Source of the DNA: Chitinophagaceae bacterium
Lineage (GTDB): Bacteria; Bacteroidota; Bacteroidia; Chitinophagales; Chitinophagaceae
Direction: 5' to 3'
NCBI GenBank assembly: GCA_025449645.1
Contig: JANWIY010000075.1
Coordinates: 1-60,120 of the forward strand
Length of the DNA: 60,120 nucleotides
Shown: in pieces, positions 1 to 60,120 of the stretch
Layout of the letters: the number at the start of each line of letters is the position of its first letter
Position numbering within the stretch: position 1 is the first letter of the stretch
Translations under genes and position numbers: made by a program
The notes under the pieces: model-generated
Databases searched by the model: none
What the model saw: the letters and a program-made list of their open reading frames with translations, nothing else
What the model was told of the DNA's origin: nothing

Positions 1-214
1 CCTGATATTGAGCAAAGGAAAGGCAAATTTTTCTATATGGTTATTTCGATAACGGCCTTGAAGGATTACCATTCATGAATATATTAACAAGCTGCTCCGG
101 CAATTCCTGAAATTGTCTTTGGGCATTTTGCAGAATAAGAACCATGCTGAATTTTCAAGGTATTCAATGGGAAGGATAATACTGGCGATCAGCGTGAAAT
201 GCATGACAGCCCCA

Positions 215-595
215 TTAATTTCCTTTGCCGGCAATCATCAGGGCCGCAGCGGCGAGTCCCGTGTCCTTGACTAAATTGGTGAGGGCGATGCTCACGGTTG
301 GGTTTCCGGGCGTGTGCATTAAAGCAGGCACATGAACGGTTAGCACAACAATGATCAGAAATACCGCTAAAAATAACCCTGCTAATCTCGTCAGCTTCCC
401 GATTAAAAAAGAAATTGCCGCTGCAATCAGCGCTGCACCGGTGAGATAGACCCAGAATATCCCTCCGGGAATAAATGAAGGGACTGTATTTTGAAAACCT
501 GTACCGTTTAAAAAATGATTGATTCCGAAGAAGCCAATCACTAGGGCATACAGAACGACGCCGACCCTGTAGATGGAGGAGGATGATGTGTTCAT
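215..595 (-). CDS. DoxX-like small integral membrane protein
   Basis: A hydrophobic protein of about 126 residues with four predicted membrane segments and the arrangement GxxHFL near the first helix, followed by a P-S-F-I-P loop, as in DoxX/DoxX-like quinone-associated membrane proteins. The frame stays open to 649, but the extra 18 residues are polar and the ATG at 593-595 starts directly before the first helix, so that start is preferred. It stands alone, divergent from the PepSY-like gene. Function is inferred only from the family; DoxX relatives are linked to respiratory or redox roles in membranes, and the substrate cannot be read from the sequence. Confidence 0.6.
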   Translation of the reverse strand: MNTSSSSIYRVGVVLYALVIGFFGINHFLNGTGFQNTVPSFIPGGIFWVYLTGAALIAAAISFLIGKLTRLAGLFLAVFLIIVVLTVHVPALMHTPGNPTVSIALTNLVKDTGLAAAALMIAGKGN

Positions 596-942
596 AGCAA
601 CCGTTTTTATTGTATCTAATTTAACAAAACTTTCCAATTTTGGGGCCAAATAATTGAATTTGAAGAAGTTTGGAAATTGAACTCCGCAAATATTCTCTTA
701 ATAAAAATTCGGATTCTCATTTTTCGCCCTTTCCAATCCCGGCTATCTGGTGAGACAGGTAAAATTGCATTCCTCTGAATTGGGAATTAAATCAGCATCT
801 CCTTATAAATCGCAGCTAATGAATGTTTTACTGGAAATATGCCTTTAGGGTTTTAACTCTATATTTTGAATTTCCCCGTTCCATGGCCCAATCTTTTCAA
901 TAATATAACTGGTAATTAATTCATTAACAAAAACAGTGTATT
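596..942. other. Intergenic region between divergent genes
   Basis: An AT-rich spacer of about 350 bases separating the DoxX-like gene from the PepSY-like gene. It must carry both promoters, but I found no exact TAnnTTTG box with a good upstream TTG, no hairpin and no short ORF I would defend. Confidence 0.5.
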
Positions 943-1365
943 ATGAAAAAGCTACTTTTTTTAATACTTCCTGCCGCATTCATTACGGCATCCGCTTTTG
1001 CGAAAATACCTGCGAAAATCACGGATGCATTCCATGCCAGGTATGCAAACGCAACCAATGTGGAATGGAAACATATGCTCGGCGATTATAAGGCGACCTT
1101 CAATTTAGGTGAATACCAGTTAAAGGCAAAATTCGACAGAAAAGGAAATTGGATGGAATCTGAAAAAATGCTGAACAAAGACAAGCTACCCGTTACAGTA
1201 AAAAACAGCCTTAGCAAAACCAAATACGGCCGGTGGAATATAGTATCTTCCTACGAGGAGTATTTGCCTAATGAAAAACCTTATTATCATCTTACGGCAG
1301 CAAAAAGTGATCTTAATAGAAAGAGCCTGAAGTTTGATCATCGCGGGCAGTTGATCAGGAGCTAA
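943..1365 (+). CDS. PepSY-like secreted protein
   Basis: A 140-residue protein with a clean signal peptide (about residues 1-20, cleavage near A-F-A) followed by two beta-alpha-beta PepSY-like units: W-K near residue 42, then Y-x-A-x-F, F-D-x-x-G-x-W, and a C-terminal F-D-x-x-G-x-L. This matches the periplasmic PepSY-like family (putative beta-lactamase-inhibitor-like fold) common as single small genes in Bacteroidota. It is probably exported to the periplasm and the true ligand is unknown. A strong stem-loop with a U-tract follows, so it is likely monocistronic. Confidence 0.75.
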   Translation: MKKLLFLILPAAFITASAFAKIPAKITDAFHARYANATNVEWKHMLGDYKATFNLGEYQLKAKFDRKGNWMESEKMLNKDKLPVTVKNSLSKTKYGRWNIVSSYEEYLPNEKPYYHLTAAKSDLNRKSLKFDHRGQLIRS

Positions 1366-1405
1366 CATGAGTTCCGGATCATGACTAATTTGAATTTTGT
1401 ATTAT

Positions 1406-1439
1406 AAACGTGGGAATTGAAATATATTCCCACGTTTTT
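1406..1439 (+). terminator. Rho-independent terminator
   Basis: A perfect 12-bp stem (AAACGTGGGAAT at 1406-1417 with its complement at 1426-1437) around an 8-nt loop, running into TTTTT at 1435-1439. It lies 40 bases after the PepSY-like stop and overlaps the stop codon of the convergent TonB receptor, so it may serve both genes. Confidence 0.85.
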
Positions 1440-3606
1440 AAAATACAGCTGTCACTCCGAGGTAAATACTGCGACCCACTGCCGGTATGATTCCAGGTCC
1501 GGGATATTCATCGGTTCTCCTCGTAAAATAGGCTATGTCTGCCAGGTTATTTACGCCGGCCTTTAGGGCATAGTTATTTATTTTGCAGGTCGCGCCGAAA
1601 TCCATAACGAAATATTCAGGATTATAGCCCGCAATCGGATCACTGCTTTTTCTGGCGTTACTGGCATCCCCAAAAGAATCTCCCGTGTAGTTGAGCTGGA
1701 AAGTTGCGGAGAATCCCGCCATACTATAGATAACACCCGAGCGGTTAATAAATGCAACGGCTTCTTCCACGCGGTTATTCTTAAATTCTCCCGAGGTATA
1801 CCTCGCATCTGTGTAACCGAGGGAGTTGAAAAAACTTAAGCCGGTTTTTGCGTTTGGCATCAGGCATTTAAGCAAATTGAATTCTATATAGCTTTCGATT
1901 CCCTTATTGACGCTGTTGGCCACATTGGTCCTGTACGTATATTGATTACCGTTAGCATCGGTCAACAGTACCGTACCGATCCGGCGGTTATATGCAAGAC
2001 AGAAAAGGCTGAAATCGAAATTCAGATAGTTCCTTATCGTTCCGCGCCATCCCAGATCAGAATTAAATCCAAATTGATCTTTCAGATGAGGATCTACGAC
2101 AGAGGTCGTTCCGAATGGTGATATCTCAGCATAATCCATAGGGCGGTAGGCCTGGCTTATGTTGCCATATAAACTGGTATTGGAGCCTGTTTTATATTCC
2201 AATCCTATGCCGAACAATGGGTATGATCTTTGGCGGCTCTCGTTTGCCGGAATCTTGAGACTATCGGTAACATACCCTGTCGCAGTGCTCCTGAAGTATT
2301 CAAACCTTGCACCTGGTGTAAGGCTAAACCGATTTCCGAACCGGAAAATATTTTCGACAAAGGGTGCAATATTGGTTGTAGTAAAATCCAGATCGTTTTC
2401 AAACTCGCCGGTTATTTGCAGGTCAAAATCAGATCCGGTGGAGCCTTCACCACCTTCCTGTCTTTTGAACCATGCATAAGCATACCGCATTCCACCCGCA
2501 ATCGTATTTTGCATTTTACCAATCGAATAGTTGTGCAGCACGCGCAATTCCGTCGCTGAGCTATGCATGTATTCATGCTCCACTTCGCGCGGAGAAAACA
2601 TATTGGTAGCAGGATCTATCCTGTCAAAAATACCGGGGCCTCCATCTTCCTTGCGCCATACCAGTGAACGGCTGCTGAGGATTACAGTGGATTTAAGAGT
2701 CACAAAGGTTTGTTTTGAAATCGCATCATTTGCATAAAAGGTGATTATATTCCAGGGACTCTTCAGCCAGTTTCTCGCGCGGAAAGAAGATTTGGGGCCC
2801 GCAACGAATTCACTGTCCGTCAACCCTCCGGGCATTTGGATCCGGTTCTGCATCAGCGAATACTCCACACCGACAGTCAGTTTCCCAGAAGCCTGATACT
2901 GCAGTTTGCCAAAACCGGAATACTGCCACTGCTGGCTGTTGGGCCTCCAGCCCTGCATATTCCTGTATTGGAGAAATACATAGTAGCTCCATTTCCTGTA
3001 AGTGCCCCCGATGGAATTGAATGAGTTAAACATATTGAAACTTCCGGCAGTCTGTGATGTGGTGAATTCAAATGGCTTGTCTTTTGGAGCGTCATTCAAA
3101 ACATAATTCACCATTCCGCCAAATTGTGCGCCGAACTGCAGGGAAGACGCTCCCCTGACGAGCTCAATGCTTCGAACCGCTTCCATCGGCGGAATATAAT
3201 AAGCCTCATTATACCCATACACGTCGGCGCTGATATTATAGCCGTTTTGCCTTGAGTTCATTTCAATGCTTTGGAAAGGATTCAAACCCCTTGTTGCAAT
3301 ACCGTTTGCTGTAAAACCACTGCTTTCTGTTTCAACAATATTCAAACCAGGCATCCTGCCCAGAATTTGGCGGGTATTGTTAATGGCCTTATTGGCGTCA
3401 AGACTATCTACAAGGATAACTTCAGTTTTCTTTCCGGCGTAAATAATGCCGTCTTTGGTTTCTAACAAATGACCAACGCCATTGACCGTTCTGTAACCAG
3501 TTACGGTAACTGGTTTTAATATTCTGACAGAATCCTTTTGTTGGGCTGCGGCGGTAAGGAATCCAAGTACGGAGACGAAACCAGCGTATATTTTTTTAAT
3601 GCTCAT
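1438..3606 (-). CDS. TonB-dependent outer membrane receptor, FecA-like
   Basis: A 722-residue outer membrane receptor: signal peptide (about 1-22, A-A-A-Q), plug domain (about 45-165, with RMPGLNIVE, ATRGLNP and the plug-end VELVRGASSLQFG-type motif), then a 22-strand barrel ending in aromatic F. The C-terminal RRTDEYPGPGIIP stretch is typical of Fe(III)-dicitrate (FecA)-type receptors. It lacks the N-terminal STN signalling domain and the carboxypeptidase-like repeat of SusC proteins, so a ferric chelate is a likelier substrate than a glycan; this is inference. A perfect dyad sits directly upstream of the start codon. It is divergent from the DUF4249 gene. Confidence 0.85.
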   Translation of the reverse strand: MSIKKIYAGFVSVLGFLTAAAQQKDSVRILKPVTVTGYRTVNGVGHLLETKDGIIYAGKKTEVILVDSLDANKAINNTRQILGRMPGLNIVETESSGFTANGIATRGLNPFQSIEMNSRQNGYNISADVYGYNEAYYIPPMEAVRSIELVRGASSLQFGAQFGGMVNYVLNDAPKDKPFEFTTSQTAGSFNMFNSFNSIGGTYRKWSYYVFLQYRNMQGWRPNSQQWQYSGFGKLQYQASGKLTVGVEYSLMQNRIQMPGGLTDSEFVAGPKSSFRARNWLKSPWNIITFYANDAISKQTFVTLKSTVILSSRSLVWRKEDGGPGIFDRIDPATNMFSPREVEHEYMHSSATELRVLHNYSIGKMQNTIAGGMRYAYAWFKRQEGGEGSTGSDFDLQITGEFENDLDFTTTNIAPFVENIFRFGNRFSLTPGARFEYFRSTATGYVTDSLKIPANESRQRSYPLFGIGLEYKTGSNTSLYGNISQAYRPMDYAEISPFGTTSVVDPHLKDQFGFNSDLGWRGTIRNYLNFDFSLFCLAYNRRIGTVLLTDANGNQYTYRTNVANSVNKGIESYIEFNLLKCLMPNAKTGLSFFNSLGYTDARYTSGEFKNNRVEEAVAFINRSGVIYSMAGFSATFQLNYTGDSFGDASNARKSSDPIAGYNPEYFVMDFGATCKINNYALKAGVNNLADIAYFTRRTDEYPGPGIIPAVGRSIYLGVTAVF

Positions 3607-3607
3607 T

Positions 3608-3631
3608 ATTGCAGTTCAATTTGACTGCAAT
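3608..3631 (-). promoter_or_regulatory. Dyad immediately upstream of the TonB receptor
   Basis: ATTGCAGT at 3608-3615 is repeated inverted at 3624-3631 with an 8-base spacer, ending one base before the receptor start codon (3604-3606). It could be an operator or an mRNA leader hairpin controlling translation. No Fur box is recognisable. Confidence 0.4.
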
Positions 3632-3704
3632 TTGAACCCTGACGCTGTAAATCTCTTTTTCATTAAGGAAAAAGATGACGAGATAAGGAATTATTACGTA
3701 TTAA

Positions 3705-3733
3705 TTGATATTGCGATTAAAAGCGTAACTTTT
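3705..3733 (+). promoter_or_regulatory. Candidate Bacteroidota-type promoter
   Basis: TTG at 3705-3707 and TAACTTTT at 3726-3733 are 18 bases apart; the second box differs from the TAnnTTTG consensus only in its last base. The predicted leader to the DUF4249 ATG is about 25 nt. Confidence 0.35.
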
Positions 3734-3765
3734 ATTCAGCCATTTTTATTCCTTAAAATCGACAA

Positions 3766-5040
3766 ATGAAAACAATCCGATGGTTCTTTCTACTGATTGT
3801 TTGGGGCGCCTGCACGCAGAAATATAACGCTCCGTATCATTTGCCGCTTTCCAATGGACCCCTTGTGGTTGAGGGTTACATAAATGTCGGGACCGGACCA
3901 ACAACTATTACCTTAAGCCGGGCAACTTCACTGGATTCTCCTGCTGTAATTACCCTGGCCGGCGCCCTGGTGAGTGTGGAAATGGAGGACGGCACCATCA
4001 TACCGCTTTCGGATCAGGGAGACGGCCAATACACGATCAGCCAGATTCCGGTTAATCTCGCAGAACAATACAGGCTGCGAATTGGAACTCCGGATGGCAA
4101 AGCATACGCTTCGGATTTTTCTTCACCTATTGTCACGCCTACGATCGACAGTGTAAGCTGGAAGCTGGCCTCGGATGGCGTTAATATTTACGTCAGCACC
4201 CATGATATCAGCAACGATACCGGCTATTACCGGTGGCAATACGAGGAAACATGGGAATACACTTCCGGTTATCCATCAAGCTATGAATATGCAGGGGGAG
4301 GGATGGTGATCAGCAGGCCAGATAGTGACATGATTTTTAAGTGCTGGAGTTCTTTTACTTCTTCGGATATTTTGATTGGTACTTCTGCCACCCTGGGTTC
4401 GGATATTATTTATGAATTCCCGATTACGCCCGTCCTTTTTTCTACTCAGAAACTCGTACTAAAATATAGCATCCTGGTAAAGCAATATGAGATATCGCAG
4501 GATTGGTATAATTGGGATATGGTAATTAAGAAAAATACCGAACAACTTGGATCTATCTTTGACGCGCAGCCTTCTCAGGTTTCAGGTAATATTCATTGTA
4601 TTTCAAACCCGGAGGAACTGGTGATCGGTTTTATCGCCTGTACCACAGAAACGGAAAAAAGAATATTCATCGACCGAAGCACCCAGCTTCCACAGTCTCA
4701 GGTCATTTTAAGCGGATACGAGGATTGCATTATAGATACGGTTTCTGATGATCCTACAAAACTTGCAGCAGTTTTTGATGGTGGAAGCTATATCCCCGTC
4801 GGCTGTGAACCCCCATTTTGTGCAGGATTTCTCTACTCTACCGCTGATTGTGTTGACTGCAGGTTAAAGGGTGGTACTCTTACAAAACCCCCTACTGGCC
4901 ATGATCAATGCTTTGATTGCCCATGTTATCTCCCGGCAATACAGAATCCTGTTTATCCAGGGCGTCATTTCCATTCAATTTCGCCCAATACCAGAGCAAA
5001 TTCTCCAATGAGGCTAAAACAAGTCCCAAACTCCTTGTAA
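3766..5040 (+). CDS. DUF4249 lipoprotein with frameshifted C-terminus
   Basis: A DUF4249 family lipoprotein: short signal with lipobox W-G-A-C (Cys16), then the beta-rich domain with LVVEGYIN near residue 33 and a Cys-rich end including C-V-D-C-R-L-K-G-G-T near residue 362. These proteins are usually paired with TonB receptors as surface or periplasmic accessories; here the nearest receptor is divergent. The normal family ending is a short K-P-x-F/Y-W-P tail. At 4888-4892 there is a run of five C; one more C would give K-P-P-Y-W-P and a stop at 4902-4904. As written, the frame runs on with about 45 unrelated, low-hydrophobicity residues to 5040. The body of the protein is intact, so it may still work. 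Confidence 0.75.
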   Translation: MKTIRWFFLLIVWGACTQKYNAPYHLPLSNGPLVVEGYINVGTGPTTITLSRATSLDSPAVITLAGALVSVEMEDGTIIPLSDQGDGQYTISQIPVNLAEQYRLRIGTPDGKAYASDFSSPIVTPTIDSVSWKLASDGVNIYVSTHDISNDTGYYRWQYEETWEYTSGYPSSYEYAGGGMVISRPDSDMIFKCWSSFTSSDILIGTSATLGSDIIYEFPITPVLFSTQKLVLKYSILVKQYEISQDWYNWDMVIKKNTEQLGSIFDAQPSQVSGNIHCISNPEELVIGFIACTTETEKRIFIDRSTQLPQSQVILSGYEDCIIDTVSDDPTKLAAVFDGGSYIPVGCEPPFCAGFLYSTADCVDCRLKGGTLTKPPTGHDQCFDCPCYLPAIQNPVYPGRHFHSISPNTRANSPMRLKQVPNSL

Positions 5041-5127
5041 TTGAAATATTTAGTGAGGTTTTTCGTTCATAATTGGCTCTGGTAGCATAGCCTAATCAAT
5101 ATTCAATATCCGTAAAAACCAGGCTTA

Positions 5128-8100
5128 ATGCCTTTGAACCTTATTCCGGGCAAACCACCTATGTGGTTATCGGCTTTAATTCCTTTGCTTACCCTGTGCA
5201 CTGTTGCCGATGCGCAGCTCATAGCGGATTTTACCCCAAGTAAAACGTCCGGGTGCTCCCCGTTGGCTGTTAGTTTTACGAATACGAGCAAAGGTGCGGG
5301 CCCGGGAGCAACCTATATCTGGAATTTTGGAAATGGGAACGGGATCAGCACGACCGATCCGGTTACCCCGGTAGGCGCCACTTATTTTACTTCACAAACC
5401 TATACAGTTAGCCTCACCGTTAAAGACGGGGCCCAAACCTCGACAAAGACCAGCATCATAACTGTCTATAAGAGCCCGGTCATCGACTTTTCAATCAGCA
5501 ATACAGTTGGCTGCACACCCCTGCAAACCAGTTTTACTGCCATTGCAGCCCCCGGAGATGGAACTATCACAGGCTATTTTTGGGATTTTGGCGATGGTAA
5601 TACCCTGAATACGAGTTCCGCAACTGTATCAAACACCTATCTTTTCCCCGGAACCTATTCGGTCAGTCTAACGGTAACCAATAGCTTCGGTTGCAGCAAT
5701 ACCCTGAAAAAGATAAATGTAATTACTGTTTACCCGGCCCTGGTCCCCTCTTTTTCCGTTGACTCAACGACAGTATGCAGTTTGAACCATCCGCTGTTGT
5801 TTAACAATACTTCTACAGGCACAGGCCCGCTGACGTATTCATGGAATTTTGGCGACGGAGGCAACAGCACCAGTCAGAACCCATCTTACCAGTATGCCGG
5901 AAAAGGAATTTACACTGTTCAGCTAACCATAATGAATACGGTCGGATGTTCGGCTTCACTTACCAAACTCGCATATATCAATGCGGCAAATTTTAATCCT
6001 GATTTTTCAATCAATTCGGCACTCTGCGCAGGAAATTCAATTCTATTTATTGACAGCAGTGCCCCGCCTCCTACGGGCGAGGCTTTTTGGAATTTTGGAG
6101 ATGGAGCGAGTGGCATAGGTCTGAATTATAGTCATGCTTACGCTGCTGCCGGAAACTATGCCGTCACGGTTGTCCAAAATTTCGGACGCTGTCCGGTTTC
6201 GTTCACAAAAACAATTTCCGTTGCTGCAGCGCCGACCGTCGGACCGTTTATAGTCAATAAGGGAGCAGCCTGTCAGTCTCCCATGCTGGTGAATTTTACG
6301 GATACCACTTCTTCCGCCGTATCCTGGTTATGGAATTTCACGGGTAATCCCAATGATACTTCTTCTTTGCAGGATCCTTCTTTCCTTTATTCAACCAATG
6401 GCATTTATACTCCTTCGCTGAAAGTAACAAACGCTAATGGTTGCAGCTCAACTTTCATGGAAACTTTGAATTCGGCCCAACCGACGGCGACAATCCATGT
6501 TGATACTACACTAACAACTTCCGCAACCTATTGTGCCGATGTTAATGCAACTTTCAGTGCAATATCCCAGGATACTATTTCCATGTTCAACTGGTCGTTC
6601 GGTGACGGTACCGTATCCACGAGTCCCAATCCCACTCACACCTATACTTTACCCGGAACCTATATCATTAATCTCAGCTTTACTACCATCCATGGCTGTA
6701 CCGGAGTAGCATTTCCGCCAGACACAATCATCGTTTATCCGAAGCCACGCGCAATTTTTACTGCGCTGGATTCCATGCCTTGCGCAAATAATCAATTGGA
6801 AATATTTACGAACCTGGACGACAGCGCAGCTCAGTTCACGTGGATCTACGGAGACGGAAATTCAGATATCAATAACAATATTGTCCATACCCACCAATAT
6901 GGAAATGCCGGGAATTATAATATGACCCTCATCGCATCCAGCCCGGGCTGCAAGAGTGATACCTCAACGATGACACGCTTTGTGCAAACGACTCCGATCC
7001 CTGTCGCCACCGTAACCAACAATTGCGATAGTGACCGCTTAACAGTTGCCATTGCTGATACACCCCCGGGAGCTTCCGAATATATCTGGAACTACGGCGA
7101 CGGCTCACCCAACGATACAAATGACGTGTATGTTCCGGTCAGAAATCACCATTTCCCTCAGAACGGTGCATATACTGCAACTATTACTGCGGTTTTCGGT
7201 GCATGTACACAAAACAGCGGACCGATACCCATTTTTGTTTTACCCAAACAGAAGCCGCTGCTGAGTTCTCCGGAAGATACGATTTGTGAGAGTGCAAGCC
7301 TGCCGGTTGTGTTGAGCGGACTGGATACCAACTACCAGCGATTCTCGACCGGTTCGAATATTTATTATCATATTGTAAACTGGCAATACAATGACGGAAC
7401 CCTGAGTCCCACCAATGGAAATACGGGCTTACAAAATGGATATTCCGGTTCATTATCCAATCTTTCGCAGGGCAAGGACAGCATCCGCGCAATCCTTCAA
7501 TCAGATTATTTTAATTGTTTTGATACCAGCAATTATATTCCGATACATATAACGGGACCCGTAGCCGCTTTTGGAGCTAAAGACAAAATCTGTTATCATT
7601 CCCCGGTAATTTTTACCGATTCTTCAAAAGCGACAGATGGCATTCCCCTGCTGCAATGGCAATGGAATTTCGGAGATGGAAATTCTGAAACGCGAACCAC
7701 GGGAGATACCGTGATGCATACCTACGCTTTTCCCGGAACCTACAATCCATCATTGACCGTAACAGATTCCAACGGATGCTCAACCACCGTCAATCTATCG
7801 GTAACCCAGGTTTTTATCTATGGGTCAAAAGCAGACTTCAACTGGAAACCTGTAAATATCGCTCCCGGATTTCCGGTTACATTCTATAACAGTTCCATTA
7901 CCAATTCAGGCGCAACCTTTCAATGGCATTTTTACAGTGATGGATCCAATTCAACTGATCCTGATTCTGTCGTTCATGTATTCAGCAATATCGGCCTGGA
8001 TACGGTTTCCCTTATTGCCTCAGCAACTACAGCAGGAACCTGTGCGGATACTTCCATACAATATGTGGTTGTGAAAGCCATCATCGCCACATTTACTTAT

Positions 8101-9612
8101 ACCACACAATATATTGACCACGCCAATTGCCCGCCCATGCTGGCGAATTTTATAAGCAATACCTATAACACGATAGGCCTTCATTGGGATTTCGGAGATG
8201 GCGCAACGGCGGATAATAATCCCGATCCGAGCCATACCTACAACCTCCCCGGAACCTATATCATCACCTTAACGGGTTATGGCGCAAACGGAATCACGAC
8301 AACCTACCAGGATTCGCTCACCGTGAAAGGTCCGTTTGGCACACTTTACTCAAGCCTGCTCCAGGCCTGTATTCCGGCTGTCGACACACTCCATGCCACC
8401 GCCAGTTATGCGGGATCTTTTACCTGGGACTTCGGGGATGGTACGGTCGTGACCACTTCAGATACACTTGCCGTACATACCTATATTCTGCCCGGACTTT
8501 TTACACCGGCGCTTATACTTACAGATTCCACCGGATGCCAGATTACATTCAGATATGATCGTCAACTGGTCATGGATACACTTCATGTTTCCTTGGGACC
8601 ACCGGTCACACTTTGCGATACAGGCTCCGTCAGTTTCCCTGCTCAAATCCTGAGCTTTGTTGCCGATAGCCTGAATTATCCACTGGTTTACCATTGGGAT
8701 TTCGGTACGGGAAATACGGCTGATACATCTAACGTGTTCAATCCGGTATTTGACTACAGAGCTCCCGGAAATTATATTGCACAACTGCAGGTTCAATCTC
8801 CCGTCGGTTGTGTGTCCACAGCTTTGGATTCTGTATTTATTGTTCCCCGTTTATTGATACAACCGCCGGCAGACACAACCATCTGTATCGGTGACAATGC
8901 AATCCTGAAGGCCGGGGGCGCATACAGTTATACCTGGTACCCGTCGTCCAGCCTGAATCAAAATAGCGGAGACAGCGTAGTTGCACATCCCGACATGACC
9001 ACGCTCTATACCGTAGTTGGAGCGGATAAATATCATTGCTTTCTGGATACCGGACAATTCACAGTGTTTGTTGATTCTCTTCCAACTGTCACATTGCCTT
9101 CGGATATGGCGGTCCTGCCGGGAACCTCAGTGCTGGTTGATTCAAAAGTGAGCGCGGATGTCGTATCCTGGAAGTGGACACCTCCTGAATATCTCAGTTG
9201 CACAGACTGTCCATCGCCTACCAGCATACCACAGGATCCGGTCACCTATAAGTTGACCGTAACTACCGCCAAAGGATGCATGGCCAGCACCACGATTTCG
9301 ATCAGGATCCTTTGCAGTCAGAACGGAGTATACATGCCGAATGCATTCAGCCCGAATTTCGATGGGAACAATGACTATTTCTATCCTGCCGGCAATGGAA
9401 TCAGGGTCGTGAAATTCTTCCAGGTTTATTCGCGCTGGGGTCAGTTGCTGTTTTCAAAAACGGACTTTCCTCCAAATGATAAAACGTTTGGATGGAACGG
9501 AACACTGAACGGAACGCCTCAGCCTGCAGGAACATATGTATATGTTGTGAACATGGAATGTTTTTCCGGAGAAAATTTTACGCTTAAGGGGACAGTCGAA
9601 TTGTTAAGATGA
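5128..9612 (+). CDS. Giant PKD-repeat surface protein with T9SS type B sorting domain
   Basis: A 1494-residue secreted protein. A signal peptide ends near A-D-A-Q (residue 30; the ATG at 5161 is an alternative start). The body is a tandem array of roughly a dozen PKD-like beta-sandwich domains, each marked by a W-x-F-G-D-G-type loop and a later P-G-x-Y strand. The last about 90 residues read Y-M-P-N-A-F-S-P-N-x-D-G-N-N-D, then W-G-x-L-x-F and P-A-G-T-Y-x-Y, the gliding-motility-associated/type B C-terminal signal recognised by the type IX secretion system. The product is predicted to be exported and retained at the cell surface as an adhesin-like or gliding-related fibre. The downstream PorP/SprF gene overlaps its stop codon, so the two are co-translated. 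Confidence 0.9.
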   Translation: MPLNLIPGKPPMWLSALIPLLTLCTVADAQLIADFTPSKTSGCSPLAVSFTNTSKGAGPGATYIWNFGNGNGISTTDPVTPVGATYFTSQTYTVSLTVKDGAQTSTKTSIITVYKSPVIDFSISNTVGCTPLQTSFTAIAAPGDGTITGYFWDFGDGNTLNTSSATVSNTYLFPGTYSVSLTVTNSFGCSNTLKKINVITVYPALVPSFSVDSTTVCSLNHPLLFNNTSTGTGPLTYSWNFGDGGNSTSQNPSYQYAGKGIYTVQLTIMNTVGCSASLTKLAYINAANFNPDFSINSALCAGNSILFIDSSAPPPTGEAFWNFGDGASGIGLNYSHAYAAAGNYAVTVVQNFGRCPVSFTKTISVAAAPTVGPFIVNKGAACQSPMLVNFTDTTSSAVSWLWNFTGNPNDTSSLQDPSFLYSTNGIYTPSLKVTNANGCSSTFMETLNSAQPTATIHVDTTLTTSATYCADVNATFSAISQDTISMFNWSFGDGTVSTSPNPTHTYTLPGTYIINLSFTTIHGCTGVAFPPDTIIVYPKPRAIFTALDSMPCANNQLEIFTNLDDSAAQFTWIYGDGNSDINNNIVHTHQYGNAGNYNMTLIASSPGCKSDTSTMTRFVQTTPIPVATVTNNCDSDRLTVAIADTPPGASEYIWNYGDGSPNDTNDVYVPVRNHHFPQNGAYTATITAVFGACTQNSGPIPIFVLPKQKPLLSSPEDTICESASLPVVLSGLDTNYQRFSTGSNIYYHIVNWQYNDGTLSPTNGNTGLQNGYSGSLSNLSQGKDSIRAILQSDYFNCFDTSNYIPIHITGPVAAFGAKDKICYHSPVIFTDSSKATDGIPLLQWQWNFGDGNSETRTTGDTVMHTYAFPGTYNPSLTVTDSNGCSTTVNLSVTQVFIYGSKADFNWKPVNIAPGFPVTFYNSSITNSGATFQWHFYSDGSNSTDPDSVVHVFSNIGLDTVSLIASATTAGTCADTSIQYVVVKAIIATFTYTTQYIDHANCPPMLANFISNTYNTIGLHWDFGDGATADNNPDPSHTYNLPGTYIITLTGYGANGITTTYQDSLTVKGPFGTLYSSLLQACIPAVDTLHATASYAGSFTWDFGDGTVVTTSDTLAVHTYILPGLFTPALILTDSTGCQITFRYDRQLVMDTLHVSLGPPVTLCDTGSVSFPAQILSFVADSLNYPLVYHWDFGTGNTADTSNVFNPVFDYRAPGNYIAQLQVQSPVGCVSTALDSVFIVPRLLIQPPADTTICIGDNAILKAGGAYSYTWYPSSSLNQNSGDSVVAHPDMTTLYTVVGADKYHCFLDTGQFTVFVDSLPTVTLPSDMAVLPGTSVLVDSKVSADVVSWKWTPPEYLSCTDCPSPTSIPQDPVTYKLTVTTAKGCMASTTISIRILCSQNGVYMPNAFSPNFDGNNDYFYPAGNGIRVVKFFQVYSRWGQLLFSKTDFPPNDKTFGWNGTLNGTPQPAGTYVYVVNMECFSGENFTLKGTVELLR

Positions 9613-10703
9613 AAAATCAAGCATTACGGCTGGCGTATTCCAGCAGGCAGGTCGCCAGGACGGTTGTGAGAAATTTGCTGCTGTTTATTATTTCATTTAT
9701 TGCAATGAATGATCCTGTCCTTGCACAGGACCCTTCCTTTTCCCAGTTTTTTGCATCTCCGCTTACACTTAATCCCGCATTGACAGGAAAATTTGACGGA
9801 TCGGTTCGCGTGGCAGGAAATTACCGTGATCAATGGCCAACTGTGAATAAGGCCTTCATCACATCCACCGTTTCCATCGATCTCGGTATTCTGCAGAATA
9901 AGCTTTCGCAGAATGACCGTTTCGGAATCGGATTCATGGCCATGACGGATAAAACCGCAGACGGAATCCTGACGAGTAATTATTTCTCTTTTTCAACGGC
10001 ATATCAAAAAGCAATTGATGAAGATGGTCAGCATCAGATCGGTATTGGATTTCAGGGAACCTATGCGAATAAGTTACTGGATGGACCGCGTCTTCGTTTT
10101 CTTGACGGACTGCAGGTAGACGGAACCTGGCTCCCATCTCCGACCGAACCTGAAAACCTGGAACAGGTCAATGCTCATTATTTTGATATGAATGCCGGCA
10201 TTCTTTATAACGGGTCCCTGAATGGGAGCAATGCGGTTTTTCTCGGAGCTTCATTGTATCATCTGAACCAACCGAAGGAGTCATTCCTGGGTGTTGATAA
10301 TATTACGATTCCTACCCGGTTAACTATTCATGCAGGCGGTTATTTTCCGTCTGCTGACAAAAGCACTACCTGGTATGTGAGTACACTATACAACCGGCAG
10401 GCATCAGCCGGCGAATTTGTGCTGGGCGGGGCCATGGAGCTCAGTGTCAGCGATGATCAAAATTATCCGGTCAATTTTTATCTGGGCTCCTGGATCAGGG
10501 TGAACAATGTAACTGACGCTATTATTCCCTATATCGGGTTGGATTACGGAAGTTTCAACCTGGGCATGACCTATGACGTAAATGTCTCTGCCTTCAAAGT
10601 GGCTTCCCAGGAACGGGGAGGCGTTGAAATTTCCCTTATATATACGCTTAAGCCTGCAGGTGATGGCCAATCGGTACATTCAGTGCAATGCCCAAGGTTC
10701 TAG
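9609..10703 (+). CDS. PorP/SprF family type IX secretion outer membrane protein
   Basis: A 364-residue protein with an N-terminal signal region (cleavage near V-L-A-Q, residue 40) followed by the family hallmark D-P-x-F-S-Q-F-x-x-x-P-L-x-L-N-P-A-L-T-G and a beta-barrel pattern ending in basic/Phe residues. PorP/SprF proteins are needed for secretion or surface anchoring of particular type B substrates such as SprB. The ATGA overlap (9609-9612) with the PKD gene makes it that protein's dedicated partner, a known genetic arrangement. The C-terminal tail after the last strand (about 12 residues containing one Cys) is slightly longer than I would expect. Confidence 0.9.
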   Translation: MKNQALRLAYSSRQVARTVVRNLLLFIISFIAMNDPVLAQDPSFSQFFASPLTLNPALTGKFDGSVRVAGNYRDQWPTVNKAFITSTVSIDLGILQNKLSQNDRFGIGFMAMTDKTADGILTSNYFSFSTAYQKAIDEDGQHQIGIGFQGTYANKLLDGPRLRFLDGLQVDGTWLPSPTEPENLEQVNAHYFDMNAGILYNGSLNGSNAVFLGASLYHLNQPKESFLGVDNITIPTRLTIHAGGYFPSADKSTTWYVSTLYNRQASAGEFVLGGAMELSVSDDQNYPVNFYLGSWIRVNNVTDAIIPYIGLDYGSFNLGMTYDVNVSAFKVASQERGGVEISLIYTLKPAGDGQSVHSVQCPRF

Positions 10704-10747
10704 ATTTCCTTTACAATCCATAAATAAAAAGAGGCCGCTCAATTTCA

Positions 10748-10897
10748 TCAGGCTTCCCTTCGGATTACCCTCAACAAGATCAGAACAATCGCAATAACGA
10801 GCAGAATATGAATAATTCCGCCTGCGGCATATCCGAAAAAACCGATAGCCCATCCAATAATGAGGATAACAGCAATGATGTAAAGTAAATTTCCCAT
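10748..10897 (-). CDS. lmo0937-type small membrane protein (copy 1)
   Basis: A 49-residue peptide read from the sequence: start MGNLLYIIAV, W-A-I-G-F-F-G-Y in the middle, end R-R-E-A. Two hydrophobic helices are separated by a Gly-rich turn (A-A-G-G). This is the lmo0937 family of tiny membrane proteins, widespread in Bacteroidota and often stress-linked; its molecular role is unknown. A second copy lies at 16268-16420 and both are preceded by the same upstream sequence. Confidence 0.8.
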   Translation of the reverse strand: MGNLLYIIAVILIIGWAIGFFGYAAGGIIHILLVIAIVLILLRVIRREA

Positions 10898-10914
10898 TTT
10901 GTTGGTTATTTAAG

Positions 10915-10942
10915 TTGAGTATATAATGCAAATCCAATGCCC
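10915..10942 (-). promoter_or_regulatory. Shared upstream motif of lmo0937 copy 1
   Basis: On the minus strand this reads GGGCATTGGATTTGCA followed by an AT-rich stretch and TCAA, 17 bases before the start codon. It matches the region upstream of the second copy at 23 of 28 positions, including 15 of 16 in the core. The GGATTTG segment resembles a degenerate TAnnTTTG -7 box, so it may be the promoter core or a regulator site. Confidence 0.5.
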
Positions 10943-11032
10943 TTGCCGGGAGCCGGGCACTAAATTCGCATCAGCATTCCGGTTGACCGTCGAGGGTCAA
11001 TAACAAAATTGAACCAGATAATAATTGGTAAA

Positions 11033-11461
11033 ATGAAAAATGCAGCTCTTTTAGTATTGTGTTTGATTTTCTTTGAAATTGCCCATGCTCAGCTAAACTG
11101 GTATGCTGTAGATCAAAAAGGCACGGGCAACCAGGATATCAATGGAAAAGCCTCCATAAATAAATGGACAGAATCACACGCGACTATCTCCATTGATTTG
11201 CAGAATAGCAATATTTATATTTATGATGCCGGGAAAAGTGAGCATTATAACGTGGTCTCCAGGTCGGATAAGGCTAAATCCTTGAAGGGAAATACCAAAA
11301 CATACAACGCGACGAATGAAAATGGCACAGGATGTAAAATCTGTTTACGGAGCGACAAATTAAATAAAAAGAAAGCTGAGTTATCCGTTTACATGCCGGA
11401 CAACATTGTTTATATATATAAGATAACGAAAAGAGAAGAAACCCAGCCACTGCGGAAATAA
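11033..11461 (+). CDS. Hypothetical secreted protein
   Basis: A 142-residue protein with signal peptide (MKNAALLVLCLIFFEIAHAQ). The ATG at 11033 is preferred over an upstream TTG. The mature part is beta-rich and polar with one C-x-x-C pair (G-C-K-I-C) near residue 105 and a lysine-rich end. I do not recognise a family. It is probably periplasmic or surface-associated; it sits alone between the lmo0937 gene and a convergent cytochrome gene. Confidence 0.6.
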   Translation: MKNAALLVLCLIFFEIAHAQLNWYAVDQKGTGNQDINGKASINKWTESHATISIDLQNSNIYIYDAGKSEHYNVVSRSDKAKSLKGNTKTYNATNENGTGCKICLRSDKLNKKKAELSVYMPDNIVYIYKITKREETQPLRK

Positions 11462-11475
11462 ATACCCAAACTAAG

Positions 11476-11802
11476 TTACTTTGCCTTGGCCGTGCTTGTG
11501 CTCATGGTCACCACATATTCTAAAACCAGTTTCTGCTGTGCATCATCCAGCTTGGCTTTTTTCGCCATCGTTGGAATGACCTTATCCCATTTGGCTTCGT
11601 CCCTGGACTGAGGGGCCTTATAACGGTGACATTTATTACAATTTTCCAGGTAGATCGATTTACCCGCATTCAATTCGCTCATTGTGTATCCTGGAAATTT
11701 TTGTGCTCCTCTGTCTGCGTCTGACTGGGAAGGTTCAACCAGTTTTGTAGCAGTGCAGGCGGAAATAAAAACTACTGAAAGGACAATAACCGTCTTGTTC
11801 AT
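11476..11802 (-). CDS. Monohaem c-type cytochrome lipoprotein
   Basis: A 108-residue protein: signal peptide with lipobox I-S-A-C (Cys16), and one haem-c attachment motif C-N-K-C-H (residues 55-59) in a short cytochrome c fold; a Met about 20 residues later (I-P-T-M-A) is a plausible sixth ligand. It is likely anchored in the outer or inner membrane facing the periplasm and acts as a small electron carrier. It follows the small membrane gene on the same strand by 24 bases, so the two may share a transcript from the promoter at 12074-12105. Confidence 0.75.
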   Translation of the reverse strand: MNKTVIVLSVVFISACTATKLVEPSQSDADRGAQKFPGYTMSELNAGKSIYLENCNKCHRYKAPQSRDEAKWDKVIPTMAKKAKLDDAQQKLVLEYVVTMSTSTAKAK

Positions 11803-11826
11803 GATTATTCGGTTTTGGTGATTATT

Positions 11827-12024
11827 TTATTTGAAATAAGAGAGCGGAATATGCCTCCACATGTCGTGGGAAAGATGTCCGGTTAATACTTCATACAACA
11901 GGTAAATAGGCCAAAAAATCCAGTGCAAAATCAACAATATTATCGAATGATTGTAATACCAGCTTACCATTATGGAATAGATCCCCAAAATAAGATAGAG
12001 CAGGCTATAATTTCTATTGTTCAT
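11827..12024 (-). CDS. Small membrane protein of unknown function
   Basis: A 65-residue peptide with two membrane segments (about 8-24 and 28-47) and an H-S-I-I-L-L-I-L-H-W-I-F-W-P core. Short Bacteroidota membrane proteins with a similar H-S-I-x-W-x-I-x-x-x-F-x-P arrangement exist, usually unannotated. The reading frame is supported by a good promoter upstream with a leader of about 43 nt and by the adjacent cytochrome gene on the same strand. No function is assigned. Confidence 0.55.
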   Translation of the reverse strand: MNNRNYSLLYLILGIYSIMVSWYYNHSIILLILHWIFWPIYLLYEVLTGHLSHDMWRHIPLSYFK

Positions 12025-12073
12025 ATGACTATGGTTTTACTATATACGCATATAAATGGGTCAGGGTTGAATG

Positions 12074-12105
12074 CAAAGTTACCTAAGATCAGACGTCTGA
12101 GTCAA
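12074..12105 (-). promoter_or_regulatory. Promoter with embedded 12-bp palindrome
   Basis: On the minus strand, TTG (12103-12105) and TAACTTTG (12074-12081) match the Bacteroidota -33 and -7 boxes with a 21-base spacer. The spacer holds a perfect palindrome, TCAGACGTCTGA at 12089-12100, well placed to be an operator. It would drive the small membrane protein and cytochrome genes. Confidence 0.55.
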
Positions 12106-12108
12106 TCA

Positions 12109-12465
12109 TCATCCTGCTTCAATGCCTTGCCCCACAAACAATAACGTTTCAGTATACGGGACCACAATATGAAACTCTCTCATATGGTATTCCCGGTCAA
12201 AGGGCTCCCTGAATTTGATACCGGCAAGTTTATCCTTTATGTCTGCCCACAAAGGATCTACCTGATCCACTTCCAAATAAAATTCCATTTGGCCAATATC
12301 CGTGCCAGCATTCATTATATGAATTGTCAGATCGTCCCTGGAAAGAATCTTATAGTTGGATTCATCTCTTGCAATTCTAAAGCCAAGCAGGCTGGTAAAA
12401 AACCCGGCAGTTTTTTCTATATTATAAGAAGGGATCATTGGGCTCAGGTGCAGCGCTTTATACAT
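12109..12465 (-). CDS. VOC (glyoxalase/bleomycin resistance) fold protein
   Basis: A 118-residue single VOC module: L-x-P-M-I-P-S-Y-N-I-E-K-T near the start, then F-F-T-S-L-L-G-F, I-x-x-Y-L-E-V-type strands, and a C-terminal F-V-G-Q-G. The ATG at 12463-12465 fits the VOC domain boundary; the longer upstream reading is not VOC-like. A TAgtTTTG box on the minus strand at 12516-12523 could be the -7 element about 44 nt upstream. The usual metal ligands are not evident, which suggests an antibiotic-binding or accessory role rather than a glyoxalase. Confidence 0.65.
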   Translation of the reverse strand: MYKALHLSPMIPSYNIEKTAGFFTSLLGFRIARDESNYKILSRDDLTIHIMNAGTDIGQMEFYLEVDQVDPLWADIKDKLAGIKFREPFDREYHMREFHIVVPYTETLLFVGQGIEAG

Positions 12466-12653
12466 GAGGTGCAAATTGACAGTTAAGTAGGAACCGGAAC
12501 CGGTCAGGTGGCTTACAAAACTAATCCTAAAAAGCAGGGAAACAGCCATGACTGGCTGATAATTTTGAAGCGCAGGCAATAGAGTGCAAATAGAAATAAG
12601 TACTATCTTCATGATCATTCTTCCCTAATCTAAAAATCAACCAAAGCTTTTTT

Positions 12654-13547
12654 ATGAAAATGATCTATAAAAAGGTTTTATCATTAACCCTCTTTATTTT
12701 CAGTATTATGGCCGCAGGTTATTCTCAGCAGGAGAGCGGTAAGCTCCGCGTGATTATGTTTGGCGCCCACCCGGATGACTGTGAAAAAGCTGGCGGAACG
12801 GCAGCTCTTTTTGCAGAAATGGGCTATGCAGTAAAATTTGTTTCGGTTACAAATGGGGATGCCGGCCACCAGGTGATGAAAGGGGCGGCGCTTGCCAAAA
12901 GAAGATACGCTGAAGCGCAGGAAGCTGGCCGGCGTCTGGGCATTGCCGCATACGACGTGTTGGACAATCACGACGGCATGCTGATGCCAAGCCTGGAAGT
13001 GCGGATGCAAATCATTAAAGAAATCCGCGATTGGAATGCGGATATTGTTATTGCGCCTCGTCCCAATGACTATCATCCGGATCACCGCTATACCGGCGTT
13101 CTGGTTCAGGATGCGGCTTACATGGTGGCAGTTCCCAACGTTGAACCGGAAACACCTGCCCTAAAAAAAAATCCCGTTTTTCTATACTACACAGATCGTT
13201 TTCAAAGGCCCAATCCCTTCAGGCCAGATATCGCGGTGGATATCAGTAGTACTTTTGATAAAAAAGTGGCCGCATTTGATGCGCATGTATCCCAGGTGTA
13301 CGAATGGCTGCCCTGGATCGGCCATTACCTGGACCAGGTTCCCCAGGACAAAAACGAAAGGATCAAGTGGCTTACGAAGCGATATACTGAGGCGATTAAG
13401 CCGGAAACGATGGCCTCTCTTGAAAAATGGTACGGGAAAGACCGGGCCGCCAAAGTACAGCATGCCGAGCCATTTGAGATATGCGAATATGGGGCACAGC
13501 CAAATGATGATGAAATCAGAAGGCTTTTCCCTATGCTGGGAAAATAA
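12654..13547 (+). CDS. Secreted PIG-L (LmbE-like) family deacetylase
   Basis: A 297-residue protein with signal peptide (about 1-25) and the PIG-L/LmbE fold. The zinc and catalytic motif A-H-P-D-D lies at residues 38-42, and the second metal-ligand motif H-P-D-H-R-Y-T-G comes about 105 residues later. Family members remove acetyl groups from N-acetylglucosamine-type sugars on small molecules or glycans. Export is predicted, which fits glycan processing. The next gene, a CBM9-like protein, begins 30 bases downstream on the same strand, so the pair may act on one extracellular glycan. Confidence 0.85.
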   Translation: MKMIYKKVLSLTLFIFSIMAAGYSQQESGKLRVIMFGAHPDDCEKAGGTAALFAEMGYAVKFVSVTNGDAGHQVMKGAALAKRRYAEAQEAGRRLGIAAYDVLDNHDGMLMPSLEVRMQIIKEIRDWNADIVIAPRPNDYHPDHRYTGVLVQDAAYMVAVPNVEPETPALKKNPVFLYYTDRFQRPNPFRPDIAVDISSTFDKKVAAFDAHVSQVYEWLPWIGHYLDQVPQDKNERIKWLTKRYTEAIKPETMASLEKWYGKDRAAKVQHAEPFEICEYGAQPNDDEIRRLFPMLGK

Positions 13548-13577
13548 AACCGTGTTCTCCTGAATAAATGGTTTAGT

Positions 13578-14285
13578 ATGAGCATTCGGACTAAAGTCTT
13601 ACTGGGTTCATTGCTTTTTTATGCCGGGCTTCTACGCGGTCAGACCCCTGATTCAACTGTGCTTATTGTAAACAAAACGAGTGATTTCAAGATCACAGGT
13701 GATGGGAGTTCACCAAACTGGCAGCATGAAGAATGGCTGCCGCTGGCTACGCGTAAAGTTTCGGGAACCGGATACCTGACAAAACTGAAATTACTTTATT
13801 CCGATTCAGGCATTTACTGCCTTTATTTTTGTGAGGATAAGAAAATAACCGCCGCGCTAAAGGAAGATTTTGCAGATTTGTTTAATGAAGATGTTGTTGA
13901 AGCTTTTTTCTGGACAGATGAGTCAATTCCCATCTATTTTGAATATGAGGTATCACCCCTCAATTATGAATTGCCAATTCTCGTACCGAACATGAAAGGA
14001 ACCTTCCTTGGATGGCGGCCCTGGCATTACGAAGGCAACCGGAGGACGAAACACGAAACGCATATAACAAAGAAGGATGGTGAGGTTGTATCCTGGACGG
14101 CAGAATTTTTTATTCCTTTTATCCTGCTTAAGCCTTTGACAAATGTTCCACCAGGCAAAGGAAGCCGTTGGCGCGCAAATTTTTACCGCATTGATTATGA
14201 TAGCGGGGTATCGGCTTGGTCCTGGCGGCCGACGCGAACCAATTTTCACGATTATGAAAAATTCGGAACCCTTTTATTTAACTGA
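13578..14285 (+). CDS. Secreted carbohydrate-binding family 9-like protein
   Basis: A 235-residue protein: a signal peptide (cleavage near L-R-G-Q) and a single CBM9-like beta-sandwich with the pattern W-x-x-x-E-W-L-P-L, the D-L-F-N-E-D-V-V-E-A-F-F strand, Y-F-E-Y-E-V-S-P, and a final aromatic-rich W-R-A-N-F-Y-R-I-D. No catalytic residues are recognisable and the protein consists of little beyond the domain. It is probably a periplasmic or surface glycan-binding protein transcribed with the PIG-L deacetylase. Confidence 0.75.
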   Translation: MSIRTKVLLGSLLFYAGLLRGQTPDSTVLIVNKTSDFKITGDGSSPNWQHEEWLPLATRKVSGTGYLTKLKLLYSDSGIYCLYFCEDKKITAALKEDFADLFNEDVVEAFFWTDESIPIYFEYEVSPLNYELPILVPNMKGTFLGWRPWHYEGNRRTKHETHITKKDGEVVSWTAEFFIPFILLKPLTNVPPGKGSRWRANFYRIDYDSGVSAWSWRPTRTNFHDYEKFGTLLFN

Positions 14286-14496
14286 GAACGCTCATCAATT
14301 TGCAAAGAAACCCTACCGTGAATGTTGAAACCTTAGTATATAATAGAAGAGGGAAATCCTCTAAATAGCGCCAGGGGATACAAGTCGATAAATCAACCGA
14401 TACCCCCCGGACTTTTTTCTTCTGGCAGATTAAAATTAAAGTATTGGATTGGATTTTCAGTTGAATAATTCGTTAAATAGCAGGAAATAAATTTTC

Positions 14497-15678
14497 TTAT
14501 CTGTGAATTTTATTTTCGGGCGGGTGACTGCCAGCCAGTGACAAATGTTTTCCTGAGGCATTCAATTTTTTTATTAATAAAATCGCAATACATAAATAAT
14601 AAGCGATGTAGAAACGGTCGGTAATAACAGGCTGCAAAATAAACCGAAGGATCATGATCAGGATGATGACAATCACCAGTACCTGGTCAGCATTCAGCGC
14701 CCATGGCCTTAACGCATCTCCTCCGCTAAACAGTATCAGGGCAAGTGCAAGGAACAAAAGCAGGTTCGAATAGAATAAACCCGTCATAATATGGGATATG
14801 GCCAGTGCAAAATAATCTTTGAACTGAAATCCGGGATGGAAAACGTAGGATAAATTTAACGCCCTGAAAAAGCCGGGATAATATAATACTCCCCAGCCAT
14901 GGGGACTAACAACATAGCTGTAGGGATCGGCATTATGGCTGATGAAGAAGTAGCATGCCAAAATAAGCAGCAACATCCAGCCGTATTTCCAATAAGAGAT
15001 CCGCAATTCCATTGCCTTGGAAAAGCACATCAGTGTTATGAAAAAAAATGCGGGGATAATATTGTCGAGGCGGGCGAAGACAGACAGGACCAGGAATAAA
15101 AAAGTCACCAGGGATAATTTTCTTTCGGTCATAAAAAACAACGCGCCCAGCAGTAAGAAAGCGGATAAACAATCAGGGGAAGAAGTTCTGACCAGTTCCC
15201 ACATGGGGGCTGAAATCATGAGGAGGCAGCTGACTCCCAGCGCTAAAAAAAAATGAAGCCACCTGATAAGCCAAAAAACAAGCAAAACTCCTATAAGTAT
15301 ATAGAAAATCAGGGAGGGCAAAAGTGTAGCAGGAATTATCGGAACACCCACCTTATACAAATAATAAACCATGCGGGTGTACAAGGGCTTTACTACATAA
15401 AAAGCCATCTGACTTTGGAATTCGAGAGGATTCCCAGCCATTCTTCTTCTGAAATCAAGGCCGCCGTCGGTCAGTTGGGCATAAACCGGTCCTGCTAATT
15501 TTTGCCTGGCGATGTGATATACGGTATCCTGAATTAACTCTGGCTTGGTATGATCATACGAAAATACTACCGCCATATAGGCCAGCATATCCCAATTATA
15601 AAGAGGTCTCCTGAAAGCATATATTCCAACGAGAAAAATGAAAATAAAATAAAGGAAAAGGAAAATCCTGTTTCTCAA
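14497..15678 (-). CDS. Polytopic membrane protein, possibly GT-C-like
   Basis: A 393-residue protein with about ten hydrophobic segments and an N-terminal N-W-D-x-L-A-Y in the first periplasmic loop, which resembles the acidic loop of GT-C glycosyltransferases; the assignment is tentative. An in-frame TAA lies two codons upstream of position 15678, where the frame opens with TTG. No ATG is available before the first membrane helix, so TTG is very likely the real start. No partner genes are adjacent. Confidence 0.55.
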   Translation of the reverse strand: MRNRIFLFLYFIFIFLVGIYAFRRPLYNWDMLAYMAVVFSYDHTKPELIQDTVYHIARQKLAGPVYAQLTDGGLDFRRRMAGNPLEFQSQMAFYVVKPLYTRMVYYLYKVGVPIIPATLLPSLIFYILIGVLLVFWLIRWLHFFLALGVSCLLMISAPMWELVRTSSPDCLSAFLLLGALFFMTERKLSLVTFLFLVLSVFARLDNIIPAFFFITLMCFSKAMELRISYWKYGWMLLLILACYFFISHNADPYSYVVSPHGWGVLYYPGFFRALNLSYVFHPGFQFKDYFALAISHIMTGLFYSNLLLFLALALILFSGGDALRPWALNADQVLVIVIILIMILRFILQPVITDRFYIAYYLCIAILLIKKLNASGKHLSLAGSHPPENKIHR

Positions 15679-15754
15679 AGGCGGTTATTTTAGGGTCAGT
15701 AAATATAAATGCCAAAAGAGTCAGGGAAAAATCTTAAATCTGGAAGCTCGGCGG

Positions 15755-15949
15755 TCAGGGTTTCCGGGAAGTATCCGGCATGGGTACAGGTACCCTGCCG
15801 GTATCTGTTGGCCGGTGCGGCAAAGTATCTTTCAGGCTTTGCTGAATTGAAGTTTCCTTTGCGTCGAGAACATGATTATTAAAAATAGTGGCCATTAATG
15901 ACGACAATACAAAGAGACCGCCGAACGCGGCAAGCAAAATCTTTTTCAT
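15755..15949 (-). CDS. Small exported or membrane-anchored peptide
   Basis: A 64-residue peptide: an N-terminal hydrophobic signal or anchor (MKKILLAAFGGLFVLSSLMA) followed by a polar, proline-rich tail (P-x-P-x-P near the end). Such short Pro-rich exported peptides are common hypotheticals in this phylum. I do not recognise the family; the signal sequence is the main support. Confidence 0.5.
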   Translation of the reverse strand: MKKILLAAFGGLFVLSSLMATIFNNHVLDAKETSIQQSLKDTLPHRPTDTGRVPVPMPDTSRKP

Positions 15950-16267
15950 AACCAGGAATTTTATATTGTATCAACTCGGTTTCTTTCTAAAAAGCTCAAT
16001 TGATGGATAAAATATAAAAATCATGCCCAACCCAGGTTTAATCATTCAAACAAAACAGCCTGGTGCGCTGTCTTATCCGAAATTATCCATAGTAATCATC
16101 ACATGCTCATCCTTTTAATCCGTTTTAGTGCTCAGATTTTCTATGTTGAAGGCTTATAAAGATCAACCCCTGATAAGGCCGTAAAATGAATCCGGGACCC
16201 GATTGGGCAATTTGTAAAAGAGAGTTTGGCGGGCAACAGAGGTTCCTGGCGAAGAAAAGTCGGTGAT
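15950..16267. other. Intergenic region, no gene seen
   Basis: About 320 AT-rich bases. Both strands carry frames that lack any coherent protein character. A weak ACAGC/GCTGT hairpin occurs near 16050-16072 without a U-tract. Confidence 0.5.
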
Positions 16268-16420
16268 CTACCTCTTTATACCAGAAATTAAATACAAAAC
16301 GATTGCCAGGATCAAAAGGGCATGGATACCACTGCCTGCACTGTAGGCAAAAAAACCCACCGCCCAACTAACAATCAGAATGATGACAACGATATAAAGG
16401 AGGTTTCCCAAAAGGGGCAT
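16268..16420 (-). CDS. lmo0937-type small membrane protein (copy 2)
   Basis: A 50-residue peptide (start MPLLGNLLYI, middle S-W-A-V-G-F-F-A-Y, end S-G-I-K-R) with two helices around a G-S-G turn, clearly paralogous to the peptide at 10748-10897. It is translated directly from the minus strand and is too short for ordinary gene callers. The upstream motif is shared with copy 1. The role is unknown; the family is often found in stress-induced settings. Confidence 0.75.
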   Translation of the reverse strand: MPLLGNLLYIVVIILIVSWAVGFFAYSAGSGIHALLILAIVLYLISGIKR

Positions 16421-16423
16421 TCT

Positions 16424-16451
16424 TTGAATCTATGGTGCAAATCCGATGCCC
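16424..16451 (-). promoter_or_regulatory. Shared upstream motif of lmo0937 copy 2
   Basis: On the minus strand this reads GGGCATCGGATTTGCA and then an AT-rich stretch ending TCAA, only 3 bases before the start codon. It is the counterpart of 10915-10942 (23 of 28 identical). The conserved core but different distance to the ATG suggests a transcriptional rather than translational signal. Confidence 0.5.
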
Positions 16452-16671
16452 CAAGCGTGCTGGTGCATAACTTTATGAACTTGAGTGATTTCAAATGGCA
16501 ACATCTTTCCGGCTGTAAGCTTTCAATATCGGTAAATGGATTTAGTAACCCGGTGAATAGATTAATTTTATGGTCTTTAATGAGGCTGCGGAATTAATTT
16601 TTAATCCATATTTTTAGGAAGATCAATCATAATCTTACTCGAAGATGGCGTTTCTCCACATATTTCTCCAG

Positions 16672-17562
16672 ATGCATTTTAACCGGGCTTTCATAACAAT
16701 CATTTTCTGTTCAATGCTTTGCGGGAGTTCCGCCCAGCAGAAAAAGGAATTTCAATTATTGCGCTTTACTTCTTCCCATACTTCATTCCCGGATACCGGC
16801 AGGGCCAATGGTTATCTGTATGACCAAATTCTTTATACAACTGCCGCGCACTATAATGACAGCAATGTGCTGCTCGTCATTCCACGGCATCTGGAGACGA
16901 CCGGGCGAATTGATCTCATATTTTGGTTTCATGGATGGCACAATAACATTGATACTGCGGCGGATTTCTATGCACTTACCAGGCAAATGATTTCTTCCCG
17001 CCGCAATGCAATACTCGTTTTGGCAGAGACGGCCAAAAATGCACCCGACAGCTACGGAGGTAAGCTCGAACTACCCGGTGTATTCCGCAGCCTTGTGCAG
17101 GATGTTATGTATGCTTTAAAGAAAAATAGTATCGTGCCGGACAATGCTGAACCCGGAAATATTTTACTTGCCGGGCACAGCGGAGCGTTCCGCGTAATTG
17201 CCTACATACTTAAAAACGGAGAAATGCAGGTGCAGGAAGTGTATTTATTTGACGCACTTTACAGTCAGATCGACAAATTCATGTTTTGGATTTCAGAGAA
17301 TCAACAGCATCATTTTATTCATTGGTTTACTAACCATGGTGGAGGCACGGATGAAATGAGTGATTCAATGATGTTAGAACTAACAAACCTTCATATGGAT
17401 TACAAACTGACCGAGGAGAAGCAAATTAATCCTGATATTCTGAAAAACAATCGCATACTTTTTGTTCACAGTACCAGGGAACACAATGTTATCATAAACG
17501 ATCCGGATAATTTCCAGTTAATTCTTGAAAACAGTTTTACCCTCAAGCCAATTTCAAAGTAG
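16672..17562 (+). CDS. Secreted alpha/beta hydrolase
   Basis: A 296-residue protein (start at the ATG at 16672, which gives a signal peptide ending near S-S-A-Q; an upstream ATG at 16645 adds nine residues). The alpha/beta-hydrolase signature is visible: W-F-H-G-W-H oxyanion region, nucleophile elbow G-H-S-G-A about 170 residues in, a D-A-L-Y strand that could supply the acid, and H in S-T-R-E-H-N near the end. It is probably a periplasmic esterase or amidase; the substrate is unknown. It is convergent with the SWIB gene, from which it is separated by a stem-loop. Confidence 0.7.
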   Translation: MHFNRAFITIIFCSMLCGSSAQQKKEFQLLRFTSSHTSFPDTGRANGYLYDQILYTTAAHYNDSNVLLVIPRHLETTGRIDLIFWFHGWHNNIDTAADFYALTRQMISSRRNAILVLAETAKNAPDSYGGKLELPGVFRSLVQDVMYALKKNSIVPDNAEPGNILLAGHSGAFRVIAYILKNGEMQVQEVYLFDALYSQIDKFMFWISENQQHHFIHWFTNHGGGTDEMSDSMMLELTNLHMDYKLTEEKQINPDILKNNRILFVHSTREHNVIINDPDNFQLILENSFTLKPISK

Positions 17563-17596
17563 AATTGACATCCTGGGGCTCCAAAACCTGTATTAT

Positions 17597-17631
17597 AAAA
17601 AAGCTGTCGAATGAAATTCAATCGACAGCTT
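17597..17631 (-). terminator. Rho-independent terminator of the SWIB gene
   Basis: A perfect 10-bp stem (AAGCTGTCGA at 17601-17610 and its complement at 17622-17631) with an 11-nt loop. On the minus strand it is followed by a T-run, so it terminates the lysine-rich SWIB gene; on the plus strand there is only an A-rich tail. Confidence 0.85.
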
Positions 17632-17678
17632 AAATAAAGTCGCCTGTCACAGCCCATGCTATGCCAGTCTTTCAGAAT

Positions 17679-18056
17679 TTACTTCACATTTTTGCTCACC
17701 ACGGATGCCAATTCGAACATGGATATTTGGGACTTGCTTCCGAACAGAGGTTGCAGTTTGGAATCCGCATTGATCATTCTTCTGTTCTTATTATCCTGCA
17801 ACTTATTTTTCTTGATGTAGTCCCAGATTTTCTTGATGATCTCGGTTCTTGGCAAAGGTTTGTTACCAATCACTTCTGCCAGGGCAGAACTTGGTGCAAG
17901 CGGCACCATAAATGCGGCATTCGGTTTACGAGCTGATTTCTTTTTTGGAGCTTTTTTAGCGACTTTACGTGCTGTTTTTTTTGCAGCTTTTTTAGCCGGT
18001 TTTTTTGCTGATTTCTTAGCCGGTTTTTTTGCTGATTTCTTTGCTTTTTGTGCCAT
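17679..18056 (-). CDS. SWIB-domain protein with histone H1-like lysine-rich N-terminus
   Basis: A 125-residue protein in two parts. Residues 1-45 are almost entirely Lys/Ala/Pro in K-K-P-A-K-K-S-A-type repeats, like eukaryotic and chlamydial histone H1 tails. Residues 47-125 form a SWIB/MDM2 domain (F-M-V-P-L-A-P-S, then L-A-E-V-I-G, a basic I-I-K-K-I-W-D-Y-I-K-K helix, L-Q-D, and D-x-K-L-Q-P-L-F-G). In bacteria this combination is predicted to bind and compact DNA. It is monocistronic with its own terminator. Confidence 0.85.
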   Translation of the reverse strand: MAQKAKKSAKKPAKKSAKKPAKKAAKKTARKVAKKAPKKKSARKPNAAFMVPLAPSSALAEVIGNKPLPRTEIIKKIWDYIKKNKLQDNKNRRMINADSKLQPLFGSKSQISMFELASVVSKNVK

Positions 18057-18073
18057 TTTTCTTGAATTTAATA

Positions 18074-18104
18074 GTTAGTAATATTAAATGGGTTTGTTAG
18101 TAAT
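18074..18104 (-). promoter_or_regulatory. Direct repeats upstream of the SWIB gene
   Basis: GTTAGTAAT occurs at 18074-18082 and again at 18096-18104, 22 bases apart (two helical turns). The second copy continues as TTAG-taatg-CTAA, a short dyad. The position, 18-48 bases upstream of the start codon, suits an operator. Confidence 0.4.
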
Positions 18105-18470
18105 GCTAATATAAAGGACTTGTTGAAATTTTCCAGATATAATTTTCCATAAAACCCTATGAAATGCAGATTTTAAGGCCTCTACGGCATTTTTACTGAA
18201 AGACCGCCCCTGCCTGCGGGCATTTTTATCCGCCCGGATACGTGGCTGGGCACACCCCTCCCCACCCCCGTATCAGGCTCATCCCCGGAGGATAGCCACA
18301 TTGACCAAGATAAATCTACTATTTACCGTCCAACAAAATTTTGCGGTATTTTGTACTATACAGGAACAAACCCGGTCGGCTACCAGATAACTTCAAATTT
18401 TTTATTACAGGATTAACCTCCGCTGCCCGAAAGCTTGTAAATTCATTCAGATGCATAATCTAGTATTACT
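18105..18470. other. Intergenic region between divergent SWIB and RND genes
   Basis: About 365 bases including a GC-rich patch near 18205-18290 in otherwise AT-rich DNA. No ORF or perfect hairpin was found. No regulator gene flanks the efflux operon, and I see no exact TAnnTTTG box here. Confidence 0.45.
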
Positions 18471-21400
18471 ATGATGTGGATTGTCCGTTTGGCACTTCGC
18501 CGTCCTTACTCCATTGGTGTAATGGCATTGTTCATTCTGATCATGGGGATCCTGTCCATCAAATCCATGATCGTGGATATTTTCCCGGTAATTGATATCC
18601 CTGTTGTTTCCATGATATGGGCCTATCCCGGACTTTCCGCCGAAGAAATGGAAAGAAGGGTCGTGTTGCTGAGTGAACGGGGCACGTCTACATCCGTAGG
18701 CGGTGTGGATCATATCGAATCACAATCCCAACCGGGAATAGGCATTCTTAAGGTCTATTTTCAAAAGGGCACGGATATCGGAGCAGCCATTGCACAAATG
18801 TCTGCTACTGCAAGTACCTCGCTGAGGAATATGCCGCCCGGGATGACGCCTCCGACCATTCTCCAGTTTAACGCTTCCAATGTTCAGGTTGCACAGCTCA
18901 CGCTGAAAAGTAAAAACCTGGGAGAAGATAAAATATATGATTATGCGCTGAACTTTATCCGGGTCCGCTTATTCACTATTCCGGGTTTGTCATCTCCTGC
19001 ACCTTTCGGAGGAAAGACCCGGATGATCATGGTGGACGTAGATCCGAACGCGCTTGCAGCAAAGGGTCTTTCTCCAAATGACGTGCTGAATGCCTTACAG
19101 GCATCCAATATCATACTGCCTGCTGGTACAACCCGCATCGGCGACAGGGAATACAATATTGCCCTAAACTCCAGCCCCATGGATGTTGCCCAGTTCAATG
19201 ATATCCCGATTAAGGTTGTGAATGGACAAACCGTTACCATTGGCGATGTAGGCAAGGCCTCCGACAGCTACGCTGACCAGTATAATGTTGTAAGGGTCGA
19301 CAGGGGCCGTGCCGCCTATCTTTCCATCCTGAAAAAAGCGGATGCGTCCACGCTGGCTGTAGTGGAAGCCGCAAAAGAAATGATCCCCATCATACAGGAA
19401 ACTGCACCAAAGGGTCTGGAAATAAATGTTGACTTCGATCAGTCAGTATTTGTTCGTGATTCAATTGACAGCGTACTCCGGGAAGGTATAACCGCGGCGA
19501 TTTTAGTTTCGCTGATGATCCTGCTTTTCCTTGGCAACTGGCGCAGCGTGATCATAGTATGCACATCAATTCCACTTTCAATACTGGTTAGTTTGATCTT
19601 CCTGAAAATGACAGGAAATTCCATCAACATAATGACGCTGGGCGGTTTGTCCCTGGCCATCGGCATGCTGGTGGATGACGCAACCGTTGGGGTTGAAAAT
19701 ATTCACCGCAATTCAAGCCTTGGCAAACCACTGACGGTGGCAATCCTGGACGGTGCCGAACAGATTGCCACGCCTGCCCTTGTGGCAACATTGGCTATAT
19801 GCATTGTGTTTTTTCCCGTCGTTCTGCTAACGGGCCCCGCGCAATACCTGTTCACGCCTATGGCTTTGTCAGTTGTCTTTGCCATGCTTGCCAGCTACCT
19901 GCTCTCACGAACTCTTGTACCTGTTACGTACAAGCTTTTTATGGGGGGCGATACCAGCCATAATGCCGAATTGCACGCAGCTTCAGTAAAAAAAGGGGGC
20001 TGGCTAAAACGGGCGGGGCATCGGTTTAATACTGCAAGGGACAAGGGTTTTGACCGGTTCAGAGCATATTATGGAAAAGCATTGCAATCGATGCTGGATC
20101 ACAAAACCATTTCGCTTGTCATCGCGCTGCTGGTTCTCCTGATTTCATTTTCACTGGTGAAAGTTGTAGGAACAGATTTTTTCCCTACCACCGATTCAGG
20201 TTTAATGAAATTACATTTCAGGGCTCCGACCGGTACCAGGATCGAGTCAACAGAAAAACTGGTAGATAAAGCTGAAGCCAGCATTCAGCGAATCATTCCG
20301 CCCGAGGAACTCAGCACGGTGAATGATATGATCGGTGTTCCGATATCGTATAACCTGGCTTTTGTGAATACAGATAACAGTAGCAGCATGGATGCCGACA
20401 TACTAATTTCTTTAAAGCCGGGTCACCATCCCAGCACGGACTATATGAAAAAGATCCGTTCTGTTTTGAATGACAGTTTCCCTGGATGCCAGGCCTATTT
20501 TCAATCTGCTGACATCGTAAGCCAGGTATTGAATTTCGGTTTGAGTGCACCAATCGATGTGCAAATCCAATATCCGAATTATGATACTGCATACAAATAT
20601 GCCAGGCAGTTGCGGGATGAATTCCAGCAGATCGCAGGGCTTCAGGATGTGAACGTAAAACAGGTGCTGGATTATCCGACCATTGATATTGATGTGGACC
20701 GTGTGCGGGCGGCGCAGTTGAATCTCAGCCAGAAGGATGTGGCCAATGATATGCTCATTGCCTTGTCGTCGAGTTCTACGGTTTCTCCTTCTTTTTACAT
20801 TAACCCCCAGAATAATGTAAATTATACCGTGGCTGTAAAAGTGCCGATTGCTTCACTGAATTCAATACCAAGTCTGCTTTCCACTCCAATTACTCCGGCC
20901 TCAAATGTACCCAGCCTTTCGAGCGAGTCAACACATCAGCCAACCGACCTGCCTATATCCCAGGCGCAAACGCTGGGAAATCTATCTACCGTTCACGCGG
21001 AAAACCGTTATAATCTGATCAGCCATCACACGGTGCAAAGGGTCATGGATATTAACGCCAATGTGGAAGGACGTGACCTCGGATCCGTAAGCAAGGAAGT
21101 TTTGGAAAGGATATCAGCCTTAGGCAAATTACCACCCGGGATCCGCATCGATCTCCTTGGGCAATATCAGATCATGCATAATTCTTTCAGCATTCTCTCT
21201 CTCGGCTTAGTTCTGGCGATAGCCCTTGTATACCTGCTGATGGTTGTCTTGTTTCAGTCCTGGCTCGACCCGTTTATTATTATGATCGCTGTACCGGGCG
21301 CTTTTAGCGGAATATTGTGGATGCTCGCACTTACGGGAACAACAATCAATGTAGTTTCGCTGATGGGATCTATTGTGGCAGTGGGTATCGCAGTATCGAA

Positions 21401-21812
21401 TTCCGTACTGCTTGTAAGTTTTGCCTATGAAGTGAGGGTGGATAATCCTAAACTGGGCTCGATGCAGGCGGCTCTGGAAGCGGGAAAGACCCGCCTTCGC
21501 CCCGTATTAATGACAGCCCTGGCCATGATCCTGGGCATGATCCCGATGGCCCTGGGACTGGGAGCAGGTGGTGAACAAAATGCACCGCTGGCCCGTGCTG
21601 TCATCGGAGGCCTTATCATGGCGACCATCAGTACGCTGTTCATTGTGCCGGTTGTTTATTCAGGCTTGCGTAAAAAAGCGCCGTCAGCACATACACTTGA
21701 TGAAGAATTTGAAAGGGAATCCCAGGCATATCAGGCCACACATCCTCAGGCAGAACGAAACAATAACCAGTCCCCGGAAAACAATCCTGAAGATCCCGGT
21801 CATAACCGTTAA
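18471..21812 (+). CDS. RND efflux transporter, inner membrane permease
   Basis: A 1113-residue AcrB/MexB-fold protein: helix 1 after a short basic start, large periplasmic porter loops, helices 2-6 with the proton-relay motif A-I-G-M-L-V-D-D-A near residue 402, and helices 8-12 with G-I-A-V-S-N-S-V-L-L-V. In classical HAE1 pumps TM10 carries a Lys of the relay; here the matching site reads Ser-Asn-Ser, as in some Bacteroidota-type permeases. A Ser/Pro/Thr-rich insertion occurs in the second porter loop near residue 815. The first gene of a permease-adaptor-TolC operon, with 10 bases to the next start. It exports small molecules or lipids by proton antiport. Confidence 0.9.
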   Translation: MMWIVRLALRRPYSIGVMALFILIMGILSIKSMIVDIFPVIDIPVVSMIWAYPGLSAEEMERRVVLLSERGTSTSVGGVDHIESQSQPGIGILKVYFQKGTDIGAAIAQMSATASTSLRNMPPGMTPPTILQFNASNVQVAQLTLKSKNLGEDKIYDYALNFIRVRLFTIPGLSSPAPFGGKTRMIMVDVDPNALAAKGLSPNDVLNALQASNIILPAGTTRIGDREYNIALNSSPMDVAQFNDIPIKVVNGQTVTIGDVGKASDSYADQYNVVRVDRGRAAYLSILKKADASTLAVVEAAKEMIPIIQETAPKGLEINVDFDQSVFVRDSIDSVLREGITAAILVSLMILLFLGNWRSVIIVCTSIPLSILVSLIFLKMTGNSINIMTLGGLSLAIGMLVDDATVGVENIHRNSSLGKPLTVAILDGAEQIATPALVATLAICIVFFPVVLLTGPAQYLFTPMALSVVFAMLASYLLSRTLVPVTYKLFMGGDTSHNAELHAASVKKGGWLKRAGHRFNTARDKGFDRFRAYYGKALQSMLDHKTISLVIALLVLLISFSLVKVVGTDFFPTTDSGLMKLHFRAPTGTRIESTEKLVDKAEASIQRIIPPEELSTVNDMIGVPISYNLAFVNTDNSSSMDADILISLKPGHHPSTDYMKKIRSVLNDSFPGCQAYFQSADIVSQVLNFGLSAPIDVQIQYPNYDTAYKYARQLRDEFQQIAGLQDVNVKQVLDYPTIDIDVDRVRAAQLNLSQKDVANDMLIALSSSSTVSPSFYINPQNNVNYTVAVKVPIASLNSIPSLLSTPITPASNVPSLSSESTHQPTDLPISQAQTLGNLSTVHAENRYNLISHHTVQRVMDINANVEGRDLGSVSKEVLERISALGKLPPGIRIDLLGQYQIMHNSFSILSLGLVLAIALVYLLMVVLFQSWLDPFIIMIAVPGAFSGILWMLALTGTTINVVSLMGSIVAVGIAVSNSVLLVSFAYEVRVDNPKLGSMQAALEAGKTRLRPVLMTALAMILGMIPMALGLGAGGEQNAPLARAVIGGLIMATISTLFIVPVVYSGLRKKAPSAHTLDEEFERESQAYQATHPQAERNNNQSPENNPEDPGHNR

Positions 21813-21822
21813 AATATCTGAT

Positions 21823-22932
21823 ATGTCCCGAAAGAATAAATTATCCCCAATCCGTTTGATCGCCGGTGGCCTCCTGCTGATAGCCATCATGATCGTCGGA
21901 TTTTTAGTCCTTCTGAGCAGGCAGAATTCTACGCTTGCCCGCGAAGTAAAAATAAAAGAGGACGGGATCAGGCAGGGGGTTTCTGTAAGAACCTCTGCAG
22001 TGGGTATGGCTGCGCCGACCAGGAACATGATATTGATCGGAGAAGCCCGGCCTTTTCTGACAGCTGTTCTTTATGCCAAAACAAGCGGATATGTAAGTAA
22101 AATGCTTGTTGATAAGGGCGATAAAGTTCAAAAAGGACAGCTTCTTGCAACAATCATTTCGCCGGAAACGGATCAGGCACTGCGCTCGGCCCAGTCAGAT
22201 TTGGAGAACAAACAAAAAATCCATTCACGGGACAGTGCACTTGTAAAAAAGCAGTATATCTCGGTAGAAGAGGAGGAAGCATCCGAGACTGCCCTTCAAA
22301 TGGCAGAAGCCAACGTAAAATCATTGCTGGATCAACAACAGTATAAGAACATTACGGCTCCCTTCACCGGAACGGTAACAGCACGCTATGCCGATCCCGG
22401 TGCGCTGGCGCAAAATGCCGTCAATTCCCAAACTTCGGCTTTGCCGCTCGTCGCGGTTTCGCAGCTGGATAAAATTCGCATATACGTTTACGTTGAACAA
22501 AAAGATGCCGCTTATGTTAAGCGCGGCTACCCCGTTACGATATCCATGTCGGAAAGACCCGGCCTTTTGGTCAGCGCCAGGATTAGCCGGCTCTCCGGTG
22601 AACTGGATCCAAAAACTCGCATGGAGCTCGTGGAGATAGATAAAGAAAATAAGGACAATTCTATTGTTCCGGGATCTTTTGTGCAGGTGCACATACAAGG
22701 ACCGGCTGTTTCTCATATCCAGATTCCATCCGATGCATTGGTGATCCGAGGTAATAAATACTTTGCTGCAGTCGTCGACTCATCCGGCACACTTCATTTT
22801 AAGGAAATCCAGATCGGAGATAATTCCGGAATCAATGTTGTTGTGCTAAGTGGATTGGAAAAAAATGATAATGTGGGCCTGAATATTGGTGATCATCTGG
22901 TGGAAGGACAGAAGGTTCGTGTGTCTAAATAA
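21823..22932 (+). CDS. RND efflux periplasmic adaptor (membrane fusion protein)
   Basis: A 369-residue HlyD/AcrA-type adaptor. The start is taken at the ATG at 21823, directly before the N-terminal membrane anchor; the frame is open further upstream but only inside the permease gene. The lipoyl halves (G-Y-V-S-K-M-L-V-D-K-G-D-K-V-Q-K-G-Q and F-T-G-T-V-T-A-R-Y-A-D-P-G) flank a coiled-coil hairpin, followed by beta-barrel and membrane-proximal domains. It links the permease to the TolC channel. Second gene of the efflux operon. Confidence 0.9.
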   Translation: MSRKNKLSPIRLIAGGLLLIAIMIVGFLVLLSRQNSTLAREVKIKEDGIRQGVSVRTSAVGMAAPTRNMILIGEARPFLTAVLYAKTSGYVSKMLVDKGDKVQKGQLLATIISPETDQALRSAQSDLENKQKIHSRDSALVKKQYISVEEEEASETALQMAEANVKSLLDQQQYKNITAPFTGTVTARYADPGALAQNAVNSQTSALPLVAVSQLDKIRIYVYVEQKDAAYVKRGYPVTISMSERPGLLVSARISRLSGELDPKTRMELVEIDKENKDNSIVPGSFVQVHIQGPAVSHIQIPSDALVIRGNKYFAAVVDSSGTLHFKEIQIGDNSGINVVVLSGLEKNDNVGLNIGDHLVEGQKVRVSK

Positions 22933-22967
22933 AAATTGGGAAACTAAAAAAGGACATAACCGCATTT

Positions 22968-24359
22968 ATGCAGTATTTAAAATTAAAGCGACTCCTGACC
23001 GATTTGATTTTCCCATTGGCTTCCTTTTTTTCCTGGCATGATCTAAATGCGCAATCACCTGCAGATACACTGGGCCTGGAGCAAACCATCAGGGTCGGAT
23101 TGACGAATGCTACAGAAGTTTTAAAAGACCGCAATATCGTGGAACAGGCCGGAGCGCAATTGTTATATGCTTATGGTCAATTTCTTCCGAACCTGATTTT
23201 TGAAGGGAACTACAGTTATGCCGTAGGAAATAGCCTGCTGACCACTGAACCTGTTATTGCGACCTCCAATCGAAGTATCTACAATTACCAGCTTACCAGC
23301 AATATCAATATTTATTCCGGACAATACAACAGGGCCAATTTAAAGGCTTCTGTTCTAAGCAGGCAAAGCACCCAACTGAGTTTGCAATGGGCCAGGCAGG
23401 AGGTAGCCATAGATATCATTCAGTCCTTCCTTCAGATCATGCTTGACAAAAAATTAGTGGAGATCCAAACGGATAATCTCAATATATCTCTGAGGAGAGA
23501 AGATCAGATTCAAGCCCTTGTTCAGGCAGGACGACTTACGCCAGTAGACCTATACCAGCAGCAGGCTGAAACCAGCCAGGACCAAGCTGATCTTTCCAAC
23601 GCTCAAAATCAGCTGCGATCCGATAAAATCCTTTTATTATCCAAGCTCCGCCTGAATGAAAGGGACTCTCTGGATAAATATGAATTCGGTACAATTCCGC
23701 TGAATAGCGAGGCTCAGCCGGAAAAGTATGGTGACGAACTGGTTATGGTAGACGAAGCCCTCAAAGGGCGTTCCGACCTTCAGGCATACAAACTCAATGT
23801 AGATGCAGCCGATTGGAATATCAGAAAATACCAAAGCGGTTATTTGCCAAAAATTTCCCTGGGCATAGGAGCCTACAACAGCGGATTATACTATGATTAT
23901 CTATACTACGATCACAAGGCTCAGACACCCGACGCACAAAACAATATCGGGTACCAGTTGACACATCAGATCTATGCGCTTGCAGGCATTAACGCAACAT
24001 GGAATATTTTCGATAACTATTTTACCAGGTCCAATGTGATCATTGCAAAAACGCAATACAGCAACGCAAAAATCGATTACAGGGACCAGCAGATCCAGAT
24101 TATTTCGGACATACGGCAAGCGTATGGAAATTATAAGAATGACCTGCAGCTGATTGAGACAAATGAAAAGGGCATAACTGCTGCCCAAAAAGCCTTTGAC
24201 GCCATGCAAGGCCGTTATACACAGGGGGCGGCCAGTTTCATTGATGTACTTACAACCCAGCGCGCATTATTAAATGCAAAACAATCCCAGATCCATGCCA
24301 TAATTTCCCTGACGATGGAAGAAAAGAGTCTGGATTATTTAACGGGTACACAGTATTAA
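22968..24359 (+). CDS. TolC-family outer membrane efflux channel
   Basis: A 463-residue TolC/OprM-type protein: signal region (about 1-30, N-A-Q), then two structural repeats with long amphipathic helices (Q-T-D-N-L-N-I-S-L-R-R-E and the matching Q-L-I-E-T-N-E-K-G-I in the second half) and the end motif Y-T-Q-G-A-A-S-F-I-D-V-L-T-T-Q. It provides the outer membrane exit duct for the pump encoded upstream (35-base gap). It is convergent with the PQQ gene. Confidence 0.9.
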   Translation: MQYLKLKRLLTDLIFPLASFFSWHDLNAQSPADTLGLEQTIRVGLTNATEVLKDRNIVEQAGAQLLYAYGQFLPNLIFEGNYSYAVGNSLLTTEPVIATSNRSIYNYQLTSNINIYSGQYNRANLKASVLSRQSTQLSLQWARQEVAIDIIQSFLQIMLDKKLVEIQTDNLNISLRREDQIQALVQAGRLTPVDLYQQQAETSQDQADLSNAQNQLRSDKILLLSKLRLNERDSLDKYEFGTIPLNSEAQPEKYGDELVMVDEALKGRSDLQAYKLNVDAADWNIRKYQSGYLPKISLGIGAYNSGLYYDYLYYDHKAQTPDAQNNIGYQLTHQIYALAGINATWNIFDNYFTRSNVIIAKTQYSNAKIDYRDQQIQIISDIRQAYGNYKNDLQLIETNEKGITAAQKAFDAMQGRYTQGAASFIDVLTTQRALLNAKQSQIHAIISLTMEEKSLDYLTGTQY

Positions 24360-24385
24360 TATGGATTCACGTAAAAAAGTAACGG

Positions 24386-26272
24386 TTATTTTTTGACTTC
24401 AAAAGCGAGCAGCACATTGCCCGGCTTTTCTCCAAACATCCCATACCCGGAATTGACAAACAACATACCGTCTGATATTACGGGTGCCGGACCATCAATC
24501 GCACCACCATGACCCGGGATACCGTCAACGGTTTCAAGTTCTTTTACGGTATTGAAATCCCATATTATTTTTCCGGTTTTTGATGCATAACCACGGATAT
24601 GTCCATCCAAAGCTCCGGCGAATACAATGCCCGGGATTATTGCAGGAGCTGCAGAATTAGCAGAATAGCAATCCTTCATTCCCTGGCAATCGGGAGCAGG
24701 TGTTTTCCAGACTATTTTTCCTGTCAGCAGGTCGAGCGCATAGAGACCTGGGGAAGGATCTACCAATGAATCCGTTTTATCAACAGCCAAAATATTGTCT
24801 GCGTTCGCCGCATAAACCAATTTACCGTCCGTGGCCATTCCCCAATGAATACCGCCCAATGCTCCTCCTTTTCCTATCCGGGTCTTCCAGATCAGTTTTC
24901 CCCGATCAGGTGATATGGCAAATACATTTCCGGATTTCTGGCCGGCAACGAGGATATCTCTTCCATTCTTTCCTTTAACCAGTATCGGCGCCATACCAAA
25001 GTCAAGATCCTGACCCTGCTTTTCGGGGCAATTAACCAGGAAGGGACAGGCAGAATTATAAGCGTCATGCTGAGTGCCCTGAAAGTTCCAGATCAGTTTC
25101 CCCGTTTTCATTTCAATAGCCTGAATGGCGTCACTTGAATTCGTAGTTGGGTTTGTATAGTTTTCACCCGTCCCGATATACAACCAACCTCTTTTTGAGT
25201 CTATTGTGGGACTGCACCAGACCGGAGCGCCGGATGGGCCGTAAAAAGGCTTGCCATTTTTCTTCCTGCCAGACACAATAGCCTTTTGCGCAATCACACG
25301 GTGGATCCAAATCATTTTTCCATTGGAAGCGTCCAGCGCTACTACGGCGCCGGAAGAAAAGCAGCAATCATATTTGCCAAAAACTGCGGTCGCAACTTCT
25401 ATGGACGAAATTGGGATAAAAACCCTGCCTCCATAAACAACAACAGAACCTGTTATTGCAGATTGCTGATCTATGCTGGCCCGCGTATTCCATATTTGTT
25501 TTCCTGTTCTTACATCAACAGCGTAAACATTGGTACTGTAATCCGCAAAAAAAGCAGTGATTGAATTTCCTTTTTTTATTACAGCAATGGCGCCGCGGAT
25601 CGCAGCGCTGGCAGAAAAATGCCAGCCAATTTTACCAGTGTTTTTATTCAGCGCGAAAAGATCACCAAACTGACTGCCAACCAGCAGCCAGTTGCCCACC
25701 AGGGCCGGCTTGCTCCTGGTTATTGTTCCTTCCGGAAAAGCAAAAGCCCACTTCAACTTAAGTGAGTTCAGATTGCTTAAGGAAATTCCTGCATGGGCTG
25801 CAGATCGAAAACCGGTACCTTCCAGGTTACCTCCCCATCCGGAATAATCAAATCCGGTAATCTCATTTGCCGGTAAAGAAAATGGAGTATAAGATTCTTT
25901 TGGAAAGCTGACGGGTTTAATTTCGCGGTTGGTTACGAATTCCGCAACGGCCCTGCGTTGAAGTTCAGAAAGATTGATGGCCTGTTGCTTCATTTTTCCG
26001 CTTTCTAAAGCGGCAAGTATCGCGCGTGGCGACATGCTGGACAAGACGAAATACCCCGGTATCATGGAATTTACTGTATCCTTATGGCAGATATTACAGT
26101 TGGTAAGAAAAACTTTCTTACCGATTTCCTTTATGGAATCTGCCGGCGGCGCAGGTTTGTACACGGTTGTGAAATCCTTATTAACAGTATCCTGTTTATA
26201 TTTTCGCGTGCCGAGCTCATGGCCTGTGGCAAAAATGAAGAGTGCAAATGCAGAAAGTGTCAGGATGCGCAT
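24386..26272 (-). CDS. Quinohaemoprotein: cytochrome c fused to PQQ beta-propeller
   Basis: A 628-residue exported protein: signal peptide (about 1-18), a short cytochrome c domain with C-N-I-C-H (residues 59-63), then an eight-bladed beta-propeller of the PQQ-dehydrogenase/PQQ-like type with repeated A-L-D/N-x-x-T-G-K-x-x-W motifs. The order (haem N-terminal, W-G-G-N-L-E-G-T-G at blade 1) resembles polyvinyl-alcohol dehydrogenase-type quinohaemoproteins. An adjacent Cys-Cys pair (C-C-F-S-S-G) is present in the propeller. It likely oxidises an alcohol or sugar in the periplasm and passes electrons to its own haem. No PQQ synthesis genes occur here. Alternatively it is a structural PQQ-like repeat protein. 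Confidence 0.75.
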   Translation of the reverse strand: MRILTLSAFALFIFATGHELGTRKYKQDTVNKDFTTVYKPAPPADSIKEIGKKVFLTNCNICHKDTVNSMIPGYFVLSSMSPRAILAALESGKMKQQAINLSELQRRAVAEFVTNREIKPVSFPKESYTPFSLPANEITGFDYSGWGGNLEGTGFRSAAHAGISLSNLNSLKLKWAFAFPEGTITRSKPALVGNWLLVGSQFGDLFALNKNTGKIGWHFSASAAIRGAIAVIKKGNSITAFFADYSTNVYAVDVRTGKQIWNTRASIDQQSAITGSVVVYGGRVFIPISSIEVATAVFGKYDCCFSSGAVVALDASNGKMIWIHRVIAQKAIVSGRKKNGKPFYGPSGAPVWCSPTIDSKRGWLYIGTGENYTNPTTNSSDAIQAIEMKTGKLIWNFQGTQHDAYNSACPFLVNCPEKQGQDLDFGMAPILVKGKNGRDILVAGQKSGNVFAISPDRGKLIWKTRIGKGGALGGIHWGMATDGKLVYAANADNILAVDKTDSLVDPSPGLYALDLLTGKIVWKTPAPDCQGMKDCYSANSAAPAIIPGIVFAGALDGHIRGYASKTGKIIWDFNTVKELETVDGIPGHGGAIDGPAPVISDGMLFVNSGYGMFGEKPGNVLLAFEVKK

Positions 26273-26620
26273 GTGTATTCAAAGATCGCATATTTGCAAA
26301 TCTTTTGAAAAGTTCTGTAATTCTGCCGCCGCGCTCCGGATTAAGGATACAAATGTTCAGGTTTCTATTTTGAGCGGTTGATGTTGATGATAGGAGCCGG
26401 GCGCACTGGAAGGGCCGCAGTCCAGGATTCCATTCATTATAGCCAGCTGACGCCGTGTTTGGATTTTCGACTGTATATCAGGAGGTATGGACGAATCTTC
26501 AGTTCTGGTTTTAACAGCACCTTACCAAAAATACCAGGTACTCCGGTAAACCTTCATACGGAAAAATGCTCTAATTAAGTATAAGTCGTTTATTCCTTTT
26601 AATTCTTAAAAATGTCATGT
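26273..26620. other. Intergenic region between divergent genes
   Basis: About 350 bases between the PQQ gene and the mini-lipoprotein. Short frames exist but have no family character; no hairpin with a U-tract was found. Confidence 0.45.
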
Positions 26621-26746
26621 ATGAAAAAGAAATTCTTAATTGTCGCTGCCTTCGTTGCCATCCTGGGAACCACATTAAGTGGTTGCTATGTTGGAAGAGG
26701 CTATCATCGTCCCTATTACTATCATCATTACTATCATCGCTATTAA
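26621..26746 (+). CDS. His/Tyr-rich mini-lipoprotein
   Basis: A 41-residue gene: signal peptide MKKKFLIVAAFVAILGT, lipobox L-S-G-C (Cys22), then a mature part of only 20 residues, of which most are Tyr and His (H-R-P-Y-Y-Y-H-H-Y-Y-H-R-Y). An in-frame ATG at 26612 would add three residues. The start agrees with the signal peptide and the stop is at 26744-26746. The His clusters suggest metal binding at the periplasmic face, but this is inference. A stem-loop follows 100 bases downstream. Confidence 0.6.
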   Translation: MKKKFLIVAAFVAILGTTLSGCYVGRGYHRPYYYHHYYHRY

Positions 26747-26848
26747 ACATTTTACCGCGTGTTATCAAATAGGGTAATATTTATGCTGAAATTTCCGGTC
26801 ATTCGCCGTGTCCCGCACAACACTTAACTGGACGGATCTACAATTCGC

Positions 26849-26881
26849 AAACAGCCTGCTATTTAAAAATGCAGGTTGTTT
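26849..26881 (+). terminator. Probable terminator hairpin
   Basis: AAACAGCCTGC (26849-26859) pairs with GCAGGTTGTTT (26871-26881), 11 pairs including one G-U, around an AT-rich 11-nt loop, followed by a short T-rich stretch. It lies between the mini-lipoprotein and the DUF2092 gene. Confidence 0.6.
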
Positions 26882-26953
26882 GGTTTCATCCGCGCCATAG
26901 AATATCCCTTCAGTTTTCATATTGGCCGGACGCTTGGCTTTTTTTACCGGTTA

Positions 26954-26986
26954 TTGATGTGTTAAACACTTAATTTTCTAATTTTG
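26954..26986 (+). promoter_or_regulatory. Promoter of the DUF2092/DUF6515 pair
   Basis: TTG at 26954-26956 and TAATTTTG at 26979-26986, an exact TAnnTTTG box, with a 22-base spacer. The leader to the ATG at 27038 is about 45 nt. Confidence 0.5.
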
Positions 26987-27037
26987 CCCTACAATTAAAT
27001 CTACATTCAACCCGGTCCGATTCTAAATAATCATATC

Positions 27038-27778
27038 ATGTATAAAAGATTTTTTGTCATTGTGCTTATTTGTGCCGCAACTACTCAAATACAGGCACAG
27101 TCTTCTATCATAGATACCGTTGCGGTTTCCATACTGGACAAGATGAGTGCCATGATCGGCGATTTGTCATCCTGCAGTGTGACGGTAAATTCAAATTATG
27201 ATATCCGGAGCGAACGTCTTGGATTAGTCAAGCACTCCAACGTGCAGCATCTTTACATGCAGGGCCCGGATAAGATGTATATACAGTCGACCGGAGATAA
27301 GGGCAGCAGGTCTTTTTATTACGATGGTAAAACACTAAGCTATTACTCACTCGACAGAAATCAGTATTCCGTGATTCCCACACCTCCCACTTTACTGGAG
27401 ATGATCGATACAATGAATAAAGCCTATGGAATAGAATTCCCATCGGCAGATTTTTTTTATCCGACTTTTGTTGACGATCTACTGGCTGATTCGAAAAACC
27501 TGATCTTTCTCGGTACCACCACTGTTAATGGCAAAGAGTGTTTTCATATTGCGGGCACTGCAACAGACAAGACCTACCAGTTCTGGATTTCCAACGATGC
27601 TTATACCCTGCCGGTGAAAGTCGTCATCGTGTATACCAAAAAAGATATGAATCCTCAATACGAAGCCATCCTTACGGATTGGCAGATCAATCCCAATTTA
27701 CCGCCTTCGCTTTTTACATTTAACCCGCCTCCGAAAGCGAGGAAAATAAAGATGGCCAGCCTTTCCCGTAAAAAATAA
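27038..27778 (+). CDS. DUF2092 periplasmic protein
   Basis: A 246-residue exported protein: signal peptide (cleavage near I-Q-A-Q, about 21), then the DUF2092 fold with L-x-x-M-S-A-M-I, S-F-Y-Y-D-G-K-T-L-S-Y-Y, and Y-Q-F-W-I-S-N-D, similar to LolA/outer-membrane-lipoprotein-type half-barrels. Family members are predicted periplasmic and may bind lipids or lipoproteins. It is immediately followed (23 bases) by the DUF6515 gene and shares its promoter. Confidence 0.75.
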   Translation: MYKRFFVIVLICAATTQIQAQSSIIDTVAVSILDKMSAMIGDLSSCSVTVNSNYDIRSERLGLVKHSNVQHLYMQGPDKMYIQSTGDKGSRSFYYDGKTLSYYSLDRNQYSVIPTPPTLLEMIDTMNKAYGIEFPSADFFYPTFVDDLLADSKNLIFLGTTTVNGKECFHIAGTATDKTYQFWISNDAYTLPVKVVIVYTKKDMNPQYEAILTDWQINPNLPPSLFTFNPPPKARKIKMASLSRKK

Positions 27779-27801
27779 ATGATCAACTACAATTTTCAAA
27801 T

Positions 27802-28671
27802 ATGAAAACCCAGCTCAAAATATCTTTTTTACCCTGTCTTTCTGCAATAGCCCTGGCATTGACCGGTCTGCCCCAGCGGGCCCTTGCACAACGGTTCAAT
27901 CATTCAAACTTTGGGGGAGGCAATAGGGAGGCTGCCAGCCGTCCTCCCCAAAATGTCAGCCGTCCTGCACCTGCAGTAAGCCGCCCGGCGCCTGCAGTAA
28001 GCAGACCAGCTCCCGCATTCAGCCGTCCTGCAGAGGCGCCGGTAAATAACCGCAGTATAAACGGAGGAAGCCGGAATACTGGGAACCATGATTTAACCCG
28101 GAATGTCACCGTGACTCCGCAGGCAAATGTGAGGGGCCGTGAAAATACTGTCCATAATACTCCAAACCATGAGAATGTAAACGTTTATCACGCAAACAAT
28201 CAGCCTTATCATGCCTATGCCTATCATCCTTATCATCCTTATTACTGGGGGAATAACTGGCATCCGATCGGCTTTATTGCGGCTTCCCTGGCGGCCGATG
28301 CCTATTTGTTTTCATTGGCCAACCAACAGTATTATTATGATGATGGTGTTTATTACGAACCTTCCTCAGGCGGCTATTCGGTAGTTCCCGCTCCGATTGG
28401 GGCGACCGTCAGCTCGCTGCCCACTGGCTACGAAACCACCATGGTAGGTAACGACTATTACTATTATTACGGAGGTGCTTTTTATATTGATACAGGAACG
28501 AATTACCAGGTTGTTGCAGCGCCTGTGGGGGCCGTGGTAACACAAATTCCTGACGGAGCAGTTGAGCAGCAAATAAACGGCCAGGACTACCTTGTTTTCA
28601 ATAATACTTATTATCAGCCCATCACAGAAAATGGCCAGGACGCTTATGAGGTTGTGCAACCACCCCAATAA
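27802..28671 (+). CDS. DUF6515 family secreted protein
   Basis: A 289-residue protein: signal peptide (about 1-30, A-L-A-Q), a Pro/Arg/Ser-rich linker with four 7-residue repeats of S-R-P-A-P-A type (residues 52-79), a His/Tyr/Asn stretch near 130-150, a hydrophobic segment (about 155-170), then DUF6515 with two similar P-x-G-A-x-V-x-x-x-P-x-G motifs and Y-Y-Y-Y-G-G-A-F-Y. Probably a cell-envelope protein; function unknown. Transcribed with the DUF2092 gene, a frequently seen pairing. Confidence 0.75.
   Translation: MKTQLKISFLPCLSAIALALTGLPQRALAQRFNHSNFGGGNREAASRPPQNVSRPAPAVSRPAPAVSRPAPAFSRPAEAPVNNRSINGGSRNTGNHDLTRNVTVTPQANVRGRENTVHNTPNHENVNVYHANNQPYHAYAYHPYHPYYWGNNWHPIGFIAASLAADAYLFSLANQQYYYDDGVYYEPSSGGYSVVPAPIGATVSSLPTGYETTMVGNDYYYYYGGAFYIDTGTNYQVVAAPVGAVVTQIPDGAVEQQINGQDYLVFNNTYYQPITENGQDAYEVVQPPQ
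27955..28038 (+). repeat. Four degenerate 21-bp coding repeats
   Basis: Tandem units encoding V-S-R-P-A-P-A three times and F-S-R-P-A-E-A once. DNA-level copies are partly diverged by synonymous changes, so selection on the protein sequence is likely. Confidence 0.6.
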
Positions 28672-28770
28672 TTAAAATTCGGATTTACCGGTAATTTTTG
28701 CATCCCGGGTTCAGGGTCCCGTAACAGCTTCAACCAAAAGGCAGTTCTAATTGTTCCTATACATAACTGA

Positions 28771-29697
28771 ATGAGTATTTCCGGCCTTCATCATATCACT
28801 GCAATTGCAAGCAATGCAAAGCAAAATGTTGATTTTTATACCAGGGTTCTCGGGTTGAGAATGGTAAAAAAGACCGTAAATTTTGATGATCCGGGAACTT
28901 ATCATTTTTATTTCGGTGACGAATCAGGCACACCGGGAACAATCATTACCTTTTTCCCCTGGCCCGGTGCTGCTAAGGGCCGCAATGGAACAGGAATGGC
29001 AACGGCTGTTGGTTATTCCGTTCCTGAAGGCAGCCTTCCATTCTGGGCTGCCAGGTTTAAAAAATTAAATATTGCACAGGAGGAAATTGCTGAAAGATTC
29101 GGAGAAAAATATATTTCCTTTCAGGATCCTGATGGTCTCCGGATTGAATTCATTGTTCCTTCAAAGAAAGATGAAAGAAAACCCTGGGAGACCGGCGAAG
29201 TGAATTCGTCAGTTGCAATCAAGGGCTTTCACAGCACCACACTCAGCCTGAGAAACATAAAACCAACTGAAGCCATTCTGACAGATGTGTTTGGGTATAA
29301 ACTGTTAAGCCAGGAGAATAACCGGTATCGACTCCGGACGGAGGCTGTAGAAAACGCAGGGATTGTAGATCTGCTGGCGTTGCCCGATAGGCCGCCTGGC
29401 TACGTTGCGGCGGGTACCAACCATCATGTGGCCTTCCGCGTTAAAGACGAGGAGGTACAAATGGCCATAAGGGAAAAAATTCTCGCAAAAGGGTTAAACC
29501 CGACAGGGAAGATCAACCGTGATTATTTCTATTCCGTTTATTTCCGCGAACCAGGTGGAGTTTTGTTTGAACTGGCTACGGAAAATCCCGGATTCACTGT
29601 GGATGAACCCCTGAATGAATTGGGCACTCATCTTAAATTACCGAAGCAATTTGAAGAGTCAAGGGCGCAAATCGAGCGGGTTTTGCCGGTAATTTAA
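28771..29697 (+). CDS. MhqO/MhqA-type ring-cleaving dioxygenase
   Basis: A 308-residue double-VOC protein: G-L-H-H-I-T-A near the start, F-Y-T-R-V-L-G-L-R-M-V-K-K-T-V-N, F-Y-F-G-D-E-x-G-x-P-G-T, and a second half with N-H-H-V-A-F-R-V and V-L-F-E-L-A-T. The His near residue 7, the second His in the N-H-H motif and the Glu in F-E-L-A are the expected Fe(II) ligands. Relatives cleave hydroquinones and catechols as detoxification enzymes. It is followed by a GNAT and an MhqD-like esterase on the same strand, a grouping also seen in other Bacteroidota and reminiscent of Bacillus mhq genes. Confidence 0.85.
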   Translation: MSISGLHHITAIASNAKQNVDFYTRVLGLRMVKKTVNFDDPGTYHFYFGDESGTPGTIITFFPWPGAAKGRNGTGMATAVGYSVPEGSLPFWAARFKKLNIAQEEIAERFGEKYISFQDPDGLRIEFIVPSKKDERKPWETGEVNSSVAIKGFHSTTLSLRNIKPTEAILTDVFGYKLLSQENNRYRLRTEAVENAGIVDLLALPDRPPGYVAAGTNHHVAFRVKDEEVQMAIREKILAKGLNPTGKINRDYFYSVYFREPGGVLFELATENPGFTVDEPLNELGTHLKLPKQFEESRAQIERVLPVI

Positions 29698-29739
29698 CCC
29701 GGCCTCATCGGATTATTCCAGTAAATTAAAATCTGCATT

Positions 29740-30039
29740 ATGGAAGATGTCAAATTGAGAATGAATGAAAATGGGCGCGGTGTATTTTATATCCCTGATG
29801 GCAATGAACAGATCGCTGAAATGGATATTGGTATTTCGGACGGCAAGCTCACCGCGTATCATACGGAAGTGATGGCAAAAGCAGAAGGAAAGGGACTGGC
29901 AAGAATATTATTTACTTCGATGATATCTTATGCGCGGAAAAACGGATTGAAAGTCATTGCACTTTGCCCTTTTGTTCTTGCGCAGTTCAGACGCCATCCC
30001 CAGGATTATAAAGATGTATGGCTTAAGCCTGTCCTTTAA
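29740..30039 (+). CDS. YjdJ-like GNAT N-acetyltransferase
   Basis: A 99-residue short GNAT: D-V-K-L at the start, I-S-D-G-K-L-T-A-Y-H-T-E-V, E-G-K-G-L-A-R-I-L (acetyl-CoA binding A motif) and the C-P-F-V-L-A-x-F-R-R-H-P ending. This small class lacks a long N-terminal arm and acetylates unknown small substrates. It starts 43 bases after the dioxygenase gene, within the quinone-detoxification-like cluster. Confidence 0.8.
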   Translation: MEDVKLRMNENGRGVFYIPDGNEQIAEMDIGISDGKLTAYHTEVMAKAEGKGLARILFTSMISYARKNGLKVIALCPFVLAQFRRHPQDYKDVWLKPVL

Positions 30040-30049
30040 TTAATGAGCT

Positions 30050-30697
30050 ATGGCGATGATCACTACGCGATTTCATAATAAAAATATCTTTAGTGCCGGG
30101 AAGAGCCTGGCAGAAGCCGGCAAGGTTTTGATCATGCTGCACGGACGGGGTGCAAATTCAGAAAGTATCATTTCGTTTGCAAGCCATTTCAACGTAAATG
30201 ACTTTGCGCTCCTTGCTCCCCAGGCTGCCAACAACTCCTGGTATCCAAATTCCTTTTTAGCGCCGCCAGCACAAAACGAGCCCTGGTTATCTTCCGCATT
30301 AGACTTATTAAGTGAAATTTTGAAAGACCTGAATGATCAGGGAATTGAATCGCAGCACATTTACTTTTTAGGGTTTTCCCAGGGAGCCTGTCTGACGCTT
30401 GAATTTGTCTCGCGGAATGCGAAACGGTTTGGAGGGGTGACGGCTTTTACCGGGGGGCTGATCGGAGATAAAATCTATTCAGAAAACTATTCGGGTGATT
30501 TTGATGGTGCACCCATCTTCATTGGCACCAGCGATCCCGATCCCCATGTACCTGTTGAAAGGGTAAAGGCAACGACTCAGATCCTGAGGACCATGCATGC
30601 CTCAGTAACAGAAAAGATATATCCGTATATGGGCCATACGATAAATCAGGATGAAATTGATAAGGCGAACAATCTGGTATTTGATCCAAAGCATTAA
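30050..30697 (+). CDS. MhqD-like phospholipase/carboxylesterase
   Basis: A 215-residue cytoplasmic alpha/beta hydrolase: L-H-G-R-G-A-N oxyanion motif near residue 30, nucleophile elbow G-F-S-Q-G-A near 108, acid D in S-D-P-D-P-H-V-P, and H in M-G-H-T near 205. It matches phospholipase/carboxylesterase family 2 (YtpA/MhqD-like). It lies 10 bases after the GNAT gene, so it is likely co-translated. The last base pairs TTAA serve as stop for this gene and for the convergent aldo/keto reductase. Confidence 0.85.
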   Translation: MAMITTRFHNKNIFSAGKSLAEAGKVLIMLHGRGANSESIISFASHFNVNDFALLAPQAANNSWYPNSFLAPPAQNEPWLSSALDLLSEILKDLNDQGIESQHIYFLGFSQGACLTLEFVSRNAKRFGGVTAFTGGLIGDKIYSENYSGDFDGAPIFIGTSDPDPHVPVERVKATTQILRTMHASVTEKIYPYMGHTINQDEIDKANNLVFDPKH

Positions 30698-31665
30698 ATG
30701 CCTGCGGAGTCCTGCCAATCGCTGGCCTCATTAAGCAAGCCCATTGAAGCAGCATCCAGGTTTATTTGGATAGCTTTTACGAGAGAGTCGAACTGACCCA
30801 TGCTGGTTGCGCTGGCAATTGGCGCTGTTAGGGTAGGTCTTGCCAATAACCAGGCAATGGAAATGCTTGCCGGAGTCATTTTATACCTCTCAGCCACCTG
30901 ATCTAAGGCAGTCAGTATGCGAAATCCTTTCTCATTTAAATATTTTTTATTCCCCTCGCCCCTGGGGCTTTTGGCGAGATCTTTTTCGCTTCGATATTTT
31001 CCGGTCAGGAATCCGCTTGCCAGGGAATAATAGCTAATCACTCCGATACCGTGTTCTATGCAAATGGGTTCGAGTTCCTTTTCAAATACTTCCCGGTCAT
31101 ATAAATTGTATAAGGGCTGCAGGATTTGATACGAAGGATAACCGTTTTGTTTGCTTGCATCCAGGGACTGGAGCAATCTTTCAGGCGTAAAGTTAGAAGC
31201 ACCGATGAGTCGCACTTTTCCTTCCTTCACCAGTTTCGCATATGCTTCCAGTGTTTCTGCAACGGGCGTCGGCGGGTCATCATAGTGCGATTGGTAAAGA
31301 TCAATATAATCCGTTTGCAGGCGCTGCAGGGACTTTTCCACCGCGTACAGGATATGTTTTTTTGAAAGATCCTTTTTCCCCTGTCCTATATCATGGCCCA
31401 CTTTCGTTGCAATGATTACCTTGGGCCGGTTTCCCCTGAGCTTCATCCAATTTCCAATGATCCTCTCCGATTCCCCACCCTTATTTCCGGCAGCCCAACG
31501 CGAATAAACGTCAGCAGTATCAATCAAATTAAAACCAGCATCCAGGAATGCATCCAGCAACCTGAAGGACTGTTTTTCGTCAATCGTCCAGCCAAACACA
31601 TTACCTCCGAATGCAAGCGGCGCTATTTCAATACCTGAATTCCCCAATGCCCTTTTCTTCATCAT
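30694..31665 (-). CDS. Aldo/keto reductase
   Basis: A 323-residue cytoplasmic (beta/alpha)8 oxidoreductase: L-G-x-S-G-I-E-I-A-P-L-A-F-G-type start, D-T-A-D-V-Y-S active-site Tyr motif near residue 50, K in I-I-A-T-K-V near 83, and H in Y-Q-S-H-Y-D near 123, completing the D-Y-K-H tetrad. NADPH-dependent reduction of aldehydes or ketones is expected. It shares four terminal bases with the convergent esterase gene, and may serve the same carbonyl/quinone stress response. Confidence 0.85.
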   Translation of the reverse strand: MMKKRALGNSGIEIAPLAFGGNVFGWTIDEKQSFRLLDAFLDAGFNLIDTADVYSRWAAGNKGGESERIIGNWMKLRGNRPKVIIATKVGHDIGQGKKDLSKKHILYAVEKSLQRLQTDYIDLYQSHYDDPPTPVAETLEAYAKLVKEGKVRLIGASNFTPERLLQSLDASKQNGYPSYQILQPLYNLYDREVFEKELEPICIEHGIGVISYYSLASGFLTGKYRSEKDLAKSPRGEGNKKYLNEKGFRILTALDQVAERYKMTPASISIAWLLARPTLTAPIASATSMGQFDSLVKAIQINLDAASMGLLNEASDWQDSAGI

Positions 31666-31722
31666 AATTATTTTTCACCCTGCGGTTTGCGCACTTATTC
31701 ACACATTAGTTTTCCATTATTT

Positions 31723-32334
31723 CTAATGATCACTTGTGGCCTTTAATCCGAAAAGACAAAACACGCCAACCTGGAAAACCCTATTCCTTGCCTGCCCATT
31801 ATAGCTCAGATCTATAAAATTCGATAACCCCAGGTTGTACCGGGCATCAATTCCCAGCCCAAGGTCTTTGAAAAAATAGCCAACGCCAAATGCCCAGGAC
31901 CAGTCTGTTGACTTAAATCCGGATTTTTCATCCTCATTAAATTCCGGGAATTTTAGTTTGGCGGCTAAAAGTGATCCAACCTGCGGTCCGGTTTCTGCAA
32001 AAAAACCGGTAGGATTGTTATATTTCACAAGTACAGGGAAATTCAAATAGTTCATATTCAAATTTGCAGTAACACCCACTTCGGTGGATTTGGCTCCCTG
32101 TGCAGAATAGAATAACTCCGGCTGGAGGCTGAAATGACTAATTAAAGGCAGGGAAGCTAAGGCTCCCAGATGTAAACCGGCGATAATACTGACTTTCCCA
32201 AAGTCCTCACTATTGATGGTAGACACTATATTGATGGTAGAAAAATTAACGCCTCCTTTGATACCTAATTTGATTTGTGCATGGGTTGCTACGATTGAAG
32301 AACCTGTCAATAACAATAAAAATAACTTTTTCAT
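31723..32334 (-). CDS. Outer membrane beta-barrel protein (PorT-like)
   Basis: A 203-residue protein: start at ATG 32334 (an upstream GTG at 32343 would add three residues), signal peptide ending near T-H-A-Q, then G-I-K-G-G-V-N-F-S and alternating beta-strands to a C-terminal F-G-L-K-A-T, typical of the porin/PorT family of small eight-stranded barrels. The role is unknown; likely structural or signalling at the outer membrane. Confidence 0.75.
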   Translation of the reverse strand: MKKLFLLLLTGSSIVATHAQIKLGIKGGVNFSTINIVSTINSEDFGKVSIIAGLHLGALASLPLISHFSLQPELFYSAQGAKSTEVGVTANLNMNYLNFPVLVKYNNPTGFFAETGPQVGSLLAAKLKFPEFNEDEKSGFKSTDWSWAFGVGYFFKDLGLGIDARYNLGLSNFIDLSYNGQARNRVFQVGVFCLFGLKATSDH

Positions 32335-32675
32335 AAAAATCACGTTTAATTTAAACTCTCTGTGAATCCGGCGGCCTGACTCCGATTATACAAGACAGCG
32401 AATGGAAGCTATTCATTGCTTCTTTCCAAAAATAATTGATCCCTGTCAACCATAATAATTTCAACTGGATTTGCAAATCAAATTCGGTAGACGCGGGAAA
32501 ATTCAGGGCTAAAGCCTCAACCTTCACACCAATTATCAACAGGCCAGCAAAGCCGCTTGTATAAACTGATCCTTTCGGCATGGCAGGCAGGCTGTTCCAC
32601 TTAAGATAACCCCGGTCCCGCCCGGCTTCAGATTCCCTTCAGTTTAATAATTTTATTTTACATTTAATATACAGC
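32335..32675. other. Intergenic region, no gene seen
   Basis: About 340 bases between divergent genes, GC-richer than neighbouring spacers. A 76-codon minus-strand frame exists but has no signal sequence, domain or plausible start context, so I do not call it. AT-rich sequence just before the response regulator start (32640-32675) probably contains its promoter. Confidence 0.45.
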
Positions 32676-33350
32676 ATGAAGATTTTGATAATAGAGGACC
32701 AGAAAGAATTGCTCAAAAGCATGGTGGGATACCTGGAATCCGAAAACTACCTCTGTGAAACAGCGGCAGATTTTCAGAGTGCGAGGCAAAAAATAGAAGG
32801 GTTTGACTATGACTGCATCTTATTGGATGTAACCCTTCCCGGAGGTAATGGACTGGCCCTGCTGGCCGAACTGAAAAAAGACAAAAAAGCCGACGGCGTA
32901 ATTATTATTTCCGCAAAAGACTCCATCAGTGACCGCATCCTGGGATTAAACCTTGGCGCGGATGATTATCTTGTTAAGCCTTTCCATTTATCAGAATTGA
33001 ACGCCAGGATTTCTGCAGTGATCAGGAGAAGGTATTTTGGAGGCCAGAACCAGCTGAAATTCCAGGATTTGGTTATTGACCTGCTTGCAAAAACCGTTTC
33101 CGTAAATGGAAAGCCTGTCGACCTGACCCGCAAGGAATATGAACTGCTCCTGTATCTCGCTTCCAATAAAAATAAGGTCGTTTCCAAAATGGCCATCGCA
33201 GAACACCTCTCTGGTGACAGTGCAGAGATTTTTGACAATTTTGATTTCATTTACACGCACATGAAAAACCTCAAAAAGAAGCTGGGCCTGGCTGGTTACC
33301 AGGATAATATCAGATCTTTATACGCCATCGGCTATAAGTTTGAGGTGTGA
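32676..33350 (+). CDS. OmpR-family response regulator
   Basis: A 224-residue regulator: receiver domain with acidic pair E7-D8, phospho-acceptor D51 (C-I-L-L-D-V-T-L-P-G), S79 and K101 (Y-L-V-K-P-F), then a winged-helix DNA-binding domain with L-T-R-K-E-Y-E-L-L and Y-A-I-G-Y-K-F near the end. It is activated by the histidine kinase encoded directly downstream. Targets are unknown; the divergent outer membrane protein gene is one candidate. Confidence 0.9.
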   Translation: MKILIIEDQKELLKSMVGYLESENYLCETAADFQSARQKIEGFDYDCILLDVTLPGGNGLALLAELKKDKKADGVIIISAKDSISDRILGLNLGADDYLVKPFHLSELNARISAVIRRRYFGGQNQLKFQDLVIDLLAKTVSVNGKPVDLTRKEYELLLYLASNKNKVVSKMAIAEHLSGDSAEIFDNFDFIYTHMKNLKKKLGLAGYQDNIRSLYAIGYKFEV

Positions 33351-33352
33351 CC

Positions 33353-34621
33353 ATGAAACTGCTCAATAAGACAATACGAAGCTACCTGGTTTATTCCTCC
33401 ATCATTTTACTGATCACCATTCCCCTATTCTATGTGGTGGTCCGCCATGTGCTTCTGCGCGCTGTGGACCATTCCCTGAAGGCCCAAATGAGGGAAATCC
33501 GGAATAACCTTTCTTCCATTCATTCACGACAGGAATTGGAAATCTGGTCAGGCCTGGATAAGGACATCTCCCTCTACACCGAGCCCGGACCTGCTGCTGA
33601 TTCAATTTATACATTGTATGTGGCTAATCCCCGGCACCACCATGATGAAGATCCTTACCGTGAGATTGCAGGTACCATTTCCGTGAATGGACAGTTCTAT
33701 AAACTGGTGATCAGCAGTTCCCTGGTTGAAAATCAGGATCTGCTTGGGAGCATTATGATAGTTCAGGCCATCCTGTTGATTTTGCTTATGACAGGTATTC
33801 TGTTGATCAACCATCGCACATCCAGGAAGATCTGGATGCCTTTTTACAGCCTGCTGAATGATGTGCAGCATTATGATCTGCACAAGAATAATGAGCTCTC
33901 ATTGAAAGCAAGCAGGATAAGTGAATTCAATGAATTAAATCAGGTGATCAAGAATTTATTAAACAGGAATTACGAAATTTATTTACAGCAAAAAGAATTT
34001 ACCGAAAATGCATCGCATGAAATGCAAACCCCGCTGGCCATCATTCAGGGACAGTTGGAATTGCTGATGCAAACAGTCCCTCTAACTGAGGACCAGGCAA
34101 TCCTTATCAGCGAGCTGGAAGCGAGCAATCAAAGGCTGATCCGTTTGAATAAATCGTTGTTGCTGCTGACAAGAATAGAAAATAACGAATATGCGCCCGC
34201 TGGCCCCGCGGATATCGCCGTCATTGTGGAGGCACAACTGGATTCATTTCAGGATCACCTGGAAAAAAGGAAAATCAAAAGGATTGAAAAACTGGAAGCG
34301 CGGCCGGTCGTGCAGACCAATATTTCCTTAATGGAAATCCTTATCTCCAACCTGGTTTCCAATGGGATCAGACATAATATTCAGGAAGGCATACTACTGG
34401 TGGAAACGGGGCCGGACTTTTTAACGATCAGCAATACTTGCGCCGATAAGGCACTGGACGCTCAAAAGGTCTTCAACCGTTTTTATAAGGAAAGCAGTGA
34501 TACTGCAAGCACCGGCCTGGGGCTTGCGATCGTCAAAAGGATATGCGACATGTATGGATTTCAGCTCTCCTACACATTCGACGACCACATGCACTCTTTT
34601 ACCGTGAAATTTGAACATTGA
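33353..34621 (+). CDS. Membrane-bound sensor histidine kinase
   Basis: A two-component sensor of 422 residues: helix 1 (about 12-33), a 100-residue periplasmic domain, helix 2 (about 130-150), a short linker, the phosphorylated His in A-S-H-E-M-Q-T-P-L (His222), and the ATPase region with N-L-V-S-N-G-I-R-H-N and G-L-G-L-A-I-V-K-R. The ATG at 33353 begins two bases after the regulator stop; a GTG at 33347 overlapping that stop by four bases is an equal alternative. It belongs to the EnvZ-like class with no extra sensor domains in the cytoplasm. Confidence 0.9.
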   Translation: MKLLNKTIRSYLVYSSIILLITIPLFYVVVRHVLLRAVDHSLKAQMREIRNNLSSIHSRQELEIWSGLDKDISLYTEPGPAADSIYTLYVANPRHHHDEDPYREIAGTISVNGQFYKLVISSSLVENQDLLGSIMIVQAILLILLMTGILLINHRTSRKIWMPFYSLLNDVQHYDLHKNNELSLKASRISEFNELNQVIKNLLNRNYEIYLQQKEFTENASHEMQTPLAIIQGQLELLMQTVPLTEDQAILISELEASNQRLIRLNKSLLLLTRIENNEYAPAGPADIAVIVEAQLDSFQDHLEKRKIKRIEKLEARPVVQTNISLMEILISNLVSNGIRHNIQEGILLVETGPDFLTISNTCADKALDAQKVFNRFYKESSDTASTGLGLAIVKRICDMYGFQLSYTFDDHMHSFTVKFEH

Positions 34622-34640
34622 ATGCGAAACGCTTAGGGTT

Positions 34641-35174
34641 TTAGTGTTTGCTGTACCTCAGTTCCCCGTTTACTATTTCAGCCGGAGCTGTATAAGGATG
34701 CTCAACCGCTTTCCCGCTAGCCATAATATGCATTACCGTCCATCCGCGCAGCTTGAGATAGTCAGAGATCATAGAACGGTGGCAGCGCCACCAGACGGCT
34801 TCGGAACACATGTATGCGGTTCTTTCTTTTATAGCAATGCGTTCCAAAACTTCAATTCCCTCCTGAAAAGCATCCGTCTCCATATAATCCGCATACCCTC
34901 TGAAAGCGTCATTCCTCCATGCATCATTGACAGACCCGGCTTTTACTTTTCTTCTTCCACCCAGTTCTCTTAAATGAACATATTGTATTTGGGTTTGAGG
35001 CAGAGACAATTCGAGCGCCTCTTTATTGAACTGAGGAAATCTGCGCGATCCGGGAAAACTTCTCACATCAGCAACCATGGCGATCTCAAAAGAATGCAGC
35101 ATGGCAATAAATTCCTGCAGCGTGCGGGTGGAATGGCCAATTGTCCAGATATATCTTGTAAGAGGAACATTCAC
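34641..35174 (-). CDS. DUF488 family protein
   Basis: A 177-residue protein with the DUF488 signature: W-T-I-G-H-S-T-R near the N-terminus, D-V-R-S-F-P-G-S-R-R-F-P-Q-F-N, and M-C-S-E-A-V-W-W-R-C-H-R near residue 130 with conserved Cys, Arg and His. It begins with GTG, since no ATG precedes the essential I-G-H-S motif. The biochemical role of DUF488 is unknown; a nucleotide- or RNA-related function has been suggested. Confidence 0.8.
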   Translation of the reverse strand: MNVPLTRYIWTIGHSTRTLQEFIAMLHSFEIAMVADVRSFPGSRRFPQFNKEALELSLPQTQIQYVHLRELGGRRKVKAGSVNDAWRNDAFRGYADYMETDAFQEGIEVLERIAIKERTAYMCSEAVWWRCHRSMISDYLKLRGWTVMHIMASGKAVEHPYTAPAEIVNGELRYSKH

Positions 35175-35195
35175 GACACAAAATTAATTCATTTA

Positions 35196-36221
35196 CTAGC
35201 CCGCTATTTCTTCATCCTTAGCTATAAATTCCACATGGTAAATACGCATGAGCAAAATGAAAAGGGAAATGAGCAGAGGGCCAAAAATAAGACCGATAAA
35301 CCCAAACAATGGAACACCGATGATTACACCAAAAACAGTGATCAGCGGATGCACATCTCCTATTTTTTTTTGCAGCCAGAAGCGGAATATATTATCTACT
35401 GAACCCATAATGACCAATCCATAGGCGATAAGAATAAATCCTTTGGCCGTCTCTCCATTGGCAAAAAGAATAATTGACAAGGGCACATAAGAAAGTGCCG
35501 AGCCGAGAACGGGAATCATGCATGTGAAACAAGTGAGGGCATACCAGAGAAATGGCTGGTCAATACCCAGTATCAGGTAGGCAATCAGGGCGACGGTACC
35601 CTGGAAGAAAGCAATCAGCGGAATTCCCACGGCATTCGAGATCACCATATTATTTACCTCACGCTGAACTTTCAGGAGATTGTCTCTTCTCAGTGGTAAC
35701 ACATCATCCAGCCATTCTTCCATTTTGTTGCAGCTTGAAAGCATAAAAAACAAAAGAAAATACATCATCGCCAGGGCAAGCAGAGAATTGAAAGTCGCGC
35801 CCACGATAAGAGGAAGTTCCGCAATGGCCATGCCACTCAGGCTACGGACTGTTTCTTCATTTAAGAAATGATATCCGATCCGGGATTCTAAATCCCTGAG
35901 AAAGACCAGCAGGGAACTGGTGAGTTCAGTAGCATGACTGATGGCATATCCGATTTTAGAACTGAGGGTATTAACCAGGAAGTAAACGGGAACCATAATG
36001 ACGAGAAATGAAAGCAAGATCAGTATCAGGGCTGCGGCCCAGGGTCTCCACTTGCGATTCAGGAGTCGCTTCATATATTTTCTCATCATCACGTATAAAG
36101 TGACTGCCCCTAAAAATGAAGGAAGAAACCCCTGAAGCCGGATAAATAACAACATGCCCAGAAGCACAAGAACAACAAGAAAGAAGAACTGCCTGACCTT
36201 TTCCGGATTAAACGTATTCAT
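35196..36221 (-). CDS. AI-2E (PerM) family transporter
   Basis: A 341-residue protein with eight predicted helices and the AI-2E transporter family motifs: G-F-L-P-S-F-L-G-A-V-T-L-Y near 32, the mid-protein amphipathic stretch, and the conserved C-terminal helices with F-G-V-I-I-G-V-P-L-F-G-F-I-G-L-I-F-G-P-L. Substrates differ by subfamily (autoinducer export, Na+/H+ exchange). It lies 21 bases upstream of the DUF488 gene on the same strand, so a common transcript is possible. Confidence 0.85.
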   Translation of the reverse strand: MNTFNPEKVRQFFFLVVLVLLGMLLFIRLQGFLPSFLGAVTLYVMMRKYMKRLLNRKWRPWAAALILILLSFLVIMVPVYFLVNTLSSKIGYAISHATELTSSLLVFLRDLESRIGYHFLNEETVRSLSGMAIAELPLIVGATFNSLLALAMMYFLLFFMLSSCNKMEEWLDDVLPLRRDNLLKVQREVNNMVISNAVGIPLIAFFQGTVALIAYLILGIDQPFLWYALTCFTCMIPVLGSALSYVPLSIILFANGETAKGFILIAYGLVIMGSVDNIFRFWLQKKIGDVHPLITVFGVIIGVPLFGFIGLIFGPLLISLFILLMRIYHVEFIAKDEEIAG

Positions 36222-36289
36222 CCGTCATTTTCACAACAAGTTACTAAGAGTTATTTTTATGTACCTTTTAAAAATAATTGAAGAAGTTT

Positions 36290-38521
36290 ATGAAAATAAT
36301 ACGTTCAATCTGCGTAGTCGCAATTCTGTTGAATACAAATCTGCATGCTCAGACAAAACACGTTACCGGGTTTAATGATTCTACCGTTATCGCGGAATTA
36401 AGTGCAGAGTCAGCGTTTGACCTTTCGATCAGCAAGGAAAATATCGGGCGTACAATCCGTGAGCTTTCTGCAAAGCCGCATCATCTGGGTTCTCCCGGCA
36501 GCAAAGAAGTAGCCGAAAAGATCATGCAAAAATTTAAGCAATATGGATTTGAAGTTCATATGGATGTATACGATGTGTTATTCCCAACGCCCAAAAAAAG
36601 AATTCTTGAAATGACTGCACCGGCTTACTACCGGGCGATACTGAAGGAGCCTGCATTAAAGGAAGATGCCAGCAGCGGCCAGGAAGGCCAGTTACCTACC
36701 TATAATGCCTGGAGCAACGACGGCGATGTATCTGCTCCGCTGGTGTTTGTCAATTACGGGGTACCGTCGGATTACGAAGAACTGGCGAAAATGGGTATTG
36801 ATGTGAAAGGAAAGATCGTTATTGTAAAATATGGAATGAGCTGGCGCGGAGTCAAACCGAAAGTTGCTCAGGAGCATGGTGCCATTGGTTGCATAATTTA
36901 TTCCGATCCGAAGGATGATGGATATTTTCAGGGCGATGTGTACCCCAAAGGCGCATTTAAAAATGAATATGGTGTGCAGCGCGGAAGCGTCATGGATATT
37001 CCCATCTATCCCGGAGATCCCCTGACGCCTGGAATCGGCGCTACGAAAGATGCCAAAAGATTCGCCTCGCACAATGATGCCCCGAACCTGCTGAAAATTC
37101 CGGTATTGCCGATTAGCTATCATGATGCAAAGCCGCTTCTGGAATCGTTAACCGGACCCGTGGTTCCTGAAAACTGGCGTGGTGCTCTGCCCATAACTTA
37201 TCATGTAGGCCCCGGCAAAACATCCGTACACCTCCAGCTGGAATTCGACTGGAAACTTGTTCCCTGCTATGATGTGATTGCAAAAATCAAGGGTTCTGAT
37301 TTTCCGGATCAATGGGTGATCCGCGGTAATCACCATGACGCCTGGGTGAATGGGGCTGATGATCCCATCAGCGGTCAGGCATCTATGTTAGAGGAAGCCA
37401 GGGCGGTAGGGGGGCTGGTAAAGACCGGATGGAAGCCAAAACGAACCCTCGTTTATTGCGCCTGGGATGGGGAAGAGCCTGCCCTGCTCGGTTCCACCGA
37501 ATGGGCCGAAGATCATGATTCCTTACTAAGGCAACATGTTGTTGTTTATATTAATTCTGATGGGAACGGACGGGGCTTTCTTTCCGCCGGCGGCTCAAGT
37601 GCGCTTGAGGGTTTTGTGGACGAAGTTGCAAAAGGAATCATGGATCCGCAAACAAAAGTGAGCGTTTATGAAAGGTTGAAAGCTCATCTGGTGGCTATTG
37701 CTTCTGATCCAGTGCGTGCAAAAGAAGCAATGGAAAAAGACAGCCTGAGCCTGGACGCGCTGGGCAGCGGGTCTGACTACTCCCCCTTTCTGCAACACCT
37801 GGGCGTCCCGGCTTTGAATATTGCCTACGGCGGAGAAGATAATGGAGGTGAATACCATTCAATCTACGATTCCTACGACGATTTTATCCGTTTCAAAGAC
37901 CCGGGATTCTATTACGGAGCAGCTCTTTCGAAAACTGCCGGGCATATTACCCTTCGAATGGCCGATGCAGATCTCCTTCCATTCGATTTCAGGACCCTCT
38001 ATGCTAAAATAATAAACTACAGTACGGAGCTTCAAACCCTGCTCAACAATCTGCGCGAAACGACGAGGATCAATAATGTGATACTCAGAGGAAATTATCT
38101 GGAACTCGCTGCAGATACAGCCAGGCCTTTCTTTCCTCCCAAACCAAAAGAAGAAGTTCCCTATATCGATTTCTCTCCGCTGCTGAATGCCATTTCCCTG
38201 TTGGAAAAAAGCGTGCAGCATGCAAATGATGTATGGGTGAATGCCCAGGTCAGCGGGGGAAATCACGAGACCCTCAACCGGCTGCTTTTTCAGGCTGAAC
38301 AACAGTTATTGCTGGAGAACGGACTCCCGGGGAGGCCCTGGTACAAGCATTCGCTGTACGCTCCCGGGATGTATACGGGTTATGGAGTTAAAACAATGCC
38401 ATCTATCCGTGAAGCAATCGAACAAAGAAATTTTAAACGGGCGGAAGAGCAGATTAAAGTGGTTGCCGCCTCGATTACTAAGCTCAGCAATTACTTGTCA
38501 GAATTAAAAAGTAAAAAGTAA
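36290..38521 (+). CDS. Secreted M28 carboxypeptidase, PSMA/GCPII type
   Basis: A 743-residue exported metallopeptidase (start at ATG 36290; an upstream TTG is discounted). Signal peptide near 1-21, a protease-associated domain about 110-300, the M28 catalytic domain with H348 and D350 (H-H-D-A-W) as zinc ligands, D-D-P near 358, the E-E pair in D-G-E-E-P-A-L-L-G, N-S-D-G-N-G-R-G, the final His in Y-H-S-I-Y-D-S, and a transferrin-receptor-like dimerisation domain to the end. It matches glutamate carboxypeptidase II-like enzymes that trim acidic dipeptides in the periplasm. A long stem-loop overlaps its 3' end. Confidence 0.9.
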   Translation: MKIIRSICVVAILLNTNLHAQTKHVTGFNDSTVIAELSAESAFDLSISKENIGRTIRELSAKPHHLGSPGSKEVAEKIMQKFKQYGFEVHMDVYDVLFPTPKKRILEMTAPAYYRAILKEPALKEDASSGQEGQLPTYNAWSNDGDVSAPLVFVNYGVPSDYEELAKMGIDVKGKIVIVKYGMSWRGVKPKVAQEHGAIGCIIYSDPKDDGYFQGDVYPKGAFKNEYGVQRGSVMDIPIYPGDPLTPGIGATKDAKRFASHNDAPNLLKIPVLPISYHDAKPLLESLTGPVVPENWRGALPITYHVGPGKTSVHLQLEFDWKLVPCYDVIAKIKGSDFPDQWVIRGNHHDAWVNGADDPISGQASMLEEARAVGGLVKTGWKPKRTLVYCAWDGEEPALLGSTEWAEDHDSLLRQHVVVYINSDGNGRGFLSAGGSSALEGFVDEVAKGIMDPQTKVSVYERLKAHLVAIASDPVRAKEAMEKDSLSLDALGSGSDYSPFLQHLGVPALNIAYGGEDNGGEYHSIYDSYDDFIRFKDPGFYYGAALSKTAGHITLRMADADLLPFDFRTLYAKIINYSTELQTLLNNLRETTRINNVILRGNYLELAADTARPFFPPKPKEEVPYIDFSPLLNAISLLEKSVQHANDVWVNAQVSGGNHETLNRLLFQAEQQLLLENGLPGRPWYKHSLYAPGMYTGYGVKTMPSIREAIEQRNFKRAEEQIKVVAASITKLSNYLSELKSKK

Positions 38522-38564
38522 AAAGTAAAAAATGGAGCGTCCATTTTTTACTTTTTACTTTTTA
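38512..38564. terminator. Long bidirectional terminator built from AAAAAGT units
   Basis: A perfect 25-bp stem (38512-38536 with 38540-38564) with a 3-nt loop GCG, made of tandem AAAAAGT units on the left arm and the complement on the right. It contains the M28 stop codon and lies between convergent genes, so it can terminate both directions. ACTTTTTAATTTTT units continue to about 38591. Confidence 0.8.
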
Positions 38565-38595
38565 ATTTTTACTTTTTAATTTTTACTTTTTATTC

Positions 38596-39759
38596 TTATA
38601 CCCTCAAAAAAACACGCTTCCTGTACATAAAATACAGGAAGAGCCATTTGACGAGAAGCAGGCAGATGCCCATCACGACAACATTATATGGGTTCCCGGT
38701 TAATTGGCCCAGCCATTTAAAAAATCCGTTTGTCGTGAATCCCCAATTAATAAATCTCCCCGAGATATAGATCAATATGGAATTCATTCCGATCACCTTA
38801 AAGAAAAATGCCCAGCTCTTATAACCGAGTATATCGATCACATAATAGAAAAATGACAAGAGCAATAAACTTATCCCCCCGACCTGCAAAACAAACGAGC
38901 TTGTCCACAGGTTCTTATTAATCGGGAAATCAAGATTCCAGATCTGGGCAAGGATCAGGAAAATAATTCCGGCAACCGCCATCCATCCGGCTTTTTTCCT
39001 GCCGGACATTTTACCATTTTTGATTAGGTTCCCGGCAAGAATTCCGAGCAGGGCGGTACTAATTGCAGGGATCGTAGAAAGCAATCCTTCGGGATCATGA
39101 ATGCCTAAATAGAGCCTCCCCGGAAGGACCAGGCGATCTATATAAGATGCGAAATTTCCCTGCATGGTCAGGTCACCGGGAAGAAAACCGGGCGCTGAAG
39201 TGAATTTCAGCAGCAGCCAGTAGCCAATGATGATTCCCCAGAACCAGACCATCTGGGCTCTTTCCTTCGTATACAGAAAAATAATATTGGCGAACATATA
39301 AGCGAGACCGATCCTGCCTAATACACTGCCGAAACGGATTTCAGCAAGGGGTCGTATTTCCAGGCCATTATTGACAATGAGACCCAGAAGAACAAGGATA
39401 ATACCTCTGCGGATCACCCTTAAAAGCAATTGTTGCCTGCTTTTGCCCTTTTCCAGTTGCCTTCCTATAGAATAAGGTGTGGAAACCCCGGCCATAAACA
39501 AAAAAAGTGGAAATATCAGATCGTAAAAATGAAAGCCGTTCCATGCCGGATGTTCAAGCTGCGTGGAAATTGCGTTCCAGAATGGCGAGCCGGTGGTCGT
39601 AGCCAGATCGTGCACGAGTCCGTCGGCACCCATGATCCAGAACATATCAAACCCGCGGAGCGCATCAAGGGAATACAGGCGTTCTGGTAATGCTGGCGCG
39701 ATTTTCTTTGATGCTGATTTCTGCACCGGCCTTTCCAGCGGTGCCTGAATGGTATCCAT
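38596..39759 (-). CDS. DUF5009 / HGSNAT-like membrane acyltransferase
   Basis: A 387-residue membrane protein with about ten helices. The N-terminal S-L-D-A-L-R-G-F-D-M-F-W and the L-I-F-P-L-F-L-F-M-A-G loop are hallmarks of the DUF5009/heparan-alpha-glucosaminide N-acetyltransferase-like group, which transfers acetyl groups across the membrane to sugars. A catalytic His is present in the H-P-A-W-N-G-F-H-F loop. It likely modifies a periplasmic glycan; partners are not evident in adjacent genes. Confidence 0.85.
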   Translation of the reverse strand: MDTIQAPLERPVQKSASKKIAPALPERLYSLDALRGFDMFWIMGADGLVHDLATTTGSPFWNAISTQLEHPAWNGFHFYDLIFPLFLFMAGVSTPYSIGRQLEKGKSRQQLLLRVIRRGIILVLLGLIVNNGLEIRPLAEIRFGSVLGRIGLAYMFANIIFLYTKERAQMVWFWGIIIGYWLLLKFTSAPGFLPGDLTMQGNFASYIDRLVLPGRLYLGIHDPEGLLSTIPAISTALLGILAGNLIKNGKMSGRKKAGWMAVAGIIFLILAQIWNLDFPINKNLWTSSFVLQVGGISLLLLSFFYYVIDILGYKSWAFFFKVIGMNSILIYISGRFINWGFTTNGFFKWLGQLTGNPYNVVVMGICLLLVKWLFLYFMYRKRVFLRV

Positions 39760-39793
39760 TTACCTTTACTGATTATGATTTTTTAAAGTTAGT

Positions 39794-39827
39794 CCGGATT
39801 ATCCCGTTCTCACGGGAACTTATCCGG
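39794..39827 (-). terminator. Imperfect hairpin downstream of the secreted Cys protein
   Basis: Two 6-bp helices (CCGGAT/ATCCGG and TCCCGT/ACGGGA) joined by a small internal loop, with loop TCTC. Its location 58 bases after the stop of the 39885 gene suggests a terminator or leader element of the DUF5009 gene; the U-tract is weak. Confidence 0.35.
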
Positions 39828-39884
39828 TCAGGTAAATGTTAAATTACAATTATTTTTGGCTTTAATCTTCTTTTTGTCGCTTTC

Positions 39885-40835
39885 TTATTTCACGCAGCTT
39901 AAATTATAGACCATCTTATTACTGTTCTGCTCGTTTAAAAAGAGATTGGCTCCTTCTTGATGAATTGCATGAATGACCGTTGACGTAATATCAAATGCGG
40001 TTCCGAATGCAGACTGCTGCGCAGCGAACAGGGCTTTCTGCAGATCCTTGGTTTTTATCCCTGCCCCATAATTTAATTTCCCGATATTGTAATCCACCTG
40101 ACCGACCAGCGCTTTTATCTTTGCCAGGTATGTTCGCAGGATGGCAATTTTCTGCGCATCATATTGATCCTCTATGGCGACCATCTCCTGCCAGTATTTT
40201 CCATCCACTCCGTTCACGCATGCGCAGGAATGCATGCCGGTCTTACCAGACTGGGGACATCCCGATTCATCGGGTCCGGGCACTTTATGCAGGGCCCCAT
40301 ATTTAGCATTGATCACCTCCTGAATCTGAGCCGCAAACTCTCTGTCAACTGCTGCAAGCTGGTTAACTCCGATATCATTTGTTTTCATGACCAGGTTTGC
40401 TGTTGCCGGATCATCCTGGATACTGGGACCATGGTTGCTTTGCATCCTTTGGTTGGCCTGATCCATAGCCCAGGCTTTTTGTTGTTCGGGTGTCATGTTT
40501 TTCAATTTTTCTGCCAATGCCTGTCCATCCGCCGCAGTTTGGGGAGACGGCATTAGACCCATTCCACCCATGCTGCTTTGAACAGTAAGTGTATATTCCC
40601 GCATTTTTTGATTAATCAGCGTATCCAGTTTTGCCAGATATACTCCATAGTCAACGATTTCAGTTTGACCACGATCATTCATGCGCGTGCGGCATGCGGC
40701 AAAACTATTGTCTGATGCTCCCGGCACTTCAAGGTTGCCCATAAGTGCCAGAACGCTATAATCCAGGCATCGCTGGGCTTTAATGGCATTCGGAATGAGG
40801 GCCGGGATGAATAATAACAAAGCAAGGACTTTCAT
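39885..40835 (-). CDS. Hypothetical secreted protein with paired cysteines
   Basis: A 316-residue protein starting at ATG 40835 (signal peptide MKVLALLLFIPALIPNAIKA-Q); a frame 33 bases longer upstream is not needed. The mature part is helix-rich, with Q/M-rich segments, a C-P-Q-S-G and C-A-C cluster near residue 205 and single Cys near both ends (C in Q-R-C-L-D-Y and L-S-C-V-K), suggesting disulfides. I recognise no family. It lies alone between DUF5009 and the sugar locus, both on the same strand. Confidence 0.55.
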   Translation of the reverse strand: MKVLALLLFIPALIPNAIKAQRCLDYSVLALMGNLEVPGASDNSFAACRTRMNDRGQTEIVDYGVYLAKLDTLINQKMREYTLTVQSSMGGMGLMPSPQTAADGQALAEKLKNMTPEQQKAWAMDQANQRMQSNHGPSIQDDPATANLVMKTNDIGVNQLAAVDREFAAQIQEVINAKYGALHKVPGPDESGCPQSGKTGMHSCACVNGVDGKYWQEMVAIEDQYDAQKIAILRTYLAKIKALVGQVDYNIGKLNYGAGIKTKDLQKALFAAQQSAFGTAFDITSTVIHAIHQEGANLFLNEQNSNKMVYNLSCVK

Positions 40836-40940
40836 ATTGATGTTTTTAGGATAACCTGCACAAAACAATGGATAAAAAAAAGGCAGGACAATCGGATGAA
40901 GATATGATTTTGAAAAGACCAGGGTGAGCGATCCCTTGTA

Positions 40941-42062
40941 TTATCCGTTGATTTTAATGACCTGTCCGTCAGATTCATCCATATAAATAATCTTTTCTGT
41001 CAGGAATCGAATGCCCTTTGGCTGGCCAAAAGTTATTGTTTCCCTGGGCTGTCTGCGAACGATCAGAACATGTTGCGCAAGGGCGAGGTAGACAAATTGC
41101 TCGTTGCCCATATTTTCATAGGCCACCACTTTCAGGTTGCAATCGGGGCTTTCCGTATCTTCCTCACAGATACAAATATGTTCGGGCCTGATGCCAAGTC
41201 TGATTGGCTTATCCAGGTACTTTACCAAAGATGGTGGGAGCATTGGACCAAGAAAAATTCTACAATCCGAGGATTCATGAACAAAACTATAGCCGTTTAT
41301 TTTTTGTATGGAACCTCTTAAAAAGTTCATGGTTGGGGAACCGATAAAAGAAGCCACAAATTGATTGTCAGGATAATTGTATAAATGCAGTGGCGTATCC
41401 AATTGCATCAGCCTCCCCTTGTTCAGGACGGCAATTCGGGTTCCCAGGGTCATTGCTTCGGTTTGATCGTGCGTAACATAGACCATGGTGGCGTTGATCG
41501 TTCTATGTAATTTTTGCAATTCGATCCGCATCTGGCTCCTCAGTTTGGCATCCAGGTTACTTAGCGGCTCATCAAATAGAAAAACTTCCGGTCGCCGGAT
41601 GATGGCCCTGCCGATAGCTACGCGTTGTCTTTGACCTCCTGATAAGGTTTTGGGTTTCCTTTCCAGCACTTCTTCCATTTCCAGCATTTTTGCCGTTTCC
41701 ATTACCCGCTCATGAATCTCCTTTCTCCTGATATGTTTCAGTCTTAAGCCAAAAGCCATATTATCATATACGGTCATATGCGGGTACAATGCATAGTTCT
41801 GAAATACCATGGCAATATCCCTGTCCCGCGGATCCAGTCCGTTGATTCTTTTACCATCCATAGCCAGGGTCCCTTCACCGATCTCCTCAAGGCCGGCGAT
41901 CATCCTCAGTAATGTGGATTTACCACAACCTGAAGGCCCTACGATCACCATAAACTCCTTATCCTTTACAGTGAAGGAGATGTCATCGATGGCCTTTAAC
42001 CTTGCAGGTTTCCTGCCATCCGTATACCATTTTGAAATATGTGACAATTCAAGTTCTGCCAT
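40941..42062 (-). CDS. Sugar ABC importer ATPase, MalK/UgpC type
   Basis: A 373-residue ATPase (start at the ATG 42060-42062; the frame is open upstream but MAELELSHIS is the standard N-terminus). Walker A G-P-S-G-C-G-K-S-T at 42-50, Q-loop F-Q-N-Y-A-L-Y-P-H, signature L-S-G-G-Q-R-Q-R near 141, Walker B V-F-L-F-D-E-P-L-S-N-L-D and H-loop T-H-D-Q-T-E, followed by the OB-fold regulatory domain of MalK-type proteins. It energises the permease pair encoded upstream in the same operon and is the last gene of the locus, 22 bases after the GH130 gene. Confidence 0.9.
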   Translation of the reverse strand: MAELELSHISKWYTDGRKPARLKAIDDISFTVKDKEFMVIVGPSGCGKSTLLRMIAGLEEIGEGTLAMDGKRINGLDPRDRDIAMVFQNYALYPHMTVYDNMAFGLRLKHIRRKEIHERVMETAKMLEMEEVLERKPKTLSGGQRQRVAIGRAIIRRPEVFLFDEPLSNLDAKLRSQMRIELQKLHRTINATMVYVTHDQTEAMTLGTRIAVLNKGRLMQLDTPLHLYNYPDNQFVASFIGSPTMNFLRGSIQKINGYSFVHESSDCRIFLGPMLPPSLVKYLDKPIRLGIRPEHICICEEDTESPDCNLKVVAYENMGNEQFVYLALAQHVLIVRRQPRETITFGQPKGIRFLTEKIIYMDESDGQVIKING

Positions 42063-42084
42063 ACAGGTTTTATTTATTTTACTT

Positions 42085-43242
42085 TCAAATGGAAAAGTAT
42101 TTCTTCGGAATCCTCGTGATGCGACAAGCCAGATCCAATTCGCCTGACACAATAAGAAAATCTTCTTCATGTTCCGCTATCCCGGTTGTAAATACTACAT
42201 CGTTTAAATAAATCTGGTGACCAATGGAACCGGTGAGACTGGAATTCGCTTCCAAAAACGCCTTTTCATCTTCCAGGTGCAATATGCGGGACGGATCGTT
42301 CCTGTCGAGTATGGCCCAGAATGTGCGGTAAATACCTACCTCTTCCTTTTTCTCCACGCCATGATACAGGATCAGCCAGCCATCTTTAGTGCGAAACGGA
42401 GGCGCACCTCCTCCTATCTTTACATTGGCTGATGATGATCTGCAGGCCCTCAGTAGTGCCGCATCCCAGGGCTTCCAGTGCAGAAGGTCCGGGGAGGATG
42501 CCAGCTGGATTGAAGCACCGGGATGCCAGGAAGCGGAAGGAGAAGATGCAAAATAACATTCACCCATCGGCCTCGTGAGTGCATAATAACGACCATTGAT
42601 TTTTTCCCCGAACAACAACATATCCTTATTCTGGTGATCGAGCACGATGCCAAGGCAGCGGTAGCGCAGGCCGTCCTCCGACACATACAACATGGTGGAA
42701 TGCCGTTCGGAGCTGACACAACAAGTTGTCATATAATAACGGTTATCAATAAACGAAATCCGCGCATCTTCTATACCATATTCCTGGCTGCTGTATTGTG
42801 GCGAAATGATCTTGTCATAATGAATCCGGGTGATTGAAGAGCCGTCGGCATTCAGTTCTACCGGCAGAAGCCAGGATAAGGATGTCAATGCATAAACCGG
42901 AAATGAATACGCATTTATTCTGAACTTCCGCGGATCCGTCATGCTTACGTCGGCCAGGGGCCAAGCATCTGCCTGGTATCCCCGCTCCCGGTCCCACCTG
43001 ATTGAATACGCATTGCCATCAATAACAGGCCTTAGCAGCGCCTCTGCCACCCTTACCATCAATAGTAGATTGCCGTTCCCCAGGCGGCAAACCCCCGGAT
43101 TAAATGCACCCAAAACAAAAGTTTTCTCCTTCAAGCTTTTTCTTAATGGTGAAAAAGAAAGATCAACATGATCCGGCGTAAAAATCAAATGATCTCCAAT
43201 TATATAGTCAGGGGTTATGGTCAGCGCTGCAGAATTGCTCAT
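42085..43242 (-). CDS. GH130 glycoside phosphorylase-like protein (short form)
   Basis: A 385-residue five-bladed beta-propeller of family GH130. Visible family features are F-N-P-G-V-C-R-L-G-N-G-N-L-L-L-M-V-R near residue 43, Y-G-I-E-D-A-R-I near 155, the G-G-G-A-P-P loop near 265 and W-L-I-L-Y-H-G-V. GH130 members phosphorolyse beta-mannosides (mannosylglucose, mannobiose, mannosyl-GlcNAc) or hydrolyse beta-1,2-mannosides. No signal peptide, so cytoplasmic, downstream of the ABC importer. Its start overlaps the stop of the upstream lipoprotein gene by four bases. Confidence 0.85.
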   Translation of the reverse strand: MSNSAALTITPDYIIGDHLIFTPDHVDLSFSPLRKSLKEKTFVLGAFNPGVCRLGNGNLLLMVRVAEALLRPVIDGNAYSIRWDRERGYQADAWPLADVSMTDPRKFRINAYSFPVYALTSLSWLLPVELNADGSSITRIHYDKIISPQYSSQEYGIEDARISFIDNRYYMTTCCVSSERHSTMLYVSEDGLRYRCLGIVLDHQNKDMLLFGEKINGRYYALTRPMGECYFASSPSASWHPGASIQLASSPDLLHWKPWDAALLRACRSSSANVKIGGGAPPFRTKDGWLILYHGVEKKEEVGIYRTFWAILDRNDPSRILHLEDEKAFLEANSSLTGSIGHQIYLNDVVFTTGIAEHEEDFLIVSGELDLACRITRIPKKYFSI

Positions 43243-44555
43243 GGTTTCCTGTATTTATTTAACGCGGTCAGAACTGCCGGAAAATTTTCCAACCGCTGCA
43301 GAGCAAGCAGGGCCTCTATCGTAGACTCTCCCCCCGAGTTCAGATTTACCTGATTCCCTGCTGAAATGGCGTCGAAGCAACGTCCTGTTGATACGTCATA
43401 CATATTGGTATTTGCCAGGTTCGCTCCCAGGAACCAGGCGGCCAGGTGCCCGGCGATATCAGCATATTTATCTTCTCCGGTAATACTATAGGCCTCGATG
43501 GCAGCAAAAATCATTGGCCTGAATCCGTAAGCGATCTGGTCATAACTGGACTGACTAAGCGGTTGAATCTGATTGTTGCTGTCTGTCACCGTGATGCTGG
43601 CCTCAAATCCATTGGCCAATAACCAGGGATAATAATTACTTACTTCGGCCAGCGCTTTGTTGGTGAAGCTGGTATCCTGCAGGAATATTCCTGTCTGCAA
43701 TAGTGCAAATGACTGATCACTGCCATAGGCATGCCATTGATTTTCCCAGCTCAGGAAAAAAGAATAAGGAAAGTGTGACGCATCGCCTTGTTGCATCATG
43801 GCAATACCAGTTGCCAGCTTACGTATATAAGCAGACATCGTCGTATCATTTGTTGTGGTGCAGTAGGAAATCAAACCAAGCACTAGTGTTGCAGCCTGGT
43901 CCGTTCCGCTGCCCTGTGGCAACCATTGCGGAACCGTAATACCACTAATAACCTGCGTTGTCAGGGGCAGGTTAACAAAATCTGTTTTAATATTTGCGAT
44001 CAGCTTATTGATCGCGTCATTCATTTGTCCTCCAAGCTGAGGATTAATGCGCCCTACCGCAGGTGCAGCTTCAGTGAGCGCCTGCAAAGCCCGCCACGAC
44101 CACCAGTTGGGCGTTGCCGCGCTTGTAGATCCCCCTGTGTTAATGGATCCGTCTGTCTGCAGGAAATTATAGAAATAGCCATTGGGCGACTGCATTTCCA
44201 AAATAAATCGAATCAGGTTAGAGACCTTCGACTGCGCTGCAGTATCTGTAGAAAAATTATTATTGCGAAGGTAAAACAAGGCAGCCCTGGATACATCATC
44301 AACACAGGTAAATCCTTCACCGCTGGCTTCAACCGGGTGGTAGTCAGGATATTGAGAATAAATATATATGCCAGATGCATGCACGCCATCAGGAAAAACA
44401 ACCGGCGTGTACAAGGCATCCAGGTGCGTGGTATTCACAAGGCCGGTGTCATTCTTTGGTGGAGCAGGGCCGGATGGCCTGGCTTGCTTCGAACAGGCGA
44501 TTGCAATAAAGCCAATTGAAAATAAATATATCAGAATCTGAATACCCTTTTTCAT
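43239..44555 (-). CDS. Alpha-toroid lipoprotein of unknown activity
   Basis: A 438-residue lipoprotein: signal with lipobox I-A-I-A-C (Cys21), a Pro-rich linker, then a helix-rich (alpha/alpha)6-barrel-like domain with F-T-C-V-D-D-V-S-R-A-A-L-F near residue 83, M-Q-S-P-N-G-Y-F-Y-N-F near 120, W-W-S-W-R-A-L-Q-A-L, and the G-G-E-S-T-I-E-A-L-L end. The D-D-x-x-R-A motif also occurs in toroid domains attached to GH130-linked glycosyltransferases. It is predicted to act at the periplasmic or surface face on the same glycan; whether it is an enzyme or a binder is unclear. Overlaps the GH130 gene by four bases. Confidence 0.65.
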   Translation of the reverse strand: MKKGIQILIYLFSIGFIAIACSKQARPSGPAPPKNDTGLVNTTHLDALYTPVVFPDGVHASGIYIYSQYPDYHPVEASGEGFTCVDDVSRAALFYLRNNNFSTDTAAQSKVSNLIRFILEMQSPNGYFYNFLQTDGSINTGGSTSAATPNWWSWRALQALTEAAPAVGRINPQLGGQMNDAINKLIANIKTDFVNLPLTTQVISGITVPQWLPQGSGTDQAATLVLGLISYCTTTNDTTMSAYIRKLATGIAMMQQGDASHFPYSFFLSWENQWHAYGSDQSFALLQTGIFLQDTSFTNKALAEVSNYYPWLLANGFEASITVTDSNNQIQPLSQSSYDQIAYGFRPMIFAAIEAYSITGEDKYADIAGHLAAWFLGANLANTNMYDVSTGRCFDAISAGNQVNLNSGGESTIEALLALQRLENFPAVLTALNKYRKP

Positions 44556-44630
44556 AAAAATGCTTTAATATTTCTTCCAACAATTATTTTAATTCAATCT
44601 TTCAAATCCGCAATGAAATCCATACCAGGT

Positions 44631-46070
44631 CTATTGACCGGAAGCAGATTCCATTTCATTTAATAATTCATCAAGCCTGACGCTTAGGAATCCCGTGTAT
44701 GAATCAGACAATGCATAAGGGATGATCAGGGTTTCTCCATGAAGCATTAAACCACAGGTGTACACAACATTGGGAACATATCCTTCGCGTTCCGATTCGT
44801 CTGCCCTCACCAGAGGCTTATTCAACCTGCCGATGATCCTGGACGGATCCTCCAGATCGAGAAGAATGGCGCTGATAACATATACCCGCATTGCACCTAC
44901 GCCATGTGTAAGTAGTAACCATCCCTGCCGTGTTTTAATGGGTGATCCGCAATTGCCCAATTGCAGTAATTCCCAGTCAAAGCGGGGTTCCATCAAAGTT
45001 TTGAATTTATCCCAGGTATACAGATCATCTGAGAACATGATGTTTATCTTTTCACCACCCTGCCTTGAAACCATCACGTATTGGCCATTGATTTTTTCCG
45101 GAAACAGGGCCATGCCTTTATCCTGTACCGCAGAACCGGTTAAAGTCCTTATAGAAAATGAATTGAAGTCTTCAGTTTCGAGCAGGCGCGTCTGGATTTC
45201 CTTCCCATTATAGGCCGTATAGGTGCCGTAATAAATAATCCGGCCAGAGTGCCCGAACCTTACCAATCGCACATCCTCCATGCCCATGCTTTCAGCCTTG
45301 CTTCCGGGAAAAATCACTTTTTCATTTATGGGTATTTCTGCAGGGGATTCAAGATCATAATTCCCATCAAATATGGATTCCAGCATTGAAATGGAATTCT
45401 CCGGTCCGGATTCCTGCAAGTCCTTTGATCTTAAGATCCGCATTGCCTGCGCAACAGTAAACTCAGCAGGCAATTTATCAATCATCGTTTTATTAGTCCG
45501 GGGAAATGCTGCCGCACGGTCCAGAATATATTGTTTTGTATACTTTGTATCTCCCTTTCTCCGTAAGCAGGTATGGTAAGGACCCGCCTCATCGAGCAAA
45601 ATATTGTTTTGCCTGTCAACAACACCGGTTTGAAATACAATGGAAGAAATATGGCCTTCGCCGGTTGCCCTCAGGCTCATAAGAAAACGCTGCTCTCCGG
45701 GTTTCACTCCCTGTTGATCAGGATGTGAAATTATAGATGGATTAAACAACGCGGCAGCCTCGATGGAATACTCCTTGGTGAAAAAAGCGCCAAGCAAGTA
45801 TTTTCGCGACATTTGAAAATGAGAAAGGCTTTCTCCATACGCAATTTCTGCTTCGCTGAAATGATCCAGGAAAATGGCCTTCAGATTGCGGTGCCTGGCA
45901 TTAAAATCCTTCATCAATTCTTCCAATAGCAAATCAACTTGTTCTTCCGGAAGGGCAACTACCCTCCTTACTACATTGCGTATGCGATCATTTCCTGGCA
46001 GACGGAGATACTGAAGTATCACCGCTTTTGCAGTGGCAGATAACCTTACCGGGTTTTTGATTATATTCAT
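44631..46070 (-). CDS. GH130 glycoside phosphorylase-like protein (long form)
   Basis: A 479-residue GH130 protein (ATG at 46070; a TTG three bases upstream is ignored). It has a helical N-terminal extension of about 100 residues, then the propeller: F-N-P-S-I-I-S-H-P, R-F-L-M-S-L-R-A-T-G-E-G-H, M-G-M-E-D-V-R-L near 265, G-N-C-G-S-P-I near 373, L-L-L-T-H-G-V. Longer GH130 proteins of this kind act on mannooligosaccharides. Cytoplasmic; four bases separate it from the MalG-type permease gene upstream, so the importer and enzyme are translationally coupled. Confidence 0.85.
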   Translation of the reverse strand: MNIIKNPVRLSATAKAVILQYLRLPGNDRIRNVVRRVVALPEEQVDLLLEELMKDFNARHRNLKAIFLDHFSEAEIAYGESLSHFQMSRKYLLGAFFTKEYSIEAAALFNPSIISHPDQQGVKPGEQRFLMSLRATGEGHISSIVFQTGVVDRQNNILLDEAGPYHTCLRRKGDTKYTKQYILDRAAAFPRTNKTMIDKLPAEFTVAQAMRILRSKDLQESGPENSISMLESIFDGNYDLESPAEIPINEKVIFPGSKAESMGMEDVRLVRFGHSGRIIYYGTYTAYNGKEIQTRLLETEDFNSFSIRTLTGSAVQDKGMALFPEKINGQYVMVSRQGGEKINIMFSDDLYTWDKFKTLMEPRFDWELLQLGNCGSPIKTRQGWLLLTHGVGAMRVYVISAILLDLEDPSRIIGRLNKPLVRADESEREGYVPNVVYTCGLMLHGETLIIPYALSDSYTGFLSVRLDELLNEMESASGQ

Positions 46071-46074
46071 CAAA

Positions 46075-46905
46075 TCAGTCTTTTAGTCCCGTTGAAGCCA
46101 TACTCTGAATAAAATGACGCTGGAAAAAAAGAAATGCGATCATAACCGGCAATGCGAGTAGTACAGCTGCCGCTATTTTAACGCCGAGCTGACTGTCCGC
46201 CCTTCCTCCTACTGCAAAAAGCGTAACCAATTGGGGCATCGTCATTAATTTCTCATTCCGGATTACTATCAACGGCCATAATACTTCGTTCCAGGATCCG
46301 ATAAATGTGAGAATGGCAACGGTGACGAGCGTAGGTTTTATATTGGGCCATAATATTCTGAAAATAATTGTCCATTCATTGCATCCGTCCATGCGCGCGG
46401 CATCGATCAGGGCCTGGGGCAATCCCTGAAAAGCCTGCCTGAACATCAGAATAGCGAATGCACTTACTGCAAACGGAATCACGAGGGCAAAAAAGCTGTC
46501 GACCAGCCGGAGATTTACCATCGTAATATAATTCGGTATCAGGGTAATTTGAAAAGGAAGTGACATCGTAAAAACAATAACATAAAATATGATCTGCCTG
46601 CCTTTAAATCTCATTTTTGCCAGGGCATAGCCGGTTGTTGAACCCGTGACCAATACGAGTGATGTTGTTACAATCGCAATCGCCAGGCTATTTACGAGCG
46701 ATCGTCCGATCGGTATTTTGTTTACCAGCGACACAAAATTCTGCCAGCCCGGATGCATTGGCCAGAGCGTCATTTTCCCCACTTCGTGTGTTGGCGCAAA
46801 AGATGCGCCGATCATCCAGACAAAAGGGTACAGGAAAGAGATGGCCGCAATAATCAATGCACCGTAAAGGAAAATCCTGCCGATTAGAATTTTAGTGCTC
46901 TTCAT
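46075..46905 (-). CDS. Sugar ABC importer permease, MalG type
   Basis: A 276-residue CUT1-type permease with six helices and the EAA coupling motif Q-A-L-I-D-A-A-R-M-D-G near residue 165 that contacts the ATPase. It ends ...L-K-D. It directly abuts the MalF-type gene (no intergenic base). With its partner it forms the inner membrane channel for a di- or oligosaccharide. Confidence 0.9.
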   Translation of the reverse strand: MKSTKILIGRIFLYGALIIAAISFLYPFVWMIGASFAPTHEVGKMTLWPMHPGWQNFVSLVNKIPIGRSLVNSLAIAIVTTSLVLVTGSTTGYALAKMRFKGRQIIFYVIVFTMSLPFQITLIPNYITMVNLRLVDSFFALVIPFAVSAFAILMFRQAFQGLPQALIDAARMDGCNEWTIIFRILWPNIKPTLVTVAILTFIGSWNEVLWPLIVIRNEKLMTMPQLVTLFAVGGRADSQLGVKIAAAVLLALPVMIAFLFFQRHFIQSMASTGLKD

Positions 46906-47790
46906 CTAATTTTCTTTTTCAATCAATTTCTTTTGCAGAAGTACGACGGTCATAATCATCAATGCATAAAAAAAACCCAGCGTTGCAGAATATCCCATAT
47001 TATAATATTGAAATGCCTGCTTGTATATATATAAAACGGCCGACAGGGTCTGATTCAGGGGACCACCGCCTGTCATAATATAGGGTTCTATAAAAAGGGA
47101 AAATCCACCGATGGTCGAGAGGATCACCACCATGAAAATTGTCGGATTGATCATGGGTAAGGTAATATGATAAAACTGCTGCCAGCGGGTGGCGCCTTCA
47201 AGTTTTGCGGCTTCATAATATTGCGTGGGAACAGTTTGCAAACCGATGAGGAACAGAATAACATATAGCCCCATATTCTTCCAGGTTGCCATAACGGCGA
47301 TGGAATAGATGGCCAGGTCAGGATTGACCAGCCAGCCGATCTGCCGGATACCCAGTTTCCCAAGGAGACGATTCAGCAGGCCCGCATCATATCCCAGCAT
47401 TTGCTGCCACAGTATAGTAACCACTACACCTGAAACAATCACAGGGATAAAAAAGGAAACCCTGAAAAAAGACAGCCCCCTGATTTTCCGGTTTAGCAGT
47501 GCGGCCAACGATAAGGAAGCAACAATCTGCAACGGAATATGAAGCAGCAGGAATTTTAGCGTGTTCCCTATGGCCTTCCAGAACAATCGATCATGCCAGA
47601 GACGGGAATAATTTCGCAGGCCAATGAAATGCATGGGCGATATGATGTTCCACTTATTGAAAGTAAGGAAAAAGCAAAAAAATACCGGGAACAGGACAAA
47701 TACAATAACAAACAGCAGGTATGGCGATACCAGCAAATAAGGCAGCATTTTTTTGCCCGTAAACCGAAATCTGAATTTTCCCCTGGCCAT
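46906..47790 (-). CDS. Sugar ABC importer permease, MalF type
   Basis: A 294-residue CUT1 permease: N-terminal basic segment, six helices, and the EAA motif Y-Y-E-A-A-K-L-E-G-A near residue 200. Length and lack of an extra N-terminal domain fit the short MalF class. It pairs with the MalG-type gene immediately downstream and with the ATPase at 40941-42062. Confidence 0.9.
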   Translation of the reverse strand: MARGKFRFRFTGKKMLPYLLVSPYLLFVIVFVLFPVFFCFFLTFNKWNIISPMHFIGLRNYSRLWHDRLFWKAIGNTLKFLLLHIPLQIVASLSLAALLNRKIRGLSFFRVSFFIPVIVSGVVVTILWQQMLGYDAGLLNRLLGKLGIRQIGWLVNPDLAIYSIAVMATWKNMGLYVILFLIGLQTVPTQYYEAAKLEGATRWQQFYHITLPMINPTIFMVVILSTIGGFSLFIEPYIMTGGGPLNQTLSAVLYIYKQAFQYYNMGYSATLGFFYALMIMTVVLLQKKLIEKEN

Positions 47791-47810
47791 AATATCCGCT
47801 CTTATTATTA

Positions 47811-48920
47811 TTAAATAATTTCCGAGATCTTCACCGCCGCCTCTGCCATCTTCAGGGATTCCACGGCATTCCTTTCGTCAATAATGCGAACATGGTTTCT
47901 GTCTGCGATCCATTTCCACTGATCAAGTATCATATCACCCAGCATCTGCCGGTAGCGGTCCTGTTTATCAATCCCTTCCCCAAATTCCATACTGATATGA
48001 TCAGTAAATTTCAAATCTTCAAATCGGCCCCTGGCCTGCCATTCTTTGTCTGCCCCTTGACCATGACGGATAATTGAACCATCTCCCGTCCATTCCCGCA
48101 GTTGTGCCAGTTGCCCTTTCTTCAAAATCCCATACAGCCGCATTTTTACCGGCACCCATCCAAATAATGTAATCTCTCCTCTTTCAAACTGAATACGCAT
48201 CTCCTGCCTGTCGAGTATTCCCGGTTGGTCAAATCCATGATAGAAATTCACCAGACCGCCCGCATAAAGAACAGTTGCCTGGACGCGGTCAGTAATGCAG
48301 GGATCAAAAGCCGGACGTTTCAATTGACATGCGCTGATCATTTTCCCTTCACCGAGCCAGCCGGAGAAAAGATCAAAAAAATGGACTGCATGCTCAATAA
48401 AAATCCCACCGCTTTTTTTCTGGTCCCAGAACCAATGACCGGCAAAAAGCTTCTCGTCGCTGGCATAATTCTCAAAAAATCCATGCAGGAAGAGGCCGAG
48501 AATTTTATTTTCAATAATATCTTTTACAATGCCGAATAACGGATTATACCGCTGCATCAGATTGACAACATAGAGCAACCGGAGCGAGTTGGCCAGGCCG
48601 GCGAGTTCCTCCGCCTCAAAGCCATTTAAAGCGGCAGGTTTTTCTGATATTACGTGCTTACCGGCCAGCAGCGCCTTTTTCGACTGCTGATAATGGAGGT
48701 AGGGTGGTGTTGCGATATAAACAAGACCTATTTTGGGGTTTTCCAGGAACTGATCATAATCCGTGTAAGGCGTTGCACCAAGATCCCGCGCCATTTGTTC
48801 GCCCTGCCCGGGCTTTATATCAGTTATGGCAATGATATTTATTCCCGGAACGTTTCTAAAAGCAGATGCTGCAAATTGCGCAAAATCCCCTGCTCCCACA
48901 ATGCCTATATTAAGTTCCAT
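47811..48920 (-). CDS. Gfo/Idh/MocA family oxidoreductase
   Basis: A 369-residue NAD(P)-dependent dehydrogenase; start at ATG 48918-48920 (MELNIGIVGAGDF), since the longer frame would begin at a TTG. Rossmann G-x-G-A-G near residue 8, E-K-P-A-A-L near 93 with the conserved Lys, and a C-terminal beta-sandwich with an H-in-helix G-I-F-I-E-H motif. The family oxidises or epimerises sugars and inositols. It sits between the binding protein and MalF genes with 20-29-base gaps, implying that it processes the imported sugar or its product. Confidence 0.85.
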   Translation of the reverse strand: MELNIGIVGAGDFAQFAASAFRNVPGINIIAITDIKPGQGEQMARDLGATPYTDYDQFLENPKIGLVYIATPPYLHYQQSKKALLAGKHVISEKPAALNGFEAEELAGLANSLRLLYVVNLMQRYNPLFGIVKDIIENKILGLFLHGFFENYASDEKLFAGHWFWDQKKSGGIFIEHAVHFFDLFSGWLGEGKMISACQLKRPAFDPCITDRVQATVLYAGGLVNFYHGFDQPGILDRQEMRIQFERGEITLFGWVPVKMRLYGILKKGQLAQLREWTGDGSIIRHGQGADKEWQARGRFEDLKFTDHISMEFGEGIDKQDRYRQMLGDMILDQWKWIADRNHVRIIDERNAVESLKMAEAAVKISEII

Positions 48921-48949
48921 ATTAAGATTGTTTTCCTGATCAGGAGCAT

Positions 48950-50248
48950 TCAATTATTAATGTTCCGAAGCAACACATTGACTGCAGTTTCTGCATCCCG
49001 GATTGCTTTCTCTGGCGTTTTTCTTCCATAAACAACGCATGATTCGTATTCCTGCGAAATGATATCCAGCACTTCTACAATCACTTCACAATTGTCAACC
49101 CCTTTTACAAAAGGAAGCTCTCTTGCAAAGGGTATCATCATCGGGTTGTTATGAAAGTAGCCGCTGTAGTAAGAATCCGACTGCAAATCTTTCCTTCTTG
49201 GCAACTGCCCCGTTATTTCCAATAATTTTAAATCACCTTCTTTGCCGACCATGGTCCGGATAAAATCCCAGGCAGCCTGAGGTCGCGTACAGGTATTGAA
49301 AACGACAATATTTTTCGGATCCGCATAAGTATAAACCGGTCCCTGATGATCATCGGGCACCTGAGGTTCAAAATACCCGAAGTCAAAACCCCGGTCAGGT
49401 ATGCTGCGCAGGTAAGTGATTTCGTAAGGGCCCGTCCACTTTGTCGCAATATGCTGCGCCACGAATGGATCATCTGAGGCTGACAAATTTTCTTTAGAGA
49501 AATATCCGTCCCGGTATAAACTCTGGAGGAAACGAAAAACCTCAATAGCATATTTATTATTGAAAACGGCTTTATTGTTAACGACCAGGGATGCTCCTCC
49601 TGAAGCGGCAAGATAAAGAGGATAAAAATTAAAGAGCCGCTGATACCAGATCTCTTTTACTTCCGTATAACCAAACCAGCTCGCGCTAAGCCCATTGTTC
49701 CGGGCGTTCGTTTTGAAAATGGCCGCAGCTGAGCGGTAAGCACTATAGGTAAGCGGCAATTCACGGATACCGTTTTTCAAAAAAAGATCTTTATTGTAAA
49801 TGGTCATGAAGGGATTTACCTTCCAGGGTACCTGGTAAATATGACCATCTGCGGAAGTAATCTCTTTGATCGCTTCACTGTCGCAACGCTCATGGATGAA
49901 CTGCAGGAATCCTTTCAGCGTATCCAGAGGAATTAAAACGCCTGCGCGGGCAAACATCTCTACATTGCCCTGCCACATGTTCGCATAGATATCCGGGGTC
50001 GTTTTGCCAACTACGGCCGCGAGGATGACTTCTTCGCTCGACTGACCTTCGGGAATGGGCTGCTGATGGATCAGGTTAGCCGCGTGTGTGCCGTTCCAGT
50101 TGCGGGTGAACGAATCGCACAAGCTGATCTCCCTGGGGTTATTGGAGCACCAGAATAATAATTCCTTACTTTTCCCTGATCGGGTTTGGCATGATCCAGT
50201 CAGAAAAATAATAATGAGAACAAACCATGTACCGGAGAAATTACCCAT
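48950..50248 (-). CDS. Sugar ABC importer substrate-binding lipoprotein
   Basis: A 432-residue MalE/UgpB-type solute-binding protein: lipobox F-L-T-G-S-C (Cys20), then the bilobed fold with S-S-E-E-V-I-L-A-A-V-V-G-K-T-T-P-D-I-Y, W-K-V-N-P-F-M-T-I-Y-N-K-D-L-F near 140, and an ATK-W-T-G-P-Y segment before residue 280. Lipid anchoring is expected because the protein lacks a classical outer cell wall partner. First gene after the terminator at 50316-50348, so it may have its own promoter in the 121-base gap. Confidence 0.85.
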   Translation of the reverse strand: MGNFSGTWFVLIIIFLTGSCQTRSGKSKELLFWCSNNPREISLCDSFTRNWNGTHAANLIHQQPIPEGQSSEEVILAAVVGKTTPDIYANMWQGNVEMFARAGVLIPLDTLKGFLQFIHERCDSEAIKEITSADGHIYQVPWKVNPFMTIYNKDLFLKNGIRELPLTYSAYRSAAAIFKTNARNNGLSASWFGYTEVKEIWYQRLFNFYPLYLAASGGASLVVNNKAVFNNKYAIEVFRFLQSLYRDGYFSKENLSASDDPFVAQHIATKWTGPYEITYLRSIPDRGFDFGYFEPQVPDDHQGPVYTYADPKNIVVFNTCTRPQAAWDFIRTMVGKEGDLKLLEITGQLPRRKDLQSDSYYSGYFHNNPMMIPFARELPFVKGVDNCEVIVEVLDIISQEYESCVVYGRKTPEKAIRDAETAVNVLLRNINN

Positions 50249-50315
50249 ATCAATTTAAAGCCGGTTGCCAGGTATCTTTTCTGGAAGAAAATATCCCGGG
50301 CAAAGAAAATTTCAT

Positions 50316-50348
50316 AAAAACCCCTGCAATGGTTTTTCACTGCAGGGG
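50316..50348 (-). terminator. Terminator between the Sus part and the ABC part
   Basis: On the minus strand, an 11-bp stem (CCCCTGCAGTG with its complement, one G-U pair) at 50321-50331 and 50338-50348, loop of 6 nt, followed by TTTTT at 50316-50320. It lies 22 bases after the LamG gene stop and before the binding-protein gene, so it should limit or attenuate read-through. Confidence 0.85.
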
Positions 50349-50369
50349 CCAAAAGAACAAACAAAAGTA

Positions 50370-51464
50370 TTACTGCGTCTTCTGATTGTTATAAATGGAA
50401 AGTACCTGGGGTGCGGTCAATGGGATGTTATAGAACATCACATCATCCATATCCCCTGTCCAGAATCCTCCATAGTCTACCAGGAAATTCCCGGACGCAT
50501 CCACTGTGAGATATTTGCTGGTTGGCAAGTCAGAGCCAATGGATATATTAACCGGTGTGCCAACGGGAATCGGACTACCAGGAACATTGGTCCAGGATTT
50601 GACCGGGGAGCCATTAATATAGAAATCTTCTTCTCCGGGTTTAAATGTAACTACCAGATGATACCATGTGGCACCGGGAATTAATGCTGTACCGGCATCA
50701 TCACGATCATAATAAGTAGTATCAACCGGAGGGCCAGTTTCAATAGCATGCACTGTGTAAAAAGGCAAATAAGCTTGTTGAGTCTGAAATTTCCAACCGT
50801 TCCAACGGTTCATAGCGATCATGTAATTATTTGCAGGATTTACGGTTCTTCCGGCTGTATCTTCCCTGACCCAAAGGCTCAATGACATTTGTGAAGGATT
50901 GAAGGCCTTATCGTATGGAACTTCTATATTCCCGCCCTTATCAAAATGATATGCCATACCTGCATTTCCGAATCTGTCTGCAGTAAGTGTTGGCGTTCCT
51001 GCGCCAAAATAAGCGTGGCCCTGGGTAACTGTTCCGTTGTGGCCATTGCCGGATGAATCGTTTGCATTACCATTGAATTTCCAGTATGCAATCAGGTTGG
51101 CAGCAGCAATTTGTTGAATGAAAGTAGCCTTATATGCGGTGATTGCAGCCTGCAGGTTGGCAGCCGCATTATTCAAAACAGTCGTAGTGGAAGTAGGGTC
51201 AGCTAATATTGCATTTGCGGATGCAATAGCTGCATTTAGAGTGGCTTTCGCGCCAACCGTATAGTCACCTGGTTTAGTGCCTTCTGTTGTTTGCGTAGAA
51301 TAAAACTGGGCCGAATCCAATGCGGCCTGAAGGCTGGTCTTGTCTGCGGGTGGCGGAGCAGGAGTCGAACTTTTTTTACTGCATGATGCCAGGATCAACC
51401 CCAATGACAAGAAAAAAAGACTTGCCATTTTGATGAATTTAAGCCGGATAACTAACTGTGTCAT
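50370..51464 (-). CDS. LamG/ConA-like surface glycan-binding lipoprotein
   Basis: A 364-residue lipoprotein (alternative start ATG 51428): lipobox L-I-L-A-S-C (Cys28), a FIVAR-like three-helix segment with L-Q-A-A-L-D-S-A and L-N-A-A-I-A-S-A-N-A-I-L (about 42-115), then a concanavalin-A-like LamG domain starting L-I-A-Y-W-K-F-N-G-N-A-N-D-S-S-G-N-G-H-N-G with a central L-S-L-W-V-R. No catalytic residues visible. It occupies the surface glycan-binding (SGBP) position after SusD and should help capture polysaccharide outside the cell. Confidence 0.8.
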   Translation of the reverse strand: MTQLVIRLKFIKMASLFFLSLGLILASCSKKSSTPAPPPADKTSLQAALDSAQFYSTQTTEGTKPGDYTVGAKATLNAAIASANAILADPTSTTTVLNNAAANLQAAITAYKATFIQQIAAANLIAYWKFNGNANDSSGNGHNGTVTQGHAYFGAGTPTLTADRFGNAGMAYHFDKGGNIEVPYDKAFNPSQMSLSLWVREDTAGRTVNPANNYMIAMNRWNGWKFQTQQAYLPFYTVHAIETGPPVDTTYYDRDDAGTALIPGATWYHLVVTFKPGEEDFYINGSPVKSWTNVPGSPIPVGTPVNISIGSDLPTSKYLTVDASGNFLVDYGGFWTGDMDDVMFYNIPLTAPQVLSIYNNQKTQ

Positions 51465-51499
51465 AAATACTAATTTTTATTGATGAAAAATGAAGCGTC

Positions 51500-53011
51500 T
51501 TAATGCAAAGCTTTATCCGTATCACGCTCGCTTTGCGGAATCGGAAAATGTTTATTTGTATTGTAATTAAAATTCGGGCTGCCGCTCAGGGCCTGTGCAG
51601 CATAGGCTGCTCCCCACCGGATAATGTCAAAATACCGGTGAAACTCAAATCCCAATTCAACACGCCGCTCATGCTGGATCGCTGCGCGGATCACACTTTG
51701 ATCCACAACCGTAAGATCAGGTAAAAGATTTGGAGGCACTTGTCTGTTGCCGGCAGTATCCATGGGGGCCGTTAAAGTAGTATCGTACAGATAACTTTCT
51801 CTTGCACGCTTTCTGACCTGGTTGAGTGGCACCAGTGCGGCGGCACTGCTCCCAAGTTCATTGAGCGATTCTGCATACCAAAGCAATACATCGGCGTAGC
51901 GGATCGCTACATAATCACAACCACCATCCCCAATAATTGGCGCTTCGGATAAGGGTTGCTGGTGTTTCCTTGTGAGATATCCGGTAGGGGACCAGGTGCT
52001 GCTGAATATTAATCCATTAAACCAGGCCATGCTATCTCTTCCAACGGTGTAGTCTAACCGCGGATCCACTACCCCGGCAGGCGTTTTCTCAAATTCATCA
52101 ACAAATCCCTGCGTTGGAGCATCAAAATAATATCCTCCATAAACAGCGGGTGCAAACCACTGGTTTAATGCATTACCGGCCTGGGGAGTCTGGCCATTCA
52201 ACATCTGGACTTCAAAAACTGATTCACTATTATTTTTATAATGGCCGCTGAAATTCTGGCTATAGACCGGCATCAGGCTATACTGTGCGCTATTGATCAC
52301 GCTGGCCGCTGAAGCCATAGCCGAGTCCCATTTATTTTGAAACAAATATGCTTTAGCGAGCAGGGCCATCGCAGCCCCGCTCGTGGCCCTTCCCACATCC
52401 GTTGTATAGGATGAAGGCAGCTGGGTGGATGCGATCCTCAGGTCAGATTCAATCACAGACTCAAAAATTGTCTTGGCGGGGGACTGCTCAATTTGTAGCT
52501 GATCGGCATTCAACGGAGTAAGCACAATAGGCACATCGCCAAAAATATTTACCAAAGTGAAATAATACCAGGACCGGAGAAATCTTGCCTCGCCCAGGAT
52601 CTGCAATTTCAACGCGGTATCCATACTGATAGCGGGAACCTTCGCCAGCACCATATTACACCGCGTGATTCCCTCATATAAAGTGCCCCACTCATTTCCG
52701 AGATTACCATTAATGGGCGTGATATTAAACTGGTCTATTAAACCAATATCTGTTTCATCGCCTACATTACCACCCTTTTCTGCATCATCCGATGCCACAT
52801 CTCCAAATACCCATAAGGGATTACTGGTTGCGGATGTAAATGCCAGGGGCTGATAGGCTGCATTGACAGCCTGCAAAGCCTGTTGTTGGGTCTGATAAAA
52901 AGTAGTGTTTGAGTAAACTCCCTGCAATTCTTTATCCAGATACTTTTTACAACCTACTCCGGTCAGAAAAAATACCGTGATCAAAAAACCTGGAATAAAA
53001 CGCGTTTTCAT
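51500..53011 (-). CDS. SusD/RagB-type nutrient-binding lipoprotein
   Basis: A 503-residue SusD homologue: lipobox T-G-V-G-C (Cys21), then T-F-Y-Q-T-Q-Q-Q-A-L-Q-A-V-N-A-A-Y, TPR helices, Y-A-D-V-L-L-W-Y-A-E-S-L-N-E-L near 380, and the C-terminal E-R-R-V-E-L-G-F-E-F-H-R-Y-F-D-I-I-R-W-G. It forms the lid of the SusC pore. The 22-base gap to the SusC stop marks a co-transcribed pair. Confidence 0.95.
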   Translation of the reverse strand: MKTRFIPGFLITVFFLTGVGCKKYLDKELQGVYSNTTFYQTQQQALQAVNAAYQPLAFTSATSNPLWVFGDVASDDAEKGGNVGDETDIGLIDQFNITPINGNLGNEWGTLYEGITRCNMVLAKVPAISMDTALKLQILGEARFLRSWYYFTLVNIFGDVPIVLTPLNADQLQIEQSPAKTIFESVIESDLRIASTQLPSSYTTDVGRATSGAAMALLAKAYLFQNKWDSAMASAASVINSAQYSLMPVYSQNFSGHYKNNSESVFEVQMLNGQTPQAGNALNQWFAPAVYGGYYFDAPTQGFVDEFEKTPAGVVDPRLDYTVGRDSMAWFNGLIFSSTWSPTGYLTRKHQQPLSEAPIIGDGGCDYVAIRYADVLLWYAESLNELGSSAAALVPLNQVRKRARESYLYDTTLTAPMDTAGNRQVPPNLLPDLTVVDQSVIRAAIQHERRVELGFEFHRYFDIIRWGAAYAAQALSGSPNFNYNTNKHFPIPQSERDTDKALH

Positions 53012-53033
53012 CTCTGTATAATTTTATTGGGGG

Positions 53034-56000
53034 CTAAAAACTCAGGTTCAACCCCAGAATATAACTGCGTGCACTCGGATAAGTTCCCCAATCAATACCC
53101 GCGGCAACATCACCCGGATTCTGCTCAACCTTCACGTTATCACTGATATGCATTTCCGGGTCAAGTCCGGTATATTTTGTAAATGTGAGCAGGTTCTCTC
53201 CCGTTACATAAATTCTTATCCCTTTAATGTGGACCTTATCAGTTAGTTTTTTCGGAATATTATAACCAAGCTGAAGGTTTTTCAATCTCAGATAGGATCC
53301 GCTCTCAATGAACCGGTCTGACGGAATGGTATTATTCGTAGACCCTGACCAGGATACTCTTGGCATAGAGTTACTTGTTCCTTCGCCATGCCAGCGTTCA
53401 TCAAATACCCTTTGTGTCAGGTTGAAAGGACGGTAAAACCCTTCAATGTCTTTATTCACCTGCAGGTATAATTTATTGCCATAAGATCCCTGGAAGAAAA
53501 TAGAAATGTCAAAATTTGCGTAGGAAAGATTGGTTGTAAAACCATAGGTAATTTTAGGAATGGCACTTCCCAGAAATGTTCTGTCGTTTCCGTCAATTAT
53601 ACCATCTGCATTCTGGTCCTTAAACTTTACATCGCCCGGTCTGATTGCATTGCCCTGGTAAGCATGTTTGAAGATATCTGCATTGTTTTGAAAAATGCCT
53701 TCCGTTTGTAATGCATAAAAAGATCCGATCGGGTGGCCCACTTCTGTTAAAGTGGCAAATATTCCATTGTCAATTCTACCCCCGGGTATTGGTGTTCCAT
53801 TACTCAGCGATAATACTTTATTGGCCAGCGTGGAAAAATTCGCACTGAAATCATACCTGAGCCGGCCGTGGTTATTCCTGTAATTAAATTCAACTTCCAG
53901 TCCCTCGTTTTGAACACTGCCTGCATTTTCATAAGGGCTTGCTGCACTTCCACCAATTTGTGGCAGGGGCACAGGAATCAGCATGTTCGTGGTTTTCTTT
54001 ACAAAATAATCTACGGTCATGCTTAGTTTGTCTTCCCATATACCCAGATCAACGCCCGCATCAGCCTGCGTAGATGACTCCCATTTTATATTGGAATTGC
54101 CGCGGCTGGAAACAGCATAACCAAGACCATCCGTTCCGGATTGCGGACTTCCAAAAACATAATTATAATTTGGAGATACAATAGAAGCCCAGGGATAATT
54201 TCCGATGTCCTGATTTCCTAACTGACCAAAGCTGGCCCTTATTTTAAACTTTGAAATTGCAGGCAGCAATTCCGCAAACCATTTTTCATTGTGGATGTTC
54301 CAACCAGCAGATCCTGAAAAAAAGTTGGCATAGCGGTTATCCGGACCGAAACGGGAAGACCCGTCCCGCCTTACGTTAAATGAAAGTAAATACTTGTCAT
54401 TGAAATTATAATTGATATTTCCAAAAAGAGAAAACAGTGCCCATTGCTGTTCATTCTCCATGTTTTTGTCCGACAATGGGTCTCCGTTTCCTAAAAAACG
54501 GAACCCGGGCAATTGATTGGGAAACTTTTTCTCTGAAGCCGTTAGCAGGATATCTGTATTGCTGATGGCTTCTGTTCCAGCCAGCAAGCTCAGATGATGT
54601 TTTCCCTGAATAATTTTATTGTACCTGAGCGTATTATTCCAGATCAGGTTTTCACTTGTTGTCGTGTTTTCGGTGAGTACACTGGGGTTGTTCACCCGGA
54701 GATTACTGCCGTAATTCATATCGAAGCGTTTGTCTTCCGTTACGAATTCATCCAGTCCTACACTGGTCTTGAATACCAGGTTGGGAGCGAACTTATACTC
54801 TGCTCCGAGGTCCCCGAAAACCCGGTATTGTTTTTCTTTATTGTCCGTGTTCTCTGCCAGTGCTACCGGATTATAGCCATCACCAAAAAACCCGGGGTAG
54901 GTGGGAAGATCAGTATACGATCCATCGGGATTATAAATAGGAATTGCCGGTGTACGGAACAGCGCATAACGGACAACACTGCCTCCGTTTCCGCCATAGC
55001 CATCTCCGGAACTTCCTACACTGTTCTTATTTGAATAGGAAACGTTCAAATTATTGACGACACTCAAACGATCTGTTATCTCAACGTTTAATTTGGAGCG
55101 CATGGAATAGCGTTCATACCAGGAATTCAGAATGATCCCATCCTGCTTGAACATATTTCCCGAAACAAAGTAAAGGGTCTTTGCAGTTCCACCACTTACG
55201 GATAGCTCATGACTTTGTATCGGTGCCGTCTGAAAAACTGACCCGACCCAATCCGTATTGGCCATTGGAAGTCCTGCAGGAATGGGCAAACGCTTTAATA
55301 TCGGATTGGATATATCCACATTATCATTTGCGGCTGCTTCATTAAAAAGCTGAACATACTCAGCCGTGTTACACATCGGCGTAAGTTTACCATGTGTTTG
55401 AACGCCGCCATATCCTGAATAATTCAGCTGGGCTTTTCCGGCTTTGCCACCCTTGGTTGTAATTACGATTACTCCGTTTGCCGACCGTGAACCATAAATA
55501 GCAGCAGACGCAGCATCTTTCAGTACCGTAATGGTTGCTATATCATTTGCGGAAAGAAAATTAATCCCGTCTTTTGTAGGAACGCCGTCAATGATAAAAA
55601 GCGGATCATTATTATTGATTGTGCCTACACCGCGGATCCGGATCGCAACGCCATCTCCGGGTTGTCCCGTAGATTCTGTAATACGAAGTCCTGCCGCTTT
55701 TCCCTGCAAAGCCTGATCGGCAAAGCCTACGGGCTGCTTGGAAACACCGGAAACATTAATTACAGAAACTGCTCCCGTTAAATCGGATCGTCTCTGGGAC
55801 TGGTATCCGACCACGACCACTTCATTCAGTCCGTGGTTCAGTTCCTGAATATTCACTTCTATGTTTGCCCGACCGTTAACAGGTACCTCCTGGGATTTGT
55901 ATCCGATATAGGTAACTATGAGAATACCATCTTCCGCAGCAAGAACTGCGAAATTTCCGTCAGCATCTGTCTGAACACTTGTCATTGTACCTTTCACGGC

Positions 56001-56447
56001 TACTGTAGCCCCGGCAAGAGGAATACCGCCGGCATCCTTTACCACACCTTTTACTAGGGATGAAATTGGGCCGGATGCCTCTTTCAGCTGGCTGATTTTC
56101 CTGCTGACGCTGACGAGAATATTCGATTTTTTTTGTGTAAATATCAAACTGGTTTGCCTTGAAATGCCATTGAGCAAATCATCCAGAAGTTGCTGACCGG
56201 TCGCCAGTTTTATTTTCATGGAAAGATCAACCTGATTTTCATCATAAGCAAAAGAGAAGGTGGTTTGTTTTTCAATAAATTCAAAAAATTCCCGTAGCGT
56301 AAAGCTGCTGTTTTTTACGTTTATATATATCCCCTTTGGAAGACCATGATTGCCTCCTGCCCTGCTGGTATTCATGCACATGGATCCAATAAAACACAGC
56401 ATGGCAAACCTGGATACAGGCTTCAAAAACCTTAAAGCTATACACAT
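53034..56447 (-). CDS. SusC/RagA TonB-dependent transporter with STN domain
   Basis: A 1137-residue SusC: signal region (about 1-30), STN (secretin/TonB short N-terminal) domain about 40-105, carboxypeptidase-like regulatory domain about 125-210 (G-V-V-K-D-A-G-G-I-P-L-A-G-A-T-V), TonB plug with R-G-V-G-T-I-N-N-N-D-P-L-F-I-I-D-G-V-P about 265-285, and the barrel ending in N-L-S-F. The STN domain allows signalling to the anti-sigma factor encoded just upstream. It imports oligosaccharides across the outer membrane. Follows the FecR gene by 30 bases. Confidence 0.95.
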   Translation of the reverse strand: MCIALRFLKPVSRFAMLCFIGSMCMNTSRAGGNHGLPKGIYINVKNSSFTLREFFEFIEKQTTFSFAYDENQVDLSMKIKLATGQQLLDDLLNGISRQTSLIFTQKKSNILVSVSRKISQLKEASGPISSLVKGVVKDAGGIPLAGATVAVKGTMTSVQTDADGNFAVLAAEDGILIVTYIGYKSQEVPVNGRANIEVNIQELNHGLNEVVVVGYQSQRRSDLTGAVSVINVSGVSKQPVGFADQALQGKAAGLRITESTGQPGDGVAIRIRGVGTINNNDPLFIIDGVPTKDGINFLSANDIATITVLKDAASAAIYGSRSANGVIVITTKGGKAGKAQLNYSGYGGVQTHGKLTPMCNTAEYVQLFNEAAANDNVDISNPILKRLPIPAGLPMANTDWVGSVFQTAPIQSHELSVSGGTAKTLYFVSGNMFKQDGIILNSWYERYSMRSKLNVEITDRLSVVNNLNVSYSNKNSVGSSGDGYGGNGGSVVRYALFRTPAIPIYNPDGSYTDLPTYPGFFGDGYNPVALAENTDNKEKQYRVFGDLGAEYKFAPNLVFKTSVGLDEFVTEDKRFDMNYGSNLRVNNPSVLTENTTTSENLIWNNTLRYNKIIQGKHHLSLLAGTEAISNTDILLTASEKKFPNQLPGFRFLGNGDPLSDKNMENEQQWALFSLFGNINYNFNDKYLLSFNVRRDGSSRFGPDNRYANFFSGSAGWNIHNEKWFAELLPAISKFKIRASFGQLGNQDIGNYPWASIVSPNYNYVFGSPQSGTDGLGYAVSSRGNSNIKWESSTQADAGVDLGIWEDKLSMTVDYFVKKTTNMLIPVPLPQIGGSAASPYENAGSVQNEGLEVEFNYRNNHGRLRYDFSANFSTLANKVLSLSNGTPIPGGRIDNGIFATLTEVGHPIGSFYALQTEGIFQNNADIFKHAYQGNAIRPGDVKFKDQNADGIIDGNDRTFLGSAIPKITYGFTTNLSYANFDISIFFQGSYGNKLYLQVNKDIEGFYRPFNLTQRVFDERWHGEGTSNSMPRVSWSGSTNNTIPSDRFIESGSYLRLKNLQLGYNIPKKLTDKVHIKGIRIYVTGENLLTFTKYTGLDPEMHISDNVKVEQNPGDVAAGIDWGTYPSARSYILGLNLSF

Positions 56448-56477
56448 GGCAGCGTTAGTTTTTTAAATGCCGGCGCA

Positions 56478-57515
56478 TTATTTAATGAAAATGGTATCCT
56501 CACCTGACTCACTGTTCAATCCCTCTACCTGACAAATATTTTCTATGATTTCTTTTGCCGTCGAATTGGTGAATTCACCTGTAAATCGCCAGTTTTTTTT
56601 ATTGCTCCGGTTAACCAGCGTTATTCCAAAAACGGATTTCATTCTGGCTGCGATCTCTTCAAAATTATTCTGGCGGAATACCAGCCTGTTACTTAGAGAA
56701 ACGCTGCCTTCCGCTAACCAGGCCTCTTTGAAAATGTGTTTATCGTAGCGGTTATAAACAACCCTTTCATGAGGATCCAGAATAATGAAGGAACCTGATG
56801 AACCCGTAGTTTCCACCCTTAGCCGGCCTTTCAGCAATTCCACCAGCATTACGGAATCATTGTGTTCTCTTCTTATGGTAAATTCAGTTCCGAGAACGGT
56901 TGCAACAAGATCATCTTCACATACAATAAATGGATGAATTCCGTCTTTACGCACCTGAAACGAAGCTTCTCCGAGCAGGTTAACTTTTCTTTCTTTGCTG
57001 CCGAAATCCCTGGTATAGCTCAACTTGCTATGAGAAGCCAGGGTTACCACAGTATTGTCACTCAGGGTAAAGGACAAGGGCAGACTCCCCTGATTATATT
57101 TTTCAATCATGCCGGGACCTTTCAGCAACAGGTATCCGGCAACCAAAAGGATAACAGGCGCAGGTACCAGGTAGCGGGTCAGTCTTCTTTTTCGCGATCT
57201 GCTGATTTCAGAAGACTTATTCCAATTTAAAAACCTTAAAATTGACGGTTGGTTCACGGGGGGAACAACAGCGGGCTTTACGGCCATGCTCATGCGAAGT
57301 AATTCCTCCCGGTATTCTTTTTCAGGCAGGTTAAGTGAAAGCATGCTGATCATGCCCATCGCCTGGTCCGCAAGTGGCCTCTTTTCCGGATTCGCTATCA
57401 ACCATTCATCCCAAAATCTTTCGTCTTCCCTGTTTTGATGAAGACAGTAGTTGATAAAAGAACCATTTGCTAAAAAATCTTCAACCTGATAATTCCCGAT
57501 CCTCCTTTTATTCAT
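56478..57515 (-). CDS. FecR-family anti-sigma factor
   Basis: A 345-residue protein with an N-terminal cytoplasmic segment, one membrane helix (about 112-132), the FecR domain with T-V-V-T-L-A-S-H-S-K-L-S-Y near 165, and a C-terminal DUF4974 module (F-R-Q-N-N-F-E-E-I-A-A-R, I-I-E-N-I-C-Q-V-E-G-L). It would hold the adjacent ECF sigma factor until the SusC STN domain signals substrate. 144 bases separate it from the sigma gene, 30 bases from susC. Confidence 0.9.
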   Translation of the reverse strand: MNKRRIGNYQVEDFLANGSFINYCLHQNREDERFWDEWLIANPEKRPLADQAMGMISMLSLNLPEKEYREELLRMSMAVKPAVVPPVNQPSILRFLNWNKSSEISRSRKRRLTRYLVPAPVILLVAGYLLLKGPGMIEKYNQGSLPLSFTLSDNTVVTLASHSKLSYTRDFGSKERKVNLLGEASFQVRKDGIHPFIVCEDDLVATVLGTEFTIRREHNDSVMLVELLKGRLRVETTGSSGSFIILDPHERVVYNRYDKHIFKEAWLAEGSVSLSNRLVFRQNNFEEIAARMKSVFGITLVNRSNKKNWRFTGEFTNSTAKEIIENICQVEGLNSESGEDTIFIK

Positions 57516-57659
57516 CTTTTTCTGGATATTGCCTGTGTGCTGAAATTGTTCCGTATACAGGTAGTGGGGGAAAGAATGGATTTTTACCGGGTATTTCGAA
57601 AATAAATATTGCCGGGTTATACGGGAAGCATGAACGAACCGAAACTTTTCAGTGGAATT

Positions 57660-58229
57660 TTAGAGTAAACTGATCAGAGATAAAAGAGGAAGGATTCGCA
57701 TACTTTCCCTTAAATGACACATAGCTTCATAAACGAGATTATATACGGTGCGCGGGGAAAGTCCCGTGCGGATCGCAATTTCAGGATAGCTCAGGTTTTC
57801 AAAGAATTTCAGGCGGATCACTTCAAGTTGGCCCTTGGATAATTTTTTAAGCGCCGAATGAAGTTTATGTTTATCCTCTTCGGATTGCTGGAATGCAATA
57901 AGCAGATCTTCGTAAGATAAAACGTCAGATGAAAGAATGTCCATGGACGCGGCGTGCTGCTTTTCGGTATTTGAGCGGCCCAACTCTGATGATATTTTTC
58001 GTCTCAGCCAGGTAAAAAGATATGAACGAACGTGTTCAACTTCTTTGTTGAGTGTTGTGCGGGTTTGCCAGATCTCCAGGAACATTTCCTGGATACTGTC
58101 TTTCGTCAGTTCACGGTTAGCGGTCAGACTGAATCCATAAGCAAACAGCGCTTGATAGTGACTTTCATAAACGGCCAGAAAAGCATCCCTGTCTCCCACG
58201 ACAATGCAGCCCCATTGATTTGATTTCAT
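57660..58229 (-). CDS. ECF RNA polymerase sigma-70 factor
   Basis: A 189-residue sigma factor: region 2 with F-A-Y-G-F-S-L-T-A-N-R-E-L-T-K-D-S-I-Q-E (residues about 30-50) and I-W-Q-T-R-T, and region 4 with L-S-K-G-Q-L-E-V-I-R-L-K-F-F-E-N-L-S-Y-P-E-I-A near 130-150. It belongs to the FecI-like ECF group that controls SusCD loci in Bacteroidota. It is the first gene of the leftward locus and divergent from the partial gene at 58546. Confidence 0.9.
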   Translation of the reverse strand: MKSNQWGCIVVGDRDAFLAVYESHYQALFAYGFSLTANRELTKDSIQEMFLEIWQTRTTLNKEVEHVRSYLFTWLRRKISSELGRSNTEKQHAASMDILSSDVLSYEDLLIAFQQSEEDKHKLHSALKKLSKGQLEVIRLKFFENLSYPEIAIRTGLSPRTVYNLVYEAMCHLRESMRILPLLSLISLL

Positions 58230-58545
58230 TTGGGGATAATCGTTGAATCATCAGTATATAATAGAACTTGTATATTGAGGTGAATGATAGTCTACACAAT
58301 ATACATGAATCCCGCGAGCATATCAGAACCGAATTCAGGATAGGATCCGCGCAACGGCCTTTTCTCTGCCACGGCCGATGGTGACGCCCTTTGAGCTTCA
58401 GGGTAAAGAGCTAGGAACCCAACAGTTATCCATTTTACTTGATCCCGAACCCTGGCGAAAAGCGGGTGAGGGCTTCAGGAGAAAATATGCAGGCCCATTA
58501 AACCAAAATCACCTAAAGGACTATATTGGGGAAAGTTTTCTAACC
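58230..58545. other. Intergenic region between sigma factor and partial gene
   Basis: About 315 bases. The frame of the downstream gene is open from about 58309 and an ATG at 58378 could start a 56-residue N-terminal extension of polar, ordinary-looking sequence; I prefer the later start because it begins a signal peptide. No promoter box is convincing on either strand. Confidence 0.4.
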
Positions 58546-60120
58546 ATGATCAGCAGATTTTTTTTGCATGCCGCTCTTTGTATCCTGCTTATGGATGCAT
58601 CCCTTCAGGAAGCAAATGGCCAGGTTCATCAGCATAGACTGTCCAGGGTTGATGAAATGCCCGATTTTCCACAGCCATTTCAAATTATTGATTTCCTCCG
58701 GCTCGCACAGAATTTTGACCGCACGGTGTTTGATTTTAAAGCTGATGGCAAATACTGGCCACTGGTTTGGATGGACAGCACCGGCAAAAATTTTCCGCAG
58801 CCCGTTGTCGGCGTTTATACTGCCATTGGCGACGTCCGCCAGGGACCCGATAGCAACAAGGGGATGTTCCATGAAGCCCTCGCAAATATGGGTTCGGTCC
58901 TGGGCGCTTCGCTGGCGGGCATTGACAAACGAAAAGGAATGGATTATGTGGGCATGCTGAAGAACTATTTTAACAGAGAATCCGGTTGGGATATAATGAT
59001 GAACAACACCTGTCAGGATATTGCCTTATTAGGCGGAGGCTATGGCCGCGACTGGTGGTATGATGTTTATCCAAATGTTTTATTTTACGCCATTTATGAT
59101 TTGTATCCGGATGAGCCCGGGTTCGATACCATTGCGCACCGAATTGCAGAGAAATTTTGTCTGGCTGATTCCATACTCAGCGGAGATTACCACTATTCCT
59201 ACTTTGACTATGGAAAAATGAGACCCATGAAAAACAATATTTGCGATCAGCCGGATGCGGCTGCGGGACATGCTTATGTATTATATGCCGCCTACAGGAA
59301 GTATGGAGACCGCCGCTTTTTCGATGCTGCATTGAGTGCTTTGGCCGCTCTCCAATCCAACGAAGTGAATCCGAGTTATGAAGTATTAATGCCATTTGGA
59401 GCTTACCTGGCCGCGAGAATAAACGCGGAGGAAGGAACAAAATATGATCTGAACAAGATGCTGGAATGGTCTTTCGACGGAACTGCGATTTGCCGGGAGG
59501 GATGGGGCATCTTAACAGGCAACTGGAATGGAATAGATGTGTCCGGTATCGTCGGCAGTACGGTAGATCATGGAGGTTACGGATTTCTAATGAACACTTA
59601 CGATGCGGCCATACCCCTTATTCCGCTGGTCCGGTATGACCAATCATATGCCGGCGCTATCGGTAAATGGATGCTGAATGCAGCCAACGCGGCAAAGCTA
59701 TTTTATCCCCAATACATGCCGCAGGACCATCAGACGATTCCCGAACTGGTCGCAGTTGCCAAAGGCGTAATAGGATATGAAGGCATCATCAATAAATCTT
59801 CGTACAAAAACCATGAGGACCTGAAAGCTCCGGTTGCACAAGGAGACGGCCCCGGCTGGGTTCCCGGGAAAAATCCGGATGTCACACAATTCAGTGTGTA
59901 TGGAAGCGCGCATGCAGGCATCTTTGGAGGAATCATCCGTCCTACTGAAACACCCGGCTTATTGCAATTGAATTTGCTGACAACCGACTTTTTTCACGAT
60001 AAAGCCTATCCGACTTATCTGTATTATAATCCATATATGGAGGAAAAGACGGTAACGATCTCCCTTCCGAAAAAGAAAAAAACAGATTTATATAACACTG
60101 TAACGGGCAAATTCATTGCA
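58546..60120 (+). CDS. Secreted glycan-locus protein, 3' end outside window (partial)
   Basis: At least 525 residues read continuously from the ATG at 58546 to the window edge without a stop. Signal peptide MISRFFLHAALCILL then cleavage near A-N-G-Q. The body is helix-rich with repeated aromatic-Gly motifs (G-G-G-Y-G-R-D-W-W-Y-D, D-Q-P-D-A-A-A-G-H-A-Y, R-E-G-W-G-I-L-T-G-N-W-N-G, V-D-H-G-G-Y-G-F) in the style of (alpha/alpha)6-barrel glycosidases, then a switch to beta-rich sequence near residue 440. I do not recognise the GH family. Its position beside the sigma factor suggests membership in the glycan-use locus. Confidence 0.7.
   Translation, partial: MISRFFLHAALCILLMDASLQEANGQVHQHRLSRVDEMPDFPQPFQIIDFLRLAQNFDRTVFDFKADGKYWPLVWMDSTGKNFPQPVVGVYTAIGDVRQGPDSNKGMFHEALANMGSVLGASLAGIDKRKGMDYVGMLKNYFNRESGWDIMMNNTCQDIALLGGGYGRDWWYDVYPNVLFYAIYDLYPDEPGFDTIAHRIAEKFCLADSILSGDYHYSYFDYGKMRPMKNNICDQPDAAAGHAYVLYAAYRKYGDRRFFDAALSALAALQSNEVNPSYEVLMPFGAYLAARINAEEGTKYDLNKMLEWSFDGTAICREGWGILTGNWNGIDVSGIVGSTVDHGGYGFLMNTYDAAIPLIPLVRYDQSYAGAIGKWMLNAANAAKLFYPQYMPQDHQTIPELVAVAKGVIGYEGIINKSSYKNHEDLKAPVAQGDGPGWVPGKNPDVTQFSVYGSAHAGIFGGIIRPTETPGLLQLNLLTTDFFHDKAYPTYLYYNPYMEEKTVTISLPKKKKTDLYNTVTGKFIA

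Follow-up and report, generated by a model that had tools for sequence, protein, structure and literature searches.

A block of 13 genes in the window, the whole 60,120-nucleotide stretch of Chitinophagaceae DNA that was analysed, joins a SusCD outer-membrane system to a complete CUT1 ABC importer and two GH130 enzymes. The arrangement is rare in its class and has close cousins in distant relatives. The genes probably encode one two-stage importer, TonB-driven and then ABC-driven, together with a catabolic route for a beta-mannosyl oligosaccharide that is most likely beta-1,2-linked.

Gene content and layout

The block runs from 58229 to 40941 on the minus strand as closely packed genes, all present at the following coordinates, with intergenic gaps of -4 to 144 bases when the ATPase start is taken at 42062. 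They are given in gene order, followed by the plus-strand gene Part581.

57660..58229, minus strand: ECF sigma factor, 189 aa (Pfam Sigma70_r2/r4_2)
56478..57515, minus strand: FecR-type anti-sigma factor, 345 aa (Pfam FecR, FecR_C)
53034..56447, minus strand: SusC-type TonB-dependent transporter with N-terminal extension, 1137 aa (Pfam TonB_dep_Rec_b-barrel, Plug, CarbopepD_reg_2)
51500..53011, minus strand: SusD-type lipoprotein, 503 aa (Pfam SusD_RagB, SusD-like_3)
50370..51464, minus strand: LamG/FIVAR lipoprotein, 364 aa (Pfam Laminin_G_3 above cut-off, FIVAR below; lipobox by eye)
48950..50248, minus strand: CUT1 solute-binding lipoprotein (SBP), 432 aa (Pfam SBP_bac_8; lipobox by eye)
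47811..48953, minus strand: Gfo/Idh/MocA oxidoreductase, 380 aa (Pfam GFO_IDH_MocA; kept in the relative G028)
46906..47790, minus strand: CUT1 permease of UgpA/MalF type, 294 aa (Pfam BPD_transp_1)
46075..46905, minus strand: CUT1 permease of UgpE/MalG type, 276 aa (Pfam BPD_transp_1)
44631..46073, minus strand: GH130a, long form, 480 aa (Pfam GH130; no signal peptide by eye)
43239..44555, minus strand: toroid lipoprotein, 438 aa (PDB 7tem, YPO2471, E 9e-89)
42085..43242, minus strand: GH130b, 385 aa (Pfam GH130; no signal peptide by eye)
40941..42062, minus strand: MalK/UgpC-type ATPase (Pfam ABC_tran, OB_MalK, TOBE_2; NCBIfam PRK11650 above cut-off)
58546..60120, plus strand: Part581, a divergent protein with a signal-like N-terminus, cut by the contig end

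The original prediction of a SusCD locus joined to a complete CUT1 importer and two GH130 genes held for all 13 genes, with families confirmed by Pfam except for the STN domain of SusC and the toroid lipoprotein, whose Pfam match is sub-threshold. For the predicted STN-SusC, the barrel and plug were found and Pfam gave no STN match; the N-terminal extension looks STN-like by eye. The importer set is complete by Pfam, with an SBP, two BPD permeases and one ATPase with OB/TOBE domains. The ATPase, predicted as MalK-type, is placed more exactly in the UgpC subfamily by NCBIfam (451.6 bits, cut-off 432), the MalK model falling under its own cut-off. Its start is most likely 42062 (residue 37) and not the listed 42170, because the listed open reading frame start overlaps GH130b.

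As in SusCD-type polysaccharide utilization loci (PULs), susC and susD are adjacent on the same strand and have a linked lipoprotein (LamG) and regulator (ECF/FecR). Candidates for the linked secreted or periplasmic glycan-degrading enzyme of such a locus are the toroid lipoprotein and Part581, neither of which has an assigned activity. The LamG-to-SBP junction between the SusCD and ABC halves measures 121 bases and is the largest gap downstream of the regulatory genes; it contains no site from the list of minus-strand terminator-like sequences. The window spans all of contig C75, in an assembly that is 86% complete, so the contig end truncates the gene at 58378 or 58546. An assembly artefact was discounted as the source of the block, given that the 13-gene order recurs in a 100%-complete genome and SusCD plus ABC genes in 99-100% complete ones.

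GH130 enzymes and the likely substrate

Among solved structures, both GH130 proteins are nearest to beta-1,2-mannoside phosphorylases. The best PDB match of GH130a is 9fj8, a 1,2-beta-oligomannan phosphorylase, and that of GH130b is 5b0p, Lin0857, whose beta-1,2-mannobiose phosphorylase activity has been characterised (PMC8950772). The Lin0857-like protein is matched at about 29-33% identity. The mannose-containing substrate proposed at the outset is supported by these mannoside enzyme families and can be narrowed, as the closest characterised relatives favour beta-1,2-mannosides over plant beta-1,4-mannan.

By alignment, both window proteins have the conserved Asn, general-acid Asp and terminal Asp of GH130. 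From a comparison of 3was-type, Lin0857-like and hydrolase-looking proteins, we infer three basic columns on the phosphate side, where GH130b has Arg, Lys and His and GH130a has Arg, Gln and His. The Gln is found in 21/21 members of the GH130a clade at a column where the compared phosphorylases carry Lys or Arg. Phosphorolysis, which the original prediction placed in the cytoplasm, is predicted from these residues for GH130b; GH130a, where Gln replaces one of the three putative basic residues, may or may not work in this way.

A Lys has been named as the beta-1,2 determinant in GH130 (PMC4599007). There are two candidate columns for this residue, Lys199 of BT3780, which itself lies outside the alignment; both window proteins carry Lys at both, and the 3was type carries it at neither. 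The hydrolase-looking GH130 of the same genome aligns ambiguously at the Lys199 column. Glu227 and Glu268 form the carboxylate pair of the GH130 beta-1,2-mannosidase, a hydrolase. The column that probably corresponds to Glu268 holds Asn in 21/21 of the GH130a clade and Gly or Ala in 4/4 of the GH130b clade, and in GH130a a Glu stands one position away from the putative Glu227 column.

The binding protein, like GH130b, leads to Listeria. Its best PDB relative is Lmo0859 (4gqo, E 6e-38), and a Listeria record holds an SBP homolog together with a GH130 near-identical to Lin0857. Like the window, that locus sets homologous CUT1 genes, for an SBP and two permeases, next to a GH130 from the same broad group; it also has a LacI regulator and GH13-type, DUF1861 and phospho-sugar mutase genes, and the stretch shown has no SusCD, toroid or importer ATPase gene. 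Its genes are numbered as the lmo0858-lmo0865 type in the accessible portion of PMC2860498, the mapping to the record being our own. The LacI regulator and mutase are absent from the window locus, which may work like the Listeria locus but is not classed as one.

It is rather unlikely that the same two-stage importer serves some other mannose-containing substrate (beta-1,4-mannan pieces, the N-glycan core or a mannosyl-modified small glycoside) and that the beta-1,2 assignment is wrong. Such a substrate would fit the 29-33% identity to the Lin0857-like protein and the non-canonical residues of GH130a, and something more complex is hinted at by the Gfo/Idh gene of the window locus and, elsewhere, by genes resembling GH2 mannosidases and GH94. 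However, at both candidate Lys columns the window proteins go with the beta-1,2 set and not with the 3was type, and one kind of Listeria locus supplies both the nearest solved SBP and the closest relative of GH130b. A beta-1,2-linked oligosaccharide is the preferred reading.

Toroid lipoprotein and Part581

The predicted alpha-toroid lipoprotein is a full-length homolog of YPO2471, for which the PDB molecule name gives no function. Its Asp-Asp pair is kept in 15/15 aligned sequences. Pfam GH127_cat is matched below threshold (19.3 bits vs 24.9), and the toroid profile found nothing in the PDB beyond 7tem other than matches at E 0.12 or worse; against Pfam, too, the profile stayed below threshold.

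The original prediction saw no endo-acting secreted mannanase inside the locus and suggested that the substrate is already small or is cut by the partial gene at 58546. In 13 loci examined, a Part581 homolog has toroid, GH130 or SusCD genes close by, and with so recurrent a partner a secreted enzyme is probably not missing. Part581 is likely part of the locus's system, and modelling suggests at most a possible helical toroid. Sequence and profile searches gave no convincing Pfam or PDB match. The fold models reached a pLDDT of 33.5 (single sequence) and 40.1 (four-sequence alignment), with no Foldseek match at E <= 0.001. The top Foldseek rows, all at E > 0.001, were GH76 alpha-1,6-mannanases, a transaldolase and epimerase-type proteins.

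Conservation of the linkage in the class

CUT1 importers had been called rare in the phylum, and at class level they are. Counting the genome itself, the UgpE/MalG-type permease occurs in 5/395 class genomes and the SBP in 4/395 (and in 2/33 genus genomes), in agreement with a 2025 study that, in the part available, describes plant-associated Bacteroidota as lacking the high-affinity ABC transporters that other plant bacteria commonly have (PMC11892949). Four of the five permease genomes hold this locus; the fifth has a different system with GH65 and GH32. With the UgpA/MalF-type permease as query, the only matches in the genome itself at 1e-5 are in the window locus.

All 13 genes recur in identical order in the same-genus genome G028, at 43-84% identity. 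SusC and SusD stand in a one-strand cluster with the SBP in 5/5 SBP-positive class genomes (G000, G028, G427, G120, G214). The whole order in G028 and this clustering are more than chance. The proposal that the two halves belong together had been staked on homologous loci not always keeping them separate, and the conserved linkage supports it. Chance closeness to one of many SusCD pairs was also considered and dropped: the 3.59 Mb genome gives 11 SusD-like matches, a number that includes fragments of a single gene, and in seven of the eight genomes searched, its own included, no SusD matches better than the linked copy (the exception is G034).

G427 has SusCD, SBP, permeases, toroid and MalK with no GH130 match in 20 kb; GH130 is therefore not obligatory. 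SusCD, LamG and toroid are present in G010, where the SBP is absent, and both G010 and G007 retain SusCD-LamG without ABC genes; the LamG lipoprotein after SusD is also kept in G028 and G427. In two of three ABC-less relatives (G007 and G034), an MFS gene occupies the ABC's place beside SusCD, GH130 and Part581. The long-form GH130 occurs without nearby ABC genes in G006 and G034. Three loci from Bacteroidales metagenome-assembled genomes (L045, L048 and L049) carry permeases, toroid and GH130; the 11.2, 7.1 and 21.3 kb examined contain no match to SusC, SusD or the SBP, and the SusCD-ABC link is therefore not universal. A short-exact-pattern scan of genome contigs with the toroid returned five loci only.

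The ABC module elsewhere in the phylum

Rather than a local addition, the ABC half proved to be a module present across the phylum. Among 27 toroid loci examined from 29 candidates, the SBP, both permeases and toroid occur together in 26, and GH130 in 25. In 22/23 loci from other classes, this core stands behind a TonB receptor that has no SusD; SusD (PF07980) was found nowhere in 17 of the 23 non-class genomes and not near the locus in the other six. The phylum-wide loci comprise a TonB receptor, c5, a PorV-like gene, (a PPIase-like gene), SBP, permeases, GH130 and toroid. They share with the window the SBP, permeases, GH130, toroid and in some cases Part581, and they differ in the SusD-less receptor and, in many, in the GH2 and GH94-like genes; the window's ECF and FecR had no match in them. 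A tree of 31 concatenated SBP and permease sets groups the five that are linked to SusCD in a single clade with support 100. Among six examined records with a homologous SBP set, one (Haladaptatus) has no GH130. The better-favoured account is that the ABC core is an older module, placed behind a SusD-less TonB receptor elsewhere and behind SusCD in this lineage.

It is improbable that the SusCD and ABC halves are mere neighbours acting on different substrates, with the ABC half separately regulated and by chance behind a PUL. The ABC-less SusCD-LamG loci of G010 and G007 and the 121-base gap would suit such a reading, but it is opposed by the same-strand linkage in every SBP-positive class genome, the TonB receptor ahead of the module in nearly all other loci, the MFS permease in the ABC's place in G007 and G034, and the junction clear of minus-strand terminator-like sites.

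Comparison with other known systems

In the portion of PMC4264767 available, the Thermoanaerobacter cluster Teth514_1785-1796 combines an ABC importer with two GH130 enzymes of different chain-length preference, as the window combines an importer with two GH130 proteins; import followed by stepwise phosphorolysis is proposed, feeding GDP-mannose synthesis. That cluster differs in having two ATPase genes, GH5 and GDP-mannose genes, and no outer-membrane stage. Canonical SusCD PULs share ECF/FecR, SusC, SusD and a lipoprotein with the window and use an MFS permease, whereas the window locus has a complete CUT1 ABC importer for the inner membrane. No description of a SusCD, CUT1 and GH130 locus was found among titles and abstract beginnings of the open-licence literature, nor in the available parts of PMC6987092, PMC11892949 and PMC5127042.

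The Thermoanaerobacter proposal and, among the module genes of three loci, a ~770-aa protein clustering with the toroid (the one tested with Pfam is a GT4-type glycosyltransferase) could suggest that the ABC half takes back mannosylated envelope or storage glycan made by the cell itself and not food, but this is very improbable, as SusCD, a surface-type lipoprotein and ECF/FecR control are typical of foraging loci and the window locus has no glycosyltransferase gene.

Proposed route

In the preferred two-stage route, family assignments suggest that SusC, SusD and the LamG lipoprotein would bind a beta-mannosyl oligosaccharide at the surface and that SusC would move it to the periplasm with TonB energy. 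The toroid lipoprotein and Part581 may trim it. The binding lipoprotein would then hand it to the CUT1 permease pair, powered by the MalK/UgpC-type ATPase, and in the cytoplasm GH130b, and probably GH130a, would split it, with phosphorolysis by GH130b predicted to yield mannose 1-phosphate. The ECF sigma factor, FecR and the SusC N-terminus would switch the locus on by trans-envelope signalling.

More tentatively, these loci may form a class of tandem TonB receptor and CUT1 ABC importers for beta-1,2-mannosides, undescribed in Bacteroidota, whose stages are interchangeable, the outer one being SusCD or a receptor lacking SusD and the inner one ABC or MFS. A single change of receptor might have produced the SusCD form, with later spread to a few Bacteroidia. 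The toroid and Part581 could represent new families of secreted beta-mannan-active glycosidases, and GH130a could be a phosphorylase whose phosphate site is altered.

Implications

Glycan loci of Bacteroidota are usually drawn as TonB-driven uptake followed by a secondary permease. The window locus departs from that scheme, and does so in a conserved way: its inner-membrane step consumes ATP. Two unassigned protein families, the toroid and Part581, and a GH130 clade are marked as likely beta-mannoside enzymes. The occurrence of ABC or MFS transporters behind related SusCD pairs offers a natural comparison that makes the reason for using an ABC importer testable.

Gene content of the SusCD–ABC locus

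The locus joins SusCD uptake genes with those of a CUT1 ABC importer and of GH130 enzymes, an arrangement that is real, conserved, and uncommon. The original prediction had the gene content and coordinates right: 13 genes run on the minus strand from 58229 to 40941, with intergenic gaps of −4 to 144 bases, a range that depends on setting the MalK/UgpC-type ATPase start at 42062, the likelier start. Pfam recovers the ECF sigma, FecR, SusC, SusD, LamG lipoprotein, and solute-binding protein (SBP) families, followed by Gfo/Idh, two BPD permeases, two GH130 proteins, and the MalK-type ATPase. The receptor had been called STN-SusC; the SusC assignment stands, and no STN domain is reported by Pfam.

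Features of the locus and its flanks
58546..60120, plus: Part581, a divergent protein unfinished at the contig end
48950..50248, minus: CUT1 solute-binding lipoprotein (SBP)
46906..47790, minus: first permease
46075..46905, minus: second permease
44631..46073, minus: GH130a
43239..44555, minus: toroid lipoprotein between the GH130 genes
42085..43242, minus: GH130b
39885-40868, minus: flanking gene, no Pfam match
38596-39759, minus: flanking gene, no Pfam match; may be an HGSNAT/DUF5009-type membrane acyltransferase

The ATPase scores above the NCBIfam cut-off for the UgpC subfamily, and the best NCBIfam scores of the permeases, both below cut-off, are for UgpA and UgpE. The toroid has a full-length homolog in PDB 7tem (YPO2471), with its Asp-Asp pair kept in 15 of 15 aligned sequences. 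The source genome (3.59 Mb, 86%-complete) contributes the window as one entire contig, and the gene at 58546 is therefore cut.

Conservation and rarity within the class

A genome of the same genus, G028, carries all 13 genes in identical order. SBP carriers number 2 of 33 genomes within the genus and 4 of 395 sampled within the class, own genome counted in both. The two halves, described as fused, do occur together: each of the five SBP genomes (own, G028, G120, G214, and G427) also has SusC and SusD within the one-strand cluster, with SusD confirmed by Pfam in G120 and G427. When window SusD was the query, the linked SusD was the top match in seven of the eight genomes searched, own counted (exception, G034). 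The linkage is not universal. Three Bacteroidales MAG loci (L045, L048, and L049) have permeases, toroid, and GH130, but over the 11.2, 7.1, and 21.3 kb examined nothing matched SusC, SusD, or the SBP; L045 and L049 possibly represent a third arrangement.

The expected rarity of CUT1 importers holds at the scope of the class, where the second permease matches 5 of 395 genomes at 1e-8, four through a window-type locus and the fifth in G522. Against eight chosen genomes, the first permease finds matches in the five carriers only, and there in the window-type locus only. The G522 cluster (L153, contig C78) has AraC, SBP, permeases, MalK, GH65, and GH32 and represents another type of CUT1 importer within the class; SusCD is absent from its 12.7 kb contig. 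The own genome has five further BPD_transp_1 matches outside the locus, so other ABC importers exist there.

An ABC module across the phylum

With the toroid as query, matches were found in 88 of 395 phylum genomes, including near full-length orthologs at 29 loci besides the window. Of these, 27 were examined; G106 and G114, each congeneric with three of the examined genomes, were omitted. SBP and both permeases lie beside the toroid in 26 of 27 loci (exception, G010), GH130 in 25 (exceptions, G010 and G427), and MalK falls inside the examined stretch in 11. A TonB receptor lies upstream in 22 of 23 non-class loci, and in one of them Pfam verified its barrel and plug domains; the G441 contig stops before that point. 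SusD (PF07980) was not found in 17 of the 23 non-class genomes, and the matches in the other six are not near the locus. The ABC module appears, from these comparisons, to be older than its SusCD-linked form.

The receptor-to-SBP interval holds protein clusters c5 and c6, and in many loci c7; c6 is PorV-like (25.2 bits vs. a cut-off of 27) and c7 is PPIase-like, a sub-threshold match. The c5 protein (L104 1990-5280 and relatives) is conserved, ~1090 aa, and placed between the TonB receptor and the PorV-like gene; the L104 copy has no match in Pfam or PDB. A GH2-type cluster, c10, occurs in 15 of 36 clustered stretches; the single copy tested carries a mannosidase Ig domain. Proteins of ~770 aa with a toroid-like C terminus sit amid module genes (L090 4610-6943, L092 4558-6891, and L093 10835-13123), and frames of that size matching the toroid weakly are present in many phylum genomes. 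The L090 protein, the one of the three tested, is GT4-type; the available text of PMC6987092 reports GT4 beside two GH130 in Rhodothermus.

Exchange of membrane stages

In a tree of 31 loci (five of them from other phyla), built on concatenated SBP and permease sequences, the five SusCD-linked sets form a single clade (support 100), and the SusCD-linked form may be read as one receptor change. Within this clade G427, which shares only its class with the window, is closer to the window than are same-order G120 and G214, which suggests exchange of these sets between lineages. Among three relatives that lack the ABC genes, G007 and G034 have SusC, SusD, and GH130, then an MFS permease and Part581; the third, G010, has none of these downstream of the toroid in the examined stretch. 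The outer and inner membrane stages therefore both look exchangeable.

The partner at 58546

The original prediction saw no endo-acting secreted mannanase inside the locus and proposed that the substrate may already be small or may be cut by the 58546 product. Part581 is indeed a recurrent neighbor: 13 examined loci (L041, L042, L046-L048, L082, L088, L090, L095, L100, L103, L120, and L121) have a homolog close to genes for the toroid, GH130, or SusCD. It is not beside the G028 locus. It matched no known family in Pfam or PDB profile searches. Several homologs carry a LamG domain in the same reading frame, in L046 together with a T9SS tail. Part581 is the best candidate for the secreted enzyme that the original prediction did not see.

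Substrate and GH130 mechanism

The closest solved structures are Lin0857 for GH130b, a 1,2-beta-oligomannan phosphorylase for GH130a, and Lmo0859 for the SBP. In the portions available, Lin0857 is listed as a beta-1,2-mannobiose phosphorylase (PMC8950772) and the Lmo0859 ligand is given as unknown (PMC7676653). SBP and permeases accompany GH130 in five of six plasmid-collection records examined (Listeria, Enterobacter, Streptomyces, Sphingomonas, and Gemmatirosa), with the toroid also in the Sphingomonas and Gemmatirosa records; the sixth, Haladaptatus, has no GH130. The Listeria record holds genes for a homologous SBP, two permeases, GH13-type, DUF1861, GH130, and phospho-sugar mutase proteins, its GH130 being near-identical to Lin0857.

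As described in part of PMC4599007, GH130 phosphorylases hold phosphate via three basic residues, hydrolases have a Glu pair in their place, and a Lys marks beta-1,2 specificity. The three basic columns, not named in that part, were inferred here by comparing L040, Lin0857-like, and 3was-type proteins. On these columns GH130b has all three (Arg, Lys, and His). The beta-1,2 Lys has two candidate columns, each of which holds Lys in both window proteins and not in the 3was type; the prediction is therefore that GH130b acts as a beta-1,2-mannoside phosphorylase. GH130a has Arg, Gln, and His at the three basic columns, and belongs to a distinct clade, in which the Gln is kept in 21 of 21 members and the inferred Glu268 column is Asn. 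A third GH130 in the own genome lies apart from the locus (L040 3601-4710, plus strand, contig C168) and has a signal peptide, judged by eye, and hydrolase-looking residues.

For an ABC importer with two GH130 enzymes, import followed by stepwise phosphorolysis is proposed in the available part of PMC4264767. The locus is probably best read, from its sequence, as a two-stage beta-mannoside route: known parts in a new variant, and not a new kind of machine.
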